Source of the DNA: Komagataeibacter xylinus
GTDB taxonomy: Bacteria > Pseudomonadota > Alphaproteobacteria > Acetobacterales > Acetobacteraceae
Length of the DNA: 64,000 nt
Assembly (NCBI RefSeq): GCF_009834365.1
Contig: NZ_CP041348.1
Location: 864,501 to 928,500 of the forward strand
Reading direction: 5' to 3'
Every line of letters starts with the position of its first letter. Position 1 is the first letter of the stretch. The notes under the pieces are model-generated. The model was not told where the DNA came from, made no database searches, and saw only the letters and a program-made list of their open reading frames with translations. A program made the translations under genes and the position numbers. Of the stretch, positions 1-64,000 are shown piece by piece.

Positions 1-1068
1 AAAATCGGCAGCATCGTGCTGCGCGATGTCAAGATCATGACCCAGACCAGCTCCATCTCGCTCGATGAGGTGGACCTGCGCAACCTGGTGCTGCCCAATA
101 CCGACCGCGCGAGCGCCGATGCCAGCCGCCCGCTCGGCTTCGATTCCCTCGTGCTTGATAATGGCACGTTCACCAACATGCATCTCGCCGTGCCCACCAG
201 CCAGACCGATGTCACCGTCGCCCGCATGACCGTGGAGCAGTACGGAATGGGCCGCACCTCGCATCTCGATCTCGACCGGCTGGCCACCCAGATCAACCTC
301 ACGCCCACGCGCCGCATCTCGGTCGATCACATCAAGATCGACGGGCCGGATTTTGCCAGCGAGGTCGCAAGCCTGATCCAGTCGGGCCACCTGATCCATG
401 AAAGCCATCCGCACACGATGAATCTGAAAAAGGTGGAGATCGACAGCACCCACCCCATGCTCCAGATCGACCATGTCGCCACCTCCAGCTTCTCCACCGC
501 AACGGAGGACAAGATGGACACGACGCTGGGCAATCTTACGCTGTGGTCCACCGGCAATGATAACCAGACGATTCTCAATGCGTTCGGCTATGACCATTTC
601 AACGGCAACATCCATATCAACAGCACCAGCGACCGCAGTGCCGGGCGCGTGCATCTCGAGCCGATGACCATCGAGTCGGCCGATATGGGCAACCTGACCG
701 TGGTGGCCGAACTCGACCAGATTCCCTTTGATGACATGGCCATCATTCCCGAGACCGCCCGCATCGTCTCCGCCGCCATGACATGGGAGGATCACTCCCT
801 TGCCAGCCATGTGCTGGCAGGCCTGGCAAAGAGCCGCAATACCGACCCCGAAATCTACCGCCAGAACCTGCTGGCCTCGCTAGCCGCCTCCGATGATGCC
901 TCGCTGCGCGCCATGGGCCGGTTCCTGCAATCCCCGCAGGACCACCCGCTGCAGATCGCGCTGCGCCCGATGAAACCGGTCAACCTGATGATGCTGGGTG
1001 TTGCCCTGTCGATGGCGGGCGACCCGTCGGTCGCGGCCCCGCTGGGCCTGACCATTTCCACGCCCTGA
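1..1068 (+). CDS. Hypothetical protein, 5' end outside window
   Basis: The reading frame is open from base 1 and ends with TGA at 1066-1068, so the N-terminus lies upstream of the window; at least 355 residues are present. I do not recognise the family. The visible part is rich in short alternating segments with many Thr, Asn, His and Ile residues, as in beta-rich secreted or envelope proteins, and then has a helical C-terminal part from about residue 250 onward with Ala, Leu and Arg. No catalytic motif or membrane span is evident in the part seen. It overlaps the next gene by one base (TGATG), so the two are probably translated together. That the product is exported is only a guess. Confidence 0.6.
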   Translation, partial: KIGSIVLRDVKIMTQTSSISLDEVDLRNLVLPNTDRASADASRPLGFDSLVLDNGTFTNMHLAVPTSQTDVTVARMTVEQYGMGRTSHLDLDRLATQINLTPTRRISVDHIKIDGPDFASEVASLIQSGHLIHESHPHTMNLKKVEIDSTHPMLQIDHVATSSFSTATEDKMDTTLGNLTLWSTGNDNQTILNAFGYDHFNGNIHINSTSDRSAGRVHLEPMTIESADMGNLTVVAELDQIPFDDMAIIPETARIVSAAMTWEDHSLASHVLAGLAKSRNTDPEIYRQNLLASLAASDDASLRAMGRFLQSPQDHPLQIALRPMKPVNLMMLGVALSMAGDPSVAAPLGLTISTP

Positions 1069-1934
1069 TGCCCTGCTCCGGCCCCGTGCATGTCATCGGG
1101 GCCAATGGCCGCTCGGGGCTGGCGCTGTGCCGGGCGCTGCAGGCCGGGGGCCGCGATATCGTGCCCATCGTGCGCGACATCGCGCGCTGGCAGGCAACCT
1201 GCCTGCCCGTTCCTGCCCGGCTGGCCGACCTTGCGCATGACCCCGCCCGCCTGCGTCACGCCCTGCGTGATGCCACCACCATTGTCCTGACCGCCCATGC
1301 CCGCCACCTGCCCGCAGTAATCGCGGCGGCTCCGCCACAGGCCCGACTCGTGGCATTGGGCAGCACGCGCATCTTTACCCGCTGGCCCGATACCCATGCG
1401 CGCGGCGTGCTGCACGGCGCGCAGGCGCTGGCCCGCTCGGGCCGCGATGGCGTGCTGCTGCACCCCACCATGATCTATGGCGCAACGGGCGAGAACAATG
1501 TGCAGCGTCTGGCCGCCCTGATGCGCCGCCTGCCGCTACTGCCGCTACCGGATGCCGGGCGCGCACGGCTCCAGCCCATCTGGCAGGGCGACGTAACCCG
1601 TGCGCTGCTCGCCGCCATCGGGCGCGACTGGCATGGGCCACAAAGTCTGATTATCGCAGGGGGGGATCAGGTCAGCTACCGGGATTTTACGCGCATGGTG
1701 GCCATAGCCGCCGGGCTGAGGCCGCGCCCGGTGCTGCCGGTGCCGGGTGCCGTGCTGATGGTGCTGGCGCGGCTCAGGCTACCCGGCCTGCCCGTCATTA
1801 CGCCTGCCGAGATCCGGCGCCTCATGGAAGACAAGATTTTCGATATTGCTCCCATGCGCACGCAGCTCGGCCTTACGCCGCTACCGCTTGCGGCGGGACT
1901 TGCGCGCACGTTCAGACCGGCGGCTTTCTGCTGA
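1068..1934 (+). CDS. NAD(P)-binding epimerase/dehydratase-like protein
   Basis: This 288-residue protein has an N-terminal Rossmann fold with the dinucleotide-binding motif GANGRSG at residues 11-17. The atypical SDR/NmrA-like layout continues with the conserved HPTMIYG segment near residue 140. The family includes nucleotide-sugar epimerases and complex I assembly or NADH-binding proteins of the NDUFA9 type; the substrate cannot be read from the sequence. The ATG overlaps the stop codon of the upstream gene, which indicates translational coupling. The end of the gene forms a 9-bp hairpin that may act in transcription termination before the converging tRNA-His gene. Confidence 0.8.
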   Translation: MPCSGPVHVIGANGRSGLALCRALQAGGRDIVPIVRDIARWQATCLPVPARLADLAHDPARLRHALRDATTIVLTAHARHLPAVIAAAPPQARLVALGSTRIFTRWPDTHARGVLHGAQALARSGRDGVLLHPTMIYGATGENNVQRLAALMRRLPLLPLPDAGRARLQPIWQGDVTRALLAAIGRDWHGPQSLIIAGGDQVSYRDFTRMVAIAAGLRPRPVLPVPGAVLMVLARLRLPGLPVITPAEIRRLMEDKIFDIAPMRTQLGLTPLPLAAGLARTFRPAAFC

Positions 1935-1941
1935 AAGCCGC
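1920..1941 (+). terminator. Hairpin at the end of the epimerase-like gene
   Basis: GCGGCTTTC at 1920-1928 pairs with GAAAGCCGC at 1933-1941 around the loop TGCT, and the stem contains the stop codon. T-rich sequence (GTTTTTATTTT) begins about 11 bases after the stem, so this is a plausible but imperfect intrinsic terminator. It is the one convergent gap in the window that lacks the interspersed double-hairpin repeat. Confidence 0.45.
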
Positions 1942-1977
1942 ACCAGAAAACGTTTTTATTTTCAGGGAAATACGGGT

Positions 1978-2054
1978 TGGGGCGAACGACGGGGCTCGAA
2001 CCCGCGACCACCGGTACCACAAACCGGCGCTCTACCAACTGAGCTACGTCCGCC
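1978..2054 (-). tRNA. tRNA-His (GTG)
   Basis: The reverse strand folds as a cloverleaf. The anticodon arm is CCGGT-TTGTGGT-ACCGG with anticodon GTG (His). The D arm is GCTCAGTTGGTAGAGC and the T arm contains GGTTCGAGCCC. The 5' end carries the extra G at position -1 that is diagnostic for tRNA-His, opposite C73, and the CCA end is encoded at 1980-1978. The acceptor stem is GCGGACG paired with CGTTCGC, with one G-U pair. Confidence 0.97.
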
Positions 2055-2068
2055 ACAACTGGAGCGGT

Positions 2069-2097
2069 TATTTAGAGAAGCCGCGCAGACCCGTCAA
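2069..2097 (-). promoter_or_regulatory. Promoter of tRNA-His
   Basis: On the reverse strand TTGACG (2097-2092) and TAAATA (2074-2069) are separated by exactly 17 bases, a near-consensus sigma-70 promoter. It lies directly after the stop codon of the upstream aminotransferase gene and about 14 bases before the mature tRNA start, so the tRNA need not rely on read-through. Confidence 0.7.
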
Positions 2098-3796
<1,699 letters not shown>

Positions 3797-3918
3797 GGGT
3801 TGGCCTGCAAACATGGGTCTCATGGCCGCTGGCCTATCGACAGCAGCCCTGCGTTTCCGTAACCATAACCGCCGCGCCGCATGGAACGGCATACCAAAGT
3901 CAGGACAGGTAATTTAAC

Positions 3919-5379
3919 ATGGCAAAAAAAGCACAGGCTTCAGCCTCGGTTTCCACACCGTCGCATTCTGCTGAAGCCATCGCGAAGGTCTTTGAAATCA
4001 TCAAGGAAAACGCGGTCGAGATGGTTGACCTGCGTTTCACCGATCCGCGCGGCAAGTGGCACCACACCACCCAGTACGTCACCACGATCGAGGATGACAC
4101 CTTCCGCGAAGGCTTCATGTTCGATGGTTCCTCCATCGCGGGGTGGAAAGCCATCAACGAAAGCGACATGATCCTGCTGCCTGACCCGACCACCGCGGTG
4201 ATGGACCCGTTCTCCGCCAAGCCGCAGCTGATCCTGATCTGCGATATCGTGGAGCCCTCCACGGGGCAGTTCTACAACCGCGACCCGCGCGCCACCGCCA
4301 AGCTCGCCGAGCAGTACCTCAAGTCGACCGGCCTGGGTGATACCGCCTTCTTCGGCCCCGAAGCCGAATTCTTCATCTTTGACAGCGTGCGCTTTGGCAC
4401 TGGCCCGAACTTCGGCACCTATGAGCTGGAAAGCATCGAAGGCCCCGGCGCGTCGCTCAAGGACTACCCCGAAGGCAACATGGGCCACCGCCCCGGCGTA
4501 AAGGGTGGCTACTTCCCGGTTGCTCCGGTTGACAGCGAAGGCGACCTGCGCGCCGAAATGCTGACCACCATGGGCGAGATGGGCCTGCCCATCGAGAAGC
4601 ACCACCACGAAGTGGCGCAGTCGCAGCACGAGCTGGGCACCAAGTTCGACACGCTGGTCCGCTCCGCCGACTTCATGCAGATCTACAAATACTGCGTGCA
4701 CAACGTTGCCCATTCCTATGGCAAGACGGCAACCTTCATGCCCAAGCCGATCTATGGCGATAACGGCTCGGGCATGCATGTGCACCAGTCGATCTGGCGC
4801 AATGGCAAGCCCACCTTCGGCGGCAACGGCTATGCCGACCTGTCCGATGAGGCGCTGTACTACATCGGCGGCATCATCAAGCACGCCAAGGCGCTGAATG
4901 CCTTCACCAACCCGTCCACCAACTCCTACAAGCGCCTGATCCCGGGCTTCGAGGCCCCCGTGCTGCTGGCTTACTCCGCCCGCAACCGTTCCGCCTCGTG
5001 CCGCATCCCGTATGCGACCAGCCCGAAGGCGAAGCGCGTCGAGGTCCGTTTCCCCGATCCGACCGCGAACCCCTACCTTGCGTTTGCCGCCATGCTCATG
5101 GCCGGCCTCGACGGCATCAAGAACAAGATCCACCCCGGCGATGCCATGGACAAGGATCTGTACGACCTGCCGCCCGAGGAGCTCAAGCAGATCCCGACCG
5201 TGGCAGGCTCGCTGCGTGAAGCCCTGACCGCGCTGGAAGCCGATTACGAGTTCCTGCTCGCCGGTGGCGTGTTCACCAAGGACCAGATCGAGAGCTACTG
5301 TGAAGTGAAGTGGCAGGAAGTCTACAAGTTCGAGCACACGCCGCACCCGGCCGAGTTCGAGATGTACTACTCCGTCTGA
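3919..5379 (+). CDS. glnA: Glutamine synthetase type I
   Basis: GlnA makes glutamine from glutamate, ammonia and ATP. The sequence shows the beta-Grasp start [13 protein letters not shown], the ATP-site signature [16 protein letters not shown], the [10 protein letters not shown] and [11 protein letters not shown] segments, and the adenylylation residue Tyr415 in [10 protein letters not shown], which marks the GSI-beta class controlled by GlnE. At 486 residues it is slightly longer than the usual 469 because of a Ser/Ala-rich N-terminal extension. It lies 122 bases after glnB and ends before a strong terminator. Confidence 0.98.
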
Positions 5380-5412
5380 TCCCATCTCCCCACGGGGAAC
5401 GGGACCGACACG

Positions 5413-5449
5413 AAAAGCGCCGGAACCTTGCGGGTTCCGGCGCTTTTTT
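5413..5449 (+). terminator. Rho-independent terminator of glnA
   Basis: GCGCCGGAACC and GGTTCCGGCGC form a perfect 11-bp stem, extended by an A/T tract on both sides (AAAA before, TTTTTT after), 34 bases after the glnA stop. The A tract on the other strand would make it work in both directions. Confidence 0.9.
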
Positions 5450-5564
5450 CATGTCCGGGCCCCACGGCCGCGCGCACGTTTGCTCGATTGCACGGCCCGC
5501 GCACTGGTCGCAGCTCTCATATCGCCTACACCTTGAGGAGCCTCCACCAACGCAAGGACAGACC

Positions 5565-6608
5565 ATGACCCAGGCACTCCCCGCCACCATGCAGGCCGTG
5601 ACCGTGAGCGAACCGGGCGGCCCCGATTCCCTGCACATCGCCACCGTGCCCGTGCCCACGCCCCGCGCGGGCGAGGTGCTGGTGCGGGTAATGGCCGCAG
5701 GCATCAACCGCCCCGACATCATGCAGCGCCAGGGGCTGTACCCGCCGCCACCGGGGGCCAGCCCCCTGCTGGGGCTGGAAGTAGCGGGCGAGGTCGTGGG
5801 CGTGGGCGAAGGCGTGCCGCCCGATGCCTTCCCTGCCCCGGGCGCGCGGGTGTGCGCGCTGGTCAATGGCGGGGGCTACGCGCAGTACTGCACCGTGCCT
5901 GCGGGCCAGTGCCTGCCCTGGCCTGCGGGGTTTGACGCGCTGCATGCGGCAGCCCTGCCCGAGACGTTTTTTACCGTGTGGTCCAACCTGTTCATGACAG
6001 CGGGGCTGAAACCCGGCGAGAGCGTGCTGGTGCATGGCGGCACCAGCGGCATCGGCACCACGGCCATCCAGCTCGTGCGTGCGCTGGGCAGCACGGTTTA
6101 CGCCACCGCCGGCACGGACGAGAAATGCACGCTGTGCACCACGCTGGGGGCGAAGGCCGCCATCAACTACCGCACCGAGGACTTCCCCACCCGCATAAAG
6201 GAACTGACGGATGGCAAGGGGGTCAATGTCATTCTCGACATGATTGGCGGGGCCTATATGGAGGGCAATCTCAAATCCCTTGCCGTGGCAGGGCGGCTGG
6301 TCATCATCGCGCTCCAGGGCGGGGCCAGGGCCGATGGGGTCAGCCTCGCGCGCATCATGACCCGCAGGCTGGTGGTGACCGGCAGCACGCTGCGCCCGCG
6401 TGATGCGGCCTACAAGGCCGAAATCGCCCGTGAACTCGAGACCCATGTCTGGCCGCTGCTGGCCCGGCGGGCCATCCGCCCGCTCATCCATGCCACCTTC
6501 CCCTTTGCGCGGGTTGCCGACGCCCATAAACTCATGGAAAACGGAACCCATATGGGCAAGATCATGCTGGACCTGCAACAGCCGCCCCGACAGACGACCG
6601 GACGATAG
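5565..6608 (+). CDS. NAD(P)H-quinone oxidoreductase, PIG3/zeta-crystallin type
   Basis: This 347-residue medium-chain dehydrogenase/reductase has no zinc ligands. The N-terminal GroES-like domain contains [21 protein letters not shown], typical of PIG3 quinone oxidoreductases, and the nucleotide-binding motif [17 protein letters not shown] lies near residues 155-165. It is expected to reduce quinones or enones with NADPH in the cytosol. The ATG at 5565 is preceded by AAGGA at a fitting distance; the open frame continues upstream through the glnA terminator, which rules out an earlier start. The esterase gene follows after 12 bases and is probably co-transcribed. Confidence 0.88.
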
Positions 6609-6620
6609 GAACACAAGCTG

Positions 6621-7412
6621 GTGCTACTGAACGTCATTGAGCGCGGACCCGAGGAAACCGGACCCGACACGGCCGGCAGGCCCCCCATTGTCCTGTTGCA
6701 CGGGCTGTTCGGGCGAGCGCGCAACCTTGGCTTCTTTCAGCGCAGGCTCGCGCACACCCGGCGCACGCTCGCCATCGACCTGCGCAACCATGGCGAAAGC
6801 CCGCACGGGCTGATGGACTACAACACCATGGCGGGCGACCTGCTGGAAACGCTGGCCCACCACAATGCGCTGCCCGCAACGCTGGTCGGCCACTCCATGG
6901 GCGGCAAGGTCGCCATGACCCTGGCCCTGACCCGGCCGGGCATGGTGCACAGCCTGCTCGTGGCCGACATTCCGCCCGCGCGCACCGGCCACGGGCAGTT
7001 TGCATTGGGCGAGCAGATGCTGCGGGTGCCGTTTCCGCCCTTTCTCAACCGGGCGGGGGCGGAGCGGCTGCTGCAGCACTACATCCCCAACACCGATGTG
7101 CGCGCGCTGATGTTGCAGAACATCCGCGTGGGCGAGAACCCCGGCTGGAGCATCGGCCTGCGCGAGATGGTGGAATCCATGTCCAATGTCGAAAGCTGGC
7201 CCTACATCCCCGAAGGCTATACCTATCCCGGCCCCACGCTGTTCCTGGCGGGCGGGAATTCGCCCTATATCCGCCCCGAACATTATGCCATCATGCGCAG
7301 GCTTTTTCCGTGCTACCGGCTGGAACTGATTGAACGGGCGGGGCACTGGCTGCATGTCGAAAATCCGGAGAGATTCGCCGAACTGCTGGAAAACTTTGTC
7401 GAAAGCTACTGA
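6621..7412 (+). CDS. Alpha/beta hydrolase, YbfF-type esterase
   Basis: This 263-residue alpha/beta-hydrolase has the oxyanion segment LLHGLFG, the nucleophile elbow GHSMGG with Ser92, and the catalytic His242 in RAGHWLH. The DLRNHGES stretch after the first strand is characteristic of the YbfF/ABHD11 group of acyl esterases. The start is GTG at 6621, with AGGA located 10 bases upstream inside the stop region of the previous gene. The natural substrate is unknown. Confidence 0.85.
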   Translation: MLLNVIERGPEETGPDTAGRPPIVLLHGLFGRARNLGFFQRRLAHTRRTLAIDLRNHGESPHGLMDYNTMAGDLLETLAHHNALPATLVGHSMGGKVAMTLALTRPGMVHSLLVADIPPARTGHGQFALGEQMLRVPFPPFLNRAGAERLLQHYIPNTDVRALMLQNIRVGENPGWSIGLREMVESMSNVESWPYIPEGYTYPGPTLFLAGGNSPYIRPEHYAIMRRLFPCYRLELIERAGHWLHVENPERFAELLENFVESY

Positions 7413-7439
7413 AGTAGCTCTCCGTTACGCATCCGGTCC

Positions 7440-7470
7440 TTGACAGCCCCCCCCCCGCGTCAGTTATGCT
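7440..7470 (+). promoter_or_regulatory. Candidate promoter with a C10 tract in the spacer
   Basis: TTGACA (7440-7445) and TATGCT (7465-7470) could form a promoter for the TonB-like gene, with a 19-base spacer that contains ten consecutive C residues (7447-7456). The spacer is longer than the optimal 17, and changes in tract length by slippage would move it towards or away from the optimum. The assignment rests on sequence pattern only. Confidence 0.4.
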
Positions 7471-7538
7471 GGCAACATGCCCGGGCAGGCAGGCAGGCCC
7501 CGGCAACAGACCCACATGGCGGAGACCCGCAGCCTTTC

Positions 7539-8702
7539 ATGACGGTGACACTCAGTCCCTCCTCCCGGCGGCCAGAAGCCGTGGAGCCCGTACTGATCCC
7601 CCGCGACCCGCCGCCCGGGGGCGGCCTGCCACGCAATGGCCGCACGGAACAGTACAACCCGCCCGAGCGCGAAAGGCTGCTGCCCGGCAACCCGGTGCCG
7701 CCACCGCCCGGCTACCGCAAGCTGCGCCCCATGATCTCGGGGCTGATCCGCCCCGACACGGTGGAAACCCCGGGGCCAGGGCGCGCCATTGCCATATCGG
7801 GGCTGCTGCATGCCGCCCTCCTGGCCGCGATCCTGATCGAATCCGCCCATCACAGCCAGCACGGCACGCCCGACGCCACGCAGACAGAGCCGCAGGTGGA
7901 GATGGTGTTCTCGCCCCCCACCTCGAGCGGATTGCAGGGCCAGTCCTCGCCCGACATGGCGGGCGGCCAGAACGCGCCAAGGCAGCAGCAGGACAAGCAG
8001 CCCTCGCCCAGCGCGCAGCAGAATACACACAACCCGCAGCAGAACAGCGAGGACTCATCGCCCTCCGCCAATGCCTCCAGCGAGGACACCCCCTCCGCCC
8101 CGGCACTGAGCGAGGCGCCCTCCGACCTGTCGGTGCCGCAGTCGCAGCAGCAGGACAAATTCAATCCCGCCATGCAGAACTCCGGCCACGGCAGCCGCCC
8201 GGCCCAGCAGTCACAGAGCCAGTCCTCGCCCAATGCCTATGCGGCATTGCAGCACCCGATGAACTGGTCGCTCTCCGCCTCCCCCCTGCCCAAGCGCAAC
8301 AGGCAGGGCCGCGCGGGAGGCACGGGCGGGCCAATCGACCTCTCGCTCGGGCCGGTGGTGCAGAATGGCAAGATCAATGCCCCCTACTCCACCAGTACCC
8401 AGATCAAGGGCGTGAGCGACGATTACGGCGAGGAACTCGAACGCTGGATCCGCAGCCACATGTACTACCCGATGGACGCCGTAAAAGCAGGCGAGGAAGG
8501 CCCCTCCTCGGTGCATGTGGAACTCGACCGCGACGGCCACGTGAGCAAGGTGCGCCTGACCGGCCAGTCCGGCTCGTATTACCTTGATGCGGCGACGACA
8601 GGCATGTTCCGCAACGCCCAGCTTCCCCCCGTACCGCCCGACATGCAGGGCAACTCCTTCCCCATCGACCTGACCATCAACTACATCCTGATCCGCCGCT
8701 GA
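7539..8702 (+). CDS. TonB-family protein
   Basis: This 387-residue protein has a long Pro-rich cytoplasmic N-terminus of about 80 residues, one membrane span (about residues 84-101, AIAISGLLHAALLAAILI), a low-complexity Gln/Ser/Pro-rich periplasmic linker to about residue 260, and a C-terminal TonB-like domain (ELERWIRSHMYYPMDA followed by VHVELDRDGHVSKVRL). TonB proteins transfer proton-motive force from ExbB-ExbD to outer-membrane receptors; no exbBD is adjacent. The ATG at 7539 is preferred over a TTG at 7440, which would place the C10 tract inside the coding region. Confidence 0.75.
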   Translation: MTVTLSPSSRRPEAVEPVLIPRDPPPGGGLPRNGRTEQYNPPERERLLPGNPVPPPPGYRKLRPMISGLIRPDTVETPGPGRAIAISGLLHAALLAAILIESAHHSQHGTPDATQTEPQVEMVFSPPTSSGLQGQSSPDMAGGQNAPRQQQDKQPSPSAQQNTHNPQQNSEDSSPSANASSEDTPSAPALSEAPSDLSVPQSQQQDKFNPAMQNSGHGSRPAQQSQSQSSPNAYAALQHPMNWSLSASPLPKRNRQGRAGGTGGPIDLSLGPVVQNGKINAPYSTSTQIKGVSDDYGEELERWIRSHMYYPMDAVKAGEEGPSSVHVELDRDGHVSKVRLTGQSGSYYLDAATTGMFRNAQLPPVPPDMQGNSFPIDLTINYILIRR

Positions 8703-8731
8703 ATGCACGGGCAAAAGGAGATTTCATCGCC

Positions 8732-10186
8732 ATGGACACAGCACGACTCCTGCAGCAGGCCGGGCATGACTTCCACGCCTTCGACAATGCCGATGCCGCC
8801 GTGGCCCGCATTACCGAACTCTATGACCATGCCGCCGGGCTGATCCGCCACGCCTTCGCCACCCGCGACACATCGGGCCTCGCGGATGCGGTCTATCCCT
8901 ACCTCGCCTTCATGCCCGCCAAGGCCCTGCCCGCCGATGGGCCGCGCCCGCCCTTTGACGTGGTGCTCGAGCCCGGCTTCTATGGCACCACGCTCACCCG
9001 CCCCGCCCTGTTCGCAGCCTACTGGCGCGAGCAGATCGAAAGCCTGCTGCGCCATTACCGCACGCCGGTCATGGTGGGTCTGTCGCGCCAGCCCATCCCG
9101 CTCTCCTACGTGATGGAGGAAGCGGTCACGTCACTTACCGAATCGGACCTTGCGTGGATCCAGGCCCATTTCGCGCTGCCTGACCTGCACGTGACCGACG
9201 ATTCGATTGCAAACTGCGAATACATCCCCCGCCCCGACGTGCCGCGCCCGCTTGCGCTGTTCACCGGGCAGCGCACCGATTACTCACTGGCGCGACTGCA
9301 TCACTATACCGGCACGGCGCCACGGCATTTCCAGCGTTTCATCCTGCTGACCAACTACCAGCGCTATGTCGATGCGTTTCGGGAATACGGGCATGCGCAG
9401 GTGGATGCGGGGTCGGAATACACCACCTTTGTCGAACCGGGCGAGATCATCCACACCCGCGATGCCCCCCACGCGCCCACCCATGCAGGCCAGAACCTGC
9501 CGCAGATGCCCGCCTACCACCTGTGCCGCCCCGATGGTGATGGCATCACGCTCATCAACATTGGCGTAGGCCCCGCCAATGCCAAGACCATTACCGACCA
9601 CCTGGCCGTGCTGCGCCCGCATTGCTGGCTGATGGTCGGCCACTGCGCGGGGCTGCGGCGCAGCCAGAAGCTGGGCGACTACGTGCTGGCGCATGGCTAC
9701 CTGCGCGATGACCATGTGCTTGATGACGACCTGCCGCCCTGGGTGCCCGTGCCCCCCATTGCCGAGGTGCAGATGGCCCTGCAGGACGTGACCGCGCGCG
9801 TAACCGGCCTGCATGATGCCGAGGTGAAGACCCGCCTGCGCACCGGCACGGTCATGACCACCGACAACCGCAACTGGGAGCTGCGGCTGGGCGCGCTGTT
9901 CACGCGCATCAACACATCCCGCGCCATTGCGGTGGACATGGAATCGGCCACGATTGCGGCCAACGGCTTCCGCTTCAGGGTGCCTTACGGCACGCTGCTG
10001 TGTGTTTCGGACAAGCCGCTGCATGGTGAACTCAAGCTGCGCGGCATGGCCAATGCCTTCTACCGCGAGCGCGTGCGCCAGCATCTGGTGGTGGGAATCG
10101 AGACCATGCAGCAGTTGCGCGCCCAGGGCGTGGACAGGCTGCATTCGCGCAAGCTGCGCGGCTTTGACGAGCCTGCGTTCCGCTAG
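8732..10186 (+). CDS. amn: AMP nucleosidase
   Basis: Amn hydrolyses AMP to adenine and ribose 5-phosphate, regulating adenylate pools. At 484 residues it matches the family length, with the characteristic N-terminal AMP-nucleosidase domain and a C-terminal phosphorylase-like domain containing GHCAGLRRSQKLGDYVLA and the AVDMESATIAANGFRF segment with its catalytic-site acidic residues. The ATG at 8732 has AAAGGAG upstream. The gene runs into repeat copy A, which separates it from the converging ymdB-like gene. Confidence 0.93.
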   Translation: MDTARLLQQAGHDFHAFDNADAAVARITELYDHAAGLIRHAFATRDTSGLADAVYPYLAFMPAKALPADGPRPPFDVVLEPGFYGTTLTRPALFAAYWREQIESLLRHYRTPVMVGLSRQPIPLSYVMEEAVTSLTESDLAWIQAHFALPDLHVTDDSIANCEYIPRPDVPRPLALFTGQRTDYSLARLHHYTGTAPRHFQRFILLTNYQRYVDAFREYGHAQVDAGSEYTTFVEPGEIIHTRDAPHAPTHAGQNLPQMPAYHLCRPDGDGITLINIGVGPANAKTITDHLAVLRPHCWLMVGHCAGLRRSQKLGDYVLAHGYLRDDHVLDDDLPPWVPVPPIAEVQMALQDVTARVTGLHDAEVKTRLRTGTVMTTDNRNWELRLGALFTRINTSRAIAVDMESATIAANGFRFRVPYGTLLCVSDKPLHGELKLRGMANAFYRERVRQHLVVGIETMQQLRAQGVDRLHSRKLRGFDEPAFR

Positions 10187-10191
10187 GATAT

Positions 10192-10274
10192 CAAAAGTTT
10201 TTAAGTGCCGCCTTTTTTCAAAAAGGCGTCATTGTTTTGAAGCTTTTTGAAAAAAGCTTCACCAAAAACTTTTA
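10192..10274 (-). repeat. Double-hairpin repeat, copy A (reverse)
   Basis: This copy is full length, in the orientation with GCCGCC first: outer arm AAAAGTTTTT, GCCGCCTTTTTTCAAAAAGGCG, then GAAGCTTTTTGAAAAAAGC and outer arm CAAAAACTTTTAT. It almost fills the 96-base gap between the stop codons of amn and the ymdB-like gene. Confidence 0.9.
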
Positions 10275-10282
10275 TCTGCTGA

Positions 10283-11098
10283 TCAGAAATCAGGCAGCGT
10301 GGGCGCAAGATGCCCCCCCTGCCGCACCGGCGCCATGCGGCGGGCCAGCCCGGTGGCATCATCGGTTTCCACCATCATCCCCGCTATGCTGGCCTCGCCC
10401 TCGGCGGGTTGCAGCCGCTCACCGGGCATCTTGCGCACGAATCGGGCGATGGCGGCATCCTTGCCCATGCCGATCACGCTGTCATAGTCGCCGCACATGC
10501 CCGCATCGGTCTGGAAGGCCGTACCATGGGGGAAGATACGGTGGTCGGCAGTCGGCGTGTGCGTATGCGTGCCAATGACCAGTGACACGCGGCCATCAAG
10601 GAAATGGCCCATGGCCCATTTCTCGCTCGTGGCCTCGGCATGCACATCCACTACGGCGGCGTGCATGGTCACGCCCAGCCGGTGGCGCGAGAGGATATCG
10701 GTCACGCTGCGGAAAGGGTCATCCATCGCATCCATGAACTGCCGGCCCATGATGCTGACCACCAGCGCCTTGCGGCCATCGACAAGTTCCACCACCACGC
10801 TGCCCTGCCCCGGCGTGCCGGGCGGGTAGTTGGCGGGGCGGATGATGCGGGGTTCGCTGTCGATATGGCCGATCAGGTCGCGCCGGTCCCAGCTATGGTT
10901 GCCCAGCGTGATGACATCGGCCCCTGCCGCAAGCAGGTCGCGACCGATGGCGGGCGAGAGGCCAAAGCCGTGGCTGGCGTTCTCGCCATTAACCACCACA
11001 AGGTCGAGGGCAAGATCGCGCCGCAGGCCGGGCAGGCGTGAAATGACGGCCTCGCGCCCCACGCGCCCGACAATATCGCCCAGAAACAGTATTCTCAA
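10283..11098 (-). CDS. YmdB-family metallophosphoesterase
   Basis: This 271-residue protein belongs to the calcineurin-like YmdB family (2',3'-cyclic nucleotide phosphodiesterases of the TIGR00282 type). The metal-binding motifs are visible in order: GDIVGRVGR at the N-terminus, VVVNGENASHG, ITLGNHSWDRRD, VDVHAEATSEK and GTHTHTPTADHRI. The member studied in Bacillus cleaves cyclic nucleotides and affects RNA turnover and biofilm choice. The gene follows the 5-formyl-THF cyclo-ligase gene by 15 bases, so the two are likely co-transcribed. Confidence 0.88.
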   Translation of the reverse strand: MRILFLGDIVGRVGREAVISRLPGLRRDLALDLVVVNGENASHGFGLSPAIGRDLLAAGADVITLGNHSWDRRDLIGHIDSEPRIIRPANYPPGTPGQGSVVVELVDGRKALVVSIMGRQFMDAMDDPFRSVTDILSRHRLGVTMHAAVVDVHAEATSEKWAMGHFLDGRVSLVIGTHTHTPTADHRIFPHGTAFQTDAGMCGDYDSVIGMGKDAAIARFVRKMPGERLQPAEGEASIAGMMVETDDATGLARRMAPVRQGGHLAPTLPDF

Positions 11099-11113
11099 GA
11101 AAACAGCCTTTAT

Positions 11114-11725
11114 CTACCGCGTCCGCCCGTCACCACGACACCGGATCCATTCACGCTCGGTCACGATCGCGGGCAACGCCACGTCATACCGGCCGGTCGG
11201 GATGCACGCCACCTCCTGAAAGGAAAAGCCAAACCCCACCGCCCGCGCCGCGGGCAGGCTGGCCAGCGTACGATCATAATAGCCCCCGCCATATCCCAGC
11301 CGCATGCCCCGCCTGTCAAATGCCAGCAGCGGCACGCACACCACATCGGGCTGCACGATGGGGCCAACAGGGTGGGATGTGCCATAGCGGCCTGCCTGCA
11401 TGGCGCAGCCCGGCTGCCACAGGCGGAAGGCAAGCCTGTGGCCCTTCGGCGTGGTTTCGGGCAGGGCAATGCACAGGCCATCGGCATGGAGCGCATGCAT
11501 GACGGGTTCGAGCGCGCTTTCCCCGGGCAGTGGCCAGACAAGGGCAATGGCATCGCCTGCCGTGGCCATGGCGCGCAGGGCGCGGACCATGCGGTGCTGG
11601 AGGGATTTCTCGGCCATCTCACGCCCGGGGGCTGTGGCGAAAGCGGCCCGCCTGCTGGCCATGATGCCACGCAGGGCCTGTTTGGCATGCGCGGTGGACC
11701 ACGATTCGTTTGCGATGGAAGTCAT
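11114..11725 (-). CDS. 5-formyltetrahydrofolate cyclo-ligase
   Basis: This 203-residue protein converts 5-formyl-THF to 5,10-methenyl-THF with ATP. The C-terminal family signature LAFDRRGMRLGYGGGYYDRTLA is intact, and the LVWPLPGESALEP and PETTPKGHRLAF segments fit the folate and ATP sites. It lies downstream of zapA with a gap that holds a probable 6S RNA, the arrangement conserved in many proteobacteria (ygfA/fau). Confidence 0.93.
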   Translation of the reverse strand: MTSIANESWSTAHAKQALRGIMASRRAAFATAPGREMAEKSLQHRMVRALRAMATAGDAIALVWPLPGESALEPVMHALHADGLCIALPETTPKGHRLAFRLWQPGCAMQAGRYGTSHPVGPIVQPDVVCVPLLAFDRRGMRLGYGGGYYDRTLASLPAARAVGFGFSFQEVACIPTGRYDVALPAIVTEREWIRCRGDGRTR

Positions 11726-11734
11726 GGAAAATGA

Positions 11735-11897
11735 TACGGAGCCACCATGGCCGTTGGTCGGATCAGCCCTCCCGGACCTGCTGACGCAGGTGGGCGCCAG
11801 ATAACGTGACCACGATCACGACAGTGCCAGCTCCCTAGGAAGTGCTTATCGGCCCAGGGGTTGAATCATGCCTGACGCACCCGGCAGCCCCGCCCTT
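11735..11897 (-). ncRNA. ssrS: Probable 6S RNA
   Basis: The gap between zapA and the 5-formyl-THF cyclo-ligase gene is the standard genomic site of 6S RNA in proteobacteria. The reverse strand here is strongly self-complementary and GC-rich. It includes the perfect hairpin ACCTGC-TGAC-GCAGGT (11773-11788 on the + strand) and a central region with CTTCCTAGGGAGCTGG that could form the open promoter-like bubble. The ends are approximate, because I could not compute a fold or covariance score. 6S RNA binds housekeeping RNA polymerase in stationary phase. Confidence 0.6.
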
Positions 11898-11902
11898 TCT
11901 AT

Positions 11903-12244
11903 CTAGTCCTCTTCCATTGCGTCCGCAATGTTTTCCGCACGTTCAACAAGGTGGGCAAGCTGTTCGGTGCGGCGTGCGTTCTCGATGCGCGCCTGCCGGC
12001 CCTGCGCAAGCTGGTGGGCGGTGTCCGATGACATCTTTTCCGCCGTCAGGTCATGGATTTCGTCGGCCATGAGCAGGGCGGCGAGCGCAAGCAGCCGCCC
12101 CTCGCCGCTATGGCCGCCAAGCTCGCGGATGCGCTCGATCCGGCGCTCGACTTCCTGCGCCATGGCCTGGAGGTGTTTCTCCTGCCCTTCCTTGCACCCC
12201 ACGGCGTAGGAAAAACCGTTGATGCGCACGGTAACCTGGCTCAT
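11903..12244 (-). CDS. zapA: Cell division protein ZapA
   Basis: This 113-residue protein starts with MSQVTVRINGFSYAVGCKEGQE, the ZapA globular head that binds FtsZ, followed by a helical coiled-coil stretch (LQAMAQEVERRIERIRELGG and the Glu/Arg/Ala-rich C-terminus). ZapA bundles FtsZ protofilaments at the division site. It is preceded by a small conserved-context gene ending three bases upstream and followed by the putative 6S RNA. Confidence 0.92.
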   Translation of the reverse strand: MSQVTVRINGFSYAVGCKEGQEKHLQAMAQEVERRIERIRELGGHSGEGRLLALAALLMADEIHDLTAEKMSSDTAHQLAQGRQARIENARRTEQLAHLVERAENIADAMEED

Positions 12245-12247
12245 GGC

Positions 12248-12514
12248 CTATTCCTCCCCGCTGGTGGTTTTCCCACCTTCATCAAGCACGTCGCGCACGC
12301 GGGCAATGAGCACGTCGATGTTGGCGGCAAGCGCCTGCAGGTCGACATCTGGCGCTGCTGGCGGCTGGATGGCGGCCTGGGCGGTACGGCGATCAAGAGC
12401 GAAGGCGATGCGATTGAGGGCGAGTTCAAGGCGGTCAGCCGGATTCTCTCCAGCCTCCGAGGGGGAGCGCGCGGCGTCCTGTTCCGGTGGCATGATAATA
12501 TCAGACACGTTCAT
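12248..12514 (-). CDS. Small zapA-linked protein, function unknown
   Basis: The ATG at 12514 has the ribosome-binding sequence GAGGGAAAGG directly upstream; the longer frame from a TTG at 12568 has none. The 88-residue product is acidic at the N-terminus and helical later (DRLELALNRIAFALDRRTAQAA, then DVDLQALAANIDVLIARVRDVLDEG), consistent with a short coiled coil. Many alphaproteobacteria have such a small helical protein (DUF4164-like) just upstream of zapA, but I assign it to that family by context only. Confidence 0.65.
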   Translation of the reverse strand: MNVSDIIMPPEQDAARSPSEAGENPADRLELALNRIAFALDRRTAQAAIQPPAAPDVDLQALAANIDVLIARVRDVLDEGGKTTSGEE

Positions 12515-12570
12515 CCTTTCCCTCGTTCCTCCCCTTGAACTGATCGCGCGGTGCGGTTTCAACGTCAAGC

Positions 12571-12981
12571 ATGATCGACAAACATGACCATTATATGCCG
12601 CTTATCACGGTATCAGACGCAGGAGAGCTGGCGCTGGTCACCACCACGGCAGCATCGTTACGCATGGACTGCGCCGTGGTTTCCCCGCCGGGCGCGGGGT
12701 GTTTCATGGGGGTACCGTGGTGGGCGGCGCTGGTGGCGGACTGCCCGCTGCCCGCCTGGCTGGACTGCGGGCAGGCGGCGGGCCATGCGGCGGCCGCCCT
12801 GCGCGCAGGATTGAGCGGTGTCATTGTCAGCGCCACGGCCGCGCAGCACCATACGCTCGTATCACTGGCACGCATGACGGGTGGCCACGTGCTTCGCCAG
12901 CGCCCGCACGCGCTGGAACTACCGGCAAAGGGTGCGAGGGATGCGCTGGAAAGATACCTGCGTGCCCCCGACATACCATGA
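12571..12981 (+). CDS. Hypothetical protein upstream of aldolase
   Basis: This 136-residue protein is not recognised. It contains an Ala/Gly-rich core that looks like two alpha/beta units (PAWLDCGQAAGHAAAALRAGLSGVIVS) and a basic C-terminal helix. No ribosome-binding site is obvious at 12571; an ATG at 12595 is an alternative. It runs in the same direction as the aldolase gene, 58 bases upstream, and is divergent from the zapA operon. Confidence 0.5.
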   Translation: MIDKHDHYMPLITVSDAGELALVTTTAASLRMDCAVVSPPGAGCFMGVPWWAALVADCPLPAWLDCGQAAGHAAAALRAGLSGVIVSATAAQHHTLVSLARMTGGHVLRQRPHALELPAKGARDALERYLRAPDIP

Positions 12982-13039
12982 CAGAACCGTCCGGGCAGGC
13001 GCAGGATGCACGGACACCCATTTGCAAGGGGAACGAGAA

Positions 13040-13960
13040 ATGACACTGACACCGCAGGTCAAGGCAATCCTTGACCACTACGAAAGTGACACGCCGGGCA
13101 CCAAGGCCAACCTTTACCGGCTCATGAACACCGGCAAGCTCGCCGGTACCGGCAAGCTGGTGATCCTGCCGGTTGACCAGGGCTTCGAGCATGGGCCGGG
13201 CCGTTCCTTCGCCCCCAACCCGCCCGCCTATGACCCGCATTACCATTACTCGCTCGCCATCGAGGCGGGGCTGAACGCATTCGCAGCCCCGCTGGGCATG
13301 CTCGAGGCCGGGGCCAGCACGTTTGCGGGCCAGATTCCCACCATCCTCAAATGCAACAGCTCCGACAGCCTGACCACACAGAAGAACCAGGCCGTGACCG
13401 GCACGGTTGCCGATGCGCTGCGGCTGGGCTGCTCGGCCATCGGGTTCACCATCTACCCTGCCAGCGACTTCCAGTTCCACCAGATGGAGCAGTTGCGCGA
13501 GATGGCGCGCGAGGCCAAGAACGCGGGCCTTGCCGTGGTGGTGTGGAGCTACCCGCGCGGCCCGATGCTCGACAAGGCGGGCGAGACGGCCATCGACATC
13601 TGCGCCTATGCCGCCCACATCGCCGCCGAGCTTGGCGCGCACATCATCAAGGTCAAGCCACCGACCGAGGATCTGTGCCTGCCCGCGGCCAAGAAGGTCT
13701 ATATCGATGAGAAGGTCGATATCGCCACCCTGCCCGCGCGAATCCGCCATGTGGTGCAGTCGGCCTTTGCGGGCCGCCGCATCGTGATCTTCTCGGGGGG
13801 CGAGCACACCACCACCGAGCACCTGCTCGAGACCATCCGCGGCATCCATCAGGGCGGCGGGTTCGGCTCGATCATCGGGCGCAACACCTTCCAGCGCCCC
13901 CGTGCCGAAGCGCTGAAACTGCTCGGTGACATTACCGACATCTTCGCGCAGAAGGTCTGA
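13040..13960 (+). CDS. Fructose-bisphosphate aldolase, class I (DhnA/FbaB type)
   Basis: This 306-residue protein cleaves fructose 1,6-bisphosphate, or makes it in gluconeogenesis. It has the archaeal/DhnA-type class I features: LVILPVDQGFEHGPG near residue 35, and the Schiff-base lysine in GAHIIKVKPPTEDL near residue 205. The ATG at 13040 follows AAGGGGAACGAG. Acetic acid bacteria often lack phosphofructokinase, so a gluconeogenic role is likely. Confidence 0.9.
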   Translation: MTLTPQVKAILDHYESDTPGTKANLYRLMNTGKLAGTGKLVILPVDQGFEHGPGRSFAPNPPAYDPHYHYSLAIEAGLNAFAAPLGMLEAGASTFAGQIPTILKCNSSDSLTTQKNQAVTGTVADALRLGCSAIGFTIYPASDFQFHQMEQLREMAREAKNAGLAVVVWSYPRGPMLDKAGETAIDICAYAAHIAAELGAHIIKVKPPTEDLCLPAAKKVYIDEKVDIATLPARIRHVVQSAFAGRRIVIFSGGEHTTTEHLLETIRGIHQGGGFGSIIGRNTFQRPRAEALKLLGDITDIFAQKV

Positions 13961-13974
13961 TCCTTCTGTCAGTT

Positions 13975-14003
13975 CCCCGCATGGCGAAGCTGGCCATGCG
14001 GGG
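13975..14003 (+). terminator. Hairpin downstream of aldolase gene
   Basis: CCCCGCATGGC (13975-13985) pairs perfectly with GCCATGCGGGG (13993-14003). There is no T tract after the stem, so it may act as a weak terminator or an mRNA-stabilising stem between the aldolase gene and thiE. Confidence 0.5.
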
Positions 14004-14043
14004 GGTGTTCGCCACCGCCACGGTGGCATAGGATCGGCCCGAC

Positions 14044-14676
14044 ATGACCGATTGCCAGCTTTACCTCATCACCCCCGAATCGCTTGATCCGGCCGCTTTC
14101 GCCCCCCGTCTTGCCGAGGCGCTCGACGCAGGCCCGGTTGCGGCGGTGCAACTGCGCCTTAAAAATGTTGATGACGACACGATCCGCCGCGCGGTGGACG
14201 TGCTCCAGCCCGTGACCCATGCGCGTGACGTGGCCTTCATCATGAACGACCGGCCCGACCTTGCCGTAAGCTGCGGCTGCGACGGGGCGCATGTGGGCAT
14301 GGACGATACCGATGTGGCCACCGCCCGGCGCATGCTCGGCGAGGAACGCCAGCTTGGCGTGTCCTGCTATGACAGCCGCGATATGGCCCTGCGCGCGGGT
14401 GAGGCCGGGGCGGATTACGTGGCGTTTGGCGCGTTCTTCCCCTCGCCATCAAAAGAAACCGAAGTCCGGGCCGATCCGGCGCTGCTCACATGGTGGAGCA
14501 GCATGATCGAACTGCCAGTGGTGGCCATTGGCGGCATCACACCTGCAAACTGCGGCACGCTGGTGCGCGCGGGGGCGGATTTTCTGTCGGTCATCAGCAC
14601 GGTGTGGTCGCACCCTGAGGGGCCGGGTGCAGGCGTAAAGGCCATGAACGCAGCGATTGCCGCAGCGGAAGAATAA
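14044..14676 (+). CDS. thiE: Thiamine-phosphate synthase-like protein
   Basis: This 210-residue TIM-barrel protein of the ThiE/TenI family joins the thiazole and pyrimidine phosphates in thiamine synthesis. The family motifs are LYLITPE at the start, AVQLRLKN (the strand-2 lysine region), FIMNDRPDLA, DGAHVGMDD, YVAFGAFFPSPSKE and VVAIGGITPANC. TenI-type isomerases share the fold, but the complete GxFPSxSKE loop favours the synthase. No TPP riboswitch is visible in the 83 bases upstream. The stop codon overlaps the edge of repeat copy B. Confidence 0.85.
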   Translation: MTDCQLYLITPESLDPAAFAPRLAEALDAGPVAAVQLRLKNVDDDTIRRAVDVLQPVTHARDVAFIMNDRPDLAVSCGCDGAHVGMDDTDVATARRMLGEERQLGVSCYDSRDMALRAGEAGADYVAFGAFFPSPSKETEVRADPALLTWWSSMIELPVVAIGGITPANCGTLVRAGADFLSVISTVWSHPEGPGAGVKAMNAAIAAAEE

Positions 14677-14758
14677 AAATTTCTGGTGAAGCTTTTTTCA
14701 AAGAGCTTCGAAAGATGCCGCCTTTTTGAAAAAAAGCGGCACCCAGAAACTGTTAATT
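14675..14758 (+). repeat. Double-hairpin repeat, copy B (forward)
   Basis: This full-length copy reads TTTCTGGTGAAGCTTTTTTC first and then GCCGCCTTTTTGAAAAAAAGCGGC, ending CCCAGAAACTGTTAAT. It overlaps the thiE stop on the left, and its right arm supplies the stop codon (14753-14755) of the converging HEAT-like gene. Confidence 0.9.
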
Positions 14759-15775
14759 TATGGCCCGTGCCTGCTGCTGGCGCAGATAGCCCGCCCAACG
14801 CCGCACGGTTGGGCTACGGTCTGCCTCAAGCACAGGCACAATCGTAGCCAGATCGGGAAAATCCCGCCAGCAATACGCCAATGCCCGCAGCGCCGTGCGC
14901 CTGACCATGGCTGAGCGGTCAAGCAGGGCCGTGGCAATCAGGGCATTACGGTCAACGGGCAGCGTGACATTCCGCCGGGTCAGTTCTGGCGCGGGGCGGT
15001 TGAGGCCCAGCGATTTGTTCACCCATTCCTGCCGGATGCCCGTTTTCCATCGCGCCTGCCCCCATAACAGCACCTGTAGCGCCGTTGCCCGCACGCTGGC
15101 CTGCCGGGCCATACTGGCCAGCATGGGCAGCGCAACATCAAGCAGCGGCGTGCGCAGGAAATAGCGTAGGGTCACCGCCAGCGGGCCATCGCATGCGGTG
15201 GCAAACCGCGCGACCAGCAGCACCCGCACGCTGGGGCGGGTGAATAACTGGTCCATGCAGGCAGCCTGCGCGGGTGCCCAGCGGGTCCAGTCCTGCCAGC
15301 TTGCCCGCAGGGCCAGGCCCATGGCGACCGCAATATCGGGCGCAACCTGCGGGAACAGCCTGCCTGCACACCGTGCAGCGGCCTCGCGCACGGGGCCAGC
15401 CCAGTCATTGAGGCGCATGGCAAGGGCTGCCAGCATGAAAGGCGAGCGCGGCACGGTAACCAGCGCCTTCAGGGCCGCCTCACGCACATAGCCATCTCGA
15501 TGCAATGTCAGGACCTGTGCCAGCATGGGCATGGTGGCCAGCACGCCGCATATGAGGCGGCGATCTTTTTCGGAGTCCACGGGGTAATAAAAACAGCACA
15601 GCGCGTTTCTGATCCGCACACTGGCCGTTAAAATCTGCTCCGCCGGCAGGGCATCAAGCCCTGCAACGCTCGCCGCGACAAGGGCGGTGGGCGGCGAGAT
15701 TCCTGCCAGCAGGCATTGGCCAAGCGCAACGAGGTCGGTCTTGACCGCAGGAGGCAGGTCGTAATCCGTCAACAT
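14753..15775 (-). CDS. HEAT-repeat-like protein, function unknown
   Basis: The ATG at 15775, with GGAG 12 bases upstream, gives a 340-residue all-helical protein. It has repeated Arg/Ala/Leu-rich helical pairs, such as DGYVREAALKALVTVPRS, DWAGPVREAAARCAGRLFP and DRSAMVRRTALRALAYC, which match HEAT/PBS-lyase-type repeats used for protein binding. A longer frame begins at 15877. No catalytic residues are seen. The gene is bracketed by copies B and C of the interspersed repeat in the same orientation, and its stop codon lies in copy B. Confidence 0.65.
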   Translation of the reverse strand: MLTDYDLPPAVKTDLVALGQCLLAGISPPTALVAASVAGLDALPAEQILTASVRIRNALCCFYYPVDSEKDRRLICGVLATMPMLAQVLTLHRDGYVREAALKALVTVPRSPFMLAALAMRLNDWAGPVREAAARCAGRLFPQVAPDIAVAMGLALRASWQDWTRWAPAQAACMDQLFTRPSVRVLLVARFATACDGPLAVTLRYFLRTPLLDVALPMLASMARQASVRATALQVLLWGQARWKTGIRQEWVNKSLGLNRPAPELTRRNVTLPVDRNALIATALLDRSAMVRRTALRALAYCWRDFPDLATIVPVLEADRSPTVRRWAGYLRQQQARAIN

Positions 15776-15897
15776 GGTAAGAAAAGCTCCATGACCGGGT
15801 TCAGGCGCCCCGAATGGGGTGAATACCTGCCGGCAGGAGGCCGGTGATCTTTTTACCAGCAAAACCGCAGGCTGCAAGTCATAATATACCTGAAAGA

Positions 15898-15982
15898 ATA
15901 AAAGTTTCTGGGGAAGATTCTTTCAAAGAACTTCGAAAGACGCCGCCTTTTTGAAAAAAGGCGGCACCCAGAAACTTTTATT
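15898..15982 (+). repeat. Double-hairpin repeat, copy C (forward)
   Basis: This full-length copy starts AATAAAAGTTTCTGGGGAAG and has the second hairpin GCCGCCTTTTTGAAAAAAGGCGGC and end arm CCCAGAAACTTTTATT. The first hairpin is degenerate (GAAGATTCTTTC/GAACTTC). It ends four bases before the epmA stop, downstream of epmA and upstream of the HEAT-like gene. Confidence 0.9.
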
Positions 15983-15986
15983 ATTA

Positions 15987-17018
15987 TCAGATATTTGTTG
16001 CTGCATCCCCCAGCCACTGCACATCGGCAATCCGGTTCGTGCCCGCCGCCAGCATCACCAGCCGGTCAAAACCCAGCGCAATGCCTGCGCAAGGCGGCAG
16101 GGTGCCAAGGGCGGACAGAAAGGCTTCATCCATCGGCCAGTCCAGCCCGGATTCGCCAGGGTACAGGGCTGCGCGCCGTGCCCGGTCGGCCTCAAAGCGG
16201 GCGCGCTGCTCGTTGGGGTCGGTCAGTTCCTCGAACGCATTGGCCAGTTCGATGCCCCCTGCATAAAGCTCGAAACGCAGCGCCACGCGCGGGTCGGCGG
16301 GATCGCGCCGGGCCAGCGCCGCCTGGCTTGCGGGCCAGTGGGTGAGAAAAGTGGGGCGCGTGCGGCCGATATGCGGCTCGATGCGCGCCATCATCAGGCG
16401 GAAGAACAGGTCCTCCCACGTCTCGCCCCGGCGCAGGTCACAGCCTGCCGCCTCAGCCAGCGCCGCGGCGTCGCCCTCATGGGCAAGAATGTCCACCCCC
16501 GCATAGCGTGCGAAGGCTTCGGCAACCGTCAGGCGCTCGAAGGGGGCAGTCGTGCTGATTTCATCTCCCCCTGCCCGCACCACCGGCGGCAGGACCGCGC
16601 GCAGCAGGGATTCGGTTTCATCCATCAGCCCTGCCAGCGTGGCACCCGGGCGGTACCATTCCAGCATGGTGAACTCATGGGCATGCAGCCTGCTGCCCTC
16701 TTCATTCCGCCACACGCGTGCAAGCTGGTACACGGGCAGGCCGGTGGCGGCGACGATGCGCTTCATGGCAAATTCCGGGCTCGTATGCAGCCACAGCCTC
16801 TCGCGGCTGCCATCAGCACCCGCGCGCTCGGTGGCAAAGACCTTGAGGTGCACTTCCTCGCCCGGAGTCGGCACGGCGTAGGGGGTCTCGACTTCCGTAT
16901 AATTCCGCGCATCAAAAAACGCCCGCACGCCGCGCAGCACGAGGTTGCGGCGCAGCAGCAGGGGCAGCCGGTCGGCAATGCGGGCACAGTCGGGGCGTGG
17001 GGGCTGGGACTCGGGCAT
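15987..17018 (-). CDS. epmA: EF-P--(R)-beta-lysine ligase
   Basis: This 343-residue homologue of the class II lysyl-tRNA synthetase catalytic core lacks the anticodon-binding domain, as expected for EpmA (GenX/PoxA/YjeA). The class II motifs are present: VRAFFDARNYTEVETP, RLWLHTSPEFAMKR, ARVWRNEEGSRLHAHEFTMLEWYR and the C-terminal GIALGFDRLVML. It attaches (R)-beta-lysine to elongation factor P. It is divergent from epmB, which makes the substrate, and efp follows epmB. The frame continues upstream antisense to epmB, but the family start is MPESQPPRPDCARIADRL at 17018. Confidence 0.92.
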   Translation of the reverse strand: MPESQPPRPDCARIADRLPLLLRRNLVLRGVRAFFDARNYTEVETPYAVPTPGEEVHLKVFATERAGADGSRERLWLHTSPEFAMKRIVAATGLPVYQLARVWRNEEGSRLHAHEFTMLEWYRPGATLAGLMDETESLLRAVLPPVVRAGGDEISTTAPFERLTVAEAFARYAGVDILAHEGDAAALAEAAGCDLRRGETWEDLFFRLMMARIEPHIGRTRPTFLTHWPASQAALARRDPADPRVALRFELYAGGIELANAFEELTDPNEQRARFEADRARRAALYPGESGLDWPMDEAFLSALGTLPPCAGIALGFDRLVMLAAGTNRIADVQWLGDAATNI

Positions 17019-17069
17019 GGGGCACGCTCTTTGGTTGCAGCGGACGGTTGCGCGCAGTACAGCCCCCGC

Positions 17070-18134
17070 ATGGCACTCCCGGTCAATCCCCCCCAGCCCG
17101 CGCGCACGCTGCGCAGCGTGGCCGACCTGCTTGCGGCAGGGCTGATTACGCCCGCGCAGGCTCCAGCGCTGGAAAACGTGGCGAAACACTACGCCACTGC
17201 CATTCCTCCCGCCTTTGCCAGCCTGATCGAAACACCCGATGACCCGATCGGCCGCCAGGTCATTCCCGATGCGACGGAATGCCACGCTGACCCCACGGAA
17301 GACCCGGACCCGATTGGCGATGACGCGCTCTCCCCCGTGCCCGGCATCGTGCACCGCTATGCCGACCGCGCGCTGCTCAAGCCGCTGCTGGTCTGCCCGC
17401 TTTACTGCCGCTTCTGCTTCCGCCGCGAGCATGTCGGCCCCGGCGGCGGCGTGCTTGATGAGGCCGCCCTCGAGACAGCGCTCGACTGGCTGCGCACGCA
17501 CCCTGACATTCATGAAGTCGTGATGACCGGCGGCGACCCGCTCATGCTCTCGGCGCGGCGCATGCGCATGATCATGCAGGCCCTTGAGGGGATGGAGCAT
17601 ATCCACACCATCCGCATCCACTCCCGCGTGCCGGTGGCCGACCCCGACCGGCTTGATGAGGAAATGGCCGCAGCACTCGAGACCACGCGCTCGATGTGGC
17701 TGGTGGCGCACATAAACCACGCACGCGAACTCACGCCCACAGCCCGCGCCGCCATCCGCCGCGTGCAGGCGCGCGCCATACCGGTTTTGGGCCAGTCCGT
17801 GCTGCTGCGCGGCGTGAATGATACGCCAGAAGCCCTCGAGGCGCTTTTGCGCGCGCAGGTGGCTGCCCGCATCCGCCCCTATTACCTGCACCAGCTTGAC
17901 CCTGCGCCGGGCACCGCACGCTTTCATGTGCCCATACGCGAGGGGCAGCGCCTGCTCGCAAGCCTGCGCGGGCGGATGACGGGCATTGCGTGGCCGACCT
18001 ATGTGCTCGACATTCCCGGCGGGCATGGCAAGGTGCCGATCGGGCCGGATTACCTGCGCACCGGGCCCGATGGCATGCTCAACGCACTGGCGCCCGATGG
18101 CACGCTGCACCGCCTTGCGCGCGAACAGGGGTGA
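17070..18134 (+). CDS. epmB: EF-P-linked L-lysine 2,3-aminomutase
   Basis: This 354-residue radical SAM enzyme isomerises lysine to (R)-beta-lysine for EF-P modification. The iron-sulfur cluster motif CPLYCRFC lies at residues 109-116, followed by RREH and EVVMTGGDPLML, and the PLP/SAM-binding LHQLDPAPGTARFHVP segment is near the C-terminus. It is placed between epmA, which is divergent, and efp, which is 86 bases downstream and in the same direction. Confidence 0.93.
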   Translation: MALPVNPPQPARTLRSVADLLAAGLITPAQAPALENVAKHYATAIPPAFASLIETPDDPIGRQVIPDATECHADPTEDPDPIGDDALSPVPGIVHRYADRALLKPLLVCPLYCRFCFRREHVGPGGGVLDEAALETALDWLRTHPDIHEVVMTGGDPLMLSARRMRMIMQALEGMEHIHTIRIHSRVPVADPDRLDEEMAAALETTRSMWLVAHINHARELTPTARAAIRRVQARAIPVLGQSVLLRGVNDTPEALEALLRAQVAARIRPYYLHQLDPAPGTARFHVPIREGQRLLASLRGRMTGIAWPTYVLDIPGGHGKVPIGPDYLRTGPDGMLNALAPDGTLHRLAREQG

Positions 18135-18220
18135 AAAGAGGGGCGCCAAACCTTGCCCTTCCGCGCGCGGGGCGCTAGAAGCCGAACCGCCATACTTCCC
18201 ACAACCATACAGGGACCACC

Positions 18221-18787
18221 ATGAAGCAGCAGGCAAACCTGATCCGTGCCGGGCAGGTCATCGAGCACGACGGCCGTCGCTGGACGGTCCTGAAGCAGCA
18301 GATCATCACGCCGGGCAAGGGCGGCGCATTCATCCAGGTGGAAATGCGCGACCTCAAGACCGGCAACAAGACCAACGAGCGCTGGCGCACCGCCGATACC
18401 GTTGAACGCCTGATGACCGAGGAGAAGGAATACACCTACTCCTACATGGACGGCGACAACATCGTGCTCATGGACCCCGAGACCTTCGAGCAGCTGCTCC
18501 TGCCGCTTGACCTGCTTGGTGATCAGGCTCCCTTCCTGCAGGACAACATGACCCTGGTGCTCAACCTCGTGGAAGGCGACCCGGTTGGCGTGACGCTGCC
18601 CGCGCAGGTCACGCTTGAGGTGGTCGAGGCCGACCCGGTGGTGAAGGGCCAGACGGCCAGCTCGTCCTACAAGCCTGCCCGCCTGTCCAATGGCGTGAAG
18701 ACCATGGTGCCCCCCTTCATTGAAGCCGGCGAGCGCATCGTGGTCCGCACCGAGGACAGCAGCTACGTCGAGCGCGCCAAGTCCTGA
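18221..18787 (+). CDS. efp: Elongation factor P
   Basis: EF-P (188 residues) relieves ribosome stalling at polyproline. The modified lysine is K33, in the loop TPGKGGAF; a lysine at this place fits EpmA-type lysylation. The OB domains and the C-terminal motif NGVKTMVPPFIEAGERIVVRTEDSSYVERAK are complete. This and the two modification genes form a self-contained set. Confidence 0.97.
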   Translation: MKQQANLIRAGQVIEHDGRRWTVLKQQIITPGKGGAFIQVEMRDLKTGNKTNERWRTADTVERLMTEEKEYTYSYMDGDNIVLMDPETFEQLLLPLDLLGDQAPFLQDNMTLVLNLVEGDPVGVTLPAQVTLEVVEADPVVKGQTASSSYKPARLSNGVKTMVPPFIEAGERIVVRTEDSSYVERAKS

Positions 18788-18886
18788 TCCCTAAAGGGCC
18801 GTGGCCTGCCTGCCCGCAGGCCGCAACCCGTTTTTCCTTCACCCCTTACACCCGTTCCACCGCCGAACCAGACAGGACCGATCACC

Positions 18887-19714
18887 GTGGCAATGCGACT
18901 CTCTCCCCATATGACGGTGATGCAGAACGCTGCCCAGAAGGCCGCACGCCGCCTTCTGCGTGACTTCAGCGAAGTCGAGCAGCTTCAGGTCAGCATCAAG
19001 GGCCCGGGCGATTTCGTCTCGCAGGCCGACCTGCGGGCCGAAACCACCATCCACGAGGAACTGGCCCGCGCCCGGCCCGGCTATGCCTTCCTGATGGAGG
19101 AAAGCGGTGCCTCGGGCAGCGAGGGCTGGACATGGCGCTGGGTGATCGACCCGCTCGATGGCACCACCAACTTCCTGCACGGCGTGCCGCACTGGGCCAT
19201 TTCCATCGGCCTGCAGCGCCGCCTGCCTGACGGCACGATCGAGATCGTGGCGGGGCTGGTCTACAACCCCGTGGTCAACGAGATGTTCTGGGCCGAAAAA
19301 GGCGTGGGCGCGTTCCTCAACGACCGCCGCCTGCGCGTTTCCGCCCGCCGGTCGATGAACGAGGCGCTGTTCGCCACCGGCATTCCGTTTGCCAAGGTCT
19401 CGGCACGCAACCGCCTGTCGTTTGCGCGTACGCTGGGGGCCCTCATGCCGCAGGTGGCTGGCATCCGCCGATTCGGCGCCGCCGCCCTCGACCTGGCCTG
19501 GGTCGCGGCAGGCCGGTATGATGGCTACTGGGAACTGGGCATCAAGCCGTGGGACTGCGCAGCCGGCATCCTGCTCGTGCGCGAGGCCGGTGGCTACGCA
19601 ACCGACCCGGCGGGCGAGGATCTGAACGATCTTCCGGCCTCCATCGATGCGGTGGTGGGCAACCCCCACATGCACGGCCCGCTGCGCGAACTCGTGGCAA
19701 GCAGCATCGGCTGA
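18887..19714 (+). CDS. Inositol monophosphatase family protein (SuhB-type)
   Basis: This 275-residue phosphatase has the metal-site signatures FLMEESGA (near residue 68), WVIDPLDGTTNFLHGVPHW (near residue 87) and the C-terminal GYWELGIKPWDCAAGILLVREAGG. It hydrolyses inositol 1-phosphate or related sugar phosphates; E. coli SuhB also takes part in rRNA antitermination. GTG at 18887 is used because AGGA lies 9 bases upstream. It heads a run with the OmpA-, MotA- and MotB-like genes. Confidence 0.88.
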   Translation: MAMRLSPHMTVMQNAAQKAARRLLRDFSEVEQLQVSIKGPGDFVSQADLRAETTIHEELARARPGYAFLMEESGASGSEGWTWRWVIDPLDGTTNFLHGVPHWAISIGLQRRLPDGTIEIVAGLVYNPVVNEMFWAEKGVGAFLNDRRLRVSARRSMNEALFATGIPFAKVSARNRLSFARTLGALMPQVAGIRRFGAAALDLAWVAAGRYDGYWELGIKPWDCAAGILLVREAGGYATDPAGEDLNDLPASIDAVVGNPHMHGPLRELVASSIG

Positions 19715-19787
19715 TGCACGGCACGGGCCCCTGTGGCCCGTTTGCCGATTGCGCCCCCGCCTGCAGCCCGGTAGCCTGCCGGGCATA

Positions 19788-20753
19788 ATGCAGCACACAT
19801 TCCCCTCCCTTCCCCGCCGGTCCGCGCGCGTGCTGGCCGTGCTGGGCGTTGCCACCTGCGCCCTGCTGGGCAGTGCGCACGCACAGGTCACCACCAGCAA
19901 GAGCGCGCTTGACGCCCTTGGCGCACCCAAAAAACGCGCCGCCATGCTGCCTGATGGCGGCAGCATGAGCATGTCGGGCACCACCACGCCTGATGCGCCG
20001 GAAAATGCGGCCAGCGCGCCGCCTGCGGCCCAGGTGCCGCCCACGCCCACGGCCCGCCCCCGGAAGGGTGCCAGCACCCCGCCACCCGCCACTCATCACA
20101 CCGCAGCGGCTCCGGCACCGCAGGCCGCCACCCCCACGGCAGCGCCCGCCGCGACAGCCCCCGCCGCAACAACAGCCCCGGCCAGCACGCACGCGACAGC
20201 CGCAACGCCCATGCCAAGCAGCAGCACGAACGCCGTAGCCCCCGCTGCCGCCATTGCCGCCCTGCCGCCCGTCGCAGCCAGACCGCCCGATAACCCGGTG
20301 CTGCGCCCGCCCGAGACCCCCGTGCCGCTGCACCCCTTCACGCCCCCGCCCGAGGTGAAGGCCGACCCGCAGGCCCGCGGCCGGGCGGAAAAGGTGACAG
20401 GCGGCACGCGCCTGCACTTTGCCACGCAGTCAGCGGACATGAATCCGCGCATGATTGCGGCCCTGCAAACATTTGCCACACTCATGCAGAAGCTGCCTGA
20501 CCAGCACATCAACATCGTGGCCTATGGCGAAGGCCGCCCCGATGATCCCTCAACGCCACGGCGGGTTGCCTTGAGCCGCGGGCTTGCCGCGCGCTCGGTG
20601 CTGATCCACGCGGGCGTGGCGCCCACCCGCATCTATGTCCGTGCCGTCGGCCTGCCTGATGAGAACGCCCAGGGCGCGGGTGCGGATTGTATTGACGTGA
20701 CCCGTTCCGGTGTGGTGGCCTCAACCACCCCTACCGACCCACCGGCGCATTAA
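19788..20753 (+). CDS. Secreted OmpA-like protein with Ala/Pro linker
   Basis: This 321-residue protein has a cleavable signal (RRSARVLAVLGVATCALLGSAHAQ), a long low-complexity Ala/Pro/Thr linker (about residues 70-190) and a C-terminal OmpA/MotB-like domain (TRLHFATQSADMNPRMIAAL to RIYVRAVG) with the spaced Asp/Arg positions used for peptidoglycan binding. It probably sits in the periplasm. It lies 12 bases upstream of the MotA-like gene and is likely in one operon with it. Confidence 0.78.
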   Translation: MQHTFPSLPRRSARVLAVLGVATCALLGSAHAQVTTSKSALDALGAPKKRAAMLPDGGSMSMSGTTTPDAPENAASAPPAAQVPPTPTARPRKGASTPPPATHHTAAAPAPQAATPTAAPAATAPAATTAPASTHATAATPMPSSSTNAVAPAAAIAALPPVAARPPDNPVLRPPETPVPLHPFTPPPEVKADPQARGRAEKVTGGTRLHFATQSADMNPRMIAALQTFATLMQKLPDQHINIVAYGEGRPDDPSTPRRVALSRGLAARSVLIHAGVAPTRIYVRAVGLPDENAQGAGADCIDVTRSGVVASTTPTDPPAH

Positions 20754-20765
20754 GGAAACCACTGC

Positions 20766-21812
20766 GTGACACGACCGACGACCTACCTTTTACGGGTTCT
20801 TGTGTTTCTTCTGGCTGTCGGGGTTGTCGCAGCCCTGCTTTCCACCACCCTCTATCAGGCATTCTGCAACAATCCCTATCTTGATGGCCTGATCATCGGC
20901 ATCCTGCTTCTGGGTGTGGCGTGGAACATCATCATGATCCTGCGCCTCATCCCCGAGGTACGCTGGGTCAACATCCTGCGCCACCCGCGTGAGGGGCTGA
21001 CCACGCCCCCGCCTCCGCGCCTGCTCGCCCCCATGGCCTCGATGCTGGCCACCCACGACAAGGGCCGCAGGCTGACGTTGTCCGCCCCGGTCATGCAGTC
21101 GCTGCTCGACAGCCTGTCCGCCCGCCTTGACGAGGGGCGCGAGCTTTCGCGCTACCTCACCGGGCTGCTCATCTTCCTCGGCCTTCTTGGCACGTTCTAT
21201 GGCCTGCTGCTGACCGTAGGCTCCATTGCCGATGTGATTGGCAACATGTCGGTGGGCAGCGGCGACACCAACGCCATGTTCGACCAGCTCAAGACCGGGC
21301 TTGCAGGCCCGCTGCATGGCATGGGCACGGCATTCTCGGGCTCCATGTTCGGCCTCGCGGGTGCTCTCGTGCTGGGCTTCCTTGACCTGACGGCAGGCCA
21401 GGCCCAGACCCGCTTCTTCAACGAGCTTGAGGAATGGCTGGCCACCATCACCCGCCTCTCGGCAGGCGGGCTGCAGGTGGGCGGCAATGATGCAAGCGTG
21501 CCCGCCTATGTGCAGGCGCTGCTCGAGCACACTGCCGAGAACATGGAAAAGCTGCAGGCGCTGCTGGCCCGCAGCGAGGAAACGCGCGCGCAGGAGCAGC
21601 GCCTGCTGACCGCGCTGAACGACCGCCTGGCCCAGTTGGCCGACAACCGGGGCGAGGACCACCTGCAGGGCATCGAATCCCTGCTTGCCCGCCTTGTGCA
21701 GGAATCGGCGGCCGGCCGCGAGCAGATGGCAGCCGACATCCGCAACGACCTGCGCCTGCTTGCGCGCACCATTGCCGCAAGCACGCCCGGAACGGGCCAC
21801 TCCGCTTCCTGA
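20766..21812 (+). CDS. MotA/TolQ/ExbB-like membrane protein
   Basis: This 348-residue protein has four predicted membrane spans: about 8-30, 39-61, 122-146 (LTGLLIFLGLLGTFYGLLLTV) and 180-200 (GMGTAFSGSMFGLAGALVLG). The last two match the conserved MotA/TolQ/ExbB channel helices, including the GTFYGL and GTAFSGSMFGL motifs. The C-terminal 120 residues are charged and helical. GTG at 20766 follows AAGGAAAC. With the MotB-like gene 26 bases downstream it probably forms a proton-driven stator-like complex; no flagellar genes are nearby. Confidence 0.82.
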   Translation: MTRPTTYLLRVLVFLLAVGVVAALLSTTLYQAFCNNPYLDGLIIGILLLGVAWNIIMILRLIPEVRWVNILRHPREGLTTPPPPRLLAPMASMLATHDKGRRLTLSAPVMQSLLDSLSARLDEGRELSRYLTGLLIFLGLLGTFYGLLLTVGSIADVIGNMSVGSGDTNAMFDQLKTGLAGPLHGMGTAFSGSMFGLAGALVLGFLDLTAGQAQTRFFNELEEWLATITRLSAGGLQVGGNDASVPAYVQALLEHTAENMEKLQALLARSEETRAQEQRLLTALNDRLAQLADNRGEDHLQGIESLLARLVQESAAGREQMAADIRNDLRLLARTIAASTPGTGHSAS

Positions 21813-21838
21813 CCGCAGACTAAGGCAAGGTTTATTTC

Positions 21839-22801
21839 ATGGCGCGCCGTTCCCGTCGCTCGATCCGTTCCGAACTGAATGCCTGGCCGGGCTATGTTGA
21901 TGCGCTGTCAACACTGCTCATGGTCATCATCTTCGTGCTGCTGGTGTTCGTTCTGGGGCAGGCTTTCCTGTCCGTTACCCTGAACAAGCGCCAGCAGGCC
22001 CTTGACCAGCTCGAGCACGAGGTGGCCCGTCTGGCCCAGATGCTCTCGCTCGAGCACAGCCACACCACAGCGCTCCAGACCGAGATCGCCACCCTGCACA
22101 AGGAGCACGAGGCGGACGTGGCCACCGCCACCTCGCTCACCGCCCAGCTCAACCAGCAGACCAGCGAGCGCGATACCGCCCAGAGCCGTGCCACCGCCCT
22201 TGATGCCCAACTGGCCCAGCTCAACGCGCAGCTCAGCGCCGTCAGCGCCGCACTCGAAGTAAGCGAGCAGGCCGTGCAGGAGCGTGACCACAAGATTGAC
22301 AACCTTGGCATGCAGCTCAACGTGGCGCTGGCGCGCAAGGTGGAGCAGTTGCAGCAGTACCGCTCCGAATTCTTTGGCCGCCTGCGCAGCGTGATGCAGG
22401 ACCACAAGGGCGTGCAGATCGTGGGCGACCGCTTCGTGTTCCAAAGCGAGGTATTGTTCCCCGTAGGCAGCGCCGACCTGTCGCCTGAAGGCGTGGAGGA
22501 GATCAAGGTCCTGGCCAGGACCCTGAAGCAGGTCGCCGCCCAGATTCCACCCGATGTGCCGTGGATCCTGCGCGTGGATGGCCATGCCGACCGGCTGCCC
22601 ATTCACACCGCCTTCCCCAGCAACTGGGAGCTCTCATCCGAGCGCGCCATTACGGTGGTCAAGCTGCTGATTGCCGAGGGCATCAACCCGCACCATCTGG
22701 CCGCGACCGGCTTTTCGGACTACCAGCCGCTTGATAACGGCACCACGGCTGAAGCCTATGCCCGCAACCGCCGCATCGAGTTCCGCCTGACCGACCGCTG
22801 A
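21839..22801 (+). CDS. MotB/OmpA-like peptidoglycan-binding protein
   Basis: This 320-residue protein has a basic N-terminus and one membrane span (about 18-43), which begins with YVDALSTLL. The Asp in this motif corresponds to the proton-binding residue of MotB. After it comes a coiled coil of about 110 residues rich in Gln, Leu and Ala, and a C-terminal OmpA domain (VLFPVGSADLSPEGVEEIKVLA to ARNRRIEFRLTDR) with the peptidoglycan-binding signature. It is the expected partner of the MotA-like gene upstream. Confidence 0.85.
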   Translation: MARRSRRSIRSELNAWPGYVDALSTLLMVIIFVLLVFVLGQAFLSVTLNKRQQALDQLEHEVARLAQMLSLEHSHTTALQTEIATLHKEHEADVATATSLTAQLNQQTSERDTAQSRATALDAQLAQLNAQLSAVSAALEVSEQAVQERDHKIDNLGMQLNVALARKVEQLQQYRSEFFGRLRSVMQDHKGVQIVGDRFVFQSEVLFPVGSADLSPEGVEEIKVLARTLKQVAAQIPPDVPWILRVDGHADRLPIHTAFPSNWELSSERAITVVKLLIAEGINPHHLAATGFSDYQPLDNGTTAEAYARNRRIEFRLTDR

Positions 22802-22824
22802 CAGGGAAGAAACGAGATCACCCG

Positions 22825-22866
22825 ACCGCCGCCTTTTTGAAAAAAGGCGGCGCCCATAAACTTTTG
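22825..22866 (+). repeat. Double-hairpin repeat, copy D (partial, second hairpin only)
   Basis: Only the right half remains: GCCGCCTTTTTGAAAAAAGGCGGC followed by CCCATAAACTTTTGT. It lies between the MotB-like gene and the converging TPR gene, where it can still act as a bidirectional terminator. Confidence 0.85.
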
Positions 22867-22883
22867 TCTTTCGGTTATGCCCT

Positions 22884-23498
22884 TCAGGTGGGCTGGCCAA
22901 AGGCCTTCAGGCGCAGCTGCTCGGTCTGGTGGGCAGCATCAGGGATGGTGGGCTCAAGCTGCATCACATGCTGCCACGCTTTCCACGCGGCCTGCCAGTC
23001 GCCGCGCTGCGCTTCCGTCTCCTGCAGAATCTTCCAGGCCATGACATCGCGCCCGTCATGATGGAGCGCCACGCCAAGGTCGGCCACCGCACCATCAGGG
23101 TTGGCGGCGGCAAGGCGAGCCTGCGCGCGGTTGCGCCACAGCACTTCTACATCGGGCTGGAGCAGCAGGGCATCATCCATGTCCTGCTCGGCATCAAGCG
23201 GGCGCTGGGCATCAAGGTCATCCTGCGCGCGACGCACCAGCAGCGTGGTGGTGGGCGCCAGATCCTTCAGGCGCATCTGCTCGATGCGCCCGAGCAGGTC
23301 GCGCGCGCCGCGCGCGGTGGCCGTATGGGCCAGTTCCGTCTCGAGGCTGTCGAGCGACGGCTCGGCGGATGTGCTGCCCTGCGCCTTGCTCGGCGGACCT
23401 GCGTGCCGGTCGAGCCCGTGGGCCGGAACATCCGCCGCATGGGCAGCCAGGGGCAACAGGCTGGCCGCAAGCATGATTACGCACGAAAAGCCACGCAT
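22884..23498 (-). CDS. Secreted TPR-like protein
   Basis: The ATG at 23498 starts a classic signal peptide (MRGFSCVIMLAASLLPLAAHA); upstream residues in the frame do not fit one. The 204-residue product has helical repeats resembling TPR units (DAEQDMDDALLLQPDVEVLWRNRAQARLAAANPDGAVADLGVAL, and a following unit ending at QLEP). It is likely a periplasmic scaffold, with no enzymatic motif. It follows the L36 gene on the same strand. Confidence 0.72.
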   Translation of the reverse strand: MRGFSCVIMLAASLLPLAAHAADVPAHGLDRHAGPPSKAQGSTSAEPSLDSLETELAHTATARGARDLLGRIEQMRLKDLAPTTTLLVRRAQDDLDAQRPLDAEQDMDDALLLQPDVEVLWRNRAQARLAAANPDGAVADLGVALHHDGRDVMAWKILQETEAQRGDWQAAWKAWQHVMQLEPTIPDAAHQTEQLRLKAFGQPT

Positions 23499-23574
23499 GC
23501 AGGTTACTGAAAACCTGCCTGCGCGGCTTTGCGGCTGTTCAAAGATGAACCGGACGGTCAAGGCCGCCTGGCAA

Positions 23575-23700
23575 TCAGCCCTGACGGGCCTTCATGCGCG
23601 GGTTCTTCTTGTTGATGACATAGACCTTGCCACGGCGACGGACCACACGGCAGTCCTTGTCCCGAACCTTGGCCGACTTCAGGCTGTTTCTGATTTTCAT
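23575..23700 (-). CDS. rpmJ: 50S ribosomal protein L36
   Basis: This 41-residue, very basic protein starts [20 protein letters not shown] and ends with [19 protein letters not shown], the L36 consensus for alphaproteobacteria. It is the form without the four-Cys zinc site; only one Cys is present. A longer frame starts at 23766, but the ribosomal protein begins at 23700. Confidence 0.95.
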
Positions 23701-23798
23701 GATCCGACCCTCGACTAGCGGCGATGTGCCGCAAAAGAGGCGCCCGAATACCCTTGCCAGCGCCATGAGTCAACTCCAGCGGCGGATTCTGGCGCCAT

Positions 23799-24737
23799 TT
23801 ACAGCAGGAAATTCGCCTGCGGAATGGAATCTGGCACAAAAAGCGGGGCGATGGCCTGAAAATCCGCCAGGCGGGGCGAACGTGGCCGCCAGGCCAGGCC
23901 AATGGTGCGCCATGCCTGCGCGCCGCTTACGGGGCGCACGGTCACGCGGGTCCAGTCCATCAGCGGCGAATCGACCGCCAGCTGCGGCAGCAGCGCCAGC
24001 CCCATGCCCGCCGCCACCATTTCCACCAATGTAAACAGCGATGTGACGGCGCACTGCGTCTCGTCCTCCGGGCGCGACGACCAGCCACCCGCCTGGCGGC
24101 ACATGGCCAGCGTCTGCTCGCGCAGGCAGTGCCCGTCCTCGAGCAGGATCATGCGCTCATGCGCAAGGTCAGTCACCGGCACCACGTCAAGGCGGGCAAA
24201 CGGGTGCGCGCGCGGCATGACCAGCATGAAGGGGTCGCGCCACAGCGGCAGGGTCTGGCTATCGGCGCAGTCGCACGGCATGGCCAGCAGCACGAGGTCG
24301 AGTCGGCCCAGAGCCAGTTTTTCCATCACGTTATGGGTCAGATCCTCGCTCAGCGATAGGCGCAGGCGCGGGTACTGGCGCGGCAGACGGCCCACGAGGG
24401 CAGGAATGACAAACGGCCCGATGGTGGGGATGACGCCCAGCCGCAGCAGCCCGCTCATCGGCTCACGCGAGGCCACGGCCATGTCGAGCACGCCCTGCAG
24501 CGCCTCGAGCGCGTGGCGGGCCTGGCACACCACCCTGTCGCCCAGCGGGGTGAACACGACCTTCTTGCCCACATTACGGTCGAGCAGTTGCACGTCCATC
24601 TGGCGCTCAAGGGCCAGTATTCCGGCGGAAAGCGTGGACTGGGTTACGGCGCAGGCCTTGGCCGCGCGGCCAAAATGGCGCAGCTCGGCCAGCGAGACCA
24701 GATAACGGAGCTGCTGGGCGGAAGGCATCGGAAGCAT
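23799..24737 (-). CDS. oxyR: OxyR, peroxide-sensing LysR regulator
   Basis: This 312-residue LysR-type regulator has an N-terminal winged helix-turn-helix (PSAQQLRYLVSLAELRHFGRAA) and a sensing domain with the redox cysteines C204 and C213 in DGHCLREQTLAMC, matching C199/C208 of E. coli OxyR. Peroxide oxidises them to a disulfide and activates antioxidant genes. It is transcribed divergently from ahpC-ahpD, the expected target. Confidence 0.93.
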   Translation of the reverse strand: MLPMPSAQQLRYLVSLAELRHFGRAAKACAVTQSTLSAGILALERQMDVQLLDRNVGKKVVFTPLGDRVVCQARHALEALQGVLDMAVASREPMSGLLRLGVIPTIGPFVIPALVGRLPRQYPRLRLSLSEDLTHNVMEKLALGRLDLVLLAMPCDCADSQTLPLWRDPFMLVMPRAHPFARLDVVPVTDLAHERMILLEDGHCLREQTLAMCRQAGGWSSRPEDETQCAVTSLFTLVEMVAAGMGLALLPQLAVDSPLMDWTRVTVRPVSGAQAWRTIGLAWRPRSPRLADFQAIAPLFVPDSIPQANFLL

Positions 24738-24753
24738 CGATAATGCCGATCAA

Positions 24754-24782
24754 TATACACATAAATTATTCACTGGTATGAT
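24754..24782 (+). promoter_or_regulatory. ahpC promoter in the OxyR-ahpC intergenic region
   Basis: An extended -10 element TGGTATGAT (TATGAT at 24777-24782) is preceded by TATACA (24754-24759) with a 17-base spacer. The 127-base gap between the divergent oxyR and ahpC genes is strikingly AT-rich around 24735-24785 and is the likely site of OxyR binding; I could not pick an exact OxyR half-site pattern with confidence. Confidence 0.6.
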
Positions 24783-24864
24783 AGCAGCATCCCCGCCATA
24801 GATACAGTTGCCGGGTTGCAATACCGACCCGTTCCATATTTTAACCCAAACAGGAGATTTCCTG

Positions 24865-25407
24865 ATGCTGACAGTCGGTGACAAGTTTCCCGCCTTCAAC
24901 CTGACCGCCGTTCCCGGTGGGCCCGAAGGGCTCAAGGGCGAGTTCGTGCAGATCACGGACGCATGCAATGAAGGCAAGTGGAAGGTCGTGTTCTTCTGGC
25001 CGCTCGACTTCACCTTCGTCTGCCCGACCGAGATCGTGGCCTTCGGCAAGCTCAACGGTGAGTTCAAGGACCGTGACGCCGTGGTGTATGGCGTATCGAT
25101 CGACAGCGCCTTCGTGCACCTGAACTGGCGCCTCAACCACGAGGAACTCAAGAACCTCGAGATCCCGATGCTGGCCGACATCAAGCGCGAGTTGATCGAA
25201 AGCTGCGGCGTGATGGCCCAGCAGGCTGGTGCAGCCCTGCGCGCCACCTTCATTGTCGACCCCGAGGGCATCATCCGCCATGTCAGCGTCAATGACCTGT
25301 CGGTTGGCCGCAACCCGCAGGAAGTGCTGCGCATCCTCGACGGACTGCAGAGCGACGAGCTGTGCCCGTGCAACTGGAACAAGGGCGACGCCTTCATCAA
25401 GGCCTGA
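24865..25407 (+). CDS. ahpC: Peroxiredoxin AhpC (mycobacterial-type)
   Basis: This 180-residue 2-Cys peroxiredoxin has peroxidatic Cys53 in DFTFVCPTEI. The C-terminal DELCPCNWNKG contains C167 and C169, the paired-cysteine arrangement known from Mycobacterium AhpC (C61, C174, C176). This form is recharged by AhpD rather than AhpF. The ATG at 24865 is preceded by CAGGAG. It lies between the divergent oxyR and ahpD. Confidence 0.93.
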   Translation: MLTVGDKFPAFNLTAVPGGPEGLKGEFVQITDACNEGKWKVVFFWPLDFTFVCPTEIVAFGKLNGEFKDRDAVVYGVSIDSAFVHLNWRLNHEELKNLEIPMLADIKRELIESCGVMAQQAGAALRATFIVDPEGIIRHVSVNDLSVGRNPQEVLRILDGLQSDELCPCNWNKGDAFIKA

Positions 25408-25551
25408 TCCCTCTCCTGTCCAGGTTACCGTGCGTGGGCTCCGGCCCCGCGCGGCAGCCCGCGCCGCCTGCCCCGACCCCTGCCGCGCGCAGGCGTGGGG
25501 ACAAGCGGGGCCATGCCCCCTGATACCCCCAGACATCCATGGAGAAAGCCC

Positions 25552-26079
25552 ATGTCGATCGACTCCATCAAGGCCGCGCTGCCCGATTACGCCAAGGACC
25601 TCAAGCTCAACCTCGGCTCGCTGGCCAATGACATCACGCTTACGCCCCAGCAGCTTGGCGGCACGTTTGTCGCCTCCGCCATTGCCACGCGCAACACGGC
25701 GCTGACCCACGCGCTCGTGGCTGAATATGGCCCCAAGCTCACCCCCGAGGCGCTCGAGGCCGCGCGTGCGGCAGCCGCCATCATGGGCATGAACAATGTC
25801 TATTACCGTTTCGTGCACCTTGTGGGCGGCGACTATGCCAGGATGCCCGCACGCCTGCGCATGAACATCATCGCGCGGCCCGGCGTGGAGAAGGCGGATT
25901 TCGAGCTGTGGTCCATGGCGGTCTCGGCCATCAATGGCTGTGGCATGTGCATGGAAAGCCATGAGAAGCAGTTGCGCGCGGCAGGCATCAGCACCGAGCA
26001 GATCCAGACCGCGGTGCGCATTGCCGCAACCGTGAGCGGCTTGGCCGTTGTGCTTGAAGGCGTGGAAATTCCCGCCTGA
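25552..26079 (+). CDS. ahpD: Alkylhydroperoxidase AhpD
   Basis: This 175-residue CMD-family protein regenerates AhpC through a thiol relay. The active-site residues fall at the same numbers as in the mycobacterial enzyme: E118, C130, C133 and H137 in [10 protein letters not shown]. It begins 144 bases after ahpC, preceded by GGAGAAAGCCC, and ends before a strong terminator. Confidence 0.95.
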
Positions 26080-26096
26080 ACGCAGCCCCTGCTTTG

Positions 26097-26137
26097 AAAA
26101 AACGCCATGAATCGGAAGATCATGGCGTTTTTTTTCG
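26097..26137 (+). terminator. Terminator of ahpD
   Basis: AACGCCATGA and TCATGGCGTT form a stem around the loop ATCGGAAGA, with an A run before it and T8 after it, 17 bases past the stop codon. Confidence 0.9.
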
Positions 26138-26218
26138 CCTGCCCTGTTGCCATGACCGGGCCAGCCTGTTATTTGCCCTTTCACCGAATGGTTGCCACCC
26201 CGCGGGGTTGCAGCGGAT

Positions 26219-26295
<77 letters not shown>

Positions 26296-26337
26296 CTTTA
26301 CGGTGCCCTCCCAAAATTAAAAACTGTCTCTATAAGT

Positions 26338-26395
26338 AAAGAAGTTTTTGGTGAAGCTTTTCCCAAAAAGCTTCAGGAAGAACGTCGCTTTTTTA
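26338..26395 (+). repeat. Double-hairpin repeat, copy E (degenerate)
   Basis: The left half is clear (GAAGTTTTTGGTGAAGCTTTTCCCAAAAAGCTTC), while the second hairpin is reduced to AACGTCGCTTTTTTAG and cannot fold. It lies between tRNA-Asp and the converging fructosamine-kinase-like gene. Confidence 0.75.
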
Positions 26396-26403
26396 GCCTG
26401 AAC

Positions 26404-27225
26404 CTATCGTGCCCCGGCATCATCAAGATACTGCGCCACCATGGGCCGGTATGTTGCACCAAACAGCCGCAGATGCACCAGCGCGATCCAGAGCCGGTAG
26501 ATGGCAAAACGCACCGCATGCCCTGCTTCCAGCGGGCCTTCAGCCATATAGAACGCTGCTGGCGGCTGCGAAAACACACCCACTGTTGCCAGATCCACCT
26601 CCGCATGGCCGTAATAGCAGCATGGGTCGATCAGGCCGGTTACGCGCCGGTTCGCCACCAGCACGTTGCCACTCCACAGGTCGCCATGCAGCAGGGCGGG
26701 CGCAGGCGTTGCGGGCAGCAGGTCCGGCAGGCGGCGCATGAGTTTTTCAAGGCTGCGGGCCACGTCTATGGGCACATGCTCCAGATGCACGCCAAGGCGG
26801 TGCCCAGCCCAGAATTCGGGCCAGTTCTCCATCCATGTATTGCGCACAGGCACCGTGCCAAGGGCGTAATCCCCCACCCAGCCATAGCGCGTCACGCCGC
26901 CTTCAGGGCGGGCTTCATGCACCTGTGCCAGTACGCAGCCCAGATCGCCCCAGCAGGTGGCCAGCGTGCCATCAGCGGGCCGGTATTCCATTACCAGCGC
27001 ATCCGCATCCACCGCCAGCACGGTGGGCACGGGGGCGCCACTCTTACCAAGGGCACGCAGCATGGCGGCCTCGGCCAGCGGGTCGGGACCGTTCTTGGCT
27101 ACTACCGTGCGCCCGTCATTGAGGTAAACCAGCAGGGTCTGGGCAATGTCGCCGCCCTGTAACGGGTGCCAGTTCCACAGCCCCGACCCCAGCAGGGTGG
27201 CGGCGTGGCGGGCGAGGCGACTCAT
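26404..27225 (-). CDS. Fructosamine/ribulosamine 3-kinase family protein
   Basis: This 273-residue protein belongs to the fructosamine-kinase branch of the aminoglycoside-kinase fold. Its sequence includes LLHGDLWSGNVLVANRRVTGLIDPCCYYGHAEVDLA, where HGDLW holds the catalytic Asp and the IDP motif binds Mg2+. Bacterial members phosphorylate ribulosamine or erythrulosamine adducts on glycated proteins so they fall off. The ATG at 27225 overlaps the stop of the phosphatase gene (ATGA), and the pair sits at the end of the pentose-phosphate block. Confidence 0.85.
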   Translation of the reverse strand: MSRLARHAATLLGSGLWNWHPLQGGDIAQTLLVYLNDGRTVVAKNGPDPLAEAAMLRALGKSGAPVPTVLAVDADALVMEYRPADGTLATCWGDLGCVLAQVHEARPEGGVTRYGWVGDYALGTVPVRNTWMENWPEFWAGHRLGVHLEHVPIDVARSLEKLMRRLPDLLPATPAPALLHGDLWSGNVLVANRRVTGLIDPCCYYGHAEVDLATVGVFSQPPAAFYMAEGPLEAGHAVRFAIYRLWIALVHLRLFGATYRPMVAQYLDDAGAR

Positions 27226-27695
27226 GGCCGGCCCTGCAGGAGCCTGACCAGCGCCTCCGCCCCGGCGCTGACATCGCGCCATGTGGTCTCGAACCCGCTG
27301 GCATCGCCATAATACGGATCGGCCACCGCCTCGCCCTGCCTGCCGGGCACGTGGTCGAGCAGCAGCGAGAGGGCGGCACGCGCGCCCTCGGGCCGCATGG
27401 CGCGCAGATGGGCAAGGTTGGCGTGGTCGAGTGCTATGATGTGCGTAAAGCGGGTGAAATCAGCAGGCCTGACCACGCGGGCGCGGTAGCGGCCCATGTC
27501 GATGCCATGCTGCCGCGCCACAGCACAGGCGCGCCGATCGGGTGGCGAGCCGGCATGCCAGTTGCCCGTGCCTGCCGAATCGACCACCACCTCCAGCCCG
27601 GCTGCCCCGGCGGCCTGCCTGAATGCGGCCTCGGCCAGAGGCGAGCGGCAGATATTGCCCATGCACACGAACAGAACAGCAGGGCGGGCGGTCAT
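27222..27695 (-). CDS. Low-molecular-weight protein phosphatase
   Basis: This 157-residue phosphatase carries the active-site loop FVCMGNICRSP (Cys-x5-Arg-Ser) and the general acid Asp in VADPYYGDASGFE. Such proteins are annotated as tyrosine phosphatases, but homologues encoded next to fructosamine kinases were shown to act on protein-bound ribulosamine 5-phosphate. The tight overlap with the kinase gene favours that role here. It starts immediately after the gntK stop. Confidence 0.88.
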   Translation of the reverse strand: MTARPAVLFVCMGNICRSPLAEAAFRQAAGAAGLEVVVDSAGTGNWHAGSPPDRRACAVARQHGIDMGRYRARVVRPADFTRFTHIIALDHANLAHLRAMRPEGARAALSLLLDHVPGRQGEAVADPYYGDASGFETTWRDVSAGAEALVRLLQGRP

Positions 27696-28256
27696 CTAGC
27701 CCCCTTTATGTTCGGGAAATTTCTGCGCCAGAATTCCCAGCGTCTCGGCTATGAGGGCGGCGGGCGTTTCCTCAAGATGCACCACGATGGGGTGCTCATC
27801 CGCCGTGGGCGGCTCGAGGGTGGAAAGCTGGCTGGGCAGCAGGCTGGACGGCATGTAATGCCCGCGCCTGCGCTTGAGACGATCGTAGAGCGTGTCCTCA
27901 GGAATTTCCAGATAGATGAACACGATATCCGCCGCCCCATCCGCACGTAGCAGGTCACGGTAGGAGTGTTTGAGCGCGGAGCAGGTCAGGATGCCCCCCT
28001 GCCCCGACGCCACGCGCCCGAGCAGCCATTTGTGGCATTGCTCCAGCCACGGCAGGCGGTCGGCATCGGTCAGGGGAATGCCTGCGGCCATTTTTTCCAC
28101 ATTGGCGCGCGGGTGCAGCAGGTCGCCTTCCTGATAGGGCCAGCCCAGCACGTTGTGCAGCCCTTCGGCCAGCGTGGTCTTGCCGCAGCCCGAAACCCCC
28201 ATGATGACCAGAACCAGCGGCCTGATGCCCTGGTCCTGCAATTGCCGCCCGGTCAT
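27696..28256 (-). CDS. gntK: Gluconokinase
   Basis: This 186-residue kinase phosphorylates gluconate to 6-phosphogluconate. The Walker A motif GVSGCGKTT lies at residues 20-28, and the family segments EGDLLHPRANVEKMAAGIPL, CSALKHSYRDLLR and the RRGHYMPSSLLPSQLSTLEPP lid follow. Oxidative bacteria produce much gluconate, and this gene brings it into the pentose-phosphate pathway. It overlaps the rpiA stop by four bases. Confidence 0.95.
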   Translation of the reverse strand: MTGRQLQDQGIRPLVLVIMGVSGCGKTTLAEGLHNVLGWPYQEGDLLHPRANVEKMAAGIPLTDADRLPWLEQCHKWLLGRVASGQGGILTCSALKHSYRDLLRADGAADIVFIYLEIPEDTLYDRLKRRRGHYMPSSLLPSQLSTLEPPTADEHPIVVHLEETPAALIAETLGILAQKFPEHKGG

Positions 28257-28957
28257 GCCACTTCCAGCCGCTGCAGGCCATCGGCGGTCGCCACGATCAC
28301 CTCCGACGTGCGGCCAATGAACAGCCCGGTCTCGATCACGCCCACGATCTGCTCAAGCTGGCGCTGCAGGCCAACGGAATCGGCAATCGGGCCGAAGTGG
28401 CAGTCAAGGATCATGTTGCCACCATCGGTCACGAACACATTGCCGCCCCGATCCAGGCGCTGGGTGATCCTGGCACCAAGCGCTTCAAGCTGGCGGGCGG
28501 TGCTGGTCCAGCCAAAGTTGGCGACTTCCACCGGCACGGGCACGCGCGCGCCCAGCCGCTCGACCAGCTTGCTGTCATCCACCACCACCACGAATTTGCG
28601 CGCGGCGGCAGCCACGATCTTCTCGCGGAACAGCGCACCGCCCAGCCCCTTGATCAGGTTGAGCGTACCGAGTTCGACCTCATCGGCACCATCGATGTCG
28701 ATATCGATCTGCGGATGGGTGGCGAAGGTAACCAGTTTGATGCCGTGCGAGCGCGCCTGCTCGGCCGAGCGCTCGGATGTAGGAATGGCACAAAAGCGCA
28801 GGCCATCCGCCCAGCGGCGGCCAAGCTCCTCGATCATGAAGGCCGACGTGCTGCCCGAGCCAAGGCCGACCACCATGCCTTCCTTGACCATGTCGGCGGC
28901 TTCGATGGCGGCCTGCCGCTTCAGTTCTGCCCGTGGGTCCGCGTTATGGGTGGACAT
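28253..28957 (-). CDS. rpiA: Ribose-5-phosphate isomerase A
   Basis: RpiA (234 residues) interconverts ribose 5-phosphate and ribulose 5-phosphate. The motifs GLGSGSTSAFMIEELGRR, DIDIDGADEVE, LIKGLGGALFREKIVA and FVVVVDDSKLVERLG are complete. The ATG at 28957 has AGGAAGAGGAAG upstream. It begins a tightly coupled leftward set (rpiA, gntK, phosphatase, kinase). Confidence 0.96.
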   Translation of the reverse strand: MSTHNADPRAELKRQAAIEAADMVKEGMVVGLGSGSTSAFMIEELGRRWADGLRFCAIPTSERSAEQARSHGIKLVTFATHPQIDIDIDGADEVELGTLNLIKGLGGALFREKIVAAAARKFVVVVDDSKLVERLGARVPVPVEVANFGWTSTARQLEALGARITQRLDRGGNVFVTDGGNMILDCHFGPIADSVGLQRQLEQIVGVIETGLFIGRTSEVIVATADGLQRLEVA

Positions 28958-29055
28958 GCGCTGCTTCCTCTTCCTGCGGGGCATCCCGGCTGCGGGTGCC
29001 CCGTCGTTTTTATTTGGCCCTGCACCGTATCACGCCGATACGATACGCCACGCAC

Positions 29056-29796
29056 TTATTGCCCCGCCGCCGCCTTGTCCATAAGCCAGATGAGTTCGCC
29101 CTCGGTCGTGATATGACTGGCAGGCTCCGCCGGATCGCCCGCGCGCACTTTTGCAAAGGCTTCACGCTTGCCGGCACCCGCGAGCATGAACACCACATGC
29201 CGGCTGGAATGGATGGCGGGATAGGTGAGCGTAAGACGTGTATGCGGCGCATCATCAGGCACGCAGGTCGAGACCCAGAGCTTTTTCTCCTCCAGCACGG
29301 GCTGGCGGGGAAAGAGCGAGGCGGTATGCCCGTTATCGCCCAGCCCCAGCATCACCACATCGAATAACGGGCGACCGGGTTCCAGCACCCTGCCGCCATA
29401 AACCGCTTCAAGCTCCGCCTGATACCTTGCCGCCGCCTGCGCCGGGTCGCCCGAGGTGGGCATGGGGTGCACGTTGGCGGGCGGCACCGTTACGTGCGCC
29501 AGCATCTCGGTCTCGACCATGTTGTAATTGCTGGCCGCATCACTTTCGGGCACGAAGCGCTCATCGCCAAAGAAGAACTGCGTGTTCGTCCACGGGAAGC
29601 GATCACGATATTCAGCAGACGCCAGGATCTGGTACAGCCGCTTGGGCGTGGACCCGCCTGAAAGGGCCAGCACGAACGGGCCATCCTTTTTGGCCAGCGC
29701 CTGTCCGGTCAGCCACTTCGCCATGTGTTGGGCAATGGCCTCGGCATCGGGCAGCACCACCATCGCGCCCGTTTTCACATCATGTCCACCGGTCAT
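29056..29796 (-). CDS. pgl: 6-phosphogluconolactonase
   Basis: This 246-residue DevB/SOL-type lactonase hydrolyses 6-phosphogluconolactone. It shows FVLALSGGSTPKRLYQIL, FFFGDERFVPESDAASNY and VVMLGLGDNGHTASLFPRQP, the substrate-binding and catalytic motifs. The ATG at 29796 begins one base after the stop of the HAD gene upstream, so the two are translationally coupled; longer frames overlap that gene. Confidence 0.95.
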   Translation of the reverse strand: MTGGHDVKTGAMVVLPDAEAIAQHMAKWLTGQALAKKDGPFVLALSGGSTPKRLYQILASAEYRDRFPWTNTQFFFGDERFVPESDAASNYNMVETEMLAHVTVPPANVHPMPTSGDPAQAAARYQAELEAVYGGRVLEPGRPLFDVVMLGLGDNGHTASLFPRQPVLEEKKLWVSTCVPDDAPHTRLTLTYPAIHSSRHVVFMLAGAGKREAFAKVRAGDPAEPASHITTEGELIWLMDKAAAGQ

Positions 29797-29797
29797 C

Positions 29798-30628
29798 TCA
29801 CGCATCCCCCAGCACGAATTTCTCGATTCCATTGGCGAATCCTTCCTCCTCGCACGAGGTGGAGACATAGGTCGCCTGCTTCTGCACCTCGGGGCTTGCC
29901 TGCCCCATGGCGATCGACATGCCGCTCTTGCGGAACATCAGCACATCATTGGGCTGGTCGCCCAGTGTCACCATCTGGCTGGCGGGAATGCCCAGCAGGC
30001 GTTCGAGCGTCATCACCACGCCGCCCTTGTTGGCGTCCCTGTTGGTCACGTCCACGTAGTACGGCTGCGACAGCGCGGCCGAGGCCGTATCACCCAGCGC
30101 CTGCTGCAGGTCATGCTCGAGGCGCTTCATCAGATCGAGGTCATCGCTCACCCCGGTGATCTTGACCACCTGATCCAGCTTCGCCTCGACATTGCCGACC
30201 ACGGGCGGGAACTTGACCGTCCACTGCTCGCGCGCCACGTGCGGAGCGTCGAGTTTGGAGACGATCCAGTCATTGCCGTTATACACCCATGGGTCGGCCT
30301 TGTGGTCGCGGATGATGCCGATCACCTTGCGCGCGGTCTCGACTGGCAGGGTGCGGGCCTCGATCACGGTAAAATCGGGTTTGACCATCATGCCGCCATT
30401 GAAGCCCGCGATCGGCTCTGAAATTTTCAGCGGATCGATCACCATCTTCATGCCCTTGGGCGGGCGGCCACTGGTAATGGTGAACAGTATGCCCCGCTCA
30501 CGCAGGCGCTCGACCGCGCGGATGGCGCGTGGGGTCAGGATCTTGTCCTTCGTGACCAGTGTGCCATCCACATCGGCCAGCACCAGCCTGATCTGGCCTG
30601 CTGGCGTTCCGGCTGCGTCGTGGGGCAT
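29798..30628 (-). CDS. HAD-superfamily Cof-type phosphatase (copy 1)
   Basis: This 276-residue protein has the HAD motifs LADVDGTLV (nucleophile Asp), TSGRPPKG (motif II), a lysine in DANKGG (motif III) and TLGDQPNDVLMF (motif IV), with a C2-type Cof cap domain. Such enzymes dephosphorylate sugar phosphates or similar metabolites. The ATG at 30628 has GGGAGAGG upstream. It is a tandem paralogue of the next gene and sits between zwf and pgl. Confidence 0.88.
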   Translation of the reverse strand: MPHDAAGTPAGQIRLVLADVDGTLVTKDKILTPRAIRAVERLRERGILFTITSGRPPKGMKMVIDPLKISEPIAGFNGGMMVKPDFTVIEARTLPVETARKVIGIIRDHKADPWVYNGNDWIVSKLDAPHVAREQWTVKFPPVVGNVEAKLDQVVKITGVSDDLDLMKRLEHDLQQALGDTASAALSQPYYVDVTNRDANKGGVVMTLERLLGIPASQMVTLGDQPNDVLMFRKSGMSIAMGQASPEVQKQATYVSTSCEEEGFANGIEKFVLGDA

Positions 30629-30656
30629 GTCGCCTCTCCCTTCTGTGCCGTGCCCC

Positions 30657-31493
30657 TCAGGAGCGGGGCAGGACAAAGTTTTCCATCGCGTAGGCCCAGC
30701 CATCATCGGTGTTGGGCCGGGTTACGAAACGGGCATGGGCCTTGACGTTATCAAGCGCGTTGCCCATCGCGATGCTGACCCCCGCTTCCTTCAGCATGGG
30801 GATGTCGTTGTTCATATCCCCGATGCATGCCGTATCCCGGATATCAATATCCAGCAATTTAGCCAGTTCTTTTGCTGCATAGCCCTTGTTCGCCTGCGGG
30901 TGCGTAATATCAAGGTAGATGGACGAGGACTGGTGTACGCTCGCCTTGCCCCCCAGCATGTTTGCAAGGTCGCGTTCCACGCCCGGCAATGCGGCCGGGT
31001 CGCTGGCCACGCCCATGATCTTGCCCACGTCGACATAATGACCGGCAAAATCATCCACCCGCACGGGCGTGGTCTGCACCACTTCGCGCTCATGGGCGAC
31101 CTGTGGCGTGTCATCACGGCGCACCAGCCAGTCATGGCCAATGAACAGCCATGGCTCGACCCCGTGGTCGATCAGGAATTCAACTGCCCTCTGCGCCACC
31201 ACCGGCTCAAGCGACAGGCGCTCGCGGATGGTGCCATCAGGCGCGCAGATCAGGCCGCCATTAAGCCCCGCGATGGGCTCACGGATATCAAGGGCGCGAA
31301 CGAACTGCATCATGCCGCGCGGGGCGCGGCTGCTGATGAGGCTGAGCCTGATACCCGCCGCCCGCAAATCGGCTGCCGCCCTGTGGGCAGCGGGGGTAAT
31401 CACACGCTCGGGCGTAATCAGGGTGCCATCGATATCGGACACCACAAGCCTGACGGCATGCGGGCGGGAAACGGGTGTGGTCATGGGCATCAT
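30657..31493 (-). CDS. HAD-superfamily Cof-type phosphatase (copy 2)
   Basis: This 278-residue paralogue of the neighbouring HAD protein has the corresponding motifs VSDIDGTLIT, SSRAPRGM, QANKGYA and CIGDMNNDIPML. Its start overlaps the zwf stop by four bases (ATGA), so it is co-translated with zwf. The duplicated pair inside a pentose-phosphate block suggests an action on pathway phosphate esters, but the substrate is unknown. Confidence 0.88.
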   Translation of the reverse strand: MMPMTTPVSRPHAVRLVVSDIDGTLITPERVITPAAHRAAADLRAAGIRLSLISSRAPRGMMQFVRALDIREPIAGLNGGLICAPDGTIRERLSLEPVVAQRAVEFLIDHGVEPWLFIGHDWLVRRDDTPQVAHEREVVQTTPVRVDDFAGHYVDVGKIMGVASDPAALPGVERDLANMLGGKASVHQSSSIYLDITHPQANKGYAAKELAKLLDIDIRDTACIGDMNNDIPMLKEAGVSIAMGNALDNVKAHARFVTRPNTDDGWAYAMENFVLPRS

Positions 31494-33019
31494 CCAATTT
31501 TAAGCCAGTGGCGGTGGTCGCGGGCCAGCAGGGCATCGGCGGCTTCCGGCCCTTCGCTCCCGGCGGCGTAAAAGGCAAGGCTGCGGGCATCCTGCCCCCA
31601 GTCCAGCACCGGCTGCACGGCGCGCCAGCCTGCCTCGATATTGTCGGCGCGCTGGAACAGGGTCGCATCGCCAATCATGCAGTCATAGATCAGGGTCTCA
31701 TACCCCGTGCTTGGCCCTTCGCTGAACCATTCGGCGTAATCAAACTTCATGCGCACGCCGCCCAGCCTGACCGAGGGGCCGGGAATCTTGGCCGAGAACT
31801 GCATGGTCACCCCTTCGGTCGGCTGGATGTGGATGACCATGATATTGGGGGCAAGCTTGTCCACCGGCGTGTCACGGAACAGGGCATAGGGCGCGGACTT
31901 GAAGTGGATGGCGATCTCGGTCTTGCGCGCCGCCAGCCGCTTGCCGGTGCGCACGTAAAACGGCACCCCCGCCCAGCGCCAGTTATCGATGCCGAATTTC
32001 ATGGCAACGTACGTCTCGGTCAGGGAATGCGGGTCAACACCCGGCTCCTGCCGGTAGCCCGGCACGGCCTTCGTACCCACCATGCCCGGCGCGTACTGCC
32101 CGCGCACCACGTCGGCTGGGGCAAGGGGGTGTATGGCGTCGAGCACCTTGGTCTTTTCGTTGCGCACGGCATCGGCATCGAACGAGATGGGCGCCTCCAT
32201 CGCTGTCATGGCCAGGAGCTGCATGACGTGGTTGGGCACCATGTCACGCAGGGCGCCGGTGCCTTCATAGAATTTGGCCCGCTGTTCCACGCCCACGGTC
32301 TCGGCTGCGGTGATCTGCACGTGGTCGATGTTCTGGCGGTTCCATAGCGGCTCAAAAAACCCGTTGGAAAAGCGCAGGGCGAGGATGTTCTGCACCGTCT
32401 CCTTACCCAGATAGTGATCGATGCGGTAGACCTGCTGCTCCTCAAGCATGTTGAGCAGCCGCGTATTGAGCGCGATGGCCGATTGCAGGTCGTGGCCGAA
32501 GGGTTTTTCCACGATCACGCGGCGGAAGGCATCCGGGCCTTCGCGCACCAGCCCCGCCTCGCCCAGCCGGTCCACGATGGGGCCAAAGAAGCGGGCCGCC
32601 ACGGCCAGATAGAAGATGCAGTTCTGCCCCGCCGTGACCTCGGCTACGGCCTGATAGGTCTGCACGGATTCAAAGTCGCCCTGCACGTAGCGGATGCGTG
32701 GCAGCATCCACGCCCACACATCCTCGCGCAGGCTGACGGCCTCCGCACCCCGGCGGGCGGTAAAATCCTCAAGGGCCGTACGCACGTTGTCGCGCAGCTG
32801 TTCATCGGTCAGGTCCGCGCGGTCAACGGCCACGATGCCAAAGCCATCATCAAGCAGCCCGGCACAGGCCAGATTGTATATGGCGGGGAGCAGAAGGCGG
32901 CGGGTGAGGTCGCCGCCACCACCAAAGATGACGAACGAACCCGGCGGGCTGCGCCGGGGGGCGGCTTCATGGTGCGTGTCACCCACCTGCGAGACTGCTG
33001 AGGCGATAATGTTTTCCAT
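31490..33019 (-). CDS. zwf: Glucose-6-phosphate 1-dehydrogenase
   Basis: This 509-residue enzyme opens the oxidative pentose-phosphate pathway. The coenzyme site FVIFGGGGDLTRRLLLPAIYNL, the EKPFGHD segment and the catalytic RIDHYLGKETVQN motif are all intact. The N-terminus is slightly extended before the Rossmann fold. It follows gnd by about 150 bases in the same direction and heads the zwf-HAD-HAD-pgl run. Confidence 0.97.
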   Translation of the reverse strand: MENIIASAVSQVGDTHHEAAPRRSPPGSFVIFGGGGDLTRRLLLPAIYNLACAGLLDDGFGIVAVDRADLTDEQLRDNVRTALEDFTARRGAEAVSLREDVWAWMLPRIRYVQGDFESVQTYQAVAEVTAGQNCIFYLAVAARFFGPIVDRLGEAGLVREGPDAFRRVIVEKPFGHDLQSAIALNTRLLNMLEEQQVYRIDHYLGKETVQNILALRFSNGFFEPLWNRQNIDHVQITAAETVGVEQRAKFYEGTGALRDMVPNHVMQLLAMTAMEAPISFDADAVRNEKTKVLDAIHPLAPADVVRGQYAPGMVGTKAVPGYRQEPGVDPHSLTETYVAMKFGIDNWRWAGVPFYVRTGKRLAARKTEIAIHFKSAPYALFRDTPVDKLAPNIMVIHIQPTEGVTMQFSAKIPGPSVRLGGVRMKFDYAEWFSEGPSTGYETLIYDCMIGDATLFQRADNIEAGWRAVQPVLDWGQDARSLAFYAAGSEGPEAADALLARDHRHWLKIG

Positions 33020-33115
33020 TGTGCTGCTGTCCCTGAACTGTGTTCGCTATAATCCTCCCCCGGCTGTTCCGGTTGCAGTCATTAAGCGCTGTCATTTCAT
33101 GGGGAACAGCCAGAG

Positions 33116-33144
33116 CCTGCCCAGATGCCTAGCATCCGGGCAGG
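33116..33144 (-). other. Hairpin between gnd and zwf
   Basis: CCTGCCC and GGGCAGG arms, with an inner GATGC/GCATC stem, form a stable hairpin 27 bases after the gnd stop. There is no T tract on the transcribed strand, so it is more likely an mRNA-stability or processing element than an efficient terminator. Confidence 0.45.
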
Positions 33145-33170
33145 CAGTCAGTTACCGGCCAGGCGTCGGG

Positions 33171-34169
33171 TCAGTTATTCGTACCCTCAATGTGACCGCC
33201 AAAGCCAAAACGCATGGCGGACAGCATCTTCTCGGCAAAGTTGTTGCCGGTGCGCGAGCGGAAGCGCGTAAACAGCGAGGCGGTGATGACGGGCACGGGC
33301 ACCGCTTCCTCGATCGCGGCCTCGATGGTCCAGCGGCCTTCGCCGGAATCGGCCACGTCGCCCTTGTAGTTAGACAGGTCCGGGTTGCCTGCCAGCGCAC
33401 TGGCCGAAAGGTCGAGCAGCCACGACGAGACCACGCTGCCGCGCCGCCACACCTCGGCAATATCGGCCATGTTCAGGTCGAAACGCTGGTTCTCGGGCAG
33501 GGCATCGATGTTCTTGGACTTCATCACGTCAAACCCTTCGGCGAAGGCCTGCATGATGCCGTATTCGATCCCGTTATGGACCATCTTCACGAAATGGCCC
33601 GAACCCGCCGGGCCGCAATGCAGGTAGCCCTGCTCGGCGCGCGGGTCAAAGCCGGGCTTGTCGCGGCCCGGCGTGCGCGCAATGTCACCAATGCCCGGTG
33701 CGAGCGCTGACAGGATCGGGTCGATATGATCGGTGGCTTCCTTCGTGCCGCCGTACATCATGCAGTAGCCGCGCTCCAGCCCCCACACGCCGCCCGAGGT
33801 GCCGACATCGACATAGTCGATGCCCTTCCTGACCAGCTCGGCCGCGCGGCGGATGTCATCCTTGTAGAAGGAATTGCCGCCATCGATCACGATGTCGCCC
33901 TTGCCCATCAGGCCAGCAAGTTCCTGCACCGCCTGCTCGGTCACTTCACCCGCGGGCAGCATGAGCCAGATGATCTTGCGGCCCGTAAGCTTGCCTACCA
34001 TGTCCGCAAGCCCGGTGGCGGCGGTGGCGCGGCCCCCTTCGGCCTGCTCGCACACCTTGGCGGTCACGGCAGGATCACGGTCAAAAGCCACCACATCATG
34101 GCCATGGCGGGTCAGGCGGATGGAAATGTTGCCGCCCATCTTGCCAAGGCCAACAATACCGATTTGCAT
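33171..34169 (-). CDS. gnd: 6-phosphogluconate dehydrogenase (decarboxylating), short form
   Basis: This 332-residue protein oxidises 6-phosphogluconate to ribulose 5-phosphate and CO2. It has [19 protein letters not shown] (nucleotide site), [14 protein letters not shown], and [19 protein letters not shown] with the catalytic lysine. The short length is typical of the NAD-preferring GntZ/YqeC-type group, unlike the 470-residue enterobacterial form. The ATG is preceded by AGGAGTGTTAGATC. Confidence 0.94.
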
Positions 34170-34245
34170 GATCTAACACTCCTGGAAGCGGGATAGGCCC
34201 GTAGTCCTATCGCCTCGGGCGCCATTTCCCAATGACTCCCGTCAA

Positions 34246-34283
34246 ACAAAAAACCCGCCCCGCCAGAGGCGGGACGGGCGGGC
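34246..34283 (-). terminator. Terminator of tal-pgi
   Basis: On the reverse strand, nested CCCGCC/GGCGGG arms around TCT are followed by T6 (the A run at 34248-34253 on the + strand). It sits just after the tal-pgi stop and could partly insulate gnd. Confidence 0.8.
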
Positions 34284-34290
34284 GGCTGGC

Positions 34291-37149
34291 TCAGACCGCG
34301 TGGGCGATATCAAGCCCGAGTTTTTCAAGCCCTGCTTTCAGGTCGCCATGGATGTGCACCCGCAGCACGCGGCGGCCACGTTCGGCAAGCACCTCCATGT
34401 CGCCCCGCGCCTGGGCTTCCTTCACGATGCTGAAGGTATATTTCTCACCCGGCACCGGCAGGTTCACTTCATCATCGCAGGTGATCTGCACGAACACGCC
34501 CGTGTCAGGCCCGCCCTTGTAGGCCTGACCCGTGGAATGCTGGAAGCGGGGGCCAAATTCGGCCGCCGTTGCCAGCTTCAGCCCGTCACGCAGGCCAAGC
34601 CGCGCCTTCTGGATCCATTCGCGCGTGAAGGTGTCACGGTCGATATAGGCCAGCAGGGCCACGTAATCACCAGCCTTGGCACGTGCAAAATGGGCCTTGA
34701 GAATGGCCTCCGCCGTCGTGGCGCCGCCAAGCGCCTGCACGTTTTTGGGGTCGGCATAGAAGGCGAACGGGCCATCCTTGGCGAACGGCTCGTAGGGCGG
34801 GAGTTTGCCGGTCTCGTTATAGGCGGTGGTGATCTTCTTGGTCTCGATCTTCGATTCCTCGACATCGGGCTGGTTGAACGGATTGATCCCGATCACCGCA
34901 CCGGCCACCGCGGTCGCGAACTCCCAGCGGAAGAACTCCTCAAGCACCTGACGGCGCTCATGCAGCTCGATGGTCACCACCGGCTCGCCTGCCTCGACCA
35001 GGGCCGCGAAGGCGGCATCCTGCTTCGGGCACGGATCCTCGGCCAGGCGCAGATAGGTGAACACGCGGTCCTTGCCATATACGCCCGGCTTGCCAATCGT
35101 CTCGTCATCGATGGGGATCAGGCCACGCCCGTCCTTGCCGGTCGATTCCGCAATCAGCTGCTCGAGCCATGCACCCATGTCGTAAATGCCGGGGGATGCG
35201 ATGATCGTCACCTTGTCGCGACCAAAGTCGCGTGCGGCCACGCCAAGCACGGCGCCGAGCACCACGCCGGGGTTCTGCGCAGGCGGCACGGAGGCGGCAC
35301 AGGACTTCTCGCCGCGCTGGGCGGATTCGAGCAGCAGCCTGAGCGGCAGGCCCGCCACGGCGGCGGGCACCATGCCGAAATCGGACAGCACGGAGTAGCG
35401 GCCACCGATCTGTTTCTCGCCGTAGAAGATCTTCCAGAAGCCGTCCTTCTTCGCCACGTCTTCCATGTGCGAGCCGGGATCGGTCACGGTGATGAAGTGC
35501 GAGCCCACTTTGTCGCCGAGCACCTTCCTGGCCTGATCGAAGAAATAGGCCTTGAGGATGTTGGGCTCGAGCGTGCCGCCGGACTTGGACGAGACGATGA
35601 ACAGCGTCTTGCTGATGTCGATCTTTTTCTCGAAATCACGCACCTGCTGCGGGTCCGTGCTGTCGAGCACGTAAAGATGCGGGAAGCCCTCATGCTTGCC
35701 AAAGGTCTGGGCCAGCACTTCCGGGCCGAGGCTCGAGCCGCCCATGCCCAGCAAAAGCGCATCGCGGAAGCCGCGCGCTTTCACCTCGGCCTGGAAATCC
35801 TCGAATTTGGAGAGTGCGGCCACCTGGTCATCGGTGATGTCGAGCCATTTAAGCCAGCTTGCCTCGTCCTTGCCGGTCCAGACAGTGGCGTCCTTGTCCC
35901 ACACGCGGCGCACGGTGCCGTCCTTGCGCCAGGCTTCCAGCTCTGCATCGACTGCCTTGTGCAGGTCGGCAGGCAGCTTGAGCGCGGTCGAGGTGACCTT
36001 GTTGCCCAGGAACGCCGCCTGCTTGGCCGCGACCGAGCCGAGCAGGTCGTCAAACGCATCGGCAAAGGAGGCCACGCCTTCATCGACCAGCTTGCGCGTA
36101 ACACCATCAAGGTCGAGGCCAAGGCTCTTTGCCTCATCGAGTACCCGCAGCGCCCCCGTCACGTCCTGTGTCAGCGTTTCGGCCACCTTGCCATGTTCAC
36201 GGAAGGCATCAAACGTGGCTGGCGGAATGGTGTTGACCGTGTCGGGGCCGATCAGGCCATCGACATACACCACGTCGCTATAGGTCTTGTCCTTGGTGCC
36301 GGTGCTTGCCCACAGCAGGCGCTGCGGGTTCGCACCCGCCTCGGCCAGCTTTTTCCAGCGCGGGCTTGCGGTCACTTCGCGCCAGTATTCATAGGCTGCC
36401 TTGGCATTGGCGATGGCGACCTTGCCGCGCAGCGCCTTGAGTTCAGCCGAATGCCTGTCGCCTGCGGCCACGCGGGCGTCGATTTCCTTGTCGATCTTCA
36501 CATCGATGCGACTGACGAAGAAGGACGCGACCGAGGCGATGCCCTTCACGCTCTCGCCCCGGCTCAGGCGGTCTTCCAGCCCGGTGATGTAGGCTTCGAG
36601 CACCTTCTTGTAGGCATCGATGGAGAAGAGCAGTGTGACGTTGATGCTCAGCCCTTCGGCAATGGCGGCGCGGATGGCGGGAACGCCTTCCTCCGTGCCG
36701 GGAATCTTGATCATAAGGTTGCGGGCACCGACCGCTTTCCACAGACGCAGCGCCTCGTGCAGCGTGCCCTTGGTGTCACGCGCAAGATAGGGCGACACCT
36801 CGAGGCTGACATAACCGTCGAGCCCCTGCGTCTGTTCATAGACGGGGTAGAGCACTTTGGCTGCGGCCCGGATGTCATCAATGGCAAGCAGTTCGTACAG
36901 CGCGCCCGCGTCAACTACCTGATGTGCCAGCACATCGCGGATCTGGGCATCGTAGTCGGTGCCCTGGCCCATCGCCTTCTGGAAGATGGCGGGGTTGGAG
37001 GTCACACCCTTGAGGCCATCTTCCTCGACCAGCTTCTTCAGGCTGCCATTTTCGGTATAGGAGCGCTGGATGAAGTCCAGCCAGGGGGACTGACCCAGAC
37101 GCGCCAGTTCCTTTAATGGATTTTCAGCACCAGATTCACGCGCACTCAT
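34291..37149 (-). CDS. Bifunctional transaldolase / phosphoglucose isomerase
   Basis: This 952-residue fusion has a transaldolase domain over about residues 1-365, with the Schiff-base lysine K148 in NLMIKIPGTEEG. It continues into a phosphoglucose isomerase domain (about 385-950) with LLGMGGSSLGPEVLAQTFG, FIVSSKSGGTLEPN and GINPFNQPDVEESK. It links the non-oxidative pentose-phosphate branch directly to glucose 6-phosphate. Fusions of this order are known in Gluconobacter and relatives. Confidence 0.96.
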   Translation of the reverse strand: MSARESGAENPLKELARLGQSPWLDFIQRSYTENGSLKKLVEEDGLKGVTSNPAIFQKAMGQGTDYDAQIRDVLAHQVVDAGALYELLAIDDIRAAAKVLYPVYEQTQGLDGYVSLEVSPYLARDTKGTLHEALRLWKAVGARNLMIKIPGTEEGVPAIRAAIAEGLSINVTLLFSIDAYKKVLEAYITGLEDRLSRGESVKGIASVASFFVSRIDVKIDKEIDARVAAGDRHSAELKALRGKVAIANAKAAYEYWREVTASPRWKKLAEAGANPQRLLWASTGTKDKTYSDVVYVDGLIGPDTVNTIPPATFDAFREHGKVAETLTQDVTGALRVLDEAKSLGLDLDGVTRKLVDEGVASFADAFDDLLGSVAAKQAAFLGNKVTSTALKLPADLHKAVDAELEAWRKDGTVRRVWDKDATVWTGKDEASWLKWLDITDDQVAALSKFEDFQAEVKARGFRDALLLGMGGSSLGPEVLAQTFGKHEGFPHLYVLDSTDPQQVRDFEKKIDISKTLFIVSSKSGGTLEPNILKAYFFDQARKVLGDKVGSHFITVTDPGSHMEDVAKKDGFWKIFYGEKQIGGRYSVLSDFGMVPAAVAGLPLRLLLESAQRGEKSCAASVPPAQNPGVVLGAVLGVAARDFGRDKVTIIASPGIYDMGAWLEQLIAESTGKDGRGLIPIDDETIGKPGVYGKDRVFTYLRLAEDPCPKQDAAFAALVEAGEPVVTIELHERRQVLEEFFRWEFATAVAGAVIGINPFNQPDVEESKIETKKITTAYNETGKLPPYEPFAKDGPFAFYADPKNVQALGGATTAEAILKAHFARAKAGDYVALLAYIDRDTFTREWIQKARLGLRDGLKLATAAEFGPRFQHSTGQAYKGGPDTGVFVQITCDDEVNLPVPGEKYTFSIVKEAQARGDMEVLAERGRRVLRVHIHGDLKAGLEKLGLDIAHAV

Positions 37150-37212
37150 TGACTGTGCTTCCTTTACTTTTCAGCAATACGGCAAACCCGCACTACCAAT
37201 ACTACTTTGCTC

Positions 37213-37257
37213 AAAAACACGACAGGCAGGACTGAATGTCCTGCCTGCCTGCGTGTT
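37213..37257 (-). terminator. Hairpin downstream of tkt
   Basis: On the reverse strand the GCAGGAC/GTCCTGC core with outer AACACG/CGTGTT arms forms a long stem ending in GTGTTTTTG, right after the tkt stop. It may attenuate transcription into tal-pgi. Confidence 0.7.
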
Positions 37258-37260
37258 CTT

Positions 37261-39321
37261 TTATTTTCCGGCCTGCCTGCGGGCGGCGGCCAGCACGGCA
37301 TCTACCGTGAAACCAAACTTCACTTCCAGTTCGCCCGCCGGGGCGGAAGCGCCAAAACCGTGCATGACAATCGTCTCGCCCGCAAGGCCGGTATAGCGGT
37401 CCCAGCCAAGCTGTGCGGCCTGCTCGACTGCAACACGGGCAGTAATGTCAGGCGGCAGCACGCTGTCGCGGTAGGTCTTGGGCTGTGCCTCGAACAGATC
37501 CCACGACGGCATGGAGACGAGGCGCACCTTGATGCCCTCCGCCTTCAGCTTTTCCGCCGCCTTGATGATCAGTCCCACTTCGCTGCCTGTTGCCATAAGG
37601 ATCACATCGGGACGCCCGTCCGCATCTGCAAGGACATAGGCCCCTTTTGCCAGCCCCGATGCAGGCGCATAGGTCTTGCGGCAGATGGTGGGCAGATTCT
37701 GGCGGCTCAGCGCAAGCACGCTGGGGCGGTCGGTAATCTGCACCAGCGTGCGCCAGGCTTCGGCCACCTCGTTGGCATCGGCGGGGCGCAGCACGGTCAC
37801 GCCGGGGGTGGCGCGCAGCTGGGCAAGCTGCTCGATGGGCTGATGGGTTGGCCCATCCTCGCCCACGCCAATCGAGTCATGGGTGAAGATATAGGTCACC
37901 GGCAGCTTCATCAGCGCGGAGAGGCGGATGGGCGGCTTCATGTAATCGGAGAAGATCAGGAAGCCCGAGCAGTAGGCCCGGATGCCATACAGCGCCAGAC
38001 CGTTGCTGATCGAGCCCATGGCATGCTCGCGCACGCCAAAATGCAGGTTGCGCCCGCCATAGGTGCCGCCCCACTGCGGCGGCTGGAAGTCGCCCGCGCC
38101 CTCGAATGTGAGGTGCGTCTTGGTGGAAGGCGAAAGATCAGCCGAGCCACCCATCATCCACGGATAGTTTCTGGCAATGGTGTTGAGCACCTTGCCCGAG
38201 CTTGCGCGCGAGGCAACGCCCTTGGCATCCGCATCAAAGACCGGGATGTCCCTGTCCCACCCTTCGGGCAGGGTGCCTGCAAAGATGTGGTCAAGCTGTG
38301 CGGCCTCGGTGGGATATTTGGCGCGGTAGGCAGCAAAAAGCTCGTTCCACGCCTTGCTCGCCGCCGCCCCGCGGGTGGCGATGCCTGCACGGAAATGCTC
38401 GGTCACACCTTCGGGTACATAGAAGCTTCTGTCTTCCGGCCAGCCGTAGAATTTCTTGGTCTCGCGGATTTCCTCCACGCCCAGCGGCGAACCATGCGCT
38501 TCCGCCGTGCCCGCAAGGTGCGGCGCACCCCAGCCGATGATGGAGTGGACGATGATCAGCGTGGGCCGCGAGGTCTCGGCCTTCGCCTCGGCCAGCAGGC
38601 GGCGCAGGTCGCCGGTGTCGTTGGCGTCCTTCAGTTCAAGAACGTGCCAGCCATACGCCTCGAAGCGCTTGTGCACGCTTTCGGTAAAGGCGATGTGGGT
38701 CGAACCCTCGATGGAGATCTGGTTGCTGTCATAGATCCACGTCAGGTTGCCAAGCTTGAGGTGGCCCGCGATGGAGGCTGCCTCGCTGGCAACGCCTTCC
38801 ATGTTGTCGCCATCGCCGCACAGCGTATAGACGTGGTGATCGAACAGCTTGAAGCCGGGGCGGTTATAGCGCTCGGCCAGCCATTTTTCCGCCATCGCCA
38901 TGCCAACGGAATTGCCACAGCCCTGCCCGAGCGGCCCGGTCGTGGTCTCGACGCCTGCGGTGTGGTGATATTCCGGGTGGCCGGGGGTGAGCGAGTCCAA
39001 CTGGCGGAACTGCTCGAGGTCTTCAAGCGTGAGCGCCGGGCGGTCATGCGTGACCCCGCCGGGGCGCACATCGCGGACGCCGGCAAGATAGATGAGCGAG
39101 TAGAGCAGCATCGACGCATGGCCGACCGACAGCACGAAGCGGTCGCGGTTGGGCCATAGCGGGTCGGCCGGGTCATAGTTCAGCACGTCGCGCCACAGCC
39201 CGTAGCCCACGGGTGCCAGCGCCATGGGCGTGCCGGGATGGCCGGAATTCGCTTTCTGTACCGCGTCCATGGATAGCGTGCGAATCGTGTTGATGCACAG
39301 CGTATCGATATTGGTGGGCAT
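37261..39321 (-). CDS. tkt: Transketolase
   Basis: This 686-residue thiamine diphosphate enzyme moves two-carbon units between pentose, hexose and erythrose phosphates. Markers are KANSGHPGTPMALAPVGYGL near the start, the ThDP motif CGDGDNMEGVASEAASIAG ending in the Asn of IYDSNQ, and GVREHAMGSISNGLAL with the conserved Glu. The ATG at 39321 follows a near-perfect AAGGAGGT; the longer frame is unlikely. It is the first gene of the pentose-phosphate block. Confidence 0.97.
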   Translation of the reverse strand: MPTNIDTLCINTIRTLSMDAVQKANSGHPGTPMALAPVGYGLWRDVLNYDPADPLWPNRDRFVLSVGHASMLLYSLIYLAGVRDVRPGGVTHDRPALTLEDLEQFRQLDSLTPGHPEYHHTAGVETTTGPLGQGCGNSVGMAMAEKWLAERYNRPGFKLFDHHVYTLCGDGDNMEGVASEAASIAGHLKLGNLTWIYDSNQISIEGSTHIAFTESVHKRFEAYGWHVLELKDANDTGDLRRLLAEAKAETSRPTLIIVHSIIGWGAPHLAGTAEAHGSPLGVEEIRETKKFYGWPEDRSFYVPEGVTEHFRAGIATRGAAASKAWNELFAAYRAKYPTEAAQLDHIFAGTLPEGWDRDIPVFDADAKGVASRASSGKVLNTIARNYPWMMGGSADLSPSTKTHLTFEGAGDFQPPQWGGTYGGRNLHFGVREHAMGSISNGLALYGIRAYCSGFLIFSDYMKPPIRLSALMKLPVTYIFTHDSIGVGEDGPTHQPIEQLAQLRATPGVTVLRPADANEVAEAWRTLVQITDRPSVLALSRQNLPTICRKTYAPASGLAKGAYVLADADGRPDVILMATGSEVGLIIKAAEKLKAEGIKVRLVSMPSWDLFEAQPKTYRDSVLPPDITARVAVEQAAQLGWDRYTGLAGETIVMHGFGASAPAGELEVKFGFTVDAVLAAARRQAGK

Positions 39322-39724
39322 GCCGCCACCTCCTTCAGGAGCCATGAGGGGTGATGTGTACAAGGAACGCATGAGGGACCGGCCTCCTTACAGCCATGGT
39401 TGTTGTTCCGACCAAACCGGGCCGCGTGCCGGAAGCCGACAACCCTTTATTGTTATTCTTCCACACCGCCCGCCCGCCCCGCATGCGCGCGCAAGGCAGC
39501 GGGAGGGCGCAGGGATAAAGGCTTTTCACGGCGCGTACCTTCTCACGACCTTCGGGACGGAACAAGCCATCTCATCAAGCCGTTACCCAATCCACGCCAC
39601 AGATGCCAGCGCATGCGCACGCCGCCGGTTCCGCCCGACCTCACCTGTGGGCCGTGAATTTGACACAGGCCTGCCTCCCGTTCACCTGTTGTCACTGGAT
39701 ACGCCGGCAGATGGAGACCCACGC
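39322..39724. other. Intergenic region between tkt and the MBL-fold gene (403 bases)
   Basis: This divergent gap must hold the promoter of the pentose-phosphate block and that of the MBL-fold gene. The tkt ribosome-binding site is visible next to its start. TTGACA at 39660-39665 is a candidate -35 element for the rightward gene, without a convincing -10. I see no ORF with a ribosome-binding site, no RNA gene and no repeat copy here. Confidence 0.5.
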
Positions 39725-40748
39725 ATGCCCCAGCTACCCGCCAGCGACCACACGGATGGCACGCGTTTTTTCAACCCGCCCGCCATCTGCCCCGAGGGCA
39801 TGCAGCCTGCGCGCCTGCGGCGCCTCGCCATCCTGAAATGGCAGTGGAACCGCCCGAAATCGGACTGGCCGGCCTGGATTGAAAACTCCACCCCCACCGG
39901 CGACCCGCATGCGCTGCCTGCGCCCGACACGGTGCAGTTGACCTTTATCGGGCACAGCACCTTTCTCATCCGCCTGCCCCGGCCCGATGGCACGGCGCTC
40001 ACCATCCTGACCGACCCGATCTTTTCGCAACGCTGCTCCCCGCTGTCTTTCCTCGGGCCAAAGCGGGTGCGCGCGCCCGGCCGCAGGCTGGCCGACCTGC
40101 CGCGCATCGATATCGTGCTGGTCTCGCACGCGCATTACGACCATATGGATCTGCCCAGCCTGCGCGCCATCGCCCGCCGCGGTGACAACCCGCTGGTGAT
40201 CACACCGCTTGCCAATGCGCGTTTCATGCGCAGGACCGGGCTCAGACGCATCATGGAGCTGGACTGGTGGCAGGCCGGCCACCGGTGGCATCCACATCAC
40301 CTGCACGCCTGCCCGCCATGGCGCGGCCCGCACGCCCTTTGACCGCAATACCAGCCTGTGGGGCGGATTCATGGTGCAAGATGAGGCGGGCCACCAGCTG
40401 TTCTTTGCAGGCGACACCGCCGACGGCCGCCACTGGCGCCTGATCCGCCAGCGCCTTGGTGCGCCCGACATAGCCCTCCTGCCCATTGGCGCGTACGAGC
40501 CCCGCGCGCTGATGGAGCGCGTGCACACCACGCCGGAGGAGGCGCTGTCTGGCCTGCGCCAGCTTGGGGCGCGACATGGGATTGGCATGCATTTCGGCAC
40601 CTTCCGCCTGACAGATGAACCCATGGACGAGCCGGTCACGCGCCTTGCAAAAGCCGTGCGCGACGCGGGCCTGCCGCCCGATACGATGGGCATCATGGCC
40701 CATGGCGCGTGCTGCGGCATTGCGTGGGATCAGCCCAATGATGCATGA
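39725..40748 (+). pseudogene. MBL-fold hydrolase (UlaG/NAPE-PLD-like) with single-base frameshift
   Basis: The frame from 39725 encodes an MBL-fold N-terminus with FIGHSTFLIR, LTDPIFSQRCSP and the metal motif SHAHYDHMD. At 40280-40284 the family sequence continues in the next frame: omitting the C at 40283 joins WWQAGH to GGIHITCTPARHG and then FDRNTSLWGGF, FAGDTAD and MHFGTF, ending at 40748. The repaired product has 340 residues. This is either a true frameshift, which splits the metal-site residues, or a sequencing error. N-acylphosphatidylethanolamine phospholipase D-like activity is the nearest family guess. Confidence 0.8.
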
Positions 40749-40850
40749 TTGCCCGATGTTCTTTTCAGATGAACCGTCCTATCATCGACCGCTCATGACG
40801 GGACCGGCCTCCGCCCCCGTTTCGCGCAATCCGACCAGCCAGGCAGGCAC

Positions 40851-41402
40851 ATGAGCAAGACAATCGCCCACGGCGACCCCGCCGCCGACGCACCCGAATC
40901 CTTCAGCAACGCGGAAATCGAGACCCTGTTCCTCTCCGCGGCAAGGGATGGGCAGACGGATCTCGTTACCGAATTCCTCAAGGCGGGCATCAACCCCGAT
41001 ACCCGCAACGACAAGGGCTACACCGCGCTGATCCTGGCTGCCTATAATGGCCACGAATCCACCGTGCGCGCCCTGCTTGAAGGGGGTGCCAGCCCCGACC
41101 TGCAGGATGCCAAGGGGGCGACAGCACTCGCGGGCGTGGCCTTCAAGGGCGACCTGGCGTGCGCGCGCGTGCTCGTGGCCCATGGCGCGGGCATCGACGT
41201 GCCCAATTTCGTGGGCCGCACGCCGCTGATCTTTGCTGTGATGTTCAACCGCGACCCCATGGTCACCTTCCTGCTCGAGCACGGCGCCAACCCCGACCTG
41301 CGCGATGGCGAGGGCATCAGCGCGCGCCTGTTCGCCACCCGGCAGGGCAACGCTGCCCTGCTCGATGCCATGAAGCACGCGACCCCTGCCGCGCAGGGCT
41401 GA
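40851..41402 (+). CDS. Ankyrin-repeat protein
   Basis: This 183-residue protein has about four ankyrin repeats, including [61 protein letters not shown] and [30 protein letters not shown]. No signal peptide is present, so it is probably cytosolic and protein-binding. The gene runs with hisC downstream, but the 95-base gap leaves co-transcription open. Confidence 0.85.
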
Positions 41403-41497
41403 ACCACCCTCCCCCTTTTTTCATCCCTTATCCCGCCGCCACAGCCTGCGTTGCCGTGGCGTGCCTTCATGTTCATGACCTTGTGGAATTCACCCTG

Positions 41498-42568
41498 ATG
41501 AGCCGTTTCTGGAGCCCGATCGTACACAGCCTGACCCCGTATGTGCCGGGCGAACAGCCCAGGATGGCCAACCTGATCAAGCTGAATACCAACGAGTGCC
41601 CGTACGGCCCTTCACCCAGAGTAATCGAGGCCATCAGGGCGGCGACCAACGACACGCTGCGCCTCTACCCCGACCCCACGGCCCATGCCCTGTGCACAGC
41701 CATCGCCACCGCGCATGACGTGCCGGCAGACCATGTGTTTGTGGGCAATGGCTCGGACGAGGTGCTCGCCCATGCCTTTCAGGGGCTGCTCAACCATGAT
41801 GCCCCCCTGCTCTTTCCCGATATCACCTACAGCTTCTACCCCGTCTATTGCGGGTTGTACGGCATACGCCACGAGACCGTGCCGCTTGATGAAACGATGG
41901 GCATCGACATTGCAGCCTATCGCAGGCCGTGTGGCGGCATCATCCTGCCCAACCCCAATGCACCCACCGGCATGGCCCTTGGGCTGGACGCCATCCGCGC
42001 CCTGCTGCGCGACCACCCTGATGCAGTAGTGGTGGTGGATGAAGCCTATGTCGATTTCGGCGCCGAGACAGCCATCGCGCTGGTGGCCGAGCACCCCAAC
42101 CTGCTCGTGGTGCGCACGCTGTCGAAATCGAGCGCGCTGGCGGGGCTGCGGGTGGGCTATGCCATTGGCCAGCCTGACCTGATCGCAGCCCTGACCCGCA
42201 TCAAGGACAGTTTCAACTCCTATCCGCTTGACCGTCTGGCGCAGGTGGGCGCCATTGCCGCGATTGAAGATCGGGAATGGCTTGCAAATACAAGCGCCAA
42301 GATCATAAGCTCACGCGACAGGCTGACAGACAGCCTGGGAAAGATGGGGTTCGAGGTCCTGCCATCACGGGCGAATTTCGTATTCGCCCGGCATCCGGAC
42401 CGTGATGCAGCACAGCTTGCCGCAGCCCTTCGGGCGCGCGCGATCATTGTGCGTCATTTCCGGACCCCGCGCATTGCACAGTGGCTACGCATCACCATTG
42501 GTACGGATGCCGAATGCCAGGCCCTGATACAGGGGCTGGCCGAAGTGCTTGCGCTGAACGAGGGGTAA
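41498..42568 (+). CDS. hisC: Histidinol-phosphate aminotransferase
   Basis: This 356-residue aminotransferase acts in histidine synthesis. It begins [16 protein letters not shown] and [13 protein letters not shown], the HisC N-terminal signature, and has [17 protein letters not shown] and the PLP-lysine segment [19 protein letters not shown]. Some HisC homologues also serve aromatic amino acids, and no other his gene is nearby, so the substrate is not certain. The ATG at 41498 is used; the frame upstream is not conserved. Confidence 0.9.
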
Positions 42569-42701
42569 GCCCCCCGGTTCATCATGCATCGCGCCGCCGC
42601 CCTGCCCTTCGGGGCGGGTGGGCGTGGGTGCGTGCTGCGCCTCTTTCCATCACACGGTTAACAACTCATTTCCTGGACCACAGGTCCACAGGATCCTTAT
42701 C

Positions 42702-42983
42702 ATGCGCGCATTCCACGGACAGATGTCCGATAACCAGCCGATCCGTCGCACCCTTGCCGAAAAGCAGAAGCAACTGCGCGACCTGCGCGAGACGCTGGCC
42801 TCCATGAAATCGCATACTTCACCCGCCCTGCGCGAAAGCGTGCAGAAACGCATCCGCCAGCTTGAAAGCGAAGTGACCGCCGCCCCCGCCCTCAAGGCAG
42901 GCGACCGGCGCAATACGCAGGCAGCCCCTGGCGGCACCGACCGCCCGCGCTCCCCGCGCAGGCGGCCCGAACGCAGCATCTGA
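42702..42983 (+). CDS. Small coiled-coil protein, function unknown
   Basis: This 93-residue protein has a central helix predicted to form a coiled coil (TLAEKQKQLRDLRETLASMKSH and ESVQKRIRQLESEV) and a basic Arg/Pro-rich C-terminus. The ATG at 42702 has AGGATC at a good distance; an ATG at 42723 is an alternative. The family is not recognised. It is followed by a strong terminator. Confidence 0.6.
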   Translation: MRAFHGQMSDNQPIRRTLAEKQKQLRDLRETLASMKSHTSPALRESVQKRIRQLESEVTAAPALKAGDRRNTQAAPGGTDRPRSPRRRPERSI

Positions 42984-42991
42984 CCAGCACG

Positions 42992-43026
42992 AAAAGGCCG
43001 GAGCCCTCAGGGTTCCGGCCTTTTTT
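42992..43026 (+). terminator. Terminator after the small coiled-coil gene
   Basis: AGGCCGGAGCCC pairs with GGGTTCCGGCCT (one G-U pair) followed by T6, nine bases after the stop codon. It lies beside repeat copy F. Confidence 0.9.
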
Positions 43027-43059
43027 CATGACGTGACACCGGGCCGTAGACACCAGAAA

Positions 43060-43142
43060 CAAAAGTTTTCGGGTGCCGCCTTTTTTCAAAAAAGCGATGT
43101 TCTTTCCAAAGCTTTTAAAAAAAGCTTCACCAAAAACTTTTG
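43060..43142 (-). repeat. Double-hairpin repeat, copy F (reverse)
   Basis: This near full-length copy in reverse orientation has outer arm CAAAAGTTTTCGGGTG, GCCGCCTTTTTTCAAAAAAGCG (second arm shortened), then AAAGCTTTTAAAAAAAGCTT and outer arm CACCAAAAACTTTTG. It lies between the small coiled-coil gene and the converging MFS gene. Confidence 0.85.
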
Positions 43143-43161
43143 ATTTTTACGGGTATGCCAC

Positions 43162-43196
43162 AAAAAAAACGGGCCTGCCCTTTTGGGGCAGGCCCG
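43162..43196 (-). terminator. Terminator of the MFS gene
   Basis: On the reverse strand CGGGCCTGCCCC and GGGCAGGCCCG pair around AAAA/TTTT and are followed by T8, about 40 bases beyond the MFS stop codon. Confidence 0.9.
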
Positions 43197-43236
43197 CTTC
43201 ACCCGCACAAACCATGCAGGCTGGCGAAAGAAAGGA

Positions 43237-44553
43237 TCAGTGACCCAGGGTCACTTCCTCCGCCACATCACCGCGTGCAGCGGCTTCATCAATGTAGCGG
43301 CGCGCTTCGGGCGAGACCGTCAGCACCAGCGTCAGCGCGGCCGAGGCCACATACAGGCCACAGAAGATCCAGATGATCCCCTCGATGCCGTGCCAGCTTT
43401 CGAACCACGTCACGATCGCCGGACCAACCCAGGTGCTTGCACCAGCGCCCAGACCCAGGGCGGACAGGGCGGCAGCCTTTTCCTTCGGGCAGATCTGCGG
43501 CACCAGACCGGACAGCGGCACGAAGGCGGCAATGGTTGCGCCATACAGCGCGCCCATCACGGCGGCAATGGCGAAGTTGCCGGGGAACATCTGCGGCACG
43601 TAGTAGAACAGCGGCACCGTGATCGCGGCACCAACGCAGCCGAACAGCGCGACAACGGTGCGGTGGCCCAGACGGTCCGCCGTGATGCCGGACACGAGGT
43701 TCACCAGAATGTTCGACAGGAAGATGATCGACAGGAGCTGCAGCCACTGCGACAGCGAGAAGCCGATGACCTTGGTGAAGAACGCCGGCATGATCACCAG
43801 GAACGCATATTCCGACGACGTGTTGATGGTGCGCACGATCATGGCGACAAACGTCTTGGGCTCGCGCCACAGGATGCTGATCGAGCTGAAGAAGATCGTG
43901 GCGGGCTTGGTGCCCACGGGGGCCAGGCGGCGCGAACCGATGGGCTCACGCGTCATGAGCAGGGCCAGCAGGCCACCGAACATGACCAGACCCAGCGAGG
44001 ACCAGAACGTTGCCATCTCGCCAATCAGCGGAATGGAGAAGCTGGCGAACAGCGAACCCAGCGTGGGCAGACCACCCGAGAACGCGAACCAGAACCAGCC
44101 CGCAGCCGAGCCAAGCTGGCGCGGCGGTGTTGCGGCGGCAATCCAGACCAGAAAGCCATAGGTGAACAGCGGGTAGCCAAAACCACGCATGGTGTAGGCA
44201 GCCAGCATGATGGGATAGCTGTTCACGGCCACGCCAAAGGTCAGGAACAGAACCTCGAACACGCCCCAGATGGCAAGGCCAATCCACATGACCCGCTTGG
44301 GGCCCCACAGATCGGACAGCGGCCCCGAAGCCCAGGAAGACAGGGACACGGTCACGCCATAGATGGTGAACAGGAGCGCCGTATCGCGCGATGAAATGCC
44401 CTGCCCCTCGAGATAGGGCGCCAGGTAGCCAGCCTCGACACCATCACCGATCATGAAGAACAGCAGACCGACGAACCCCCAGAACAGGGGGGCCGGAATG
44501 CCAAGCCGATCGGCCAGGGACGTTGATTCGGACAGATTGTCTGTCTGTTTCAA
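43237..44553 (-). CDS. MFS transporter, polyol permease type (RbtT/DalT/CsbX-like)
   Basis: This 438-residue carrier has 12 hydrophobic spans and the MFS loop motif GPLSDLWGPKRVMW between spans 2 and 3. FWGFVGLLFFMIGDGVEAGYLAPYLEGQGI is typical of the ribitol/arabinitol permease group, and SGITADRLGHRT follows in the second half. It probably imports a sugar alcohol. I chose a TTG start at 44553 because AGGAGA lies 10 bases upstream; the frame also has an ATG at 44610 without a ribosome-binding site. Confidence 0.82.
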   Translation of the reverse strand: MKQTDNLSESTSLADRLGIPAPLFWGFVGLLFFMIGDGVEAGYLAPYLEGQGISSRDTALLFTIYGVTVSLSSWASGPLSDLWGPKRVMWIGLAIWGVFEVLFLTFGVAVNSYPIMLAAYTMRGFGYPLFTYGFLVWIAAATPPRQLGSAAGWFWFAFSGGLPTLGSLFASFSIPLIGEMATFWSSLGLVMFGGLLALLMTREPIGSRRLAPVGTKPATIFFSSISILWREPKTFVAMIVRTINTSSEYAFLVIMPAFFTKVIGFSLSQWLQLLSIIFLSNILVNLVSGITADRLGHRTVVALFGCVGAAITVPLFYYVPQMFPGNFAIAAVMGALYGATIAAFVPLSGLVPQICPKEKAAALSALGLGAGASTWVGPAIVTWFESWHGIEGIIWIFCGLYVASAALTLVLTVSPEARRYIDEAAARGDVAEEVTLGH

Positions 44554-44948
44554 GGGGAGAGTCTCCTCTTTCACAGGCAGCCGACACGAAAACGAGCGGC
44601 CCCGCCTCATTGCGGAGCGTCGATGCAGGCTGCGTCCGCACAGTCCGGCTTTCCGGAAACACCAGTGCGGAACTCAGTTTCACAAGTCGGGTGTGCAACC
44701 ACCCGTGCGGGTCACGATCATGAGGGACAGGCAGGCGGCACAAGCGCCAAAACGCCAGCGCATATGCCTGGCAGACCTGCTGTTCATGCGTGTGACCAGC
44801 CATAAAGTCATCAATCCGGCAGGAAAACGCGCCCGGTGGCACGACTTTCATAACAATACGATGAAAAAACACACAAACCGCGCCGAAAAAATCGCACGAT
44901 GCTGTGATTTCCCAGCGCCGGAAAGACCATGAATTGGCCAGATATACA

Positions 44949-44973
44949 AAATCGTTTCAGTATCGAACGATTT
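44949..44973. promoter_or_regulatory. Inverted repeat, candidate operator for the MFS gene
   Basis: AAATCGTT (44949-44956) and AACGATTT (44966-44973) are perfect inverted arms with a nine-base spacer, in the AT-rich upstream region of the polyol transporter. The size suits a dimeric repressor of the DeoR, GntR or LacI type; no regulator gene is adjacent. Confidence 0.5.
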
Positions 44974-45080
44974 CACAGTGACAGGATAGTTTCTGACCTC
45001 CGCCAAGACACGAAAAATATATTCAGTGGGGATAATCTATACTCAAAAAGCCTCGTGAATGTAAGGGAATTTTCAAATTT

Positions 45081-45110
45081 TTGACACGATTCTGATTTCT
45101 TCCTTATTAT
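45081..45110 (+). promoter_or_regulatory. Promoter of the small secreted protein gene
   Basis: TTGACA (45081-45086), an 18-base spacer and TATTAT (45105-45110) make one of the best sigma-70-like promoters in the window, giving a leader of about 160 bases to the ATG at 45278. Confidence 0.65.
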
Positions 45111-45277
45111 ATCAATAAGTTTCAGATGATATTTTTATGCATGGACTGCATGCATCGCCCACCATCCCCACCTTTCGCACCGGATGGGTTCCTGCCATAG
45201 TCGGGGCCGCACCCCGGTGGGGAGCAGATGCGCCCGCGCTGCACCATCGCGGTCGGGACAGGACAAACGGAACGGTC

Positions 45278-45733
45278 ATGGTGAACATCAAGCTGTCTTT
45301 ACGCCTCGCCGCGCTGCCGGTTGCATTGCTGCTTGCGCCTGCGGGCTTGAGCACGCTGGCGCATGGGCAGAGCCTGGCCACGCAGAAGGTGCAGCGCGCC
45401 ATGGACGTGCTGCGCCTCAAGCCCGACCTCGCCAGCAAGGCGTGCCTCGACAAGCTTGACGACCTGCACAAGATGGAAAAGGTGATTGAGGAGGCGGGCG
45501 AGAGCGCGCACAACCCCAACCTGTCGCTCGCGCATGATGTGATGGAATCCGACTACGAGGACGCCACCGAATCCTGCGTGCCTGATGCCGCCAAGCTGTG
45601 CGCCAACCCCGGATCTCTTGCCAGCGCCAACCAGAAGAAACTCTGTGACGCGCTTGACACCATCATGTCGGTTGATGGATCGGATGAAGGCGATGAAGCC
45701 GTAGCCCCCCCGCAGGGTACATCATCGGACTGA
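45278..45733 (+). CDS. Small secreted protein, function unknown
   Basis: The ATG at 45278 starts a signal peptide (MVNIKLSLRLAALPVALLL to LAHGQ). The mature part of about 120 residues contains four Cys residues (SKACLDKL, ESCVPDAAKLCANP, KLCDALD), which could form two disulfides in the periplasm, and an acidic tail. No family is recognised. It is preceded by a strong promoter and followed by repeat copy G. Confidence 0.65.
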   Translation: MVNIKLSLRLAALPVALLLAPAGLSTLAHGQSLATQKVQRAMDVLRLKPDLASKACLDKLDDLHKMEKVIEEAGESAHNPNLSLAHDVMESDYEDATESCVPDAAKLCANPGSLASANQKKLCDALDTIMSVDGSDEGDEAVAPPQGTSSD

Positions 45734-45759
45734 CCGACCTTCAGCCATCCTGAAAGCCT

Positions 45760-45845
45760 AAAAGGGTCTGGTGAAGCTTTTTTCAAAAAGCTGAAAAAAA
45801 CGCCGCCTTTTTGAAAAAAGGCGGCGCCCGGAAACCTTTGTTATT
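45760..45845 (+). repeat. Double-hairpin repeat, copy G (forward)
   Basis: This full-length copy reads AAAGGGTCTGGTGAAGCTTTTTTCAAAAAGCT (first arm pair slightly shortened), then GCCGCCTTTTTGAAAAAAGGCGGC and arm GCCCGGAAACCTTTGTTAT. It lies between the small secreted protein gene and the converging opgH. Confidence 0.9.
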
Positions 45846-45860
45846 TCAGGCCAGTATCCC

Positions 45861-48047
45861 TCAGGGCAACTGCGCCAGCAGGTGCAGTCCTTCAGCACTG
45901 CCCAGAACGGCTGATTTCTCCGCCCGGTTGAGTTCACGCACTGCCGTAGCCAGGTCTGGTGCCTCACGTAGCTTGAGCAGCCCTACGAGCAGGGCCGGAT
46001 TGATCGGGTCGCCCCGCCTGCGCGGCGGCGGCAGCATGATCTCGTGCACCCGCAAGAGCCCCCCACGGGCACGCAGGGCCGCAATGGCCTCCTGTATGGG
46101 GCGGCCTGCCATCTGGTCCATATAGACCACGGCTTCATGCAGCACCGGCGGCGGGTCCGTCTCCTCGGGGATGAGGAGCAGCCGCGCGCGGCGCAGGATC
46201 TGCCCTGCCGCCTCACTGCCGGTCAGGGCGGCAAGCGGAATGGCGCAGACCAGCCCGAGGGTGACCGGCAGCATCCACAAAAACAGCGGCAGCGACACGC
46301 TCCACGCCGCCCCCGCCAGCGCAATGCCCAGCACCGTATGCACCCAGTACAGCCGTACGTTCTGCATGATCTGCAAACCGCCCGCGTCACGCCGCTGCGC
46401 ATTCCAGCCGGAATCACGGCCAAGCAAGATGGACAGCACGCCCGCTGTCTGGATCATCATGGCAATCGGCGCGATCAGGCCGCCGATCAGCGTTTCGACC
46501 AGAATGGAGGCCCCCGCCATGATCCCGCCCCCGCACCCCCGGCGCAGCGGAGCATCAATGAGCAGCAGCCCATAGGCCAGAATTTTGGGAGCCAGCAGCA
46601 CGATCATGGTGCCGATGAACATGTATTCCGCCTGCACGGGGTCAACATGTGGCCAGTGTGGATAAAGCAGCTTGGTATCGCCAAAATATTCCGGCTTGTA
46701 GAAGCGGTTCTGCAACGAGACCACAATGCCCACAAGCAGGAAGATCAGCCATAGCGGCGCCGTGACATAGGAGCCGATGCCCATGAGCATGTGCATGCGG
46801 CTGACCCAGTGCAGCCCACGCGCGGGCAGCACCTTGGCGTGCTGCAGGTTGCCCTGGCACCAGCGCCGGTCGCGGATGGCGATATCGGTCAGCGATGGCG
46901 GGCTTTCCTCATACGAACCCATCAGGGCGGGCACCATATGTATGGCCCAGCCGCCACGGCGCATCAGGGCGGCCTCGACAAAGTCGTGGCTCAGGATCGC
47001 GCCGCCAAAGGGCTTGCGGCCTGGCAGGTGCGGCATGCCCGCCTGCTCGGCAAAGGCTGCCGTGCGGATGACCGCGTTATGCCCCCAGTAATTGCCCTCC
47101 GACCCATGCCACCAGGCAATGCCGTGGGCGATCAGCGGACCATAGACGCGCCCTGCGAACTGCTGCATGCGCGCAAACAGCGTGCGCCCGTTCACGATTA
47201 CCGGCAGGGACTGGATCAGGGCCACGCCGGGATTGTTTTCCATGGCCGAGGTCAGGCGCACGATCACGTCGCCCGACATGACGCTGTCGGCATCGAGCGT
47301 GATCATCTGCTGGTAGGCCGCGCCGTAGTTACGCACCCATTCACCAATATTGCCGGCCTTGCGGTCGGTATTGACCGCGCGCCTGCGGTAGAACAGGCGC
47401 CCGCCCCAGCCCGTGGCGCGGCACAGGGCCATGTAGGCGGCTTCCTCCGCCACCCAGATGTCAGGATCGGTGGTGTCGGACAGGATGAACACGTCAAACG
47501 CGCGTTCCTGCCGCGTGGCGCCCAGGCTGTCGATGGTGGCGCGCAGCCCGGCCATGACACGGCCCGGATCTTCATTATAGGTGGGCATGAGCAGCGCCGT
47601 GCGGGTGGTGACCCGCGGCAGCGCGCCACTGCGCTTGATGCCAAGCCCCAGCCCGCCATGCGCCAGCATGGAGGCAAAGCCCGCCAGCGCCGAGGTAAAG
47701 GCCAGCGCGATCCACAGGAACAGCATGACGAACAGCAGCAGCATGACCATGCCCGCCACCGAGCGCTGCACGGCATTGAACACGAGGTCCATCTCGTAAC
47801 CGGCCATGCCGGTCATGACCACGGCACCGCCAATGACCACAAGCCGCCGCAGCCCGATCAGCCGCCATTCGGTAGCGGGCATTGCGGGGCGGCCGTGCCG
47901 GTCGGGTTCGGCTTCGAGCGCGCGCACGGGCATGTCGAGCGGGGCCTGGGGCGGCAGGGCGGCCCAGCCCTGCGGCAGCAGGCTGGCAGGGGGTACCGGC
48001 CGGGCCGGGCGCCGTGGCGCCCCTACGGCGTCCATCGATAGACCCAT
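45861..48047 (-). CDS. opgH: Periplasmic glucan glucosyltransferase OpgH
   Basis: This 728-residue membrane glycosyltransferase (family GT2) polymerises beta-1,2-linked glucan from UDP-glucose and threads it through the membrane. Membrane spans flank a cytosolic catalytic domain containing FILSDTTD, ITLDADSVMSGDVIVRL and RDRRWCQGNLQHAKVL (the QxxRW-like motif). The start overlaps the opgG end by 25 bases, or 13 if the ATG at 48035 is used. Confidence 0.94.
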   Translation of the reverse strand: MGLSMDAVGAPRRPARPVPPASLLPQGWAALPPQAPLDMPVRALEAEPDRHGRPAMPATEWRLIGLRRLVVIGGAVVMTGMAGYEMDLVFNAVQRSVAGMVMLLLFVMLFLWIALAFTSALAGFASMLAHGGLGLGIKRSGALPRVTTRTALLMPTYNEDPGRVMAGLRATIDSLGATRQERAFDVFILSDTTDPDIWVAEEAAYMALCRATGWGGRLFYRRRAVNTDRKAGNIGEWVRNYGAAYQQMITLDADSVMSGDVIVRLTSAMENNPGVALIQSLPVIVNGRTLFARMQQFAGRVYGPLIAHGIAWWHGSEGNYWGHNAVIRTAAFAEQAGMPHLPGRKPFGGAILSHDFVEAALMRRGGWAIHMVPALMGSYEESPPSLTDIAIRDRRWCQGNLQHAKVLPARGLHWVSRMHMLMGIGSYVTAPLWLIFLLVGIVVSLQNRFYKPEYFGDTKLLYPHWPHVDPVQAEYMFIGTMIVLLAPKILAYGLLLIDAPLRRGCGGGIMAGASILVETLIGGLIAPIAMMIQTAGVLSILLGRDSGWNAQRRDAGGLQIMQNVRLYWVHTVLGIALAGAAWSVSLPLFLWMLPVTLGLVCAIPLAALTGSEAAGQILRRARLLLIPEETDPPPVLHEAVVYMDQMAGRPIQEAIAALRARGGLLRVHEIMLPPPRRRGDPINPALLVGLLKLREAPDLATAVRELNRAEKSAVLGSAEGLHLLAQLP

Positions 48048-49546
48048 TCTTCCGATACGGGGCCATTGTCATCGGCCAGCACGCAGTTCAGTTCCGCCAC
48101 CTTGGCATCACCGGGTGCAAACTCGAACGTGCTGCGCCAGCCATGGATGGGCTCGACCGGCTCGACCACCACATTGCGGATTTCACCCGCCGAGGTGCGG
48201 CATTGCAGGTGGAAATGCGGGTTATCGGGCAGCTTGTCGAAGGGTGTGCCGACAAAATCGAGATCGAAGAAGCGCGTATGCGAATCATCGGTCGCATCGC
48301 CTACGCGGGTGGCGGCAATACGCGCGAGCCTGGTGGGCCAGGGCGTGTCCCACCCCCAGTACATGCGGTAGGTGAACACGTATTCGCGGCCTGCCGCCAG
48401 CGGCTCCTGCGGGCGCCAGAACGAGACGATGTTGTCATTCACCTCGTTGGGGGTGGGAATTTCCACCAGGTCGACAGCCCCTGCACCCCAGTCCCCGATC
48501 GGCTCGATCCATAGCGAGGGACGCTTTTCATAATTCAGCGCCACGTCCTCGAAATCGGTAAAGGCACGCTTGCGCTGCATCAGGCCAAAGCCATGCGGCC
48601 GCACATCGGTAAAGGCGGAGAACTGCAGGTCACGCGGATTGCGCAGCGGCCGCCACAACTGCTGCCCGCTGCCGGTCCACATGGAAAGACCTTCGCTGTC
48701 ATGAGCGGCGGGGCGCCAGTCATCCACGCGCGAGCGGTCATTGGCGTCAAAATAGAACATGCCGGTGAGCGGCGCTATGCCGGATTCGGCTATCGCCTTG
48801 CGCGGGTAGAGCGAGGACTGCACGTCAAACACCGTGGTCTCGCCGGGGCGGATGGTAAAGCGGAACGCGCCGGTGAGCGAGGGGCTGTCGAGCAGCGCAT
48901 GCAGCACCACGCTATCCACCCCCGCCTTGGGCTTTTCCAGCCAGAATGCGCGGAACAGGGCGAATTCCTCGCCCGTCGGGTCGCCGGTGCCATTGGCGAA
49001 GCCACGGGCGGACAGGCCATAGGTCTGCCCCTTGGCTACGGCGCGGAAATAGGACGCGCCCAGAAAGACGCAGAACTCCTCCATCACACCCGGCGTATTG
49101 ATGGGCGCGCGCAGGCGCAGACCGGCAAAACCGATATCATCATTCACCCGCAGGGCGGGATCGTTAAAGGTAAACATGTCGGGGCTGAAGGCGATGGGGC
49201 GGCTCTGGCCATCAACCACCTCGTTCATGTCGATCCGTGGTGCGTACAGATAACCACGGGGAAAGAACTCGACCTCGAAACCGAGGTTCTCGCCATGCCA
49301 CAGCGCCTGCTCGGGGCGATAGGCCATGGAATTGTACTGATCGAAATTCAGGTTGCGCAGGGGCGCGGGCAAAGACTGGGAAGGCGGCTGGTAAGCCTGC
49401 TGCGACAACTGATGGGCCAGCGTGCGAACCGTGTTGGAGTCAAAATTGCTGCTCTGGGTCGCCCGCGCTGCGCGTGGCGCGGCAATCCCCACGACTGACA
49501 GGGCGGACAGGGCCGTGCCCGCTTTCATGAAATTACGTCGTAACAC
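48023..49546 (-). CDS. opgG: Glucan biosynthesis protein OpgG/OpgD family, Tat-exported
   Basis: This 507-residue periplasmic protein is required for osmoregulated glucan synthesis with OpgH. It has the family segments AYRPEQALWHGENLGFEVEFFPRG, FGLMQRKRAFTDFEDVALNYEKRPSLWIEPIGDWG and YVFTYRMYWG. Its N-terminus MLRRNFMKAGTALSALSVVGI has a twin-arginine motif, as in OpgD, so it may be exported folded. The GTG start at 49546 is preceded by GGAG nine bases away. Confidence 0.92.
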   Translation of the reverse strand: MLRRNFMKAGTALSALSVVGIAAPRAARATQSSNFDSNTVRTLAHQLSQQAYQPPSQSLPAPLRNLNFDQYNSMAYRPEQALWHGENLGFEVEFFPRGYLYAPRIDMNEVVDGQSRPIAFSPDMFTFNDPALRVNDDIGFAGLRLRAPINTPGVMEEFCVFLGASYFRAVAKGQTYGLSARGFANGTGDPTGEEFALFRAFWLEKPKAGVDSVVLHALLDSPSLTGAFRFTIRPGETTVFDVQSSLYPRKAIAESGIAPLTGMFYFDANDRSRVDDWRPAAHDSEGLSMWTGSGQQLWRPLRNPRDLQFSAFTDVRPHGFGLMQRKRAFTDFEDVALNYEKRPSLWIEPIGDWGAGAVDLVEIPTPNEVNDNIVSFWRPQEPLAAGREYVFTYRMYWGWDTPWPTRLARIAATRVGDATDDSHTRFFDLDFVGTPFDKLPDNPHFHLQCRTSAGEIRNVVVEPVEPIHGWRSTFEFAPGDAKVAELNCVLADDNGPVSEEWVYRWTP

Positions 49547-49664
49547 CTAATTCAACTCCAGTCCGTTCTTCTTTTCAGAAGTGCTGACACAATTATTCTT
49601 AATTTTTTACCACTGTGCAAAGGCACTTATGCCACAACCGTGATCAGCAGTGCTGATGGCTTTT

Positions 49665-50018
49665 TCACGGCGTGGATGAACACATACCTGCCAATGTTTC
49701 AAGTGGACCCTGTACGGCCTCGCGCGCGGCCTGCTCGATTTCACGGTACAGACGCAGCACCGCCTCGCCCTCTGCCGAAAGGCCGGCCCCGCCACCACCG
49801 CCCGGTCGCGCGCTGACCAGCGGGCGGGCAAAAGTGGTATTCATCGCCTCGACCAGCAGCCACGCCCGCCGGTAGGACATGCCCATGGCCCGCGCTGCTG
49901 CCGAGATCGAACCTGTCTCGCCAATCTGTTCAAGCAGGCGGATCTTGCCATGCCCGAGCAGGGGCGTGCCATTCGCGTCGAGCCGCAAGGTCAGGCGCAT
50001 CTGTGTCATGTTTTCCAT
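49665..50018 (-). CDS. ModE-type winged-helix regulator
   Basis: This 117-residue protein consists only of the ModE N-terminal DNA-binding domain (GKIRLLEQIGETGSISAAARAMGMSYRRAWLLVEAMN followed by a Gly-rich wing). The molybdate-binding TOBE domains are absent, so it may sense something else or act constitutively. The ATG at 50018 is the family start. It is divergent from the GNAT gene. Confidence 0.85.
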   Translation of the reverse strand: MENMTQMRLTLRLDANGTPLLGHGKIRLLEQIGETGSISAAARAMGMSYRRAWLLVEAMNTTFARPLVSARPGGGGGAGLSAEGEAVLRLYREIEQAAREAVQGPLETLAGMCSSTP

Positions 50019-50090
50019 ACTCCCGGCAGCCGCTATGATAATGGCCTCTTCTACCTGAAATATCCTTGTCTGGAATGGATTTTTCCCATC

Positions 50091-50624
50091 ATGCGCCAAC
50101 CTGTCCTTCCATCGCGGTCACCTTTGGCTTCATGGACCCCGATGCAGCCGGACCATCTGCCCGCAGTCGTGGCGCTTGCTACCCGTATGCACCCCGGCTG
50201 CCCCGAACGGGCGGACGTGCTCGATGAACGCCGCAGGCTGTGCCCTGCGGGCTGCCTGGTGCTGACGGAGGCAGACGGACAGGTTGGCGGCTACATGTTG
50301 AGCCACCCGTGGCGCATGGCCTGCCCGCCCGCGCTCGATACCCATCTTGGCCACCTGCCGCACGGTCCTGATTGCTGGTACCTGCATGATATTGCTATCA
50401 ATCCTGCCTTGCGCGGTCAGGGCCATGCCCATGCGGCGCTGCACCATCTTGGCGCGCAGGCGCGTCTTCATGGCGTGAAATGGCTGGCCCTGATGGCGGC
50501 GGAAGGTGCGCGCGCGCTCTGGGCACATCTGGGGTTTACGCCAACACCAGACGTGCCTGCCGCCATTACCGCAAGTTATGGGGCCGATGCCTGCCCCATG
50601 CGCCGGGCATTACCGGGTAGCTGA
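50091..50624 (+). CDS. GNAT-family N-acetyltransferase
   Basis: This 177-residue acetyl-CoA-dependent acetyltransferase has the signature WYLHDIAINPALRGQGHAHAALHHL (motif A with the Q/RxxGxG/A acetyl-CoA site), followed by LALMAAEGARALWAHLGF. The target is unknown. It starts 72 bases from the divergent ModE-like gene. Confidence 0.85.
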   Translation: MRQPVLPSRSPLASWTPMQPDHLPAVVALATRMHPGCPERADVLDERRRLCPAGCLVLTEADGQVGGYMLSHPWRMACPPALDTHLGHLPHGPDCWYLHDIAINPALRGQGHAHAALHHLGAQARLHGVKWLALMAAEGARALWAHLGFTPTPDVPAAITASYGADACPMRRALPGS

Positions 50625-50639
50625 CATATTTCAAAATAA

Positions 50640-50663
50640 TAAAAGCTTCACCAGAACCTTTTT
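50640..50663 (-). repeat. Double-hairpin repeat, copy H (fragment)
   Basis: Only one end of the element survives (AAAAGCTTCACCAGAACCTTTTT), in reverse orientation. It lies between the GNAT gene and the converging mannitol dehydrogenase gene and reaches into the stop codon of the latter (50662-50664). No hairpin can form from it. Confidence 0.7.
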
Positions 50664-52128
50664 ACAGGTCCTGCATGACCGCGCGCACACCGCGTTCACG
50701 GATGGCATGGCGTGTTTTGACCACGGCGGCATCGAGCGCTATCGCATCCATGTCGCGCCAGCCATCAAAGGCAGGCAGGGCAAGCGCCGCCGCAAGATTG
50801 GCCTCATTGACCAGTGCCATGTCATCGGCATCGAGCGTAGGCTCGAGCGGGGTGTAGCTTTCGCCTTTCTCGTCACGGCCGCGCAGCATTTCCAGATAGG
50901 CGGCAATGCCAAAGGCGATACGGCCCAGATCATGCCCGCTCTCCAGCGAGCGGCGCACCGTATCGGTCCAGAACACCCGCACCTTCGAGGCCCCGTCGCT
51001 GCAGATCCGCAAAAGCGTATCGGCCACCGCCTGGTTGGAAAAGCGGCTGAGCAGACGCCTGCGATAGACATCAAGGTCAAAATCGGCGGGCGCATCGATC
51101 TGGGGCATGGCATCATGCATCCAGTAGGCGTTGACCAGGTGCTCGAGGTCGGCATCGGCCACCGCTTCATGCGCGTAGCGGTAGCCCAGCAGCAACCCTG
51201 CCGCACCAAGCAGGATGTGCCCGGCATTGAGCATGCGCACCTTCACCTGCTCATAACCCGCCACGTCATCCACAAACTGCACGCCCGCCTTTTCCAGCGC
51301 GGGGCGGCCATTGCAGAAATTATCTTCCAGCACCCACTGGCTGAAGTCCTCCGCCAGCACGGGCAGTTCGTCGTCCAGCCCGCTGGCATCGTTCAGCGCC
51401 TGGCGCGTGGCCCGGTCCACGCCGGGCGTGATGCGGTCAACCATGGAGCACGGAAAGGTCACGTTGGCATCGATCCAGTCGGCCAGATCGGGGTCAACCG
51501 CGCGGGCATAGCCCACAAAGGCTGCCCGCGCGACATGACCATTGCTGCGCAGGTTATCGCATGAAAGCACGGTAAAGGGCGGCAGGCCCGCCTCGCGCCT
51601 GCGGCGCAGCCCCTCCACCACGTAACCGAACACGGTGGCCGGCCTGCGCGGATGGGCAAGATCCGCGCTCACGCCCGCCTCATCAAGGCAAAAGCAGCCG
51701 GTTTCCTCATCGATATTGTAGCCGCCTTCGGTAATCGTCATGCTGACGATGCGCGTCTCGGGGTCTGCCAGGCGGCCCAGCACCGCCTCGGGGTCGGCCG
51801 GGGCGAGCAGGTATTCGCGCAGTGCACCGATGATGGAGATGGTGCGCGCGCCATCCGCCGCCACCTCGGACAGGGAATACAGGCAGTCCTGCTGCTGGAA
51901 CTGCCGCGCCTTGGCTTCCCCGCGCGGGCCACCATTGAGCCCTACGCCCACGATGCCCCATTGCGACTGACCGGGCAGGCCAAGGCACTGGTTGACGTAC
52001 CACGCCTCATGCGCACGGAAGAAATTGCCCACGCCAAAATGAACGATCCCTCGCCCGACCGCCTCACGCCTGTATGGCAGCGCCTGCACGCCAGCGGGAA
52101 GGGTGTTGAGGGTTGTTTCGTTCAGCAT
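50662..52128 (-). CDS. Mannitol 2-dehydrogenase family protein
   Basis: This 488-residue long-chain polyol dehydrogenase has the nucleotide-site start GRGIVHFGVGNFFRAHEAWYVNQ, followed by TITEGGYNID, LSCDNLRSNG and VKVRMLNAGHILLGAAGLLLGY with the catalytic lysine. Mannitol, fructuronate and tagaturonate dehydrogenases share these features; mannitol or arabinitol/fructose interconversion fits an acetic acid bacterium best. It starts 18 bases after the FUSC gene and is likely in its operon. Confidence 0.87.
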   Translation of the reverse strand: MLNETTLNTLPAGVQALPYRREAVGRGIVHFGVGNFFRAHEAWYVNQCLGLPGQSQWGIVGVGLNGGPRGEAKARQFQQQDCLYSLSEVAADGARTISIIGALREYLLAPADPEAVLGRLADPETRIVSMTITEGGYNIDEETGCFCLDEAGVSADLAHPRRPATVFGYVVEGLRRRREAGLPPFTVLSCDNLRSNGHVARAAFVGYARAVDPDLADWIDANVTFPCSMVDRITPGVDRATRQALNDASGLDDELPVLAEDFSQWVLEDNFCNGRPALEKAGVQFVDDVAGYEQVKVRMLNAGHILLGAAGLLLGYRYAHEAVADADLEHLVNAYWMHDAMPQIDAPADFDLDVYRRRLLSRFSNQAVADTLLRICSDGASKVRVFWTDTVRRSLESGHDLGRIAFGIAAYLEMLRGRDEKGESYTPLEPTLDADDMALVNEANLAAALALPAFDGWRDMDAIALDAAVVKTRHAIRERGVRAVMQDL

Positions 52129-52146
52129 GGTGTTCCTGTGCTCCTT

Positions 52147-53292
52147 CTAGGGTGAGGGGCGGCCACGACCCTCCGGCATGGGGACGGAGGCAGCCTTGCC
52201 CTCGGGCTCGAATCCGGCCTCGGCCACCAGCGGGTGGCCATCAAGCGGGAACGGGCCATCATCCGTGCGCCCGTCCGACCAGATATTCCGCACGGCCAGC
52301 CGCATGTCGGCATGCAGCAGCCCTAAAGCGAAACGCATGACAGGGGTCCAGTGTTCCCCGCCCTGCTGTTCCAGCCGGTCAAGCAGGGGGCGCATGTCAT
52401 CATCGGGCAGGGTACGGCCCCGGCGGGTCTTGGCCAGCATGTCGCACCGCTCGGCCATCTGGCCCAGCACATCGACCAGCATGTCACGCTCATGGGCAAG
52501 GACATCGCCGGTATGGGCGGTCTCGCCCTCGGTGCCCGCGCGCGCGATAAAAATGGCATCCGAGCGGATCCGGCGCAAAAGCCCCGGCAGGCGCAGCACC
52601 AGCGGGTCGTGCTTCGCCAGTGAGGACGGATGCTCCACCTCCGCCTCCTGCACGCCGTCATTCATGTCCTGCAGCAGGGAGCGGCACATCGTATCGATGG
52701 TGGCCAGCGCGTCATGGTCGGGATGGTTCTGCAAGGCACCCGAAAGCAGGTCTGACAGGCGCCGCAGCAGGCTTGCGGCATTGCCCAGCACCTCGCGCCG
52801 CGCCTCGCCGCGCAGCACAAAGAACGACACCGCAAACGACACCACCACCCCGGTCATGATCGAGGCGATGCGCTGCAGGGGCCGCGAAAACGGCTCGCCC
52901 GTGGCGGGGAACAGCAGCACTACCATGAGGGTAACAATGGCCACCCGCATCTTGGGCCGCAGCGCCACGAGCACGGCAAGCGGCATGAGCATGACCCAGA
53001 ACACCATGCCCACCGAGAGCGATGTATACTGCTCGAGTGCAATGGCGGACATGCCCGCCGCAGCGCCGATAAGCGTGCCCACGATCTGCTCGCGCCCGGT
53101 CGAGAGCGTCTGTGTCAGGCGGCTCTGGGTAATGACGATGACCGAGGTGATGAGCGCCCAGACCGGCTCATCAAGATGGATGAGGGTGGCGACAATGCCG
53201 GACAGGATGAGCGAAACATTCATCCGCACGACCTGCCGCCACGTGCCCCGCCCCATGATGGAATAAAGCAGGTTCTTCAGGCGTTCAGGCAT
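52147..53292 (-). CDS. FUSC-family membrane protein
   Basis: This 381-residue protein has hydrophobic N-terminal spans (residues 25-160: SLILSGIVATLI, VWALITSVIVIT, IVGTLIGAAAG, VFWVMLMPLAVLVAL, VVSFAVSFFVL) and a soluble helical C-terminal half. The layout matches the fusaric-acid-resistance/AaeB-like aromatic efflux family, though it has one membrane module rather than two. The ATG is five bases after the degP stop. Confidence 0.82.
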   Translation of the reverse strand: MPERLKNLLYSIMGRGTWRQVVRMNVSLILSGIVATLIHLDEPVWALITSVIVITQSRLTQTLSTGREQIVGTLIGAAAGMSAIALEQYTSLSVGMVFWVMLMPLAVLVALRPKMRVAIVTLMVVLLFPATGEPFSRPLQRIASIMTGVVVSFAVSFFVLRGEARREVLGNAASLLRRLSDLLSGALQNHPDHDALATIDTMCRSLLQDMNDGVQEAEVEHPSSLAKHDPLVLRLPGLLRRIRSDAIFIARAGTEGETAHTGDVLAHERDMLVDVLGQMAERCDMLAKTRRGRTLPDDDMRPLLDRLEQQGGEHWTPVMRFALGLLHADMRLAVRNIWSDGRTDDGPFPLDGHPLVAEAGFEPEGKAASVPMPEGRGRPSP

Positions 53293-53297
53293 GCGGC

Positions 53298-54881
53298 TCA
53301 GTGCCCGCTCCCCTCAGGCAGGGGGAAGGGCACCCAGCGCAGCCCATCGGCATTCTGCACCAGGAACAGCACGGTCTTGCGGTGCTGGGCGCGGGCGGCG
53401 TCGATCTGGCGGCGCAGGTCGGCGGGCGTGTTGACAGCCGACTGCTGCACCTCGGTCACCACATCACCGGGGCGCAGGCCGCGCTCGGCGGCGGGGCTGT
53501 CATCGGTCACACCGGTCACCAGCACGCCCTTCTGCCCTTCGGCCATGTTGTATTTCTGGCGCGCGATGTCATCGATCTCGCCCACGGTAAAGCCCATGCC
53601 CGCAATGGCCAGGCTGCCCTGGGCAGGGTTTTTGCTGGCGGGCCTGCTGTCGGCCTTGTCGGTCTTTTCCTCGGGCAGGGCGCCGATGGTAATGGCCACG
53701 TTCATCTGCTGGCCCTTACGCCAGATGCCCAGATGCGCCACACTGCCGCCGGCAAGCTCGGCCACGAGGCGCGGCAGGGCGCGGCCATCAATGTCCTTGC
53801 CGTTCAGGCTCTGGATCACGTCGCCGGTCTGCAGATGCGCCACCGCCGCGGGCCCCTTGGGCTCGACGCCCGCGATCAGCGCGCCGTGGGGGCTTTTCAG
53901 CCCCAGCCCATCGGCAATTTCCTGCGTCACGTCCTGAATGCGCACGCCAATCCACCCGCGCGTGACCCGGCCATGGTGGCGGAGCTGCTCGATGATGCCC
54001 TGCGCTTCCGCCGAGGGGATGGAAAAGCCGATGCCGATCGACCCGCCCGAAGGCGAGAAGATGGCGGTATTGATACCGATCACCTCGCCGCGCAGGTTGA
54101 ACAGCGGGCCACCGGAATTGCCCTTGTTGATGGGCGCATCGGTCTGGATGAAATCATCATACGGCCCCTGCTCGATATTGCGCCCGCGTGAGGACACGAT
54201 GCCCGCCGTAACCGTGCCTGACAGGCCAAAGGGGTTGCCAATCGCCAGCACCCAGTCGCCCACGCGGGCGTGGTCGCTATCACCAAACGGCACGGCGGGC
54301 AGGGGCTTGGGGCTGTCGACTTTCAGCACGGCAAGATCGGTGCGGTCATCATGGCCGAGCAGGCGGGCCTTGAGCACGGTGTTGTCCTGCAGCGTGATGG
54401 TGATCTGGTCTGCATGGCGCACGACGTGGTTGTTGGTCACGATCACGCCGGAAGGGTCGATGATGAAGCCCGAGCCAAGCGCCTGCATCTTGCGTGGCGG
54501 CGCGTTGGGGCTGCCCTGGCGGTTCATGAAGTCGTGGAAGAACTTCTCGAACGGCGAACCTTCAGGGAAGTTGGGCACCTGCGGCGCGCTGTCGCCATCA
54601 TCGCCGTCGTCATCGTCCTCACCGGGGCGGACCATCTCGGTGGTGGACACGTTGACCACGGCGGGCAGCAGCCGGGCCGCGAGGTCGGCAAAGCTGTCGG
54701 GCATGTTGCGCCCCTCGCCGGGCAGGCGCAGCGGCGCTGCGGCGGCAGGCGGCGTGGCGGGGGCCGGAACGGGTGTTGACGCCGGGGCGGTATCGACCGC
54801 GCGGGCGGCGTGGCCCCCAAGGGCCGTGACCAGCCCCATGGCAAGGCAGGATCGGGAAAAGACTGCGGCGCGAAAGGACAT
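53298..54881 (-). CDS. Periplasmic serine endoprotease DegP/HtrA (Do)
   Basis: This 527-residue protease-chaperone has an N-terminal signal peptide, a Pro/Ala-rich segment, a trypsin-like domain with the catalytic triad H152 (TNNHVVRH), D182 (DDRTDLAVLK) and S256 (NKGNSGGPLF), and two PDZ domains (about 300-390 and 430-520). It also has an acidic insert DDDDGDDGDS near residue 90. It degrades or refolds damaged envelope proteins. Confidence 0.95.
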   Translation of the reverse strand: MSFRAAVFSRSCLAMGLVTALGGHAARAVDTAPASTPVPAPATPPAAAAPLRLPGEGRNMPDSFADLAARLLPAVVNVSTTEMVRPGEDDDDGDDGDSAPQVPNFPEGSPFEKFFHDFMNRQGSPNAPPRKMQALGSGFIIDPSGVIVTNNHVVRHADQITITLQDNTVLKARLLGHDDRTDLAVLKVDSPKPLPAVPFGDSDHARVGDWVLAIGNPFGLSGTVTAGIVSSRGRNIEQGPYDDFIQTDAPINKGNSGGPLFNLRGEVIGINTAIFSPSGGSIGIGFSIPSAEAQGIIEQLRHHGRVTRGWIGVRIQDVTQEIADGLGLKSPHGALIAGVEPKGPAAVAHLQTGDVIQSLNGKDIDGRALPRLVAELAGGSVAHLGIWRKGQQMNVAITIGALPEEKTDKADSRPASKNPAQGSLAIAGMGFTVGEIDDIARQKYNMAEGQKGVLVTGVTDDSPAAERGLRPGDVVTEVQQSAVNTPADLRRQIDAARAQHRKTVLFLVQNADGLRWVPFPLPEGSGH

Positions 54882-54961
54882 GGGGCTCTTACATCCTGCT
54901 GAACGGGATCGATCGGACGGGCACCTATATCACGCCCTTTACGGGGGCGGAAACCACAGCT

Positions 54962-56113
54962 TCACCCCCGGCATAACGGGGCGCCTGCGGGCATGGGCGC
55001 GGCCCTGCGCTGCCTTGCCGCCACGCGCTGGCGCTCCTTCACCCTTGCTACGGCCAGCAGCACATAGAAACCCGCCACGTTCACCACCACCTGCATCATC
55101 CACCCGGTGCCAAAACTGGTCAGCACCAGCCGCCCGTACAGGTCGATCAGTGTGCCCGCGGTGAAGATTTCAAGCGAGTGGCGGCCAAACAGCGCCATGA
55201 GCTGGCCCGGCCGCGTACTGGCCCACACCGTCGCGCGCGGCGAAGACTGCACGAGGTAGAACAGGGCCAGCACGTCAACCAGCCGCCATGGCGAGAGGAT
55301 CATCTTGTCAGGCAGCGCCATGACCACGGGCCGCAGGTCGACAAATCCCCAGTCCGTCCACGGAAAGGACTGCACGGCGGAAAACATCAGATAGAGCGCG
55401 CACAGGCCTGCAAACAGGCGCGAACGCGGCAGGCTGCCATCATGCCGGCCCGCAACCCGGGCCGCGCACACGCCCAGCACGAACAGGAACTGCCAGGCCA
55501 GCGGGTCGAAATACCAGCCATCGGGGTCGAGCCAGTTGGGAAAGTTCAGCCGCGGGTCGTAATTGACCCCCAGCCATACCGCCGCACTCAGCCCCAGCAC
55601 CACCGGCGTGCCCACCCCGCGCAGCAGGGCGTAGAGCGGGGCGAACCCCAGCAGCAGCACGATATAGAGCGGCAGGATGTTGAGGTTGCCCGGCAGCGCC
55701 ACGAGCGAGAGCACCCGCCAGACCGAATCCAGCCCGTGCGCCAGTTCCGGCTCCAGAAAATCAACCGGCACCGGCCAGAAATGCCGCCAGATGCGGATGG
55801 TCGCGATACACACCACCACCATCACGATCTGGAACACGTAAAGCTGCCAGCACCGCCGCCCGATGCGCCCCAGCACCTCGACCACCGGCTTTTTGGCAAA
55901 AGCCCGCCCATAGGCCAGCCATGAGGCATAGCCCGCCAGCAGCACGAACACCTCTGCCGCATCGGCAAAGCCGATATTGCGCATGGTAAAGCGGTTGAGC
56001 CAGTTCTGGGGAATATGGTCGATGCACATCATGAGGAGTGCCGCGCCCCGCAGGGCGTCGATACGGTGGTCGCGCCGGTGCGGGGCCTGCGCCCGCTCGC
56101 TGGAAATGCCCAT
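54962..56113 (-). CDS. opgC: OpgC-family membrane succinyl/acyltransferase
   Basis: This integral membrane protein of 383 residues has about ten spans and the signature RRDHRIDALRGAALLMMCIDHIPQNW at the start, characteristic of OpgC, which adds succinyl groups to osmoregulated periplasmic glucans. The ATG at 56113 has GGGAG just upstream; the GTG at 56137 does not. The partner genes opgG-opgH are 7 kb away on the same strand. Confidence 0.88.
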   Translation of the reverse strand: MGISSERAQAPHRRDHRIDALRGAALLMMCIDHIPQNWLNRFTMRNIGFADAAEVFVLLAGYASWLAYGRAFAKKPVVEVLGRIGRRCWQLYVFQIVMVVVCIATIRIWRHFWPVPVDFLEPELAHGLDSVWRVLSLVALPGNLNILPLYIVLLLGFAPLYALLRGVGTPVVLGLSAAVWLGVNYDPRLNFPNWLDPDGWYFDPLAWQFLFVLGVCAARVAGRHDGSLPRSRLFAGLCALYLMFSAVQSFPWTDWGFVDLRPVVMALPDKMILSPWRLVDVLALFYLVQSSPRATVWASTRPGQLMALFGRHSLEIFTAGTLIDLYGRLVLTSFGTGWMMQVVVNVAGFYVLLAVARVKERQRVAARQRRAAPMPAGAPLCRG

Positions 56114-56335
56114 GATGCTCCCTGCCTGCCTCAACACGATGCGCCCGGGCCATGCCCCGGTGCCGCCCGATGAGCGTAAAGCAGCAAATCGGATCGCAAA
56201 CCATTCTCATCATGGCAGGGATGCCCCGCAACACTGTCATGGCGCGCCGGTGGCCCCTGCGCACTGTTTCATGACTCGACCACCCTGCCCCACCCCTTCT
56301 ATACCCGCACGGGCGAGAAAGCAGGGAGCGCAACC

Positions 56336-57472
56336 ATGACCAGTCCCGACCGGGCAACCATAGAAACCGTGCTGCGACAGGTGTGCACGGACGATAAGGC
56401 CGCAAGCGTTGCGGAACTGGGCAGCCTTGATGCCTTCATGATGCGTGACGGCGTGCTCCATGTTGCCCTGGCGACCGACCGGGCGCGGGCCGAGCGCCTG
56501 CAACCCCTGTTGCCCGCACTCGAACGCGCCCTTGTTGGTGCGGTTCCCGGCAGCACGGGGGCCAGTGTCATCCTGACCGCGCACCGCCCTGCCCCCGCAC
56601 CTACCACGCCCGCACCCGCAGCGGGCGGCGGCCACCGTCCGCTCAACCTTGGCGGCGGCAAGGCGGGCAAGGCCCCCACCGGCCCGCTGCCCGCAGGGGT
56701 TGGCGTGGTCATTGCCGTGGCCTCGGGCAAAGGGGGGGTGGGCAAGTCCACCACGGCGGTCAACCTTGCCGTGGGGCTGGGGCTGGAAGGGCTGAAGGTG
56801 GGGCTGATGGATGCCGACGTGCATGGCCCCTCCCTGCCGCGCATGATGGGCGTGAACGGCCAGCCCGAAGTGCGCGATGGCCGCCTGATCCCGCCGCATA
56901 AATGGGGCATTTCCGCCATGTCGATCGGCATGCTGGTGGAAGAGGACAAGGCCATGATCTGGCGCGGGCCGATGGTGATGGGCGCCATAGGCCAGCTGCT
57001 GGGCGATGTGGAATGGGGCGCGCTTGACGTGCTGGTGGTGGACATGCCGCCCGGCACGGGTGATGCCCAGCTAACCTTGGCCCAGAAAACCGCCCTGGCC
57101 GGGGCCATTATCGTCTCGACCCCGCAGGATATCGCCCTGCTCGATGCCCGGCGCGGTGTGACCATGTTCGAGAAGATGAACGTGCCGGTTCTGGGTGTTG
57201 TGGAGAACATGTCCTATTTCTGCTGCCCCAACTGCAACCACCGCACCGAGTTGTTCGGCCATGGCGGGGCGCGGGCGGAAGCCGAAAAGATGGGCGTGCC
57301 CTTTCTGGGCGAGATCCCGCTGCTGGCCGATATCCGCGCCAGCGCCGATGAAGGTGCGCCCATCGTGATCGCGGCCCCTGACAGCCCGGCAGGGCAGGCC
57401 TATCGCGCGCTGGCCCATACGGTGGGCACGACGCTGCGCCGGGTGCTGGACAGGAAGAAGTCGGGTTCCTGA
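56336..57472 (+). CDS. Mrp/ApbC-type iron-sulfur cluster carrier ATPase
   Basis: This 378-residue protein has an N-terminal DUF59-like domain (about 1-85), an Ala/Pro/Gly-rich hinge and a MinD-like ATPase domain. The deviant Walker A GKGGVGKST lies at residues 131-139, and MDADVHGPSLPRMMG and VVDMPPGTGDAQLTL follow. YFCCPNCNHRTELFG contains the CxxC that holds a transferable 4Fe-4S cluster. It is divergent from opgC. Confidence 0.93.
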   Translation: MTSPDRATIETVLRQVCTDDKAASVAELGSLDAFMMRDGVLHVALATDRARAERLQPLLPALERALVGAVPGSTGASVILTAHRPAPAPTTPAPAAGGGHRPLNLGGGKAGKAPTGPLPAGVGVVIAVASGKGGVGKSTTAVNLAVGLGLEGLKVGLMDADVHGPSLPRMMGVNGQPEVRDGRLIPPHKWGISAMSIGMLVEEDKAMIWRGPMVMGAIGQLLGDVEWGALDVLVVDMPPGTGDAQLTLAQKTALAGAIIVSTPQDIALLDARRGVTMFEKMNVPVLGVVENMSYFCCPNCNHRTELFGHGGARAEAEKMGVPFLGEIPLLADIRASADEGAPIVIAAPDSPAGQAYRALAHTVGTTLRRVLDRKKSGS

Positions 57473-57481
57473 AAGCCTTGA

Positions 57482-57545
57482 TACCGCCTTTTTTAAAGGC
57501 GGTATTTTTTGAAGCTTTTTGAAAAAAGCTTCACCAAAAACTTTG
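57482..57545 (-). repeat. Double-hairpin repeat, copy I (short, reverse)
   Basis: ACCGCCTTTTTTAAAGGCGGT followed by GAAGCTTTTTGAAAAAAGCTTC and the outer arm CACCAAAAACTTTG. The left outer arm is missing but both hairpins can form. It lies ten bases after the Mrp stop, between Mrp and the converging DjlA-like gene. Confidence 0.85.
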
Positions 57546-57561
57546 ATTGGTTTTTAAAAAA

Positions 57562-57597
57562 CAGAAATTTTCTGGTTCTTTTTTATAAAAAAGAACC
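57562..57597. terminator. Two palindromes next to copy I
   Basis: CAGAAATTTTCTG (57562-57574) and GGTTCTTTTTTATAAAAAAGAACC (57574-57597) are two perfect palindromes sharing one base, just after the stop of the leftward DjlA-like gene. The second has long A and T runs and can terminate transcription in both directions. It is a different sequence from the interspersed repeat. Confidence 0.7.
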
Positions 57598-57612
57598 GTT
57601 TAACTACACAAA

Positions 57613-58428
57613 CTACAGCTTGCGATCCCGCTTGATCCGGTCCCACGCCGCATTGATCTGGGCAATCCGGGCCTCGCCCTGCGCGCGCATGGCCTCACTC
57701 GCCCCGCGCGCGGCCAGCACATCGGGGTGGTGCTCGCGCACGAGGCGGCGCCAGACCACGCGCACTTCGTCATTGCTCGCATCGCGTGAAATGCCCAGCA
57801 CCTCATAGGCATCGATTTCGCTCACGCCGGGGCGGGCACCGCCTTCGCTCGCGCGGTCCCATGCACCGGGGCTGAGGTTGAAGGCCTTGTGCACGCCGCG
57901 CAGAAAGGCTTCCTCCTGCATGTTGACCGGCCCGTCAGCACGGGCAATGACGAACAGCGCGGCCAGCGCCTCCTCCAGCATGTCGGTCTTGTTGGCAAAC
58001 GCGCGGCCCAACTCGGAGGCGAAAGCCCTGTAATCATCGGTGCGCTGGCGGGCGTTATCGAACAGGCGGCCCACTTCCTTCATGTTCTCGGGCGGGAGAT
58101 GGAAGCGGCGCTTGAAGGCGTCGATCTCGGCGCGGTTCACCGACCCGTCGCATTTGGCCACCTTGGCGGACAGGATGATGATGACCAGCCCGTATAACTG
58201 GTCGCGCTTGCCCATGGCCGCAGCCATCTTGGCCGCCATGAAGGTGGCCGCCCCGTTGGGGTCGGCATTGAGCCGCGGGCCCCAGCGATCGGTCCAGCCG
58301 CCTGCGGGGGTTTCCAGCAGTGAGCCGTTATCCGCTGCGTGCCCGAGCGCCGTGCCCACGACCGCGCCCATGGGGCCGCCAACCGCGAACCCCGCAACGC
58401 CACCAAAAATCTTGCCCCAGATTGCCAT
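57613..58428 (-). CDS. DjlA-like protein, TerB domain plus J domain
   Basis: This 271-residue protein has a short Gly-rich hydrophobic N-terminus (WGKIFGGVAGFAVGGPMGAVVG), a TerB-like helical domain (about 60-180, with AKVAKCDGSVNRAEI) and a C-terminal J domain (about 205-270) with the HPD motif in EHHPDVLA that stimulates DnaK ATPase. It resembles DjlA, a membrane-linked co-chaperone, and was probably acquired vertically. Confidence 0.87.
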   Translation of the reverse strand: MAIWGKIFGGVAGFAVGGPMGAVVGTALGHAADNGSLLETPAGGWTDRWGPRLNADPNGAATFMAAKMAAAMGKRDQLYGLVIIILSAKVAKCDGSVNRAEIDAFKRRFHLPPENMKEVGRLFDNARQRTDDYRAFASELGRAFANKTDMLEEALAALFVIARADGPVNMQEEAFLRGVHKAFNLSPGAWDRASEGGARPGVSEIDAYEVLGISRDASNDEVRVVWRRLVREHHPDVLAARGASEAMRAQGEARIAQINAAWDRIKRDRKL

Positions 58429-58455
58429 GCCCCGACGCTAGCACGGTTTGCCCGG

Positions 58456-58755
58456 TCAACCCAACTGATCTTGCCCGTCCGCACCCGCCATTTCGGGCAG
58501 GGCTGGCATCCATTCGCGCAATGCCTCCACCCGCAGGGCAGACGCCAGAGGCCGGTCTGGCGGGCGGGCGGCATCGACCTGCCCCACAAGGGCGGCAAGT
58601 GCCAGACCGCGTGCCTGGGCAATAAGGTGCAGCGCGTGCCAGAACTCCGGCTCCAGCGCCACGCTGGTGCGGTGGCCCGACAGGTTGAGGCTGCGCTTGT
58701 GCAGCATCCGGGCAGCCCGCTGGGCGGGCAGCGGCATGGCGGGCGGCTCGCTCAT
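58456..58755 (-). CDS. Ribbon-helix-helix protein linked to queG
   Basis: This 99-residue protein has a C-terminal region [28 protein letters not shown] in type (here [20 protein letters not shown]), typical of the RHH_4 family of small DNA-binding proteins. The ATG overlaps the queG stop (ATGA), so it is translated with the queuosine operon. No target is known. Confidence 0.75.
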
Positions 58756-59819
58756 GCAGGCAGCCGCAGCGTGGCCCATCGGGCGGCCTCTGCCACGACG
58801 GGATCAGGGTCATTGCACAGGCGGCTCACCACCGGGCGCAGGGCCGCCTGCCCGCTATTGCCAATGGCTACCGCCACATTGCGCACAAAGCGGTTGCGCC
58901 CGATGCGCTTGATGGGCGAGCCGGAAAAACGCGCCCGGAAGCCTGCATCATCCAGCCCGGCAAGTTCCACCAGCGCAGGGGCGTGCAGGTCATCACGCGC
59001 GGCGAGCTTCATGTGGCTGGTGGCCTGCGCGAATCGGTTCCACGGGCAGACGGCAAGGCAGTCATCGCAGCCATAGATGCGGTTGCCCATGGCGGGGCGC
59101 AGCTCAACGGGAATCGGGTCGCGGTTCTCGATGGTGAGATAGGAGATGCATCGCCGTGCATCCATTACGCCGGGTGCGGGAAAGGCATCGGTCGGGCAGG
59201 CCTCAAGGCAGCGGGTGCAACTGCCGCACCCGCCGCCCGAGGGGGCGGATTGCGGCAGGTCGAGCGTGGTGTAGACCTCGCCCAGAAACAGCCAGCTCCC
59301 GTGCTGCCGCGACACCAGCGAGGTATGCTTGCCCTGCCAGCCCAACCCCGCATTCTGCGCCAGCGGTTTTTCCATGACCGGGGCGGTATCGACAAACACC
59401 TTGACCTGCGTCTCGCTGCCTGCCCGCCTGCCCTCGTTCACCACAAACTGCGCCAGATGCTTGAGCATGCCCTTGACCACGTCATGGTAGTCGCGGTTGC
59501 GGGCATAGACCGAAATATTGCCCGCATCAGGCACCCGCGTGGTGGCCAGTGCATCGCCCTGTGGCGCGTAGTTCAGCCCCAGCGCGATCACGCTGCGCAC
59601 CTCGGGCCACAGGGTGGCGGGGTCGCCGCGCTGGGCCATGCGCTCGGCCATCCAGCCCATGCTGCCCGCAAATCCATTCTCCACAAAGGCGGCAAGGCGC
59701 GCGCGCGTCGCCTCATCGAGCCGGGCGGGCGCAAACCCCACGGCATCAAAACCCAGCGCGCGCGCGTGATCTGCAATGCGGACCGCAAGGCGGGCCGGAT
59801 CAGGCGACGCCTGTGCCAT
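58752..59819 (-). CDS. queG: Epoxyqueuosine reductase
   Basis: This 355-residue cobalamin- and iron-sulfur-dependent enzyme does the last step of queuosine synthesis. The two ferredoxin-like cluster motifs [16 protein letters not shown] and [13 protein letters not shown] are complete, and a short HEAT-like helix pair ends the protein ([24 protein letters not shown]). Its start directly abuts the tgt stop. Confidence 0.95.
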
Positions 59820-60979
59820 CAGGCCACGGGTGGGATGTCGGGAAAGGGCATTTCATCCCCACTCCAGTCATCCATTGCCCATTGCGCCCGCAGGTGGGCG
59901 GCATGGGCTTCGAACGTGCCATCGACAATGGCCGCCCGCATGCCGCGCATGAGCCGCTGGTAATAGGCGATGTTGTGCCATGTCAGCAGCATCGGGCCGA
60001 GCATCTCGTTGGCGCGGAACAGATGGTGCAGGTAGGCGCGGCTGTGGCGCGAACAGGCCAGGCAGTCGCAATGCGGCGAGATGGGCCGCGAATCGCTGGC
60101 ATGCCGCGCGTTGCGGATATTGAGCGTGCCGCGCTCGGTGTAGGCGCGCGCCGTGCGCCCCGCCCGCGTGGGCATGACGCAGTCGAACATGTCCACCCCG
60201 CGCTCCACGGCACCAAGCAGGTCATCGGGTGTGCCAACGCCCATCAGGTAGCGCGGGCTGCCATCGGGGATGAGCGGCACGGTGGCCTCAAGGGTAGAGA
60301 ACATCAGTTCCTGCCCCTCGCCCACCGCAAGGCCACCAATGGCGTAGCCCTCGAAGCCGATGCCGGTCAGCGCCTTTACGCTCTCGGCGCGCAGTTCCGG
60401 CTCGGTGCCGCCCTGGATGATGCCATACTGCGCGTAACCCGGCCGCTGCACGAACGCCTCGCGGCACCGCTGCGCCCAGCGCATCGACATGCGCATGGAC
60501 TGGGCAATGACCTCCGGCGCTGCAGGCAGGGCGGGACATTCGTCAAAGCACATGCTGATGGTGGCATCGAGCGCATGCTGGATGTCGGTCGAACGCTCGG
60601 GCGTGAGGCGATGCTTGGAGCCATCGATATGCGAGCGGAAGGTTACGCCATCGGGGTCGAGCTTGCGCAGCGGGCCGAGCGACATGACCTGAAACCCACC
60701 CGAATCGGTCAGGATCGGCCCCGGCCAGTCCATGAACCGATGCAGTCCGCCAAGCTGGCGCACCCGCTCGGCGCCGGGGCGGAGCATGAGGTGATAGGTA
60801 TTGCCCAGCACGATGCCTGCCCCCGTCGAGCGCACGCTGTCCATCGTCATGGCCTTGACCGTGCCCACCGTGCCCACGGGCATGAAGGTGGGGGTGGCAA
60901 CCGTGCCATGCGCGGTATCGAGCCAGCCCGCCCGGGCGTGGCCGCAGCGCGCTTCGGGCCGCCAGTTGAAGGTGGTCAT
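59819..60979 (-). CDS. tgt: tRNA-guanine transglycosylase
   Basis: This 386-residue TIM-barrel enzyme swaps guanine 34 for preQ1. Key parts are [15 protein letters not shown] with an active-site Asp, the nucleophile region [20 protein letters not shown], and the zinc site [18 protein letters not shown] with its cysteines and His. It overlaps the queA end by four bases. Confidence 0.97.
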
Positions 60980-62034
60980 GGCAGGTCTCCCTCGGTGCGG
61001 TGCAGCAGGCAGGCATCGCCATAGGAATAGAAGCGGTAGCCGCTGGCAATGGCATGGGCATAGGCCGCCTGCATGCGATGGTAGCCGCCAAAGGCGCAGA
61101 CCAGCATGAACAGGGTCGAGCGCGGCAGGTGAAAATTGGTCAGCAGCATGTCCACCGCGCGGAAGCGGTAGCCGGGTTTGATGAAGATGGCCGTCTCGCC
61201 ATGAAAGGGGTGAACGATGCCGTTTTCATCCGTCGCACTTTCAAGCAGGCGCAGCGAGGTGGTGCCCACAGCCACGATCCGGCCGCCTGCCGCGCGCGCG
61301 GCATTGATGCGCCGGGCCGCATGCGGCGAGATGGTGCCACGCTCGGCATGCATGCGGTGGGCGGAAATCTGGTCACTGCGCATGGGCAGGAAGGTGCCCG
61401 CGCCCACATGCAGGGTCAGTGTCTGGCGGATGACGCCTGCCTTATCGAGGGCGGCCAGCAGCTCCGGCGTAAAGTGCAGCCCCGCCGTGGGGGCGGCCAC
61501 CGCACCCCGGTGCTGGGCGAATATGGTGCTGTAGTCCTTGCGGTCTTCCTCGGTCGGGCCATCGGGGCGGGCGATATAGGGCGGCAGGGCCAGCTTTCCT
61601 GCATCATGCAGGAACTGGTCGAACGCTGCCCCTTCGGCGCTGAAGCGCAGGGTTACATCACCTGCATCGCCCCGGCTGATGACCTCCGCCGTGACAGGAC
61701 TGCGCCCGAAGGTAAGCGTATCACCCGGCCGCAGGCGGCGGGCATTGCGGGCGAGCACATGCCATGAACCATCGGGCAGGATGCGGTCGAGTGTAATGCC
61801 GATCTTCGCCTCGCCGCGCATGGCGGCAAGCTGGGCGGGGATCACCGCCGTGTCATTGGCGACCAGAATGTCGCCCGCCCGCAGGCAGCCCGGCAGGTCG
61901 CGCACGTGGCGGTCAATGAAGGGGCCTTGCCCGGGCACATCGAGCAGGCGCGCGCTGTCACGCGGGCGGGCCGGGTGATCGGCAATGCTCGTGGGCGGGA
62001 GGGTGAAGTCGAAATCAGAAACCAGATCCGTCAT
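60976..62034 (-). CDS. queA: S-adenosylmethionine:tRNA ribosyltransferase-isomerase
   Basis: This QueA of 352 residues adds the epoxy-cyclopentane ring to preQ1 in tRNA. It shows [67 protein letters not shown] and [18 protein letters not shown], all typical. The ATG at 62034 follows AAAGGGTGCC; an earlier in-frame extension runs into a repeat copy and is rejected. It heads the queA-tgt-queG-RHH operon. Confidence 0.95.
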
Positions 62035-62141
62035 GCGGCACCCTTTACGGAATCCGCACCCCGGTTGCCAGTACGAACTCTCATCGCCCGCGTAAAGAAG
62101 CTGCTGGAAAAGCCTGCCCACTGCATGTGCTGCAAATCATG

Positions 62142-62226
62142 CAAAAGTTTTTGGCGAAGCTTTTTTTCAAAAAGCTTCGAAGAACGCCGCCTTTCTGAAA
62201 TAAAGGTGGCACCCAGAAACTTTTAT
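62142..62226 (+). repeat. Double-hairpin repeat, copy J (forward)
   Basis: This full-length copy has AAAAGTTTTTGGCGAAGC with arms AAAAAGCTTC, and a second hairpin with two substitutions (GCCGCCTTTCTGAAATAAAGGTGGC). The closing arm is CCCAGAAACTTTTAT. Unlike the other full copies it sits between divergent genes, upstream of both queA and the small ORF. Confidence 0.88.
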
Positions 62227-62377
62227 TCCTTTTTCCACTAGGCTTCCTGCGCCTGCTGCATGGCGGCGTTGGACAGACGCAGCCGGGAAAGCCACAATGC
62301 GGCAGCGATTCCCATACGGGAATGTTCCCCGCCTGCACCCGGCGCGCCGGATGCCGCGCAATTTATGGAGTTAGCCC

Positions 62378-62605
62378 ATGTCCTACGCCGCCCTTGATGC
62401 CGTCCGTATTGCCCGCGCCTGCAAGACTGCACTGCATGTGCTCGAAACGGTGGAAGAAAAGGACCGCAGCGAGGCCCACCAGCGCAAGACCATCATGATC
62501 CAGCGCATCGAGGCCCTGGCCCGCGCCGCCGCCGAGAGCAAGAACAACGACCAGGTCATTACCCTGACCTCGGAAGAATTCTGGCTGATCAGCCAGAACT
62601 GGTAA
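62378..62605 (+). CDS. Small helical protein, function unknown
   Basis: This 75-residue protein has one long helix (DAVRIARACKTALHVLETVEEKDRSEAHQRKTIMIQRIEALARAAAE) and a short hydrophobic C-terminus. GGAG lies nine bases upstream of the ATG, which supports expression. No family is recognised; codon use is ordinary for the window. Confidence 0.6.
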   Translation: MSYAALDAVRIARACKTALHVLETVEEKDRSEAHQRKTIMIQRIEALARAAAESKNNDQVITLTSEEFWLISQNW

Positions 62606-62668
62606 TTCCAGGCGCCATTACCCTCCCCCTATTCGCGCCAACCCCGGCACGAAAAGCAGGAAACCCAC

Positions 62669-63163
62669 ATGACGTTTACACTGACCAGCCGCTCCTTCAA
62701 CGATGGCGACCGCCTGCCTGAAGCGCAGGTGTTTGAAGGCATGGGCTATTGCGGCGGCAACATCTCGCCGCCGCTGGCATGGCAGGACCCGCCTGCGGGC
62801 ACCAAGAGCTTTGCCATCACCATGTACGACCCCGATGCGCCCACCGGCTCGGGCTGGTGGCACTGGGTTGTCATCAACATCCCTGCCGAGGTCACCTCGC
62901 TGCCCGCAGGCGCTGGTTCGGGCGACAACAACCTGCCCGAACATGCCGAGATGACGCGCACCGACTTTGGTGGCAACGTATATGGCGGTGCAGCGCCCCC
63001 GCCCGGGCCGGAGCATCGCTACATCTTCACCATCCACGCGCTTGATATCGCGCAGATCGAACTGCCGAGCGATGCCTCGGGCGCCATGGTGGGGTTTGTG
63101 ATCAACCAGCATAGCCTGGGCTCGGCCAAGCTTACGGCCGTGTATGGCAAGAAGCCGAAATAA
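62669..63163 (+). CDS. YbhB/YbcL-type Raf-kinase-inhibitor-like (PEBP) protein
   Basis: This 164-residue PEBP-fold protein has the DPDAPTGSGWWHWVVINIP signature and the second conserved motif GPEHRYIFTIHALD. Bacterial members bind anionic ligands or inhibit proteases; the function here is not known. It ends in contact with repeat copy K. Confidence 0.9.
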   Translation: MTFTLTSRSFNDGDRLPEAQVFEGMGYCGGNISPPLAWQDPPAGTKSFAITMYDPDAPTGSGWWHWVVINIPAEVTSLPAGAGSGDNNLPEHAEMTRTDFGGNVYGGAAPPPGPEHRYIFTIHALDIAQIELPSDASGAMVGFVINQHSLGSAKLTAVYGKKPK

Positions 63164-63246
63164 GAGAAGTTTTTGGTGAAGCATTTTTCAAAAAGCTTCG
63201 AAAAATGCCGCCTTTTTGAAAAAAGGCGGCACTCAAAAACTTTTAT
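63163..63246 (+). repeat. Double-hairpin repeat, copy K (forward)
   Basis: This full-length copy reads GAAGTTTTTGGTGAAGCATTTTTCAAAAAGCTTC, then TGCCGCCTTTTTGAAAAAAGGCGGCA and closing arm CTCAAAAACTTTTAT. It overlaps the last base of the PEBP stop codon and ends six bases before the stop of the converging VOC gene. Confidence 0.9.
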
Positions 63247-63252
63247 CCGTTA

Positions 63253-63645
63253 CTACCCCTGATATGAGGCAATCTCGATCAGGTTGCCATCAGGGTCATG
63301 GCAGTAGACCGAGGTCACCGGCCCGAGCGCGCCAAGGCGGGCTACCGGCCCCTCGGTCACGCGCACGCCGCATTTTTCCAGGTGTTCAATCACATCCACG
63401 CTGTTGAGCGCGGTGGTGAAGCACAGGTCATTGGTGCCGGGCAGCGCATCTTCCGCCGTGACCCACCCTTCGGCCCCGTGGGGGCGGAGGTTGATCTTCT
63501 GGCCGCCGAATTTCAGCGCCGTGCGGTTGTTGCGCCCATATTCCTCGCGCTCCATGCCCAGCACGCGCTGGTACCACGAGGCCGAGACCTCAAGGTCCCG
63601 CACACTCACCACAAGGTGGTCAAGACGATCGACGGTAAAACGCAT
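63253..63645 (-). CDS. VOC-family (glyoxalase-like) protein
   Basis: This 130-residue vicinal-oxygen-chelate protein has the two beta-alpha-beta modules DRLDHLVVSVRDLEVSASWYQRVLGME and SVYCHDPDGNLIEIAS. The metal ligands (His in LDHLVV, His or Glu later, Glu in NLIEIAS) are consistent with an active enzyme, such as a fosfomycin-resistance-like or lyase-type member. Function is not determined. Confidence 0.85.
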   Translation of the reverse strand: MRFTVDRLDHLVVSVRDLEVSASWYQRVLGMEREEYGRNNRTALKFGGQKINLRPHGAEGWVTAEDALPGTNDLCFTTALNSVDVIEHLEKCGVRVTEGPVARLGALGPVTSVYCHDPDGNLIEIASYQG

Positions 63646-63708
63646 GGCGCTCCCTAACCTTCGGTTGTCCGGCCCGACGGGCAGGCCGGACGCCCCATCG
63701 GGTGACGT

Positions 63709-64000
63709 TCAGCCGGTCAGGCCATCATAAAAATCATTACCCTTGTCGTCGATCACGATAAAGGCCGGAAAATTCTCGACCTCGATCTTCCACACCGCTT
63801 CCATGCCCAGCTCGGGGTATTCCAGCACCTCGACCTTGCGGATGCAGTCCTGCGCAAGGCGTGCGGCAGGGCCGCCGACGGAACCGAGATAGAAGCCGCC
63901 ATATTCCTGGCACGCATTGCGCACGGCCTTGGAGCGGTTGCCCTTGGCCAGCATGACATAGGAGCCGCCCGCCTTCTGCAGCATGGCCACATAGCTGTCC
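63709..64000 (-). CDS. Class I fumarate hydratase, C-terminal part (5' end outside window)
   Basis: The 96 visible codons end the protein at 63709 and continue past the right edge. The sequence [20 protein letters not shown] followed by [18 protein letters not shown] and [24 protein letters not shown] is the C-terminal beta-region of class I (iron-sulfur) fumarases. Substrate-class relatives such as L-tartrate dehydratase share this part, but fumarase fits best. Confidence 0.9.

What the first reader, a model, noticed from the sequence alone, without database searches (positions are those of the whole stretch)
10192..63246. A dispersed double-hairpin element with eleven copies in 64 kb
Seen directly: an approximately 80-base consensus made of two consecutive hairpins, GAAGCTTTTT/AAAAAGCTTC and GCCGCCTTTTT/AAAAAGGCGGC, enclosed by outer inverted arms AAAAGTTTNTGG and CCAGAAACTTTT. 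Copies: A 10192, B 14675, C 15898, D 22825 (half), E 26338 (degenerate), F 43060, G 45760, H 50640 (fragment), I 57482, J 62142, K 63163. The outer arms would close a three-way junction. Inference: a family of compact structured elements spread over the genome. I do not recognise it as REP/BIME, ERIC or another named family.
Basis: partly seen in the sequence, partly recalled or inferred. Interest (0 to 1): 0.75.

Follow-up and report, generated by a model that had tools for sequence, protein, structure and literature searches.

The report
Transposon-derived double hairpins at gene ends
The repeated double hairpin is the core of a tiny non-coding transposon of acetic acid bacteria; its worn copies sit just after stop codons, fill many gaps between genes that face each other, and may work there as a two-way stop signal for transcription.

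Summary
In detail: all eleven copies are there, and the window's Komagataeibacter genome has at least 150 (capped list). The 84-bp double hairpin is not the mobile unit. Intact copies in congeners are 162-163 bp miniature inverted-repeat transposons (MITEs) with 15-bp ends and a 3-bp target duplication, mostly TTA/TAA (17 of 20 duplications perfect); one insertion has the empty site in three relatives. IS5-family elements of the genus have similar, not identical, ends. In the window's genome the ends are mostly worn away. In 464 kb none of 78 copies lies in a gene, the median distance to a stop codon is 8 bp, and 40 of 53 convergent gaps hold a copy, against 26 of 165 tandem and 3 of 61 divergent. 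Young insertions hit stop codons more often than TAA/TTA sites do by chance. Some copies are reversed in place between close species. Best reading: MITEs drawn to gene ends by their target and kept as bidirectional terminators or 3'-end structures. Transposon origin is well supported. Function is inferred: neutral survival is not excluded, covariation is weak, and relatives without a copy mostly lack any other obvious terminator.

The parts
10190..10275 (-). copy A, near-complete double-hairpin core; fills the convergent gap between an AMP nucleosidase gene and a metallophosphoesterase-like gene
14673..14756 (+). copy B, near-complete core between convergent genes (thiE-like gene and an ORF with HEAT-repeat matches)
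15898..15981 (+). copy C, near-complete core just after the stop codon of the EpmA-like gene; reversed in place in K. xylinus K2G30
22827..22867 (+). copy D, right half only; the orthologous place holds a copy in 18 of 21 records (2 absent, 1 unclear)
26338..26394 (+). copy E, left half plus degenerate second hairpin
43058..43143 (-). copy F, near-complete core; orthologous copies reversed in G003 and G018, same in G007, absent in G005
45758..45841 (+). copy G, near-complete core; in G013, G002, G012 and G001 the aligned flanks lie only 10-19 bp apart and hold no element
50637..50662 (-). copy H, fragment in a convergent 37-bp gap
57480..57547 (-). copy I, both hairpins, right outer arm lost
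62141..62226 (+). copy J, near-complete core; one of three hits in a divergent gap by the session's gene caller
63163..63246 (+). copy K, near-complete core; opposite orientation in G003 and G007 with the flanks intact

Best explanation
The double hairpin is the core of a 162-163 bp non-autonomous transposon (MITE) whose 15-bp ends resemble those of IS5-family elements of the genus and which duplicates a 3-bp target, mostly TTA/TAA (shown). In this GC-rich genome TAA/TTA is scarce and part of it is stop codons, so insertion is drawn to gene ends and the duplication leaves the stop codon intact (target and stop-codon excess: shown; causal link: inferred). Outer ends later erode (shown for part of the old copies); the nearly symmetric double hairpin is kept next to stop codons, above all between convergent genes (pattern shown; selection inferred), where it most likely acts on both strands as a transcription terminator or 3'-end structure (inferred). 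Because it is nearly symmetric it can turn round in place without losing that role (reversal shown at some loci; neutrality inferred).
For: MITE: the 15-bp end occurs exactly in 18 of 19 genus genomes, 0 in reversed-pattern controls. Of 20 copies fetched because they had two exact ends about 147 bp apart, 17 have identical 3-bp flanks (the duplication was not a criterion of choice). Empty site with a single TTA in G009, G010 and G011 opposite the G004 insertion L214. IS5 link: transposases of L226 and L224 hit NF033580 transpos_IS5_3; their ends differ from the MITE's at 2-3 of 15 bases. Erosion: right subterminal remnants beside 41 own full-length copies average 14.7 of 35 matches against 12.1 for shuffled flanks; 8 of 41 reach 18 against 0.5% of shuffles and 1 of 41 for the opposite flank. 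Stop codons: 11 of 46 young insertions with TAA/TTA at an end lie exactly at a coding stop, against 98 of 3118 TAA/TTA sites (P 1e-7) or 98 of 1318 stop and noncoding sites (P 4e-4). Position: 0 of 78 in genes, median 8 bp from a stop; 40 of 53 convergent, 26 of 165 tandem, 3 of 61 divergent gaps of >= 30 bp hold a copy (Fisher P 9e-19 convergent versus rest). Complementarity: another canonical terminator in 6 of 40 convergent gaps with a copy, 5 of 11 without. Retention: locus D occupied in 18 of 21 records of Komagataeibacter, Novacetimonas and G. entanii. Structure: 30 doubly changed paired cells against 17.6 in shuffles, 0 of 500.
Against: No transcript data. Where relatives lack the copy, 23 of 26 examined gaps show no canonical terminator either (6 of the 26 are at divergent locus J, where none is expected, and some still hold fragments below the cut-off). 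The element itself adds a fit to the canonical terminator rule in only 16 of 40 convergent gaps. Covariation is weak: with partners slid by -1 column 27 doubly changed cells remain, against 30 for the structure itself, and 39 of 500 shuffles reach the number of pair types; the RNAalifold covariation term is unfavourable; G-U versus A-C changes show no strand preference in the hairpins (31 versus 44). Copies were found by their core, so eroded cores are missed and 'core kept, ends lost' is partly ascertainment. No transposase with exactly the MITE's ends was found in 30 DDE loci scanned. Most old copies keep no clear remnant of the outer ends.
Confidence: 0.55

Rival explanations
1. Neutral debris: IS5-type MITEs land at TNA sites everywhere; insertions in genes and promoters are lost, so survivors pile up between convergent genes, and the core persists without any function.
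For: The order convergent > tandem > divergent is what purging alone would give; at locus G relatives have only 10-19 bp between the aligned flanks and no terminator; in G012 9 of 10 loci compared are empty and one is unclear; covariation is weak.
Against: 40 of 53 convergent gaps are occupied; 49 own cores still average 77% column identity while the outer part is mostly unrecognisable beside 41 of them, though copies were found by their core; locus D is occupied in 18 of 21 records with flank identity down to about 70%.
Confidence: 0.28
2. The core is an older, independent repeat (a terminator-like double hairpin), and the MITE arose by enclosing one such core between IS5-type ends.
For: Most own copies have the core within a few bases of stop codons, with no outer arms; at least 150 cores but one exact end, and 15 within one mismatch, in the own genome.
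Against: Degenerate subterminal sequence in register beside part of the old copies (clearest in L166, and the own copy at G000:C1 near 970,700); no other carrier of the core is known; end-bearing copies also occur in Novacetimonas.
Confidence: 0.2
3. The cores protect or process mRNA 3' ends (barrier to exonucleases, RNase III site) rather than terminate transcription.
For: Stable folds, z -3.8 to -8.6 in 10 of 10 folds, 2 of them of the opposite strand; tandem copies mostly sit close to the upstream gene's stop. REPs are hypothesised to stabilise mRNA (abstract passage of PMC3733652).
Against: Not separable from termination with sequence alone; the fit to convergent gaps suits termination on both strands at least as well.
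Confidence: 0.25
4. REPIN/BIME-like pair of REPs moved by a RAYT (Y1) transposase.
For: The core is an inverted pair of one head-plus-hairpin unit, as in REPINs.
Against: No Y1_Tnp (PF01797) match in 19 of 19 genus genomes; the mobile unit has inverted-repeat ends and 3-bp duplications; no GTAG tag in 49 copies.
Confidence: 0.02

Closest known systems
Prokaryotic MITEs, e.g. MITEAba12 of Acinetobacter (PMC6382973; passages read)
   Same: Short, non-coding, terminal inverted repeats like those of an IS of the host, target duplications.
   Different: MITEAba12 is 111-114 bp with 9-bp duplications, no predicted terminators and predicted outward promoters; here 162-163 bp, 3-bp duplications, a double-hairpin core, and 84-bp relics at most convergent gene ends of the stretches examined.
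SPRITE of Streptococcus pneumoniae (named in the review PMC10969869; passages read)
   Same: Repeated element with rho-independent-terminator-like sequence.
   Different: The review calls terminator action of MITEs conceivable; occupancy of convergent gaps and stop-codon targeting do not appear in the passages read. No sequence comparison was made here.
REP/BIME/REPIN (PMC3733652; passages read)
   Same: Extragenic palindromes, inverted pairs, mostly in unidirectional and convergent gaps.
   Different: Tagged by GTAG or CGTC and linked to RAYTs; neither holds here. The paper says CGTC repeats are missing in Acetobacteraceae.
IS1031 and other IS5-family elements of acetic acid bacteria (mention seen in passages of PMC6528568; that IS1031 is IS5-type with a TNA target is recalled)
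   Same: IS5-type transposase and similar ends in L226 and L224.
   Different: Those carry a transposase gene in about 0.9 kb; no exact parent was found.

Membership tests
MITE | short element without transposase gene | tested here: met
   20 fetched copies are 162-163 bp; length follows from how they were chosen (two exact ends about 147 bp apart)
MITE | terminal inverted repeats | tested here: met
   GAGRCTGTTTGAAAA in inverted pairs at constant spacing in several genomes; reversed-pattern control 0 in 19 genomes
MITE | target-site duplication | tested here: met
   17 of 20 perfect 3-bp duplications; empty site with one TTA in 3 relatives
MITE | ends shared with an autonomous IS in the host genus | tested here: inconclusive
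   IS5 elements L226 and L224 differ at 2-3 of 15 bases; no identical parent found
IS5 family (as source of the transposase) | IS5-type DDE transposase with such ends and a TNA duplication | tested here: inconclusive
   NF033580 hits; flanks TAA/TAA for L224, TTA/TGA for L226; movement of the MITE by it untestable
REPIN/BIME | RAYT (Y1) transposase in genome or genus | tested here: not met
   0 of 19 genus genomes
REPIN/BIME | conserved GTAG or CGTC tag | tested here: not met
   GTAG in 0 of 49 own copies, CGTC anywhere on either strand in 9 of 49
Known Rfam RNA family | match at gathering score | tested here: not met
   only two tRNAs and 6S RNA in the window
Intrinsic terminator | GC-rich stem directly followed by a T run | tested here: inconclusive
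   rule met through the element itself in 16 of 40 convergent gaps (22 with, 6 without its sequence)
Intrinsic terminator | terminates transcription | not testable with these tools
   no transcript data

The most novel reading that the evidence does not exclude
A selfish IS5-type MITE whose TNA target choice steers it to stop codons was domesticated across a genus as the standard bidirectional terminator of convergent genes: the transposon ends are discarded, the double hairpin is kept, and it can turn round in place because either orientation works.
Probability: 0.42. Interest if true: 0.82.

Novelty: new variant of a known kind. Interest (0 to 1): 0.62.

Why it matters
If true, a transposon took over gene-end signals across a bacterial genus, with target choice explaining why it could do so harmlessly. 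It offers many natural replacements of gene-end signals between close species, with reversals and empty sites, so the role of terminators at convergent genes could be tested on natural variants. It would also help to annotate and engineer cellulose-producing Komagataeibacter.

Tried and rejected
REPIN/RAYT: no PF01797 match in the genus. The core as mobile unit: by eye the ends of the own copies printed show no consistent duplication. Exact parental IS: 59 loci scanned for paired ends, of which only L226 and L224 looked like whole elements with similar ends; L251 (G009) looked like an IS by position, but its end belongs to a MITE copy. Plasmid collection: a 5-kb window piece gave no near match. 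The MITE in phages: no match; in plasmids 7 records, 6 Komagataeibacter and 1 Novacetimonas. A first terminator scan was too strict and was redone. PDB sequence search with the L226 transposase: no match.

Literature: 'miniature inverted-repeat' with Komagataeibacter gives 2 papers; passages of both show only general mentions. Searches showed no such element in the titles and abstract starts listed. That I know of no description rests on these searches only.

Full report
WHAT IS THERE. Eight align at 85% mean column identity; the consensus folds into an outer stem and two hairpins, with a slightly unfavourable covariation term. Single copies fold better than shuffles, z -3.8 to -8.6 in 10 of 10 folds. 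Read from either end the element begins with the same kind of unit, a head AAAAGTTTTTGG(G)TG and a hairpin, so it is an inverted pair.

HOW MANY AND WHERE. Model R1 finds 150 places in the own genome, the cap, all on contig C1 in the list. In a search of 60 genomes, G000 included, all 18 congeners have 38-75 hits (75 is the cap); of 41 genomes outside the genus one (G022) has 7 weak hits. The organism is a Komagataeibacter: the neighbouring EpmA-like protein is 88-91% identical in K. nataicola and K. xylinus records and the gene end and flank agree. Copies also lie in Novacetimonas and G. entanii records around that gene; none was found in the Asaia and Acetobacter records given.

THE REAL UNIT. 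Comparing orthologous gaps showed longer sequence beside some copies, ending in GAGRCTGTTTGAAAA about 30-37 bp outside the core. The exact motif occurs in 18 of 19 genus genomes, 63 times in G004 and 0-24 times in the others, and never reversed. I fetched 20 copies chosen for two exact ends at about 147 bp spacing (14 from G004, 3 from G013, 1 each from G005, G018 and G009): all are 162-163 bp and 17 of 20 have identical 3-bp flanks, mostly TTA or TAA. L215 and L219 share their right flank and may be one event. For the G004 insertion L214 three relatives, G009, G010 and G011, show the empty site with a single TTA; their left flanks align with gaps, at 80-83% over the whole 400-base joint. This is a MITE. 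The nearest transposase-bearing elements found are IS5-family elements of 884 and 897 bp whose ends differ from the MITE's at 2-3 of 15 bases; an exact parent was not found.

OLD COPIES. The own genome has one exact end and 15 within one mismatch, but at least 150 cores. One nearly full copy with a TCA duplication is L166. Beside 41 own full-length cores the right-hand subterminal sequence is still detectable above controls: mean 14.7 matches of 35 against 12.1 for shuffled flanks, 11.4 reversed, 12.2 for the other flank and 11.1 for places 300-600 bp away; 8 of 41 reach 18, against 0.5% of shuffles. So part of the cores are worn MITEs. Whether all are is inferred; capture of an older core is the rival. 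Since copies were found by their core, worn cores are under-counted.

STOP CODONS. Of 66 distinct insertions with at least one exact end, 46 have TAA/TTA at an end and 11 of these 46 lie exactly at a coding stop. Among TAA/TTA sites of the own 464 kb, 98 of 3118 are stops, or 98 of 1318 if only stops and noncoding sites are counted; P is 1e-7 and 4e-4. The excess over the second baseline says that avoidance of genes is not the whole story, but the baseline is from the own genome, the insertions are from other species, and gene ends were called by codon usage only.

GENE CONTEXT. With a simple gene caller (400 genes, 87% coding), 0 of 78 hits lie in genes; 75 could be classified: 44 convergent, 28 tandem, 3 divergent. 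The median distance to the nearest stop codon is 8 bp. 40 of 53 convergent gaps of at least 30 bp hold a copy, 26 of 165 tandem and 3 of 61 divergent. In some, such as A (gap 10187-10282), stop, core and stop leave no room for anything else. A canonical terminator outside the element is found in 6 of 40 convergent gaps with a copy and 5 of 11 without (gaps up to 600 bp).

CHANGE BETWEEN SPECIES. For 14 own loci compared with up to 21 records, 128 comparisons gave 59 same orientation, 32 inverted, 29 absent and 8 unclear; comparisons share ancestry, orientation of half copies (D, E, I) rests on the half that is left, and some at E span more than 1 kb. At K (G003, G007), F (G003, G018) and C (K. 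xylinus K2G30) the core is reversed while the flanks agree almost to its edge. At C the reversed core's best match of 141 is the orthologous core of G003; at F the own core ranks 5th for G003 but 21st for G018; at K it ranks 49th for G007. Reversal in place is thus favoured at C, plausible at F, and replacement by another copy is open at K. Inversion through short hairpin arms is described for plastid DNA (passages of PMC12928735); applying it here is inference. Locus D is occupied in 18 of 21 records; at locus G the aligned flanks of G013, G002, G012 and G001 lie 10-19 bp apart; G012 is empty at 9 of 10 loci compared, one unclear.

SELECTION ON STRUCTURE. In 49 aligned own copies 87.8% of cells pair (shuffles 87.1%); 30 cells have both sides changed and still pair, against 17.6 in shuffles (0 of 500), 15 pairs against 8.6 (1 of 500), but 39 of 500 shuffles reach the number of pair types. 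Partners slid by -1 column still give 27 such cells in 13 pairs, probably because of the A and T runs. The signal is weak, copies are related, and template-switch correction of palindromes (recalled) could mimic it. Changes show no preference for G-U over A-C in the hairpins (31 against 44); in the outer stem G-U is commoner (77 against 36).

MECHANISM. Shown: MITE unit, TTA/TAA-rich target with 3-bp duplication, stop-codon excess, position at gene ends, erosion in part of the copies, reversal at some loci. Inferred: mobilisation by an IS5-type transposase in trans; retention by selection; termination of both convergent transcripts. Against it, 23 of 26 relatives' gaps without a copy have no canonical terminator either (6 of the 26 are at divergent locus J), so the element is not needed at a given gap, and purging alone could make much of the pattern. 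I put the combined reading at 0.55 and neutral debris at 0.28.

NOVELTY. MITEs and terminator-like repeats are known (passages). I found no description of this family in the searches listed under Tried and rejected. New would be the occupation of most convergent gaps, the stop-codon targeting, and a core that outlives its transposon.

Noticed in passing
window 11735-11893 (-): 6S RNA by Rfam at 71.7 bits.
   Followed up: no
window 15987-18236 (-): EpmA-like lysyl-tRNA-synthetase homologue with about 425 extra N-terminal residues that match no Pfam family; relatives of nearly full length are.
   Followed up: partly
window 14753-15877 (-): ORF with HEAT-repeat matches only, between the EpmA-like gene and thiE; several other species appear to have the next gene directly after the element (by eye).
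   Followed up: no
G004 (unnamed congener): 63 exact MITE ends, against 0-24 in the other 18 genus genomes: a recent burst; one contig has the length (140,515) of a K. swingsii LMG 22125 contig.
   Followed up: partly
   Followed up: no
L161 (G000:C1 near 711,780): A short pair of MITE-like ends with little between them and no recognisable core.
   Followed up: no
L167 and L168 (G000:C1 near 1,933,540 and 1,946,270): The two 3015-base loci are identical, so a stretch is duplicated about 12.7 kb apart.
   Followed up: partly
NZ_CP094849.1:86647-86808 (Novacetimonas hansenii plasmid): Full-length MITE 96% identical to a G004 copy, so the element can sit on plasmids.
   Followed up: no
G022 (same family, other genus): Seven weak core hits, the only ones among 41 genomes outside the genus.
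   Followed up: no
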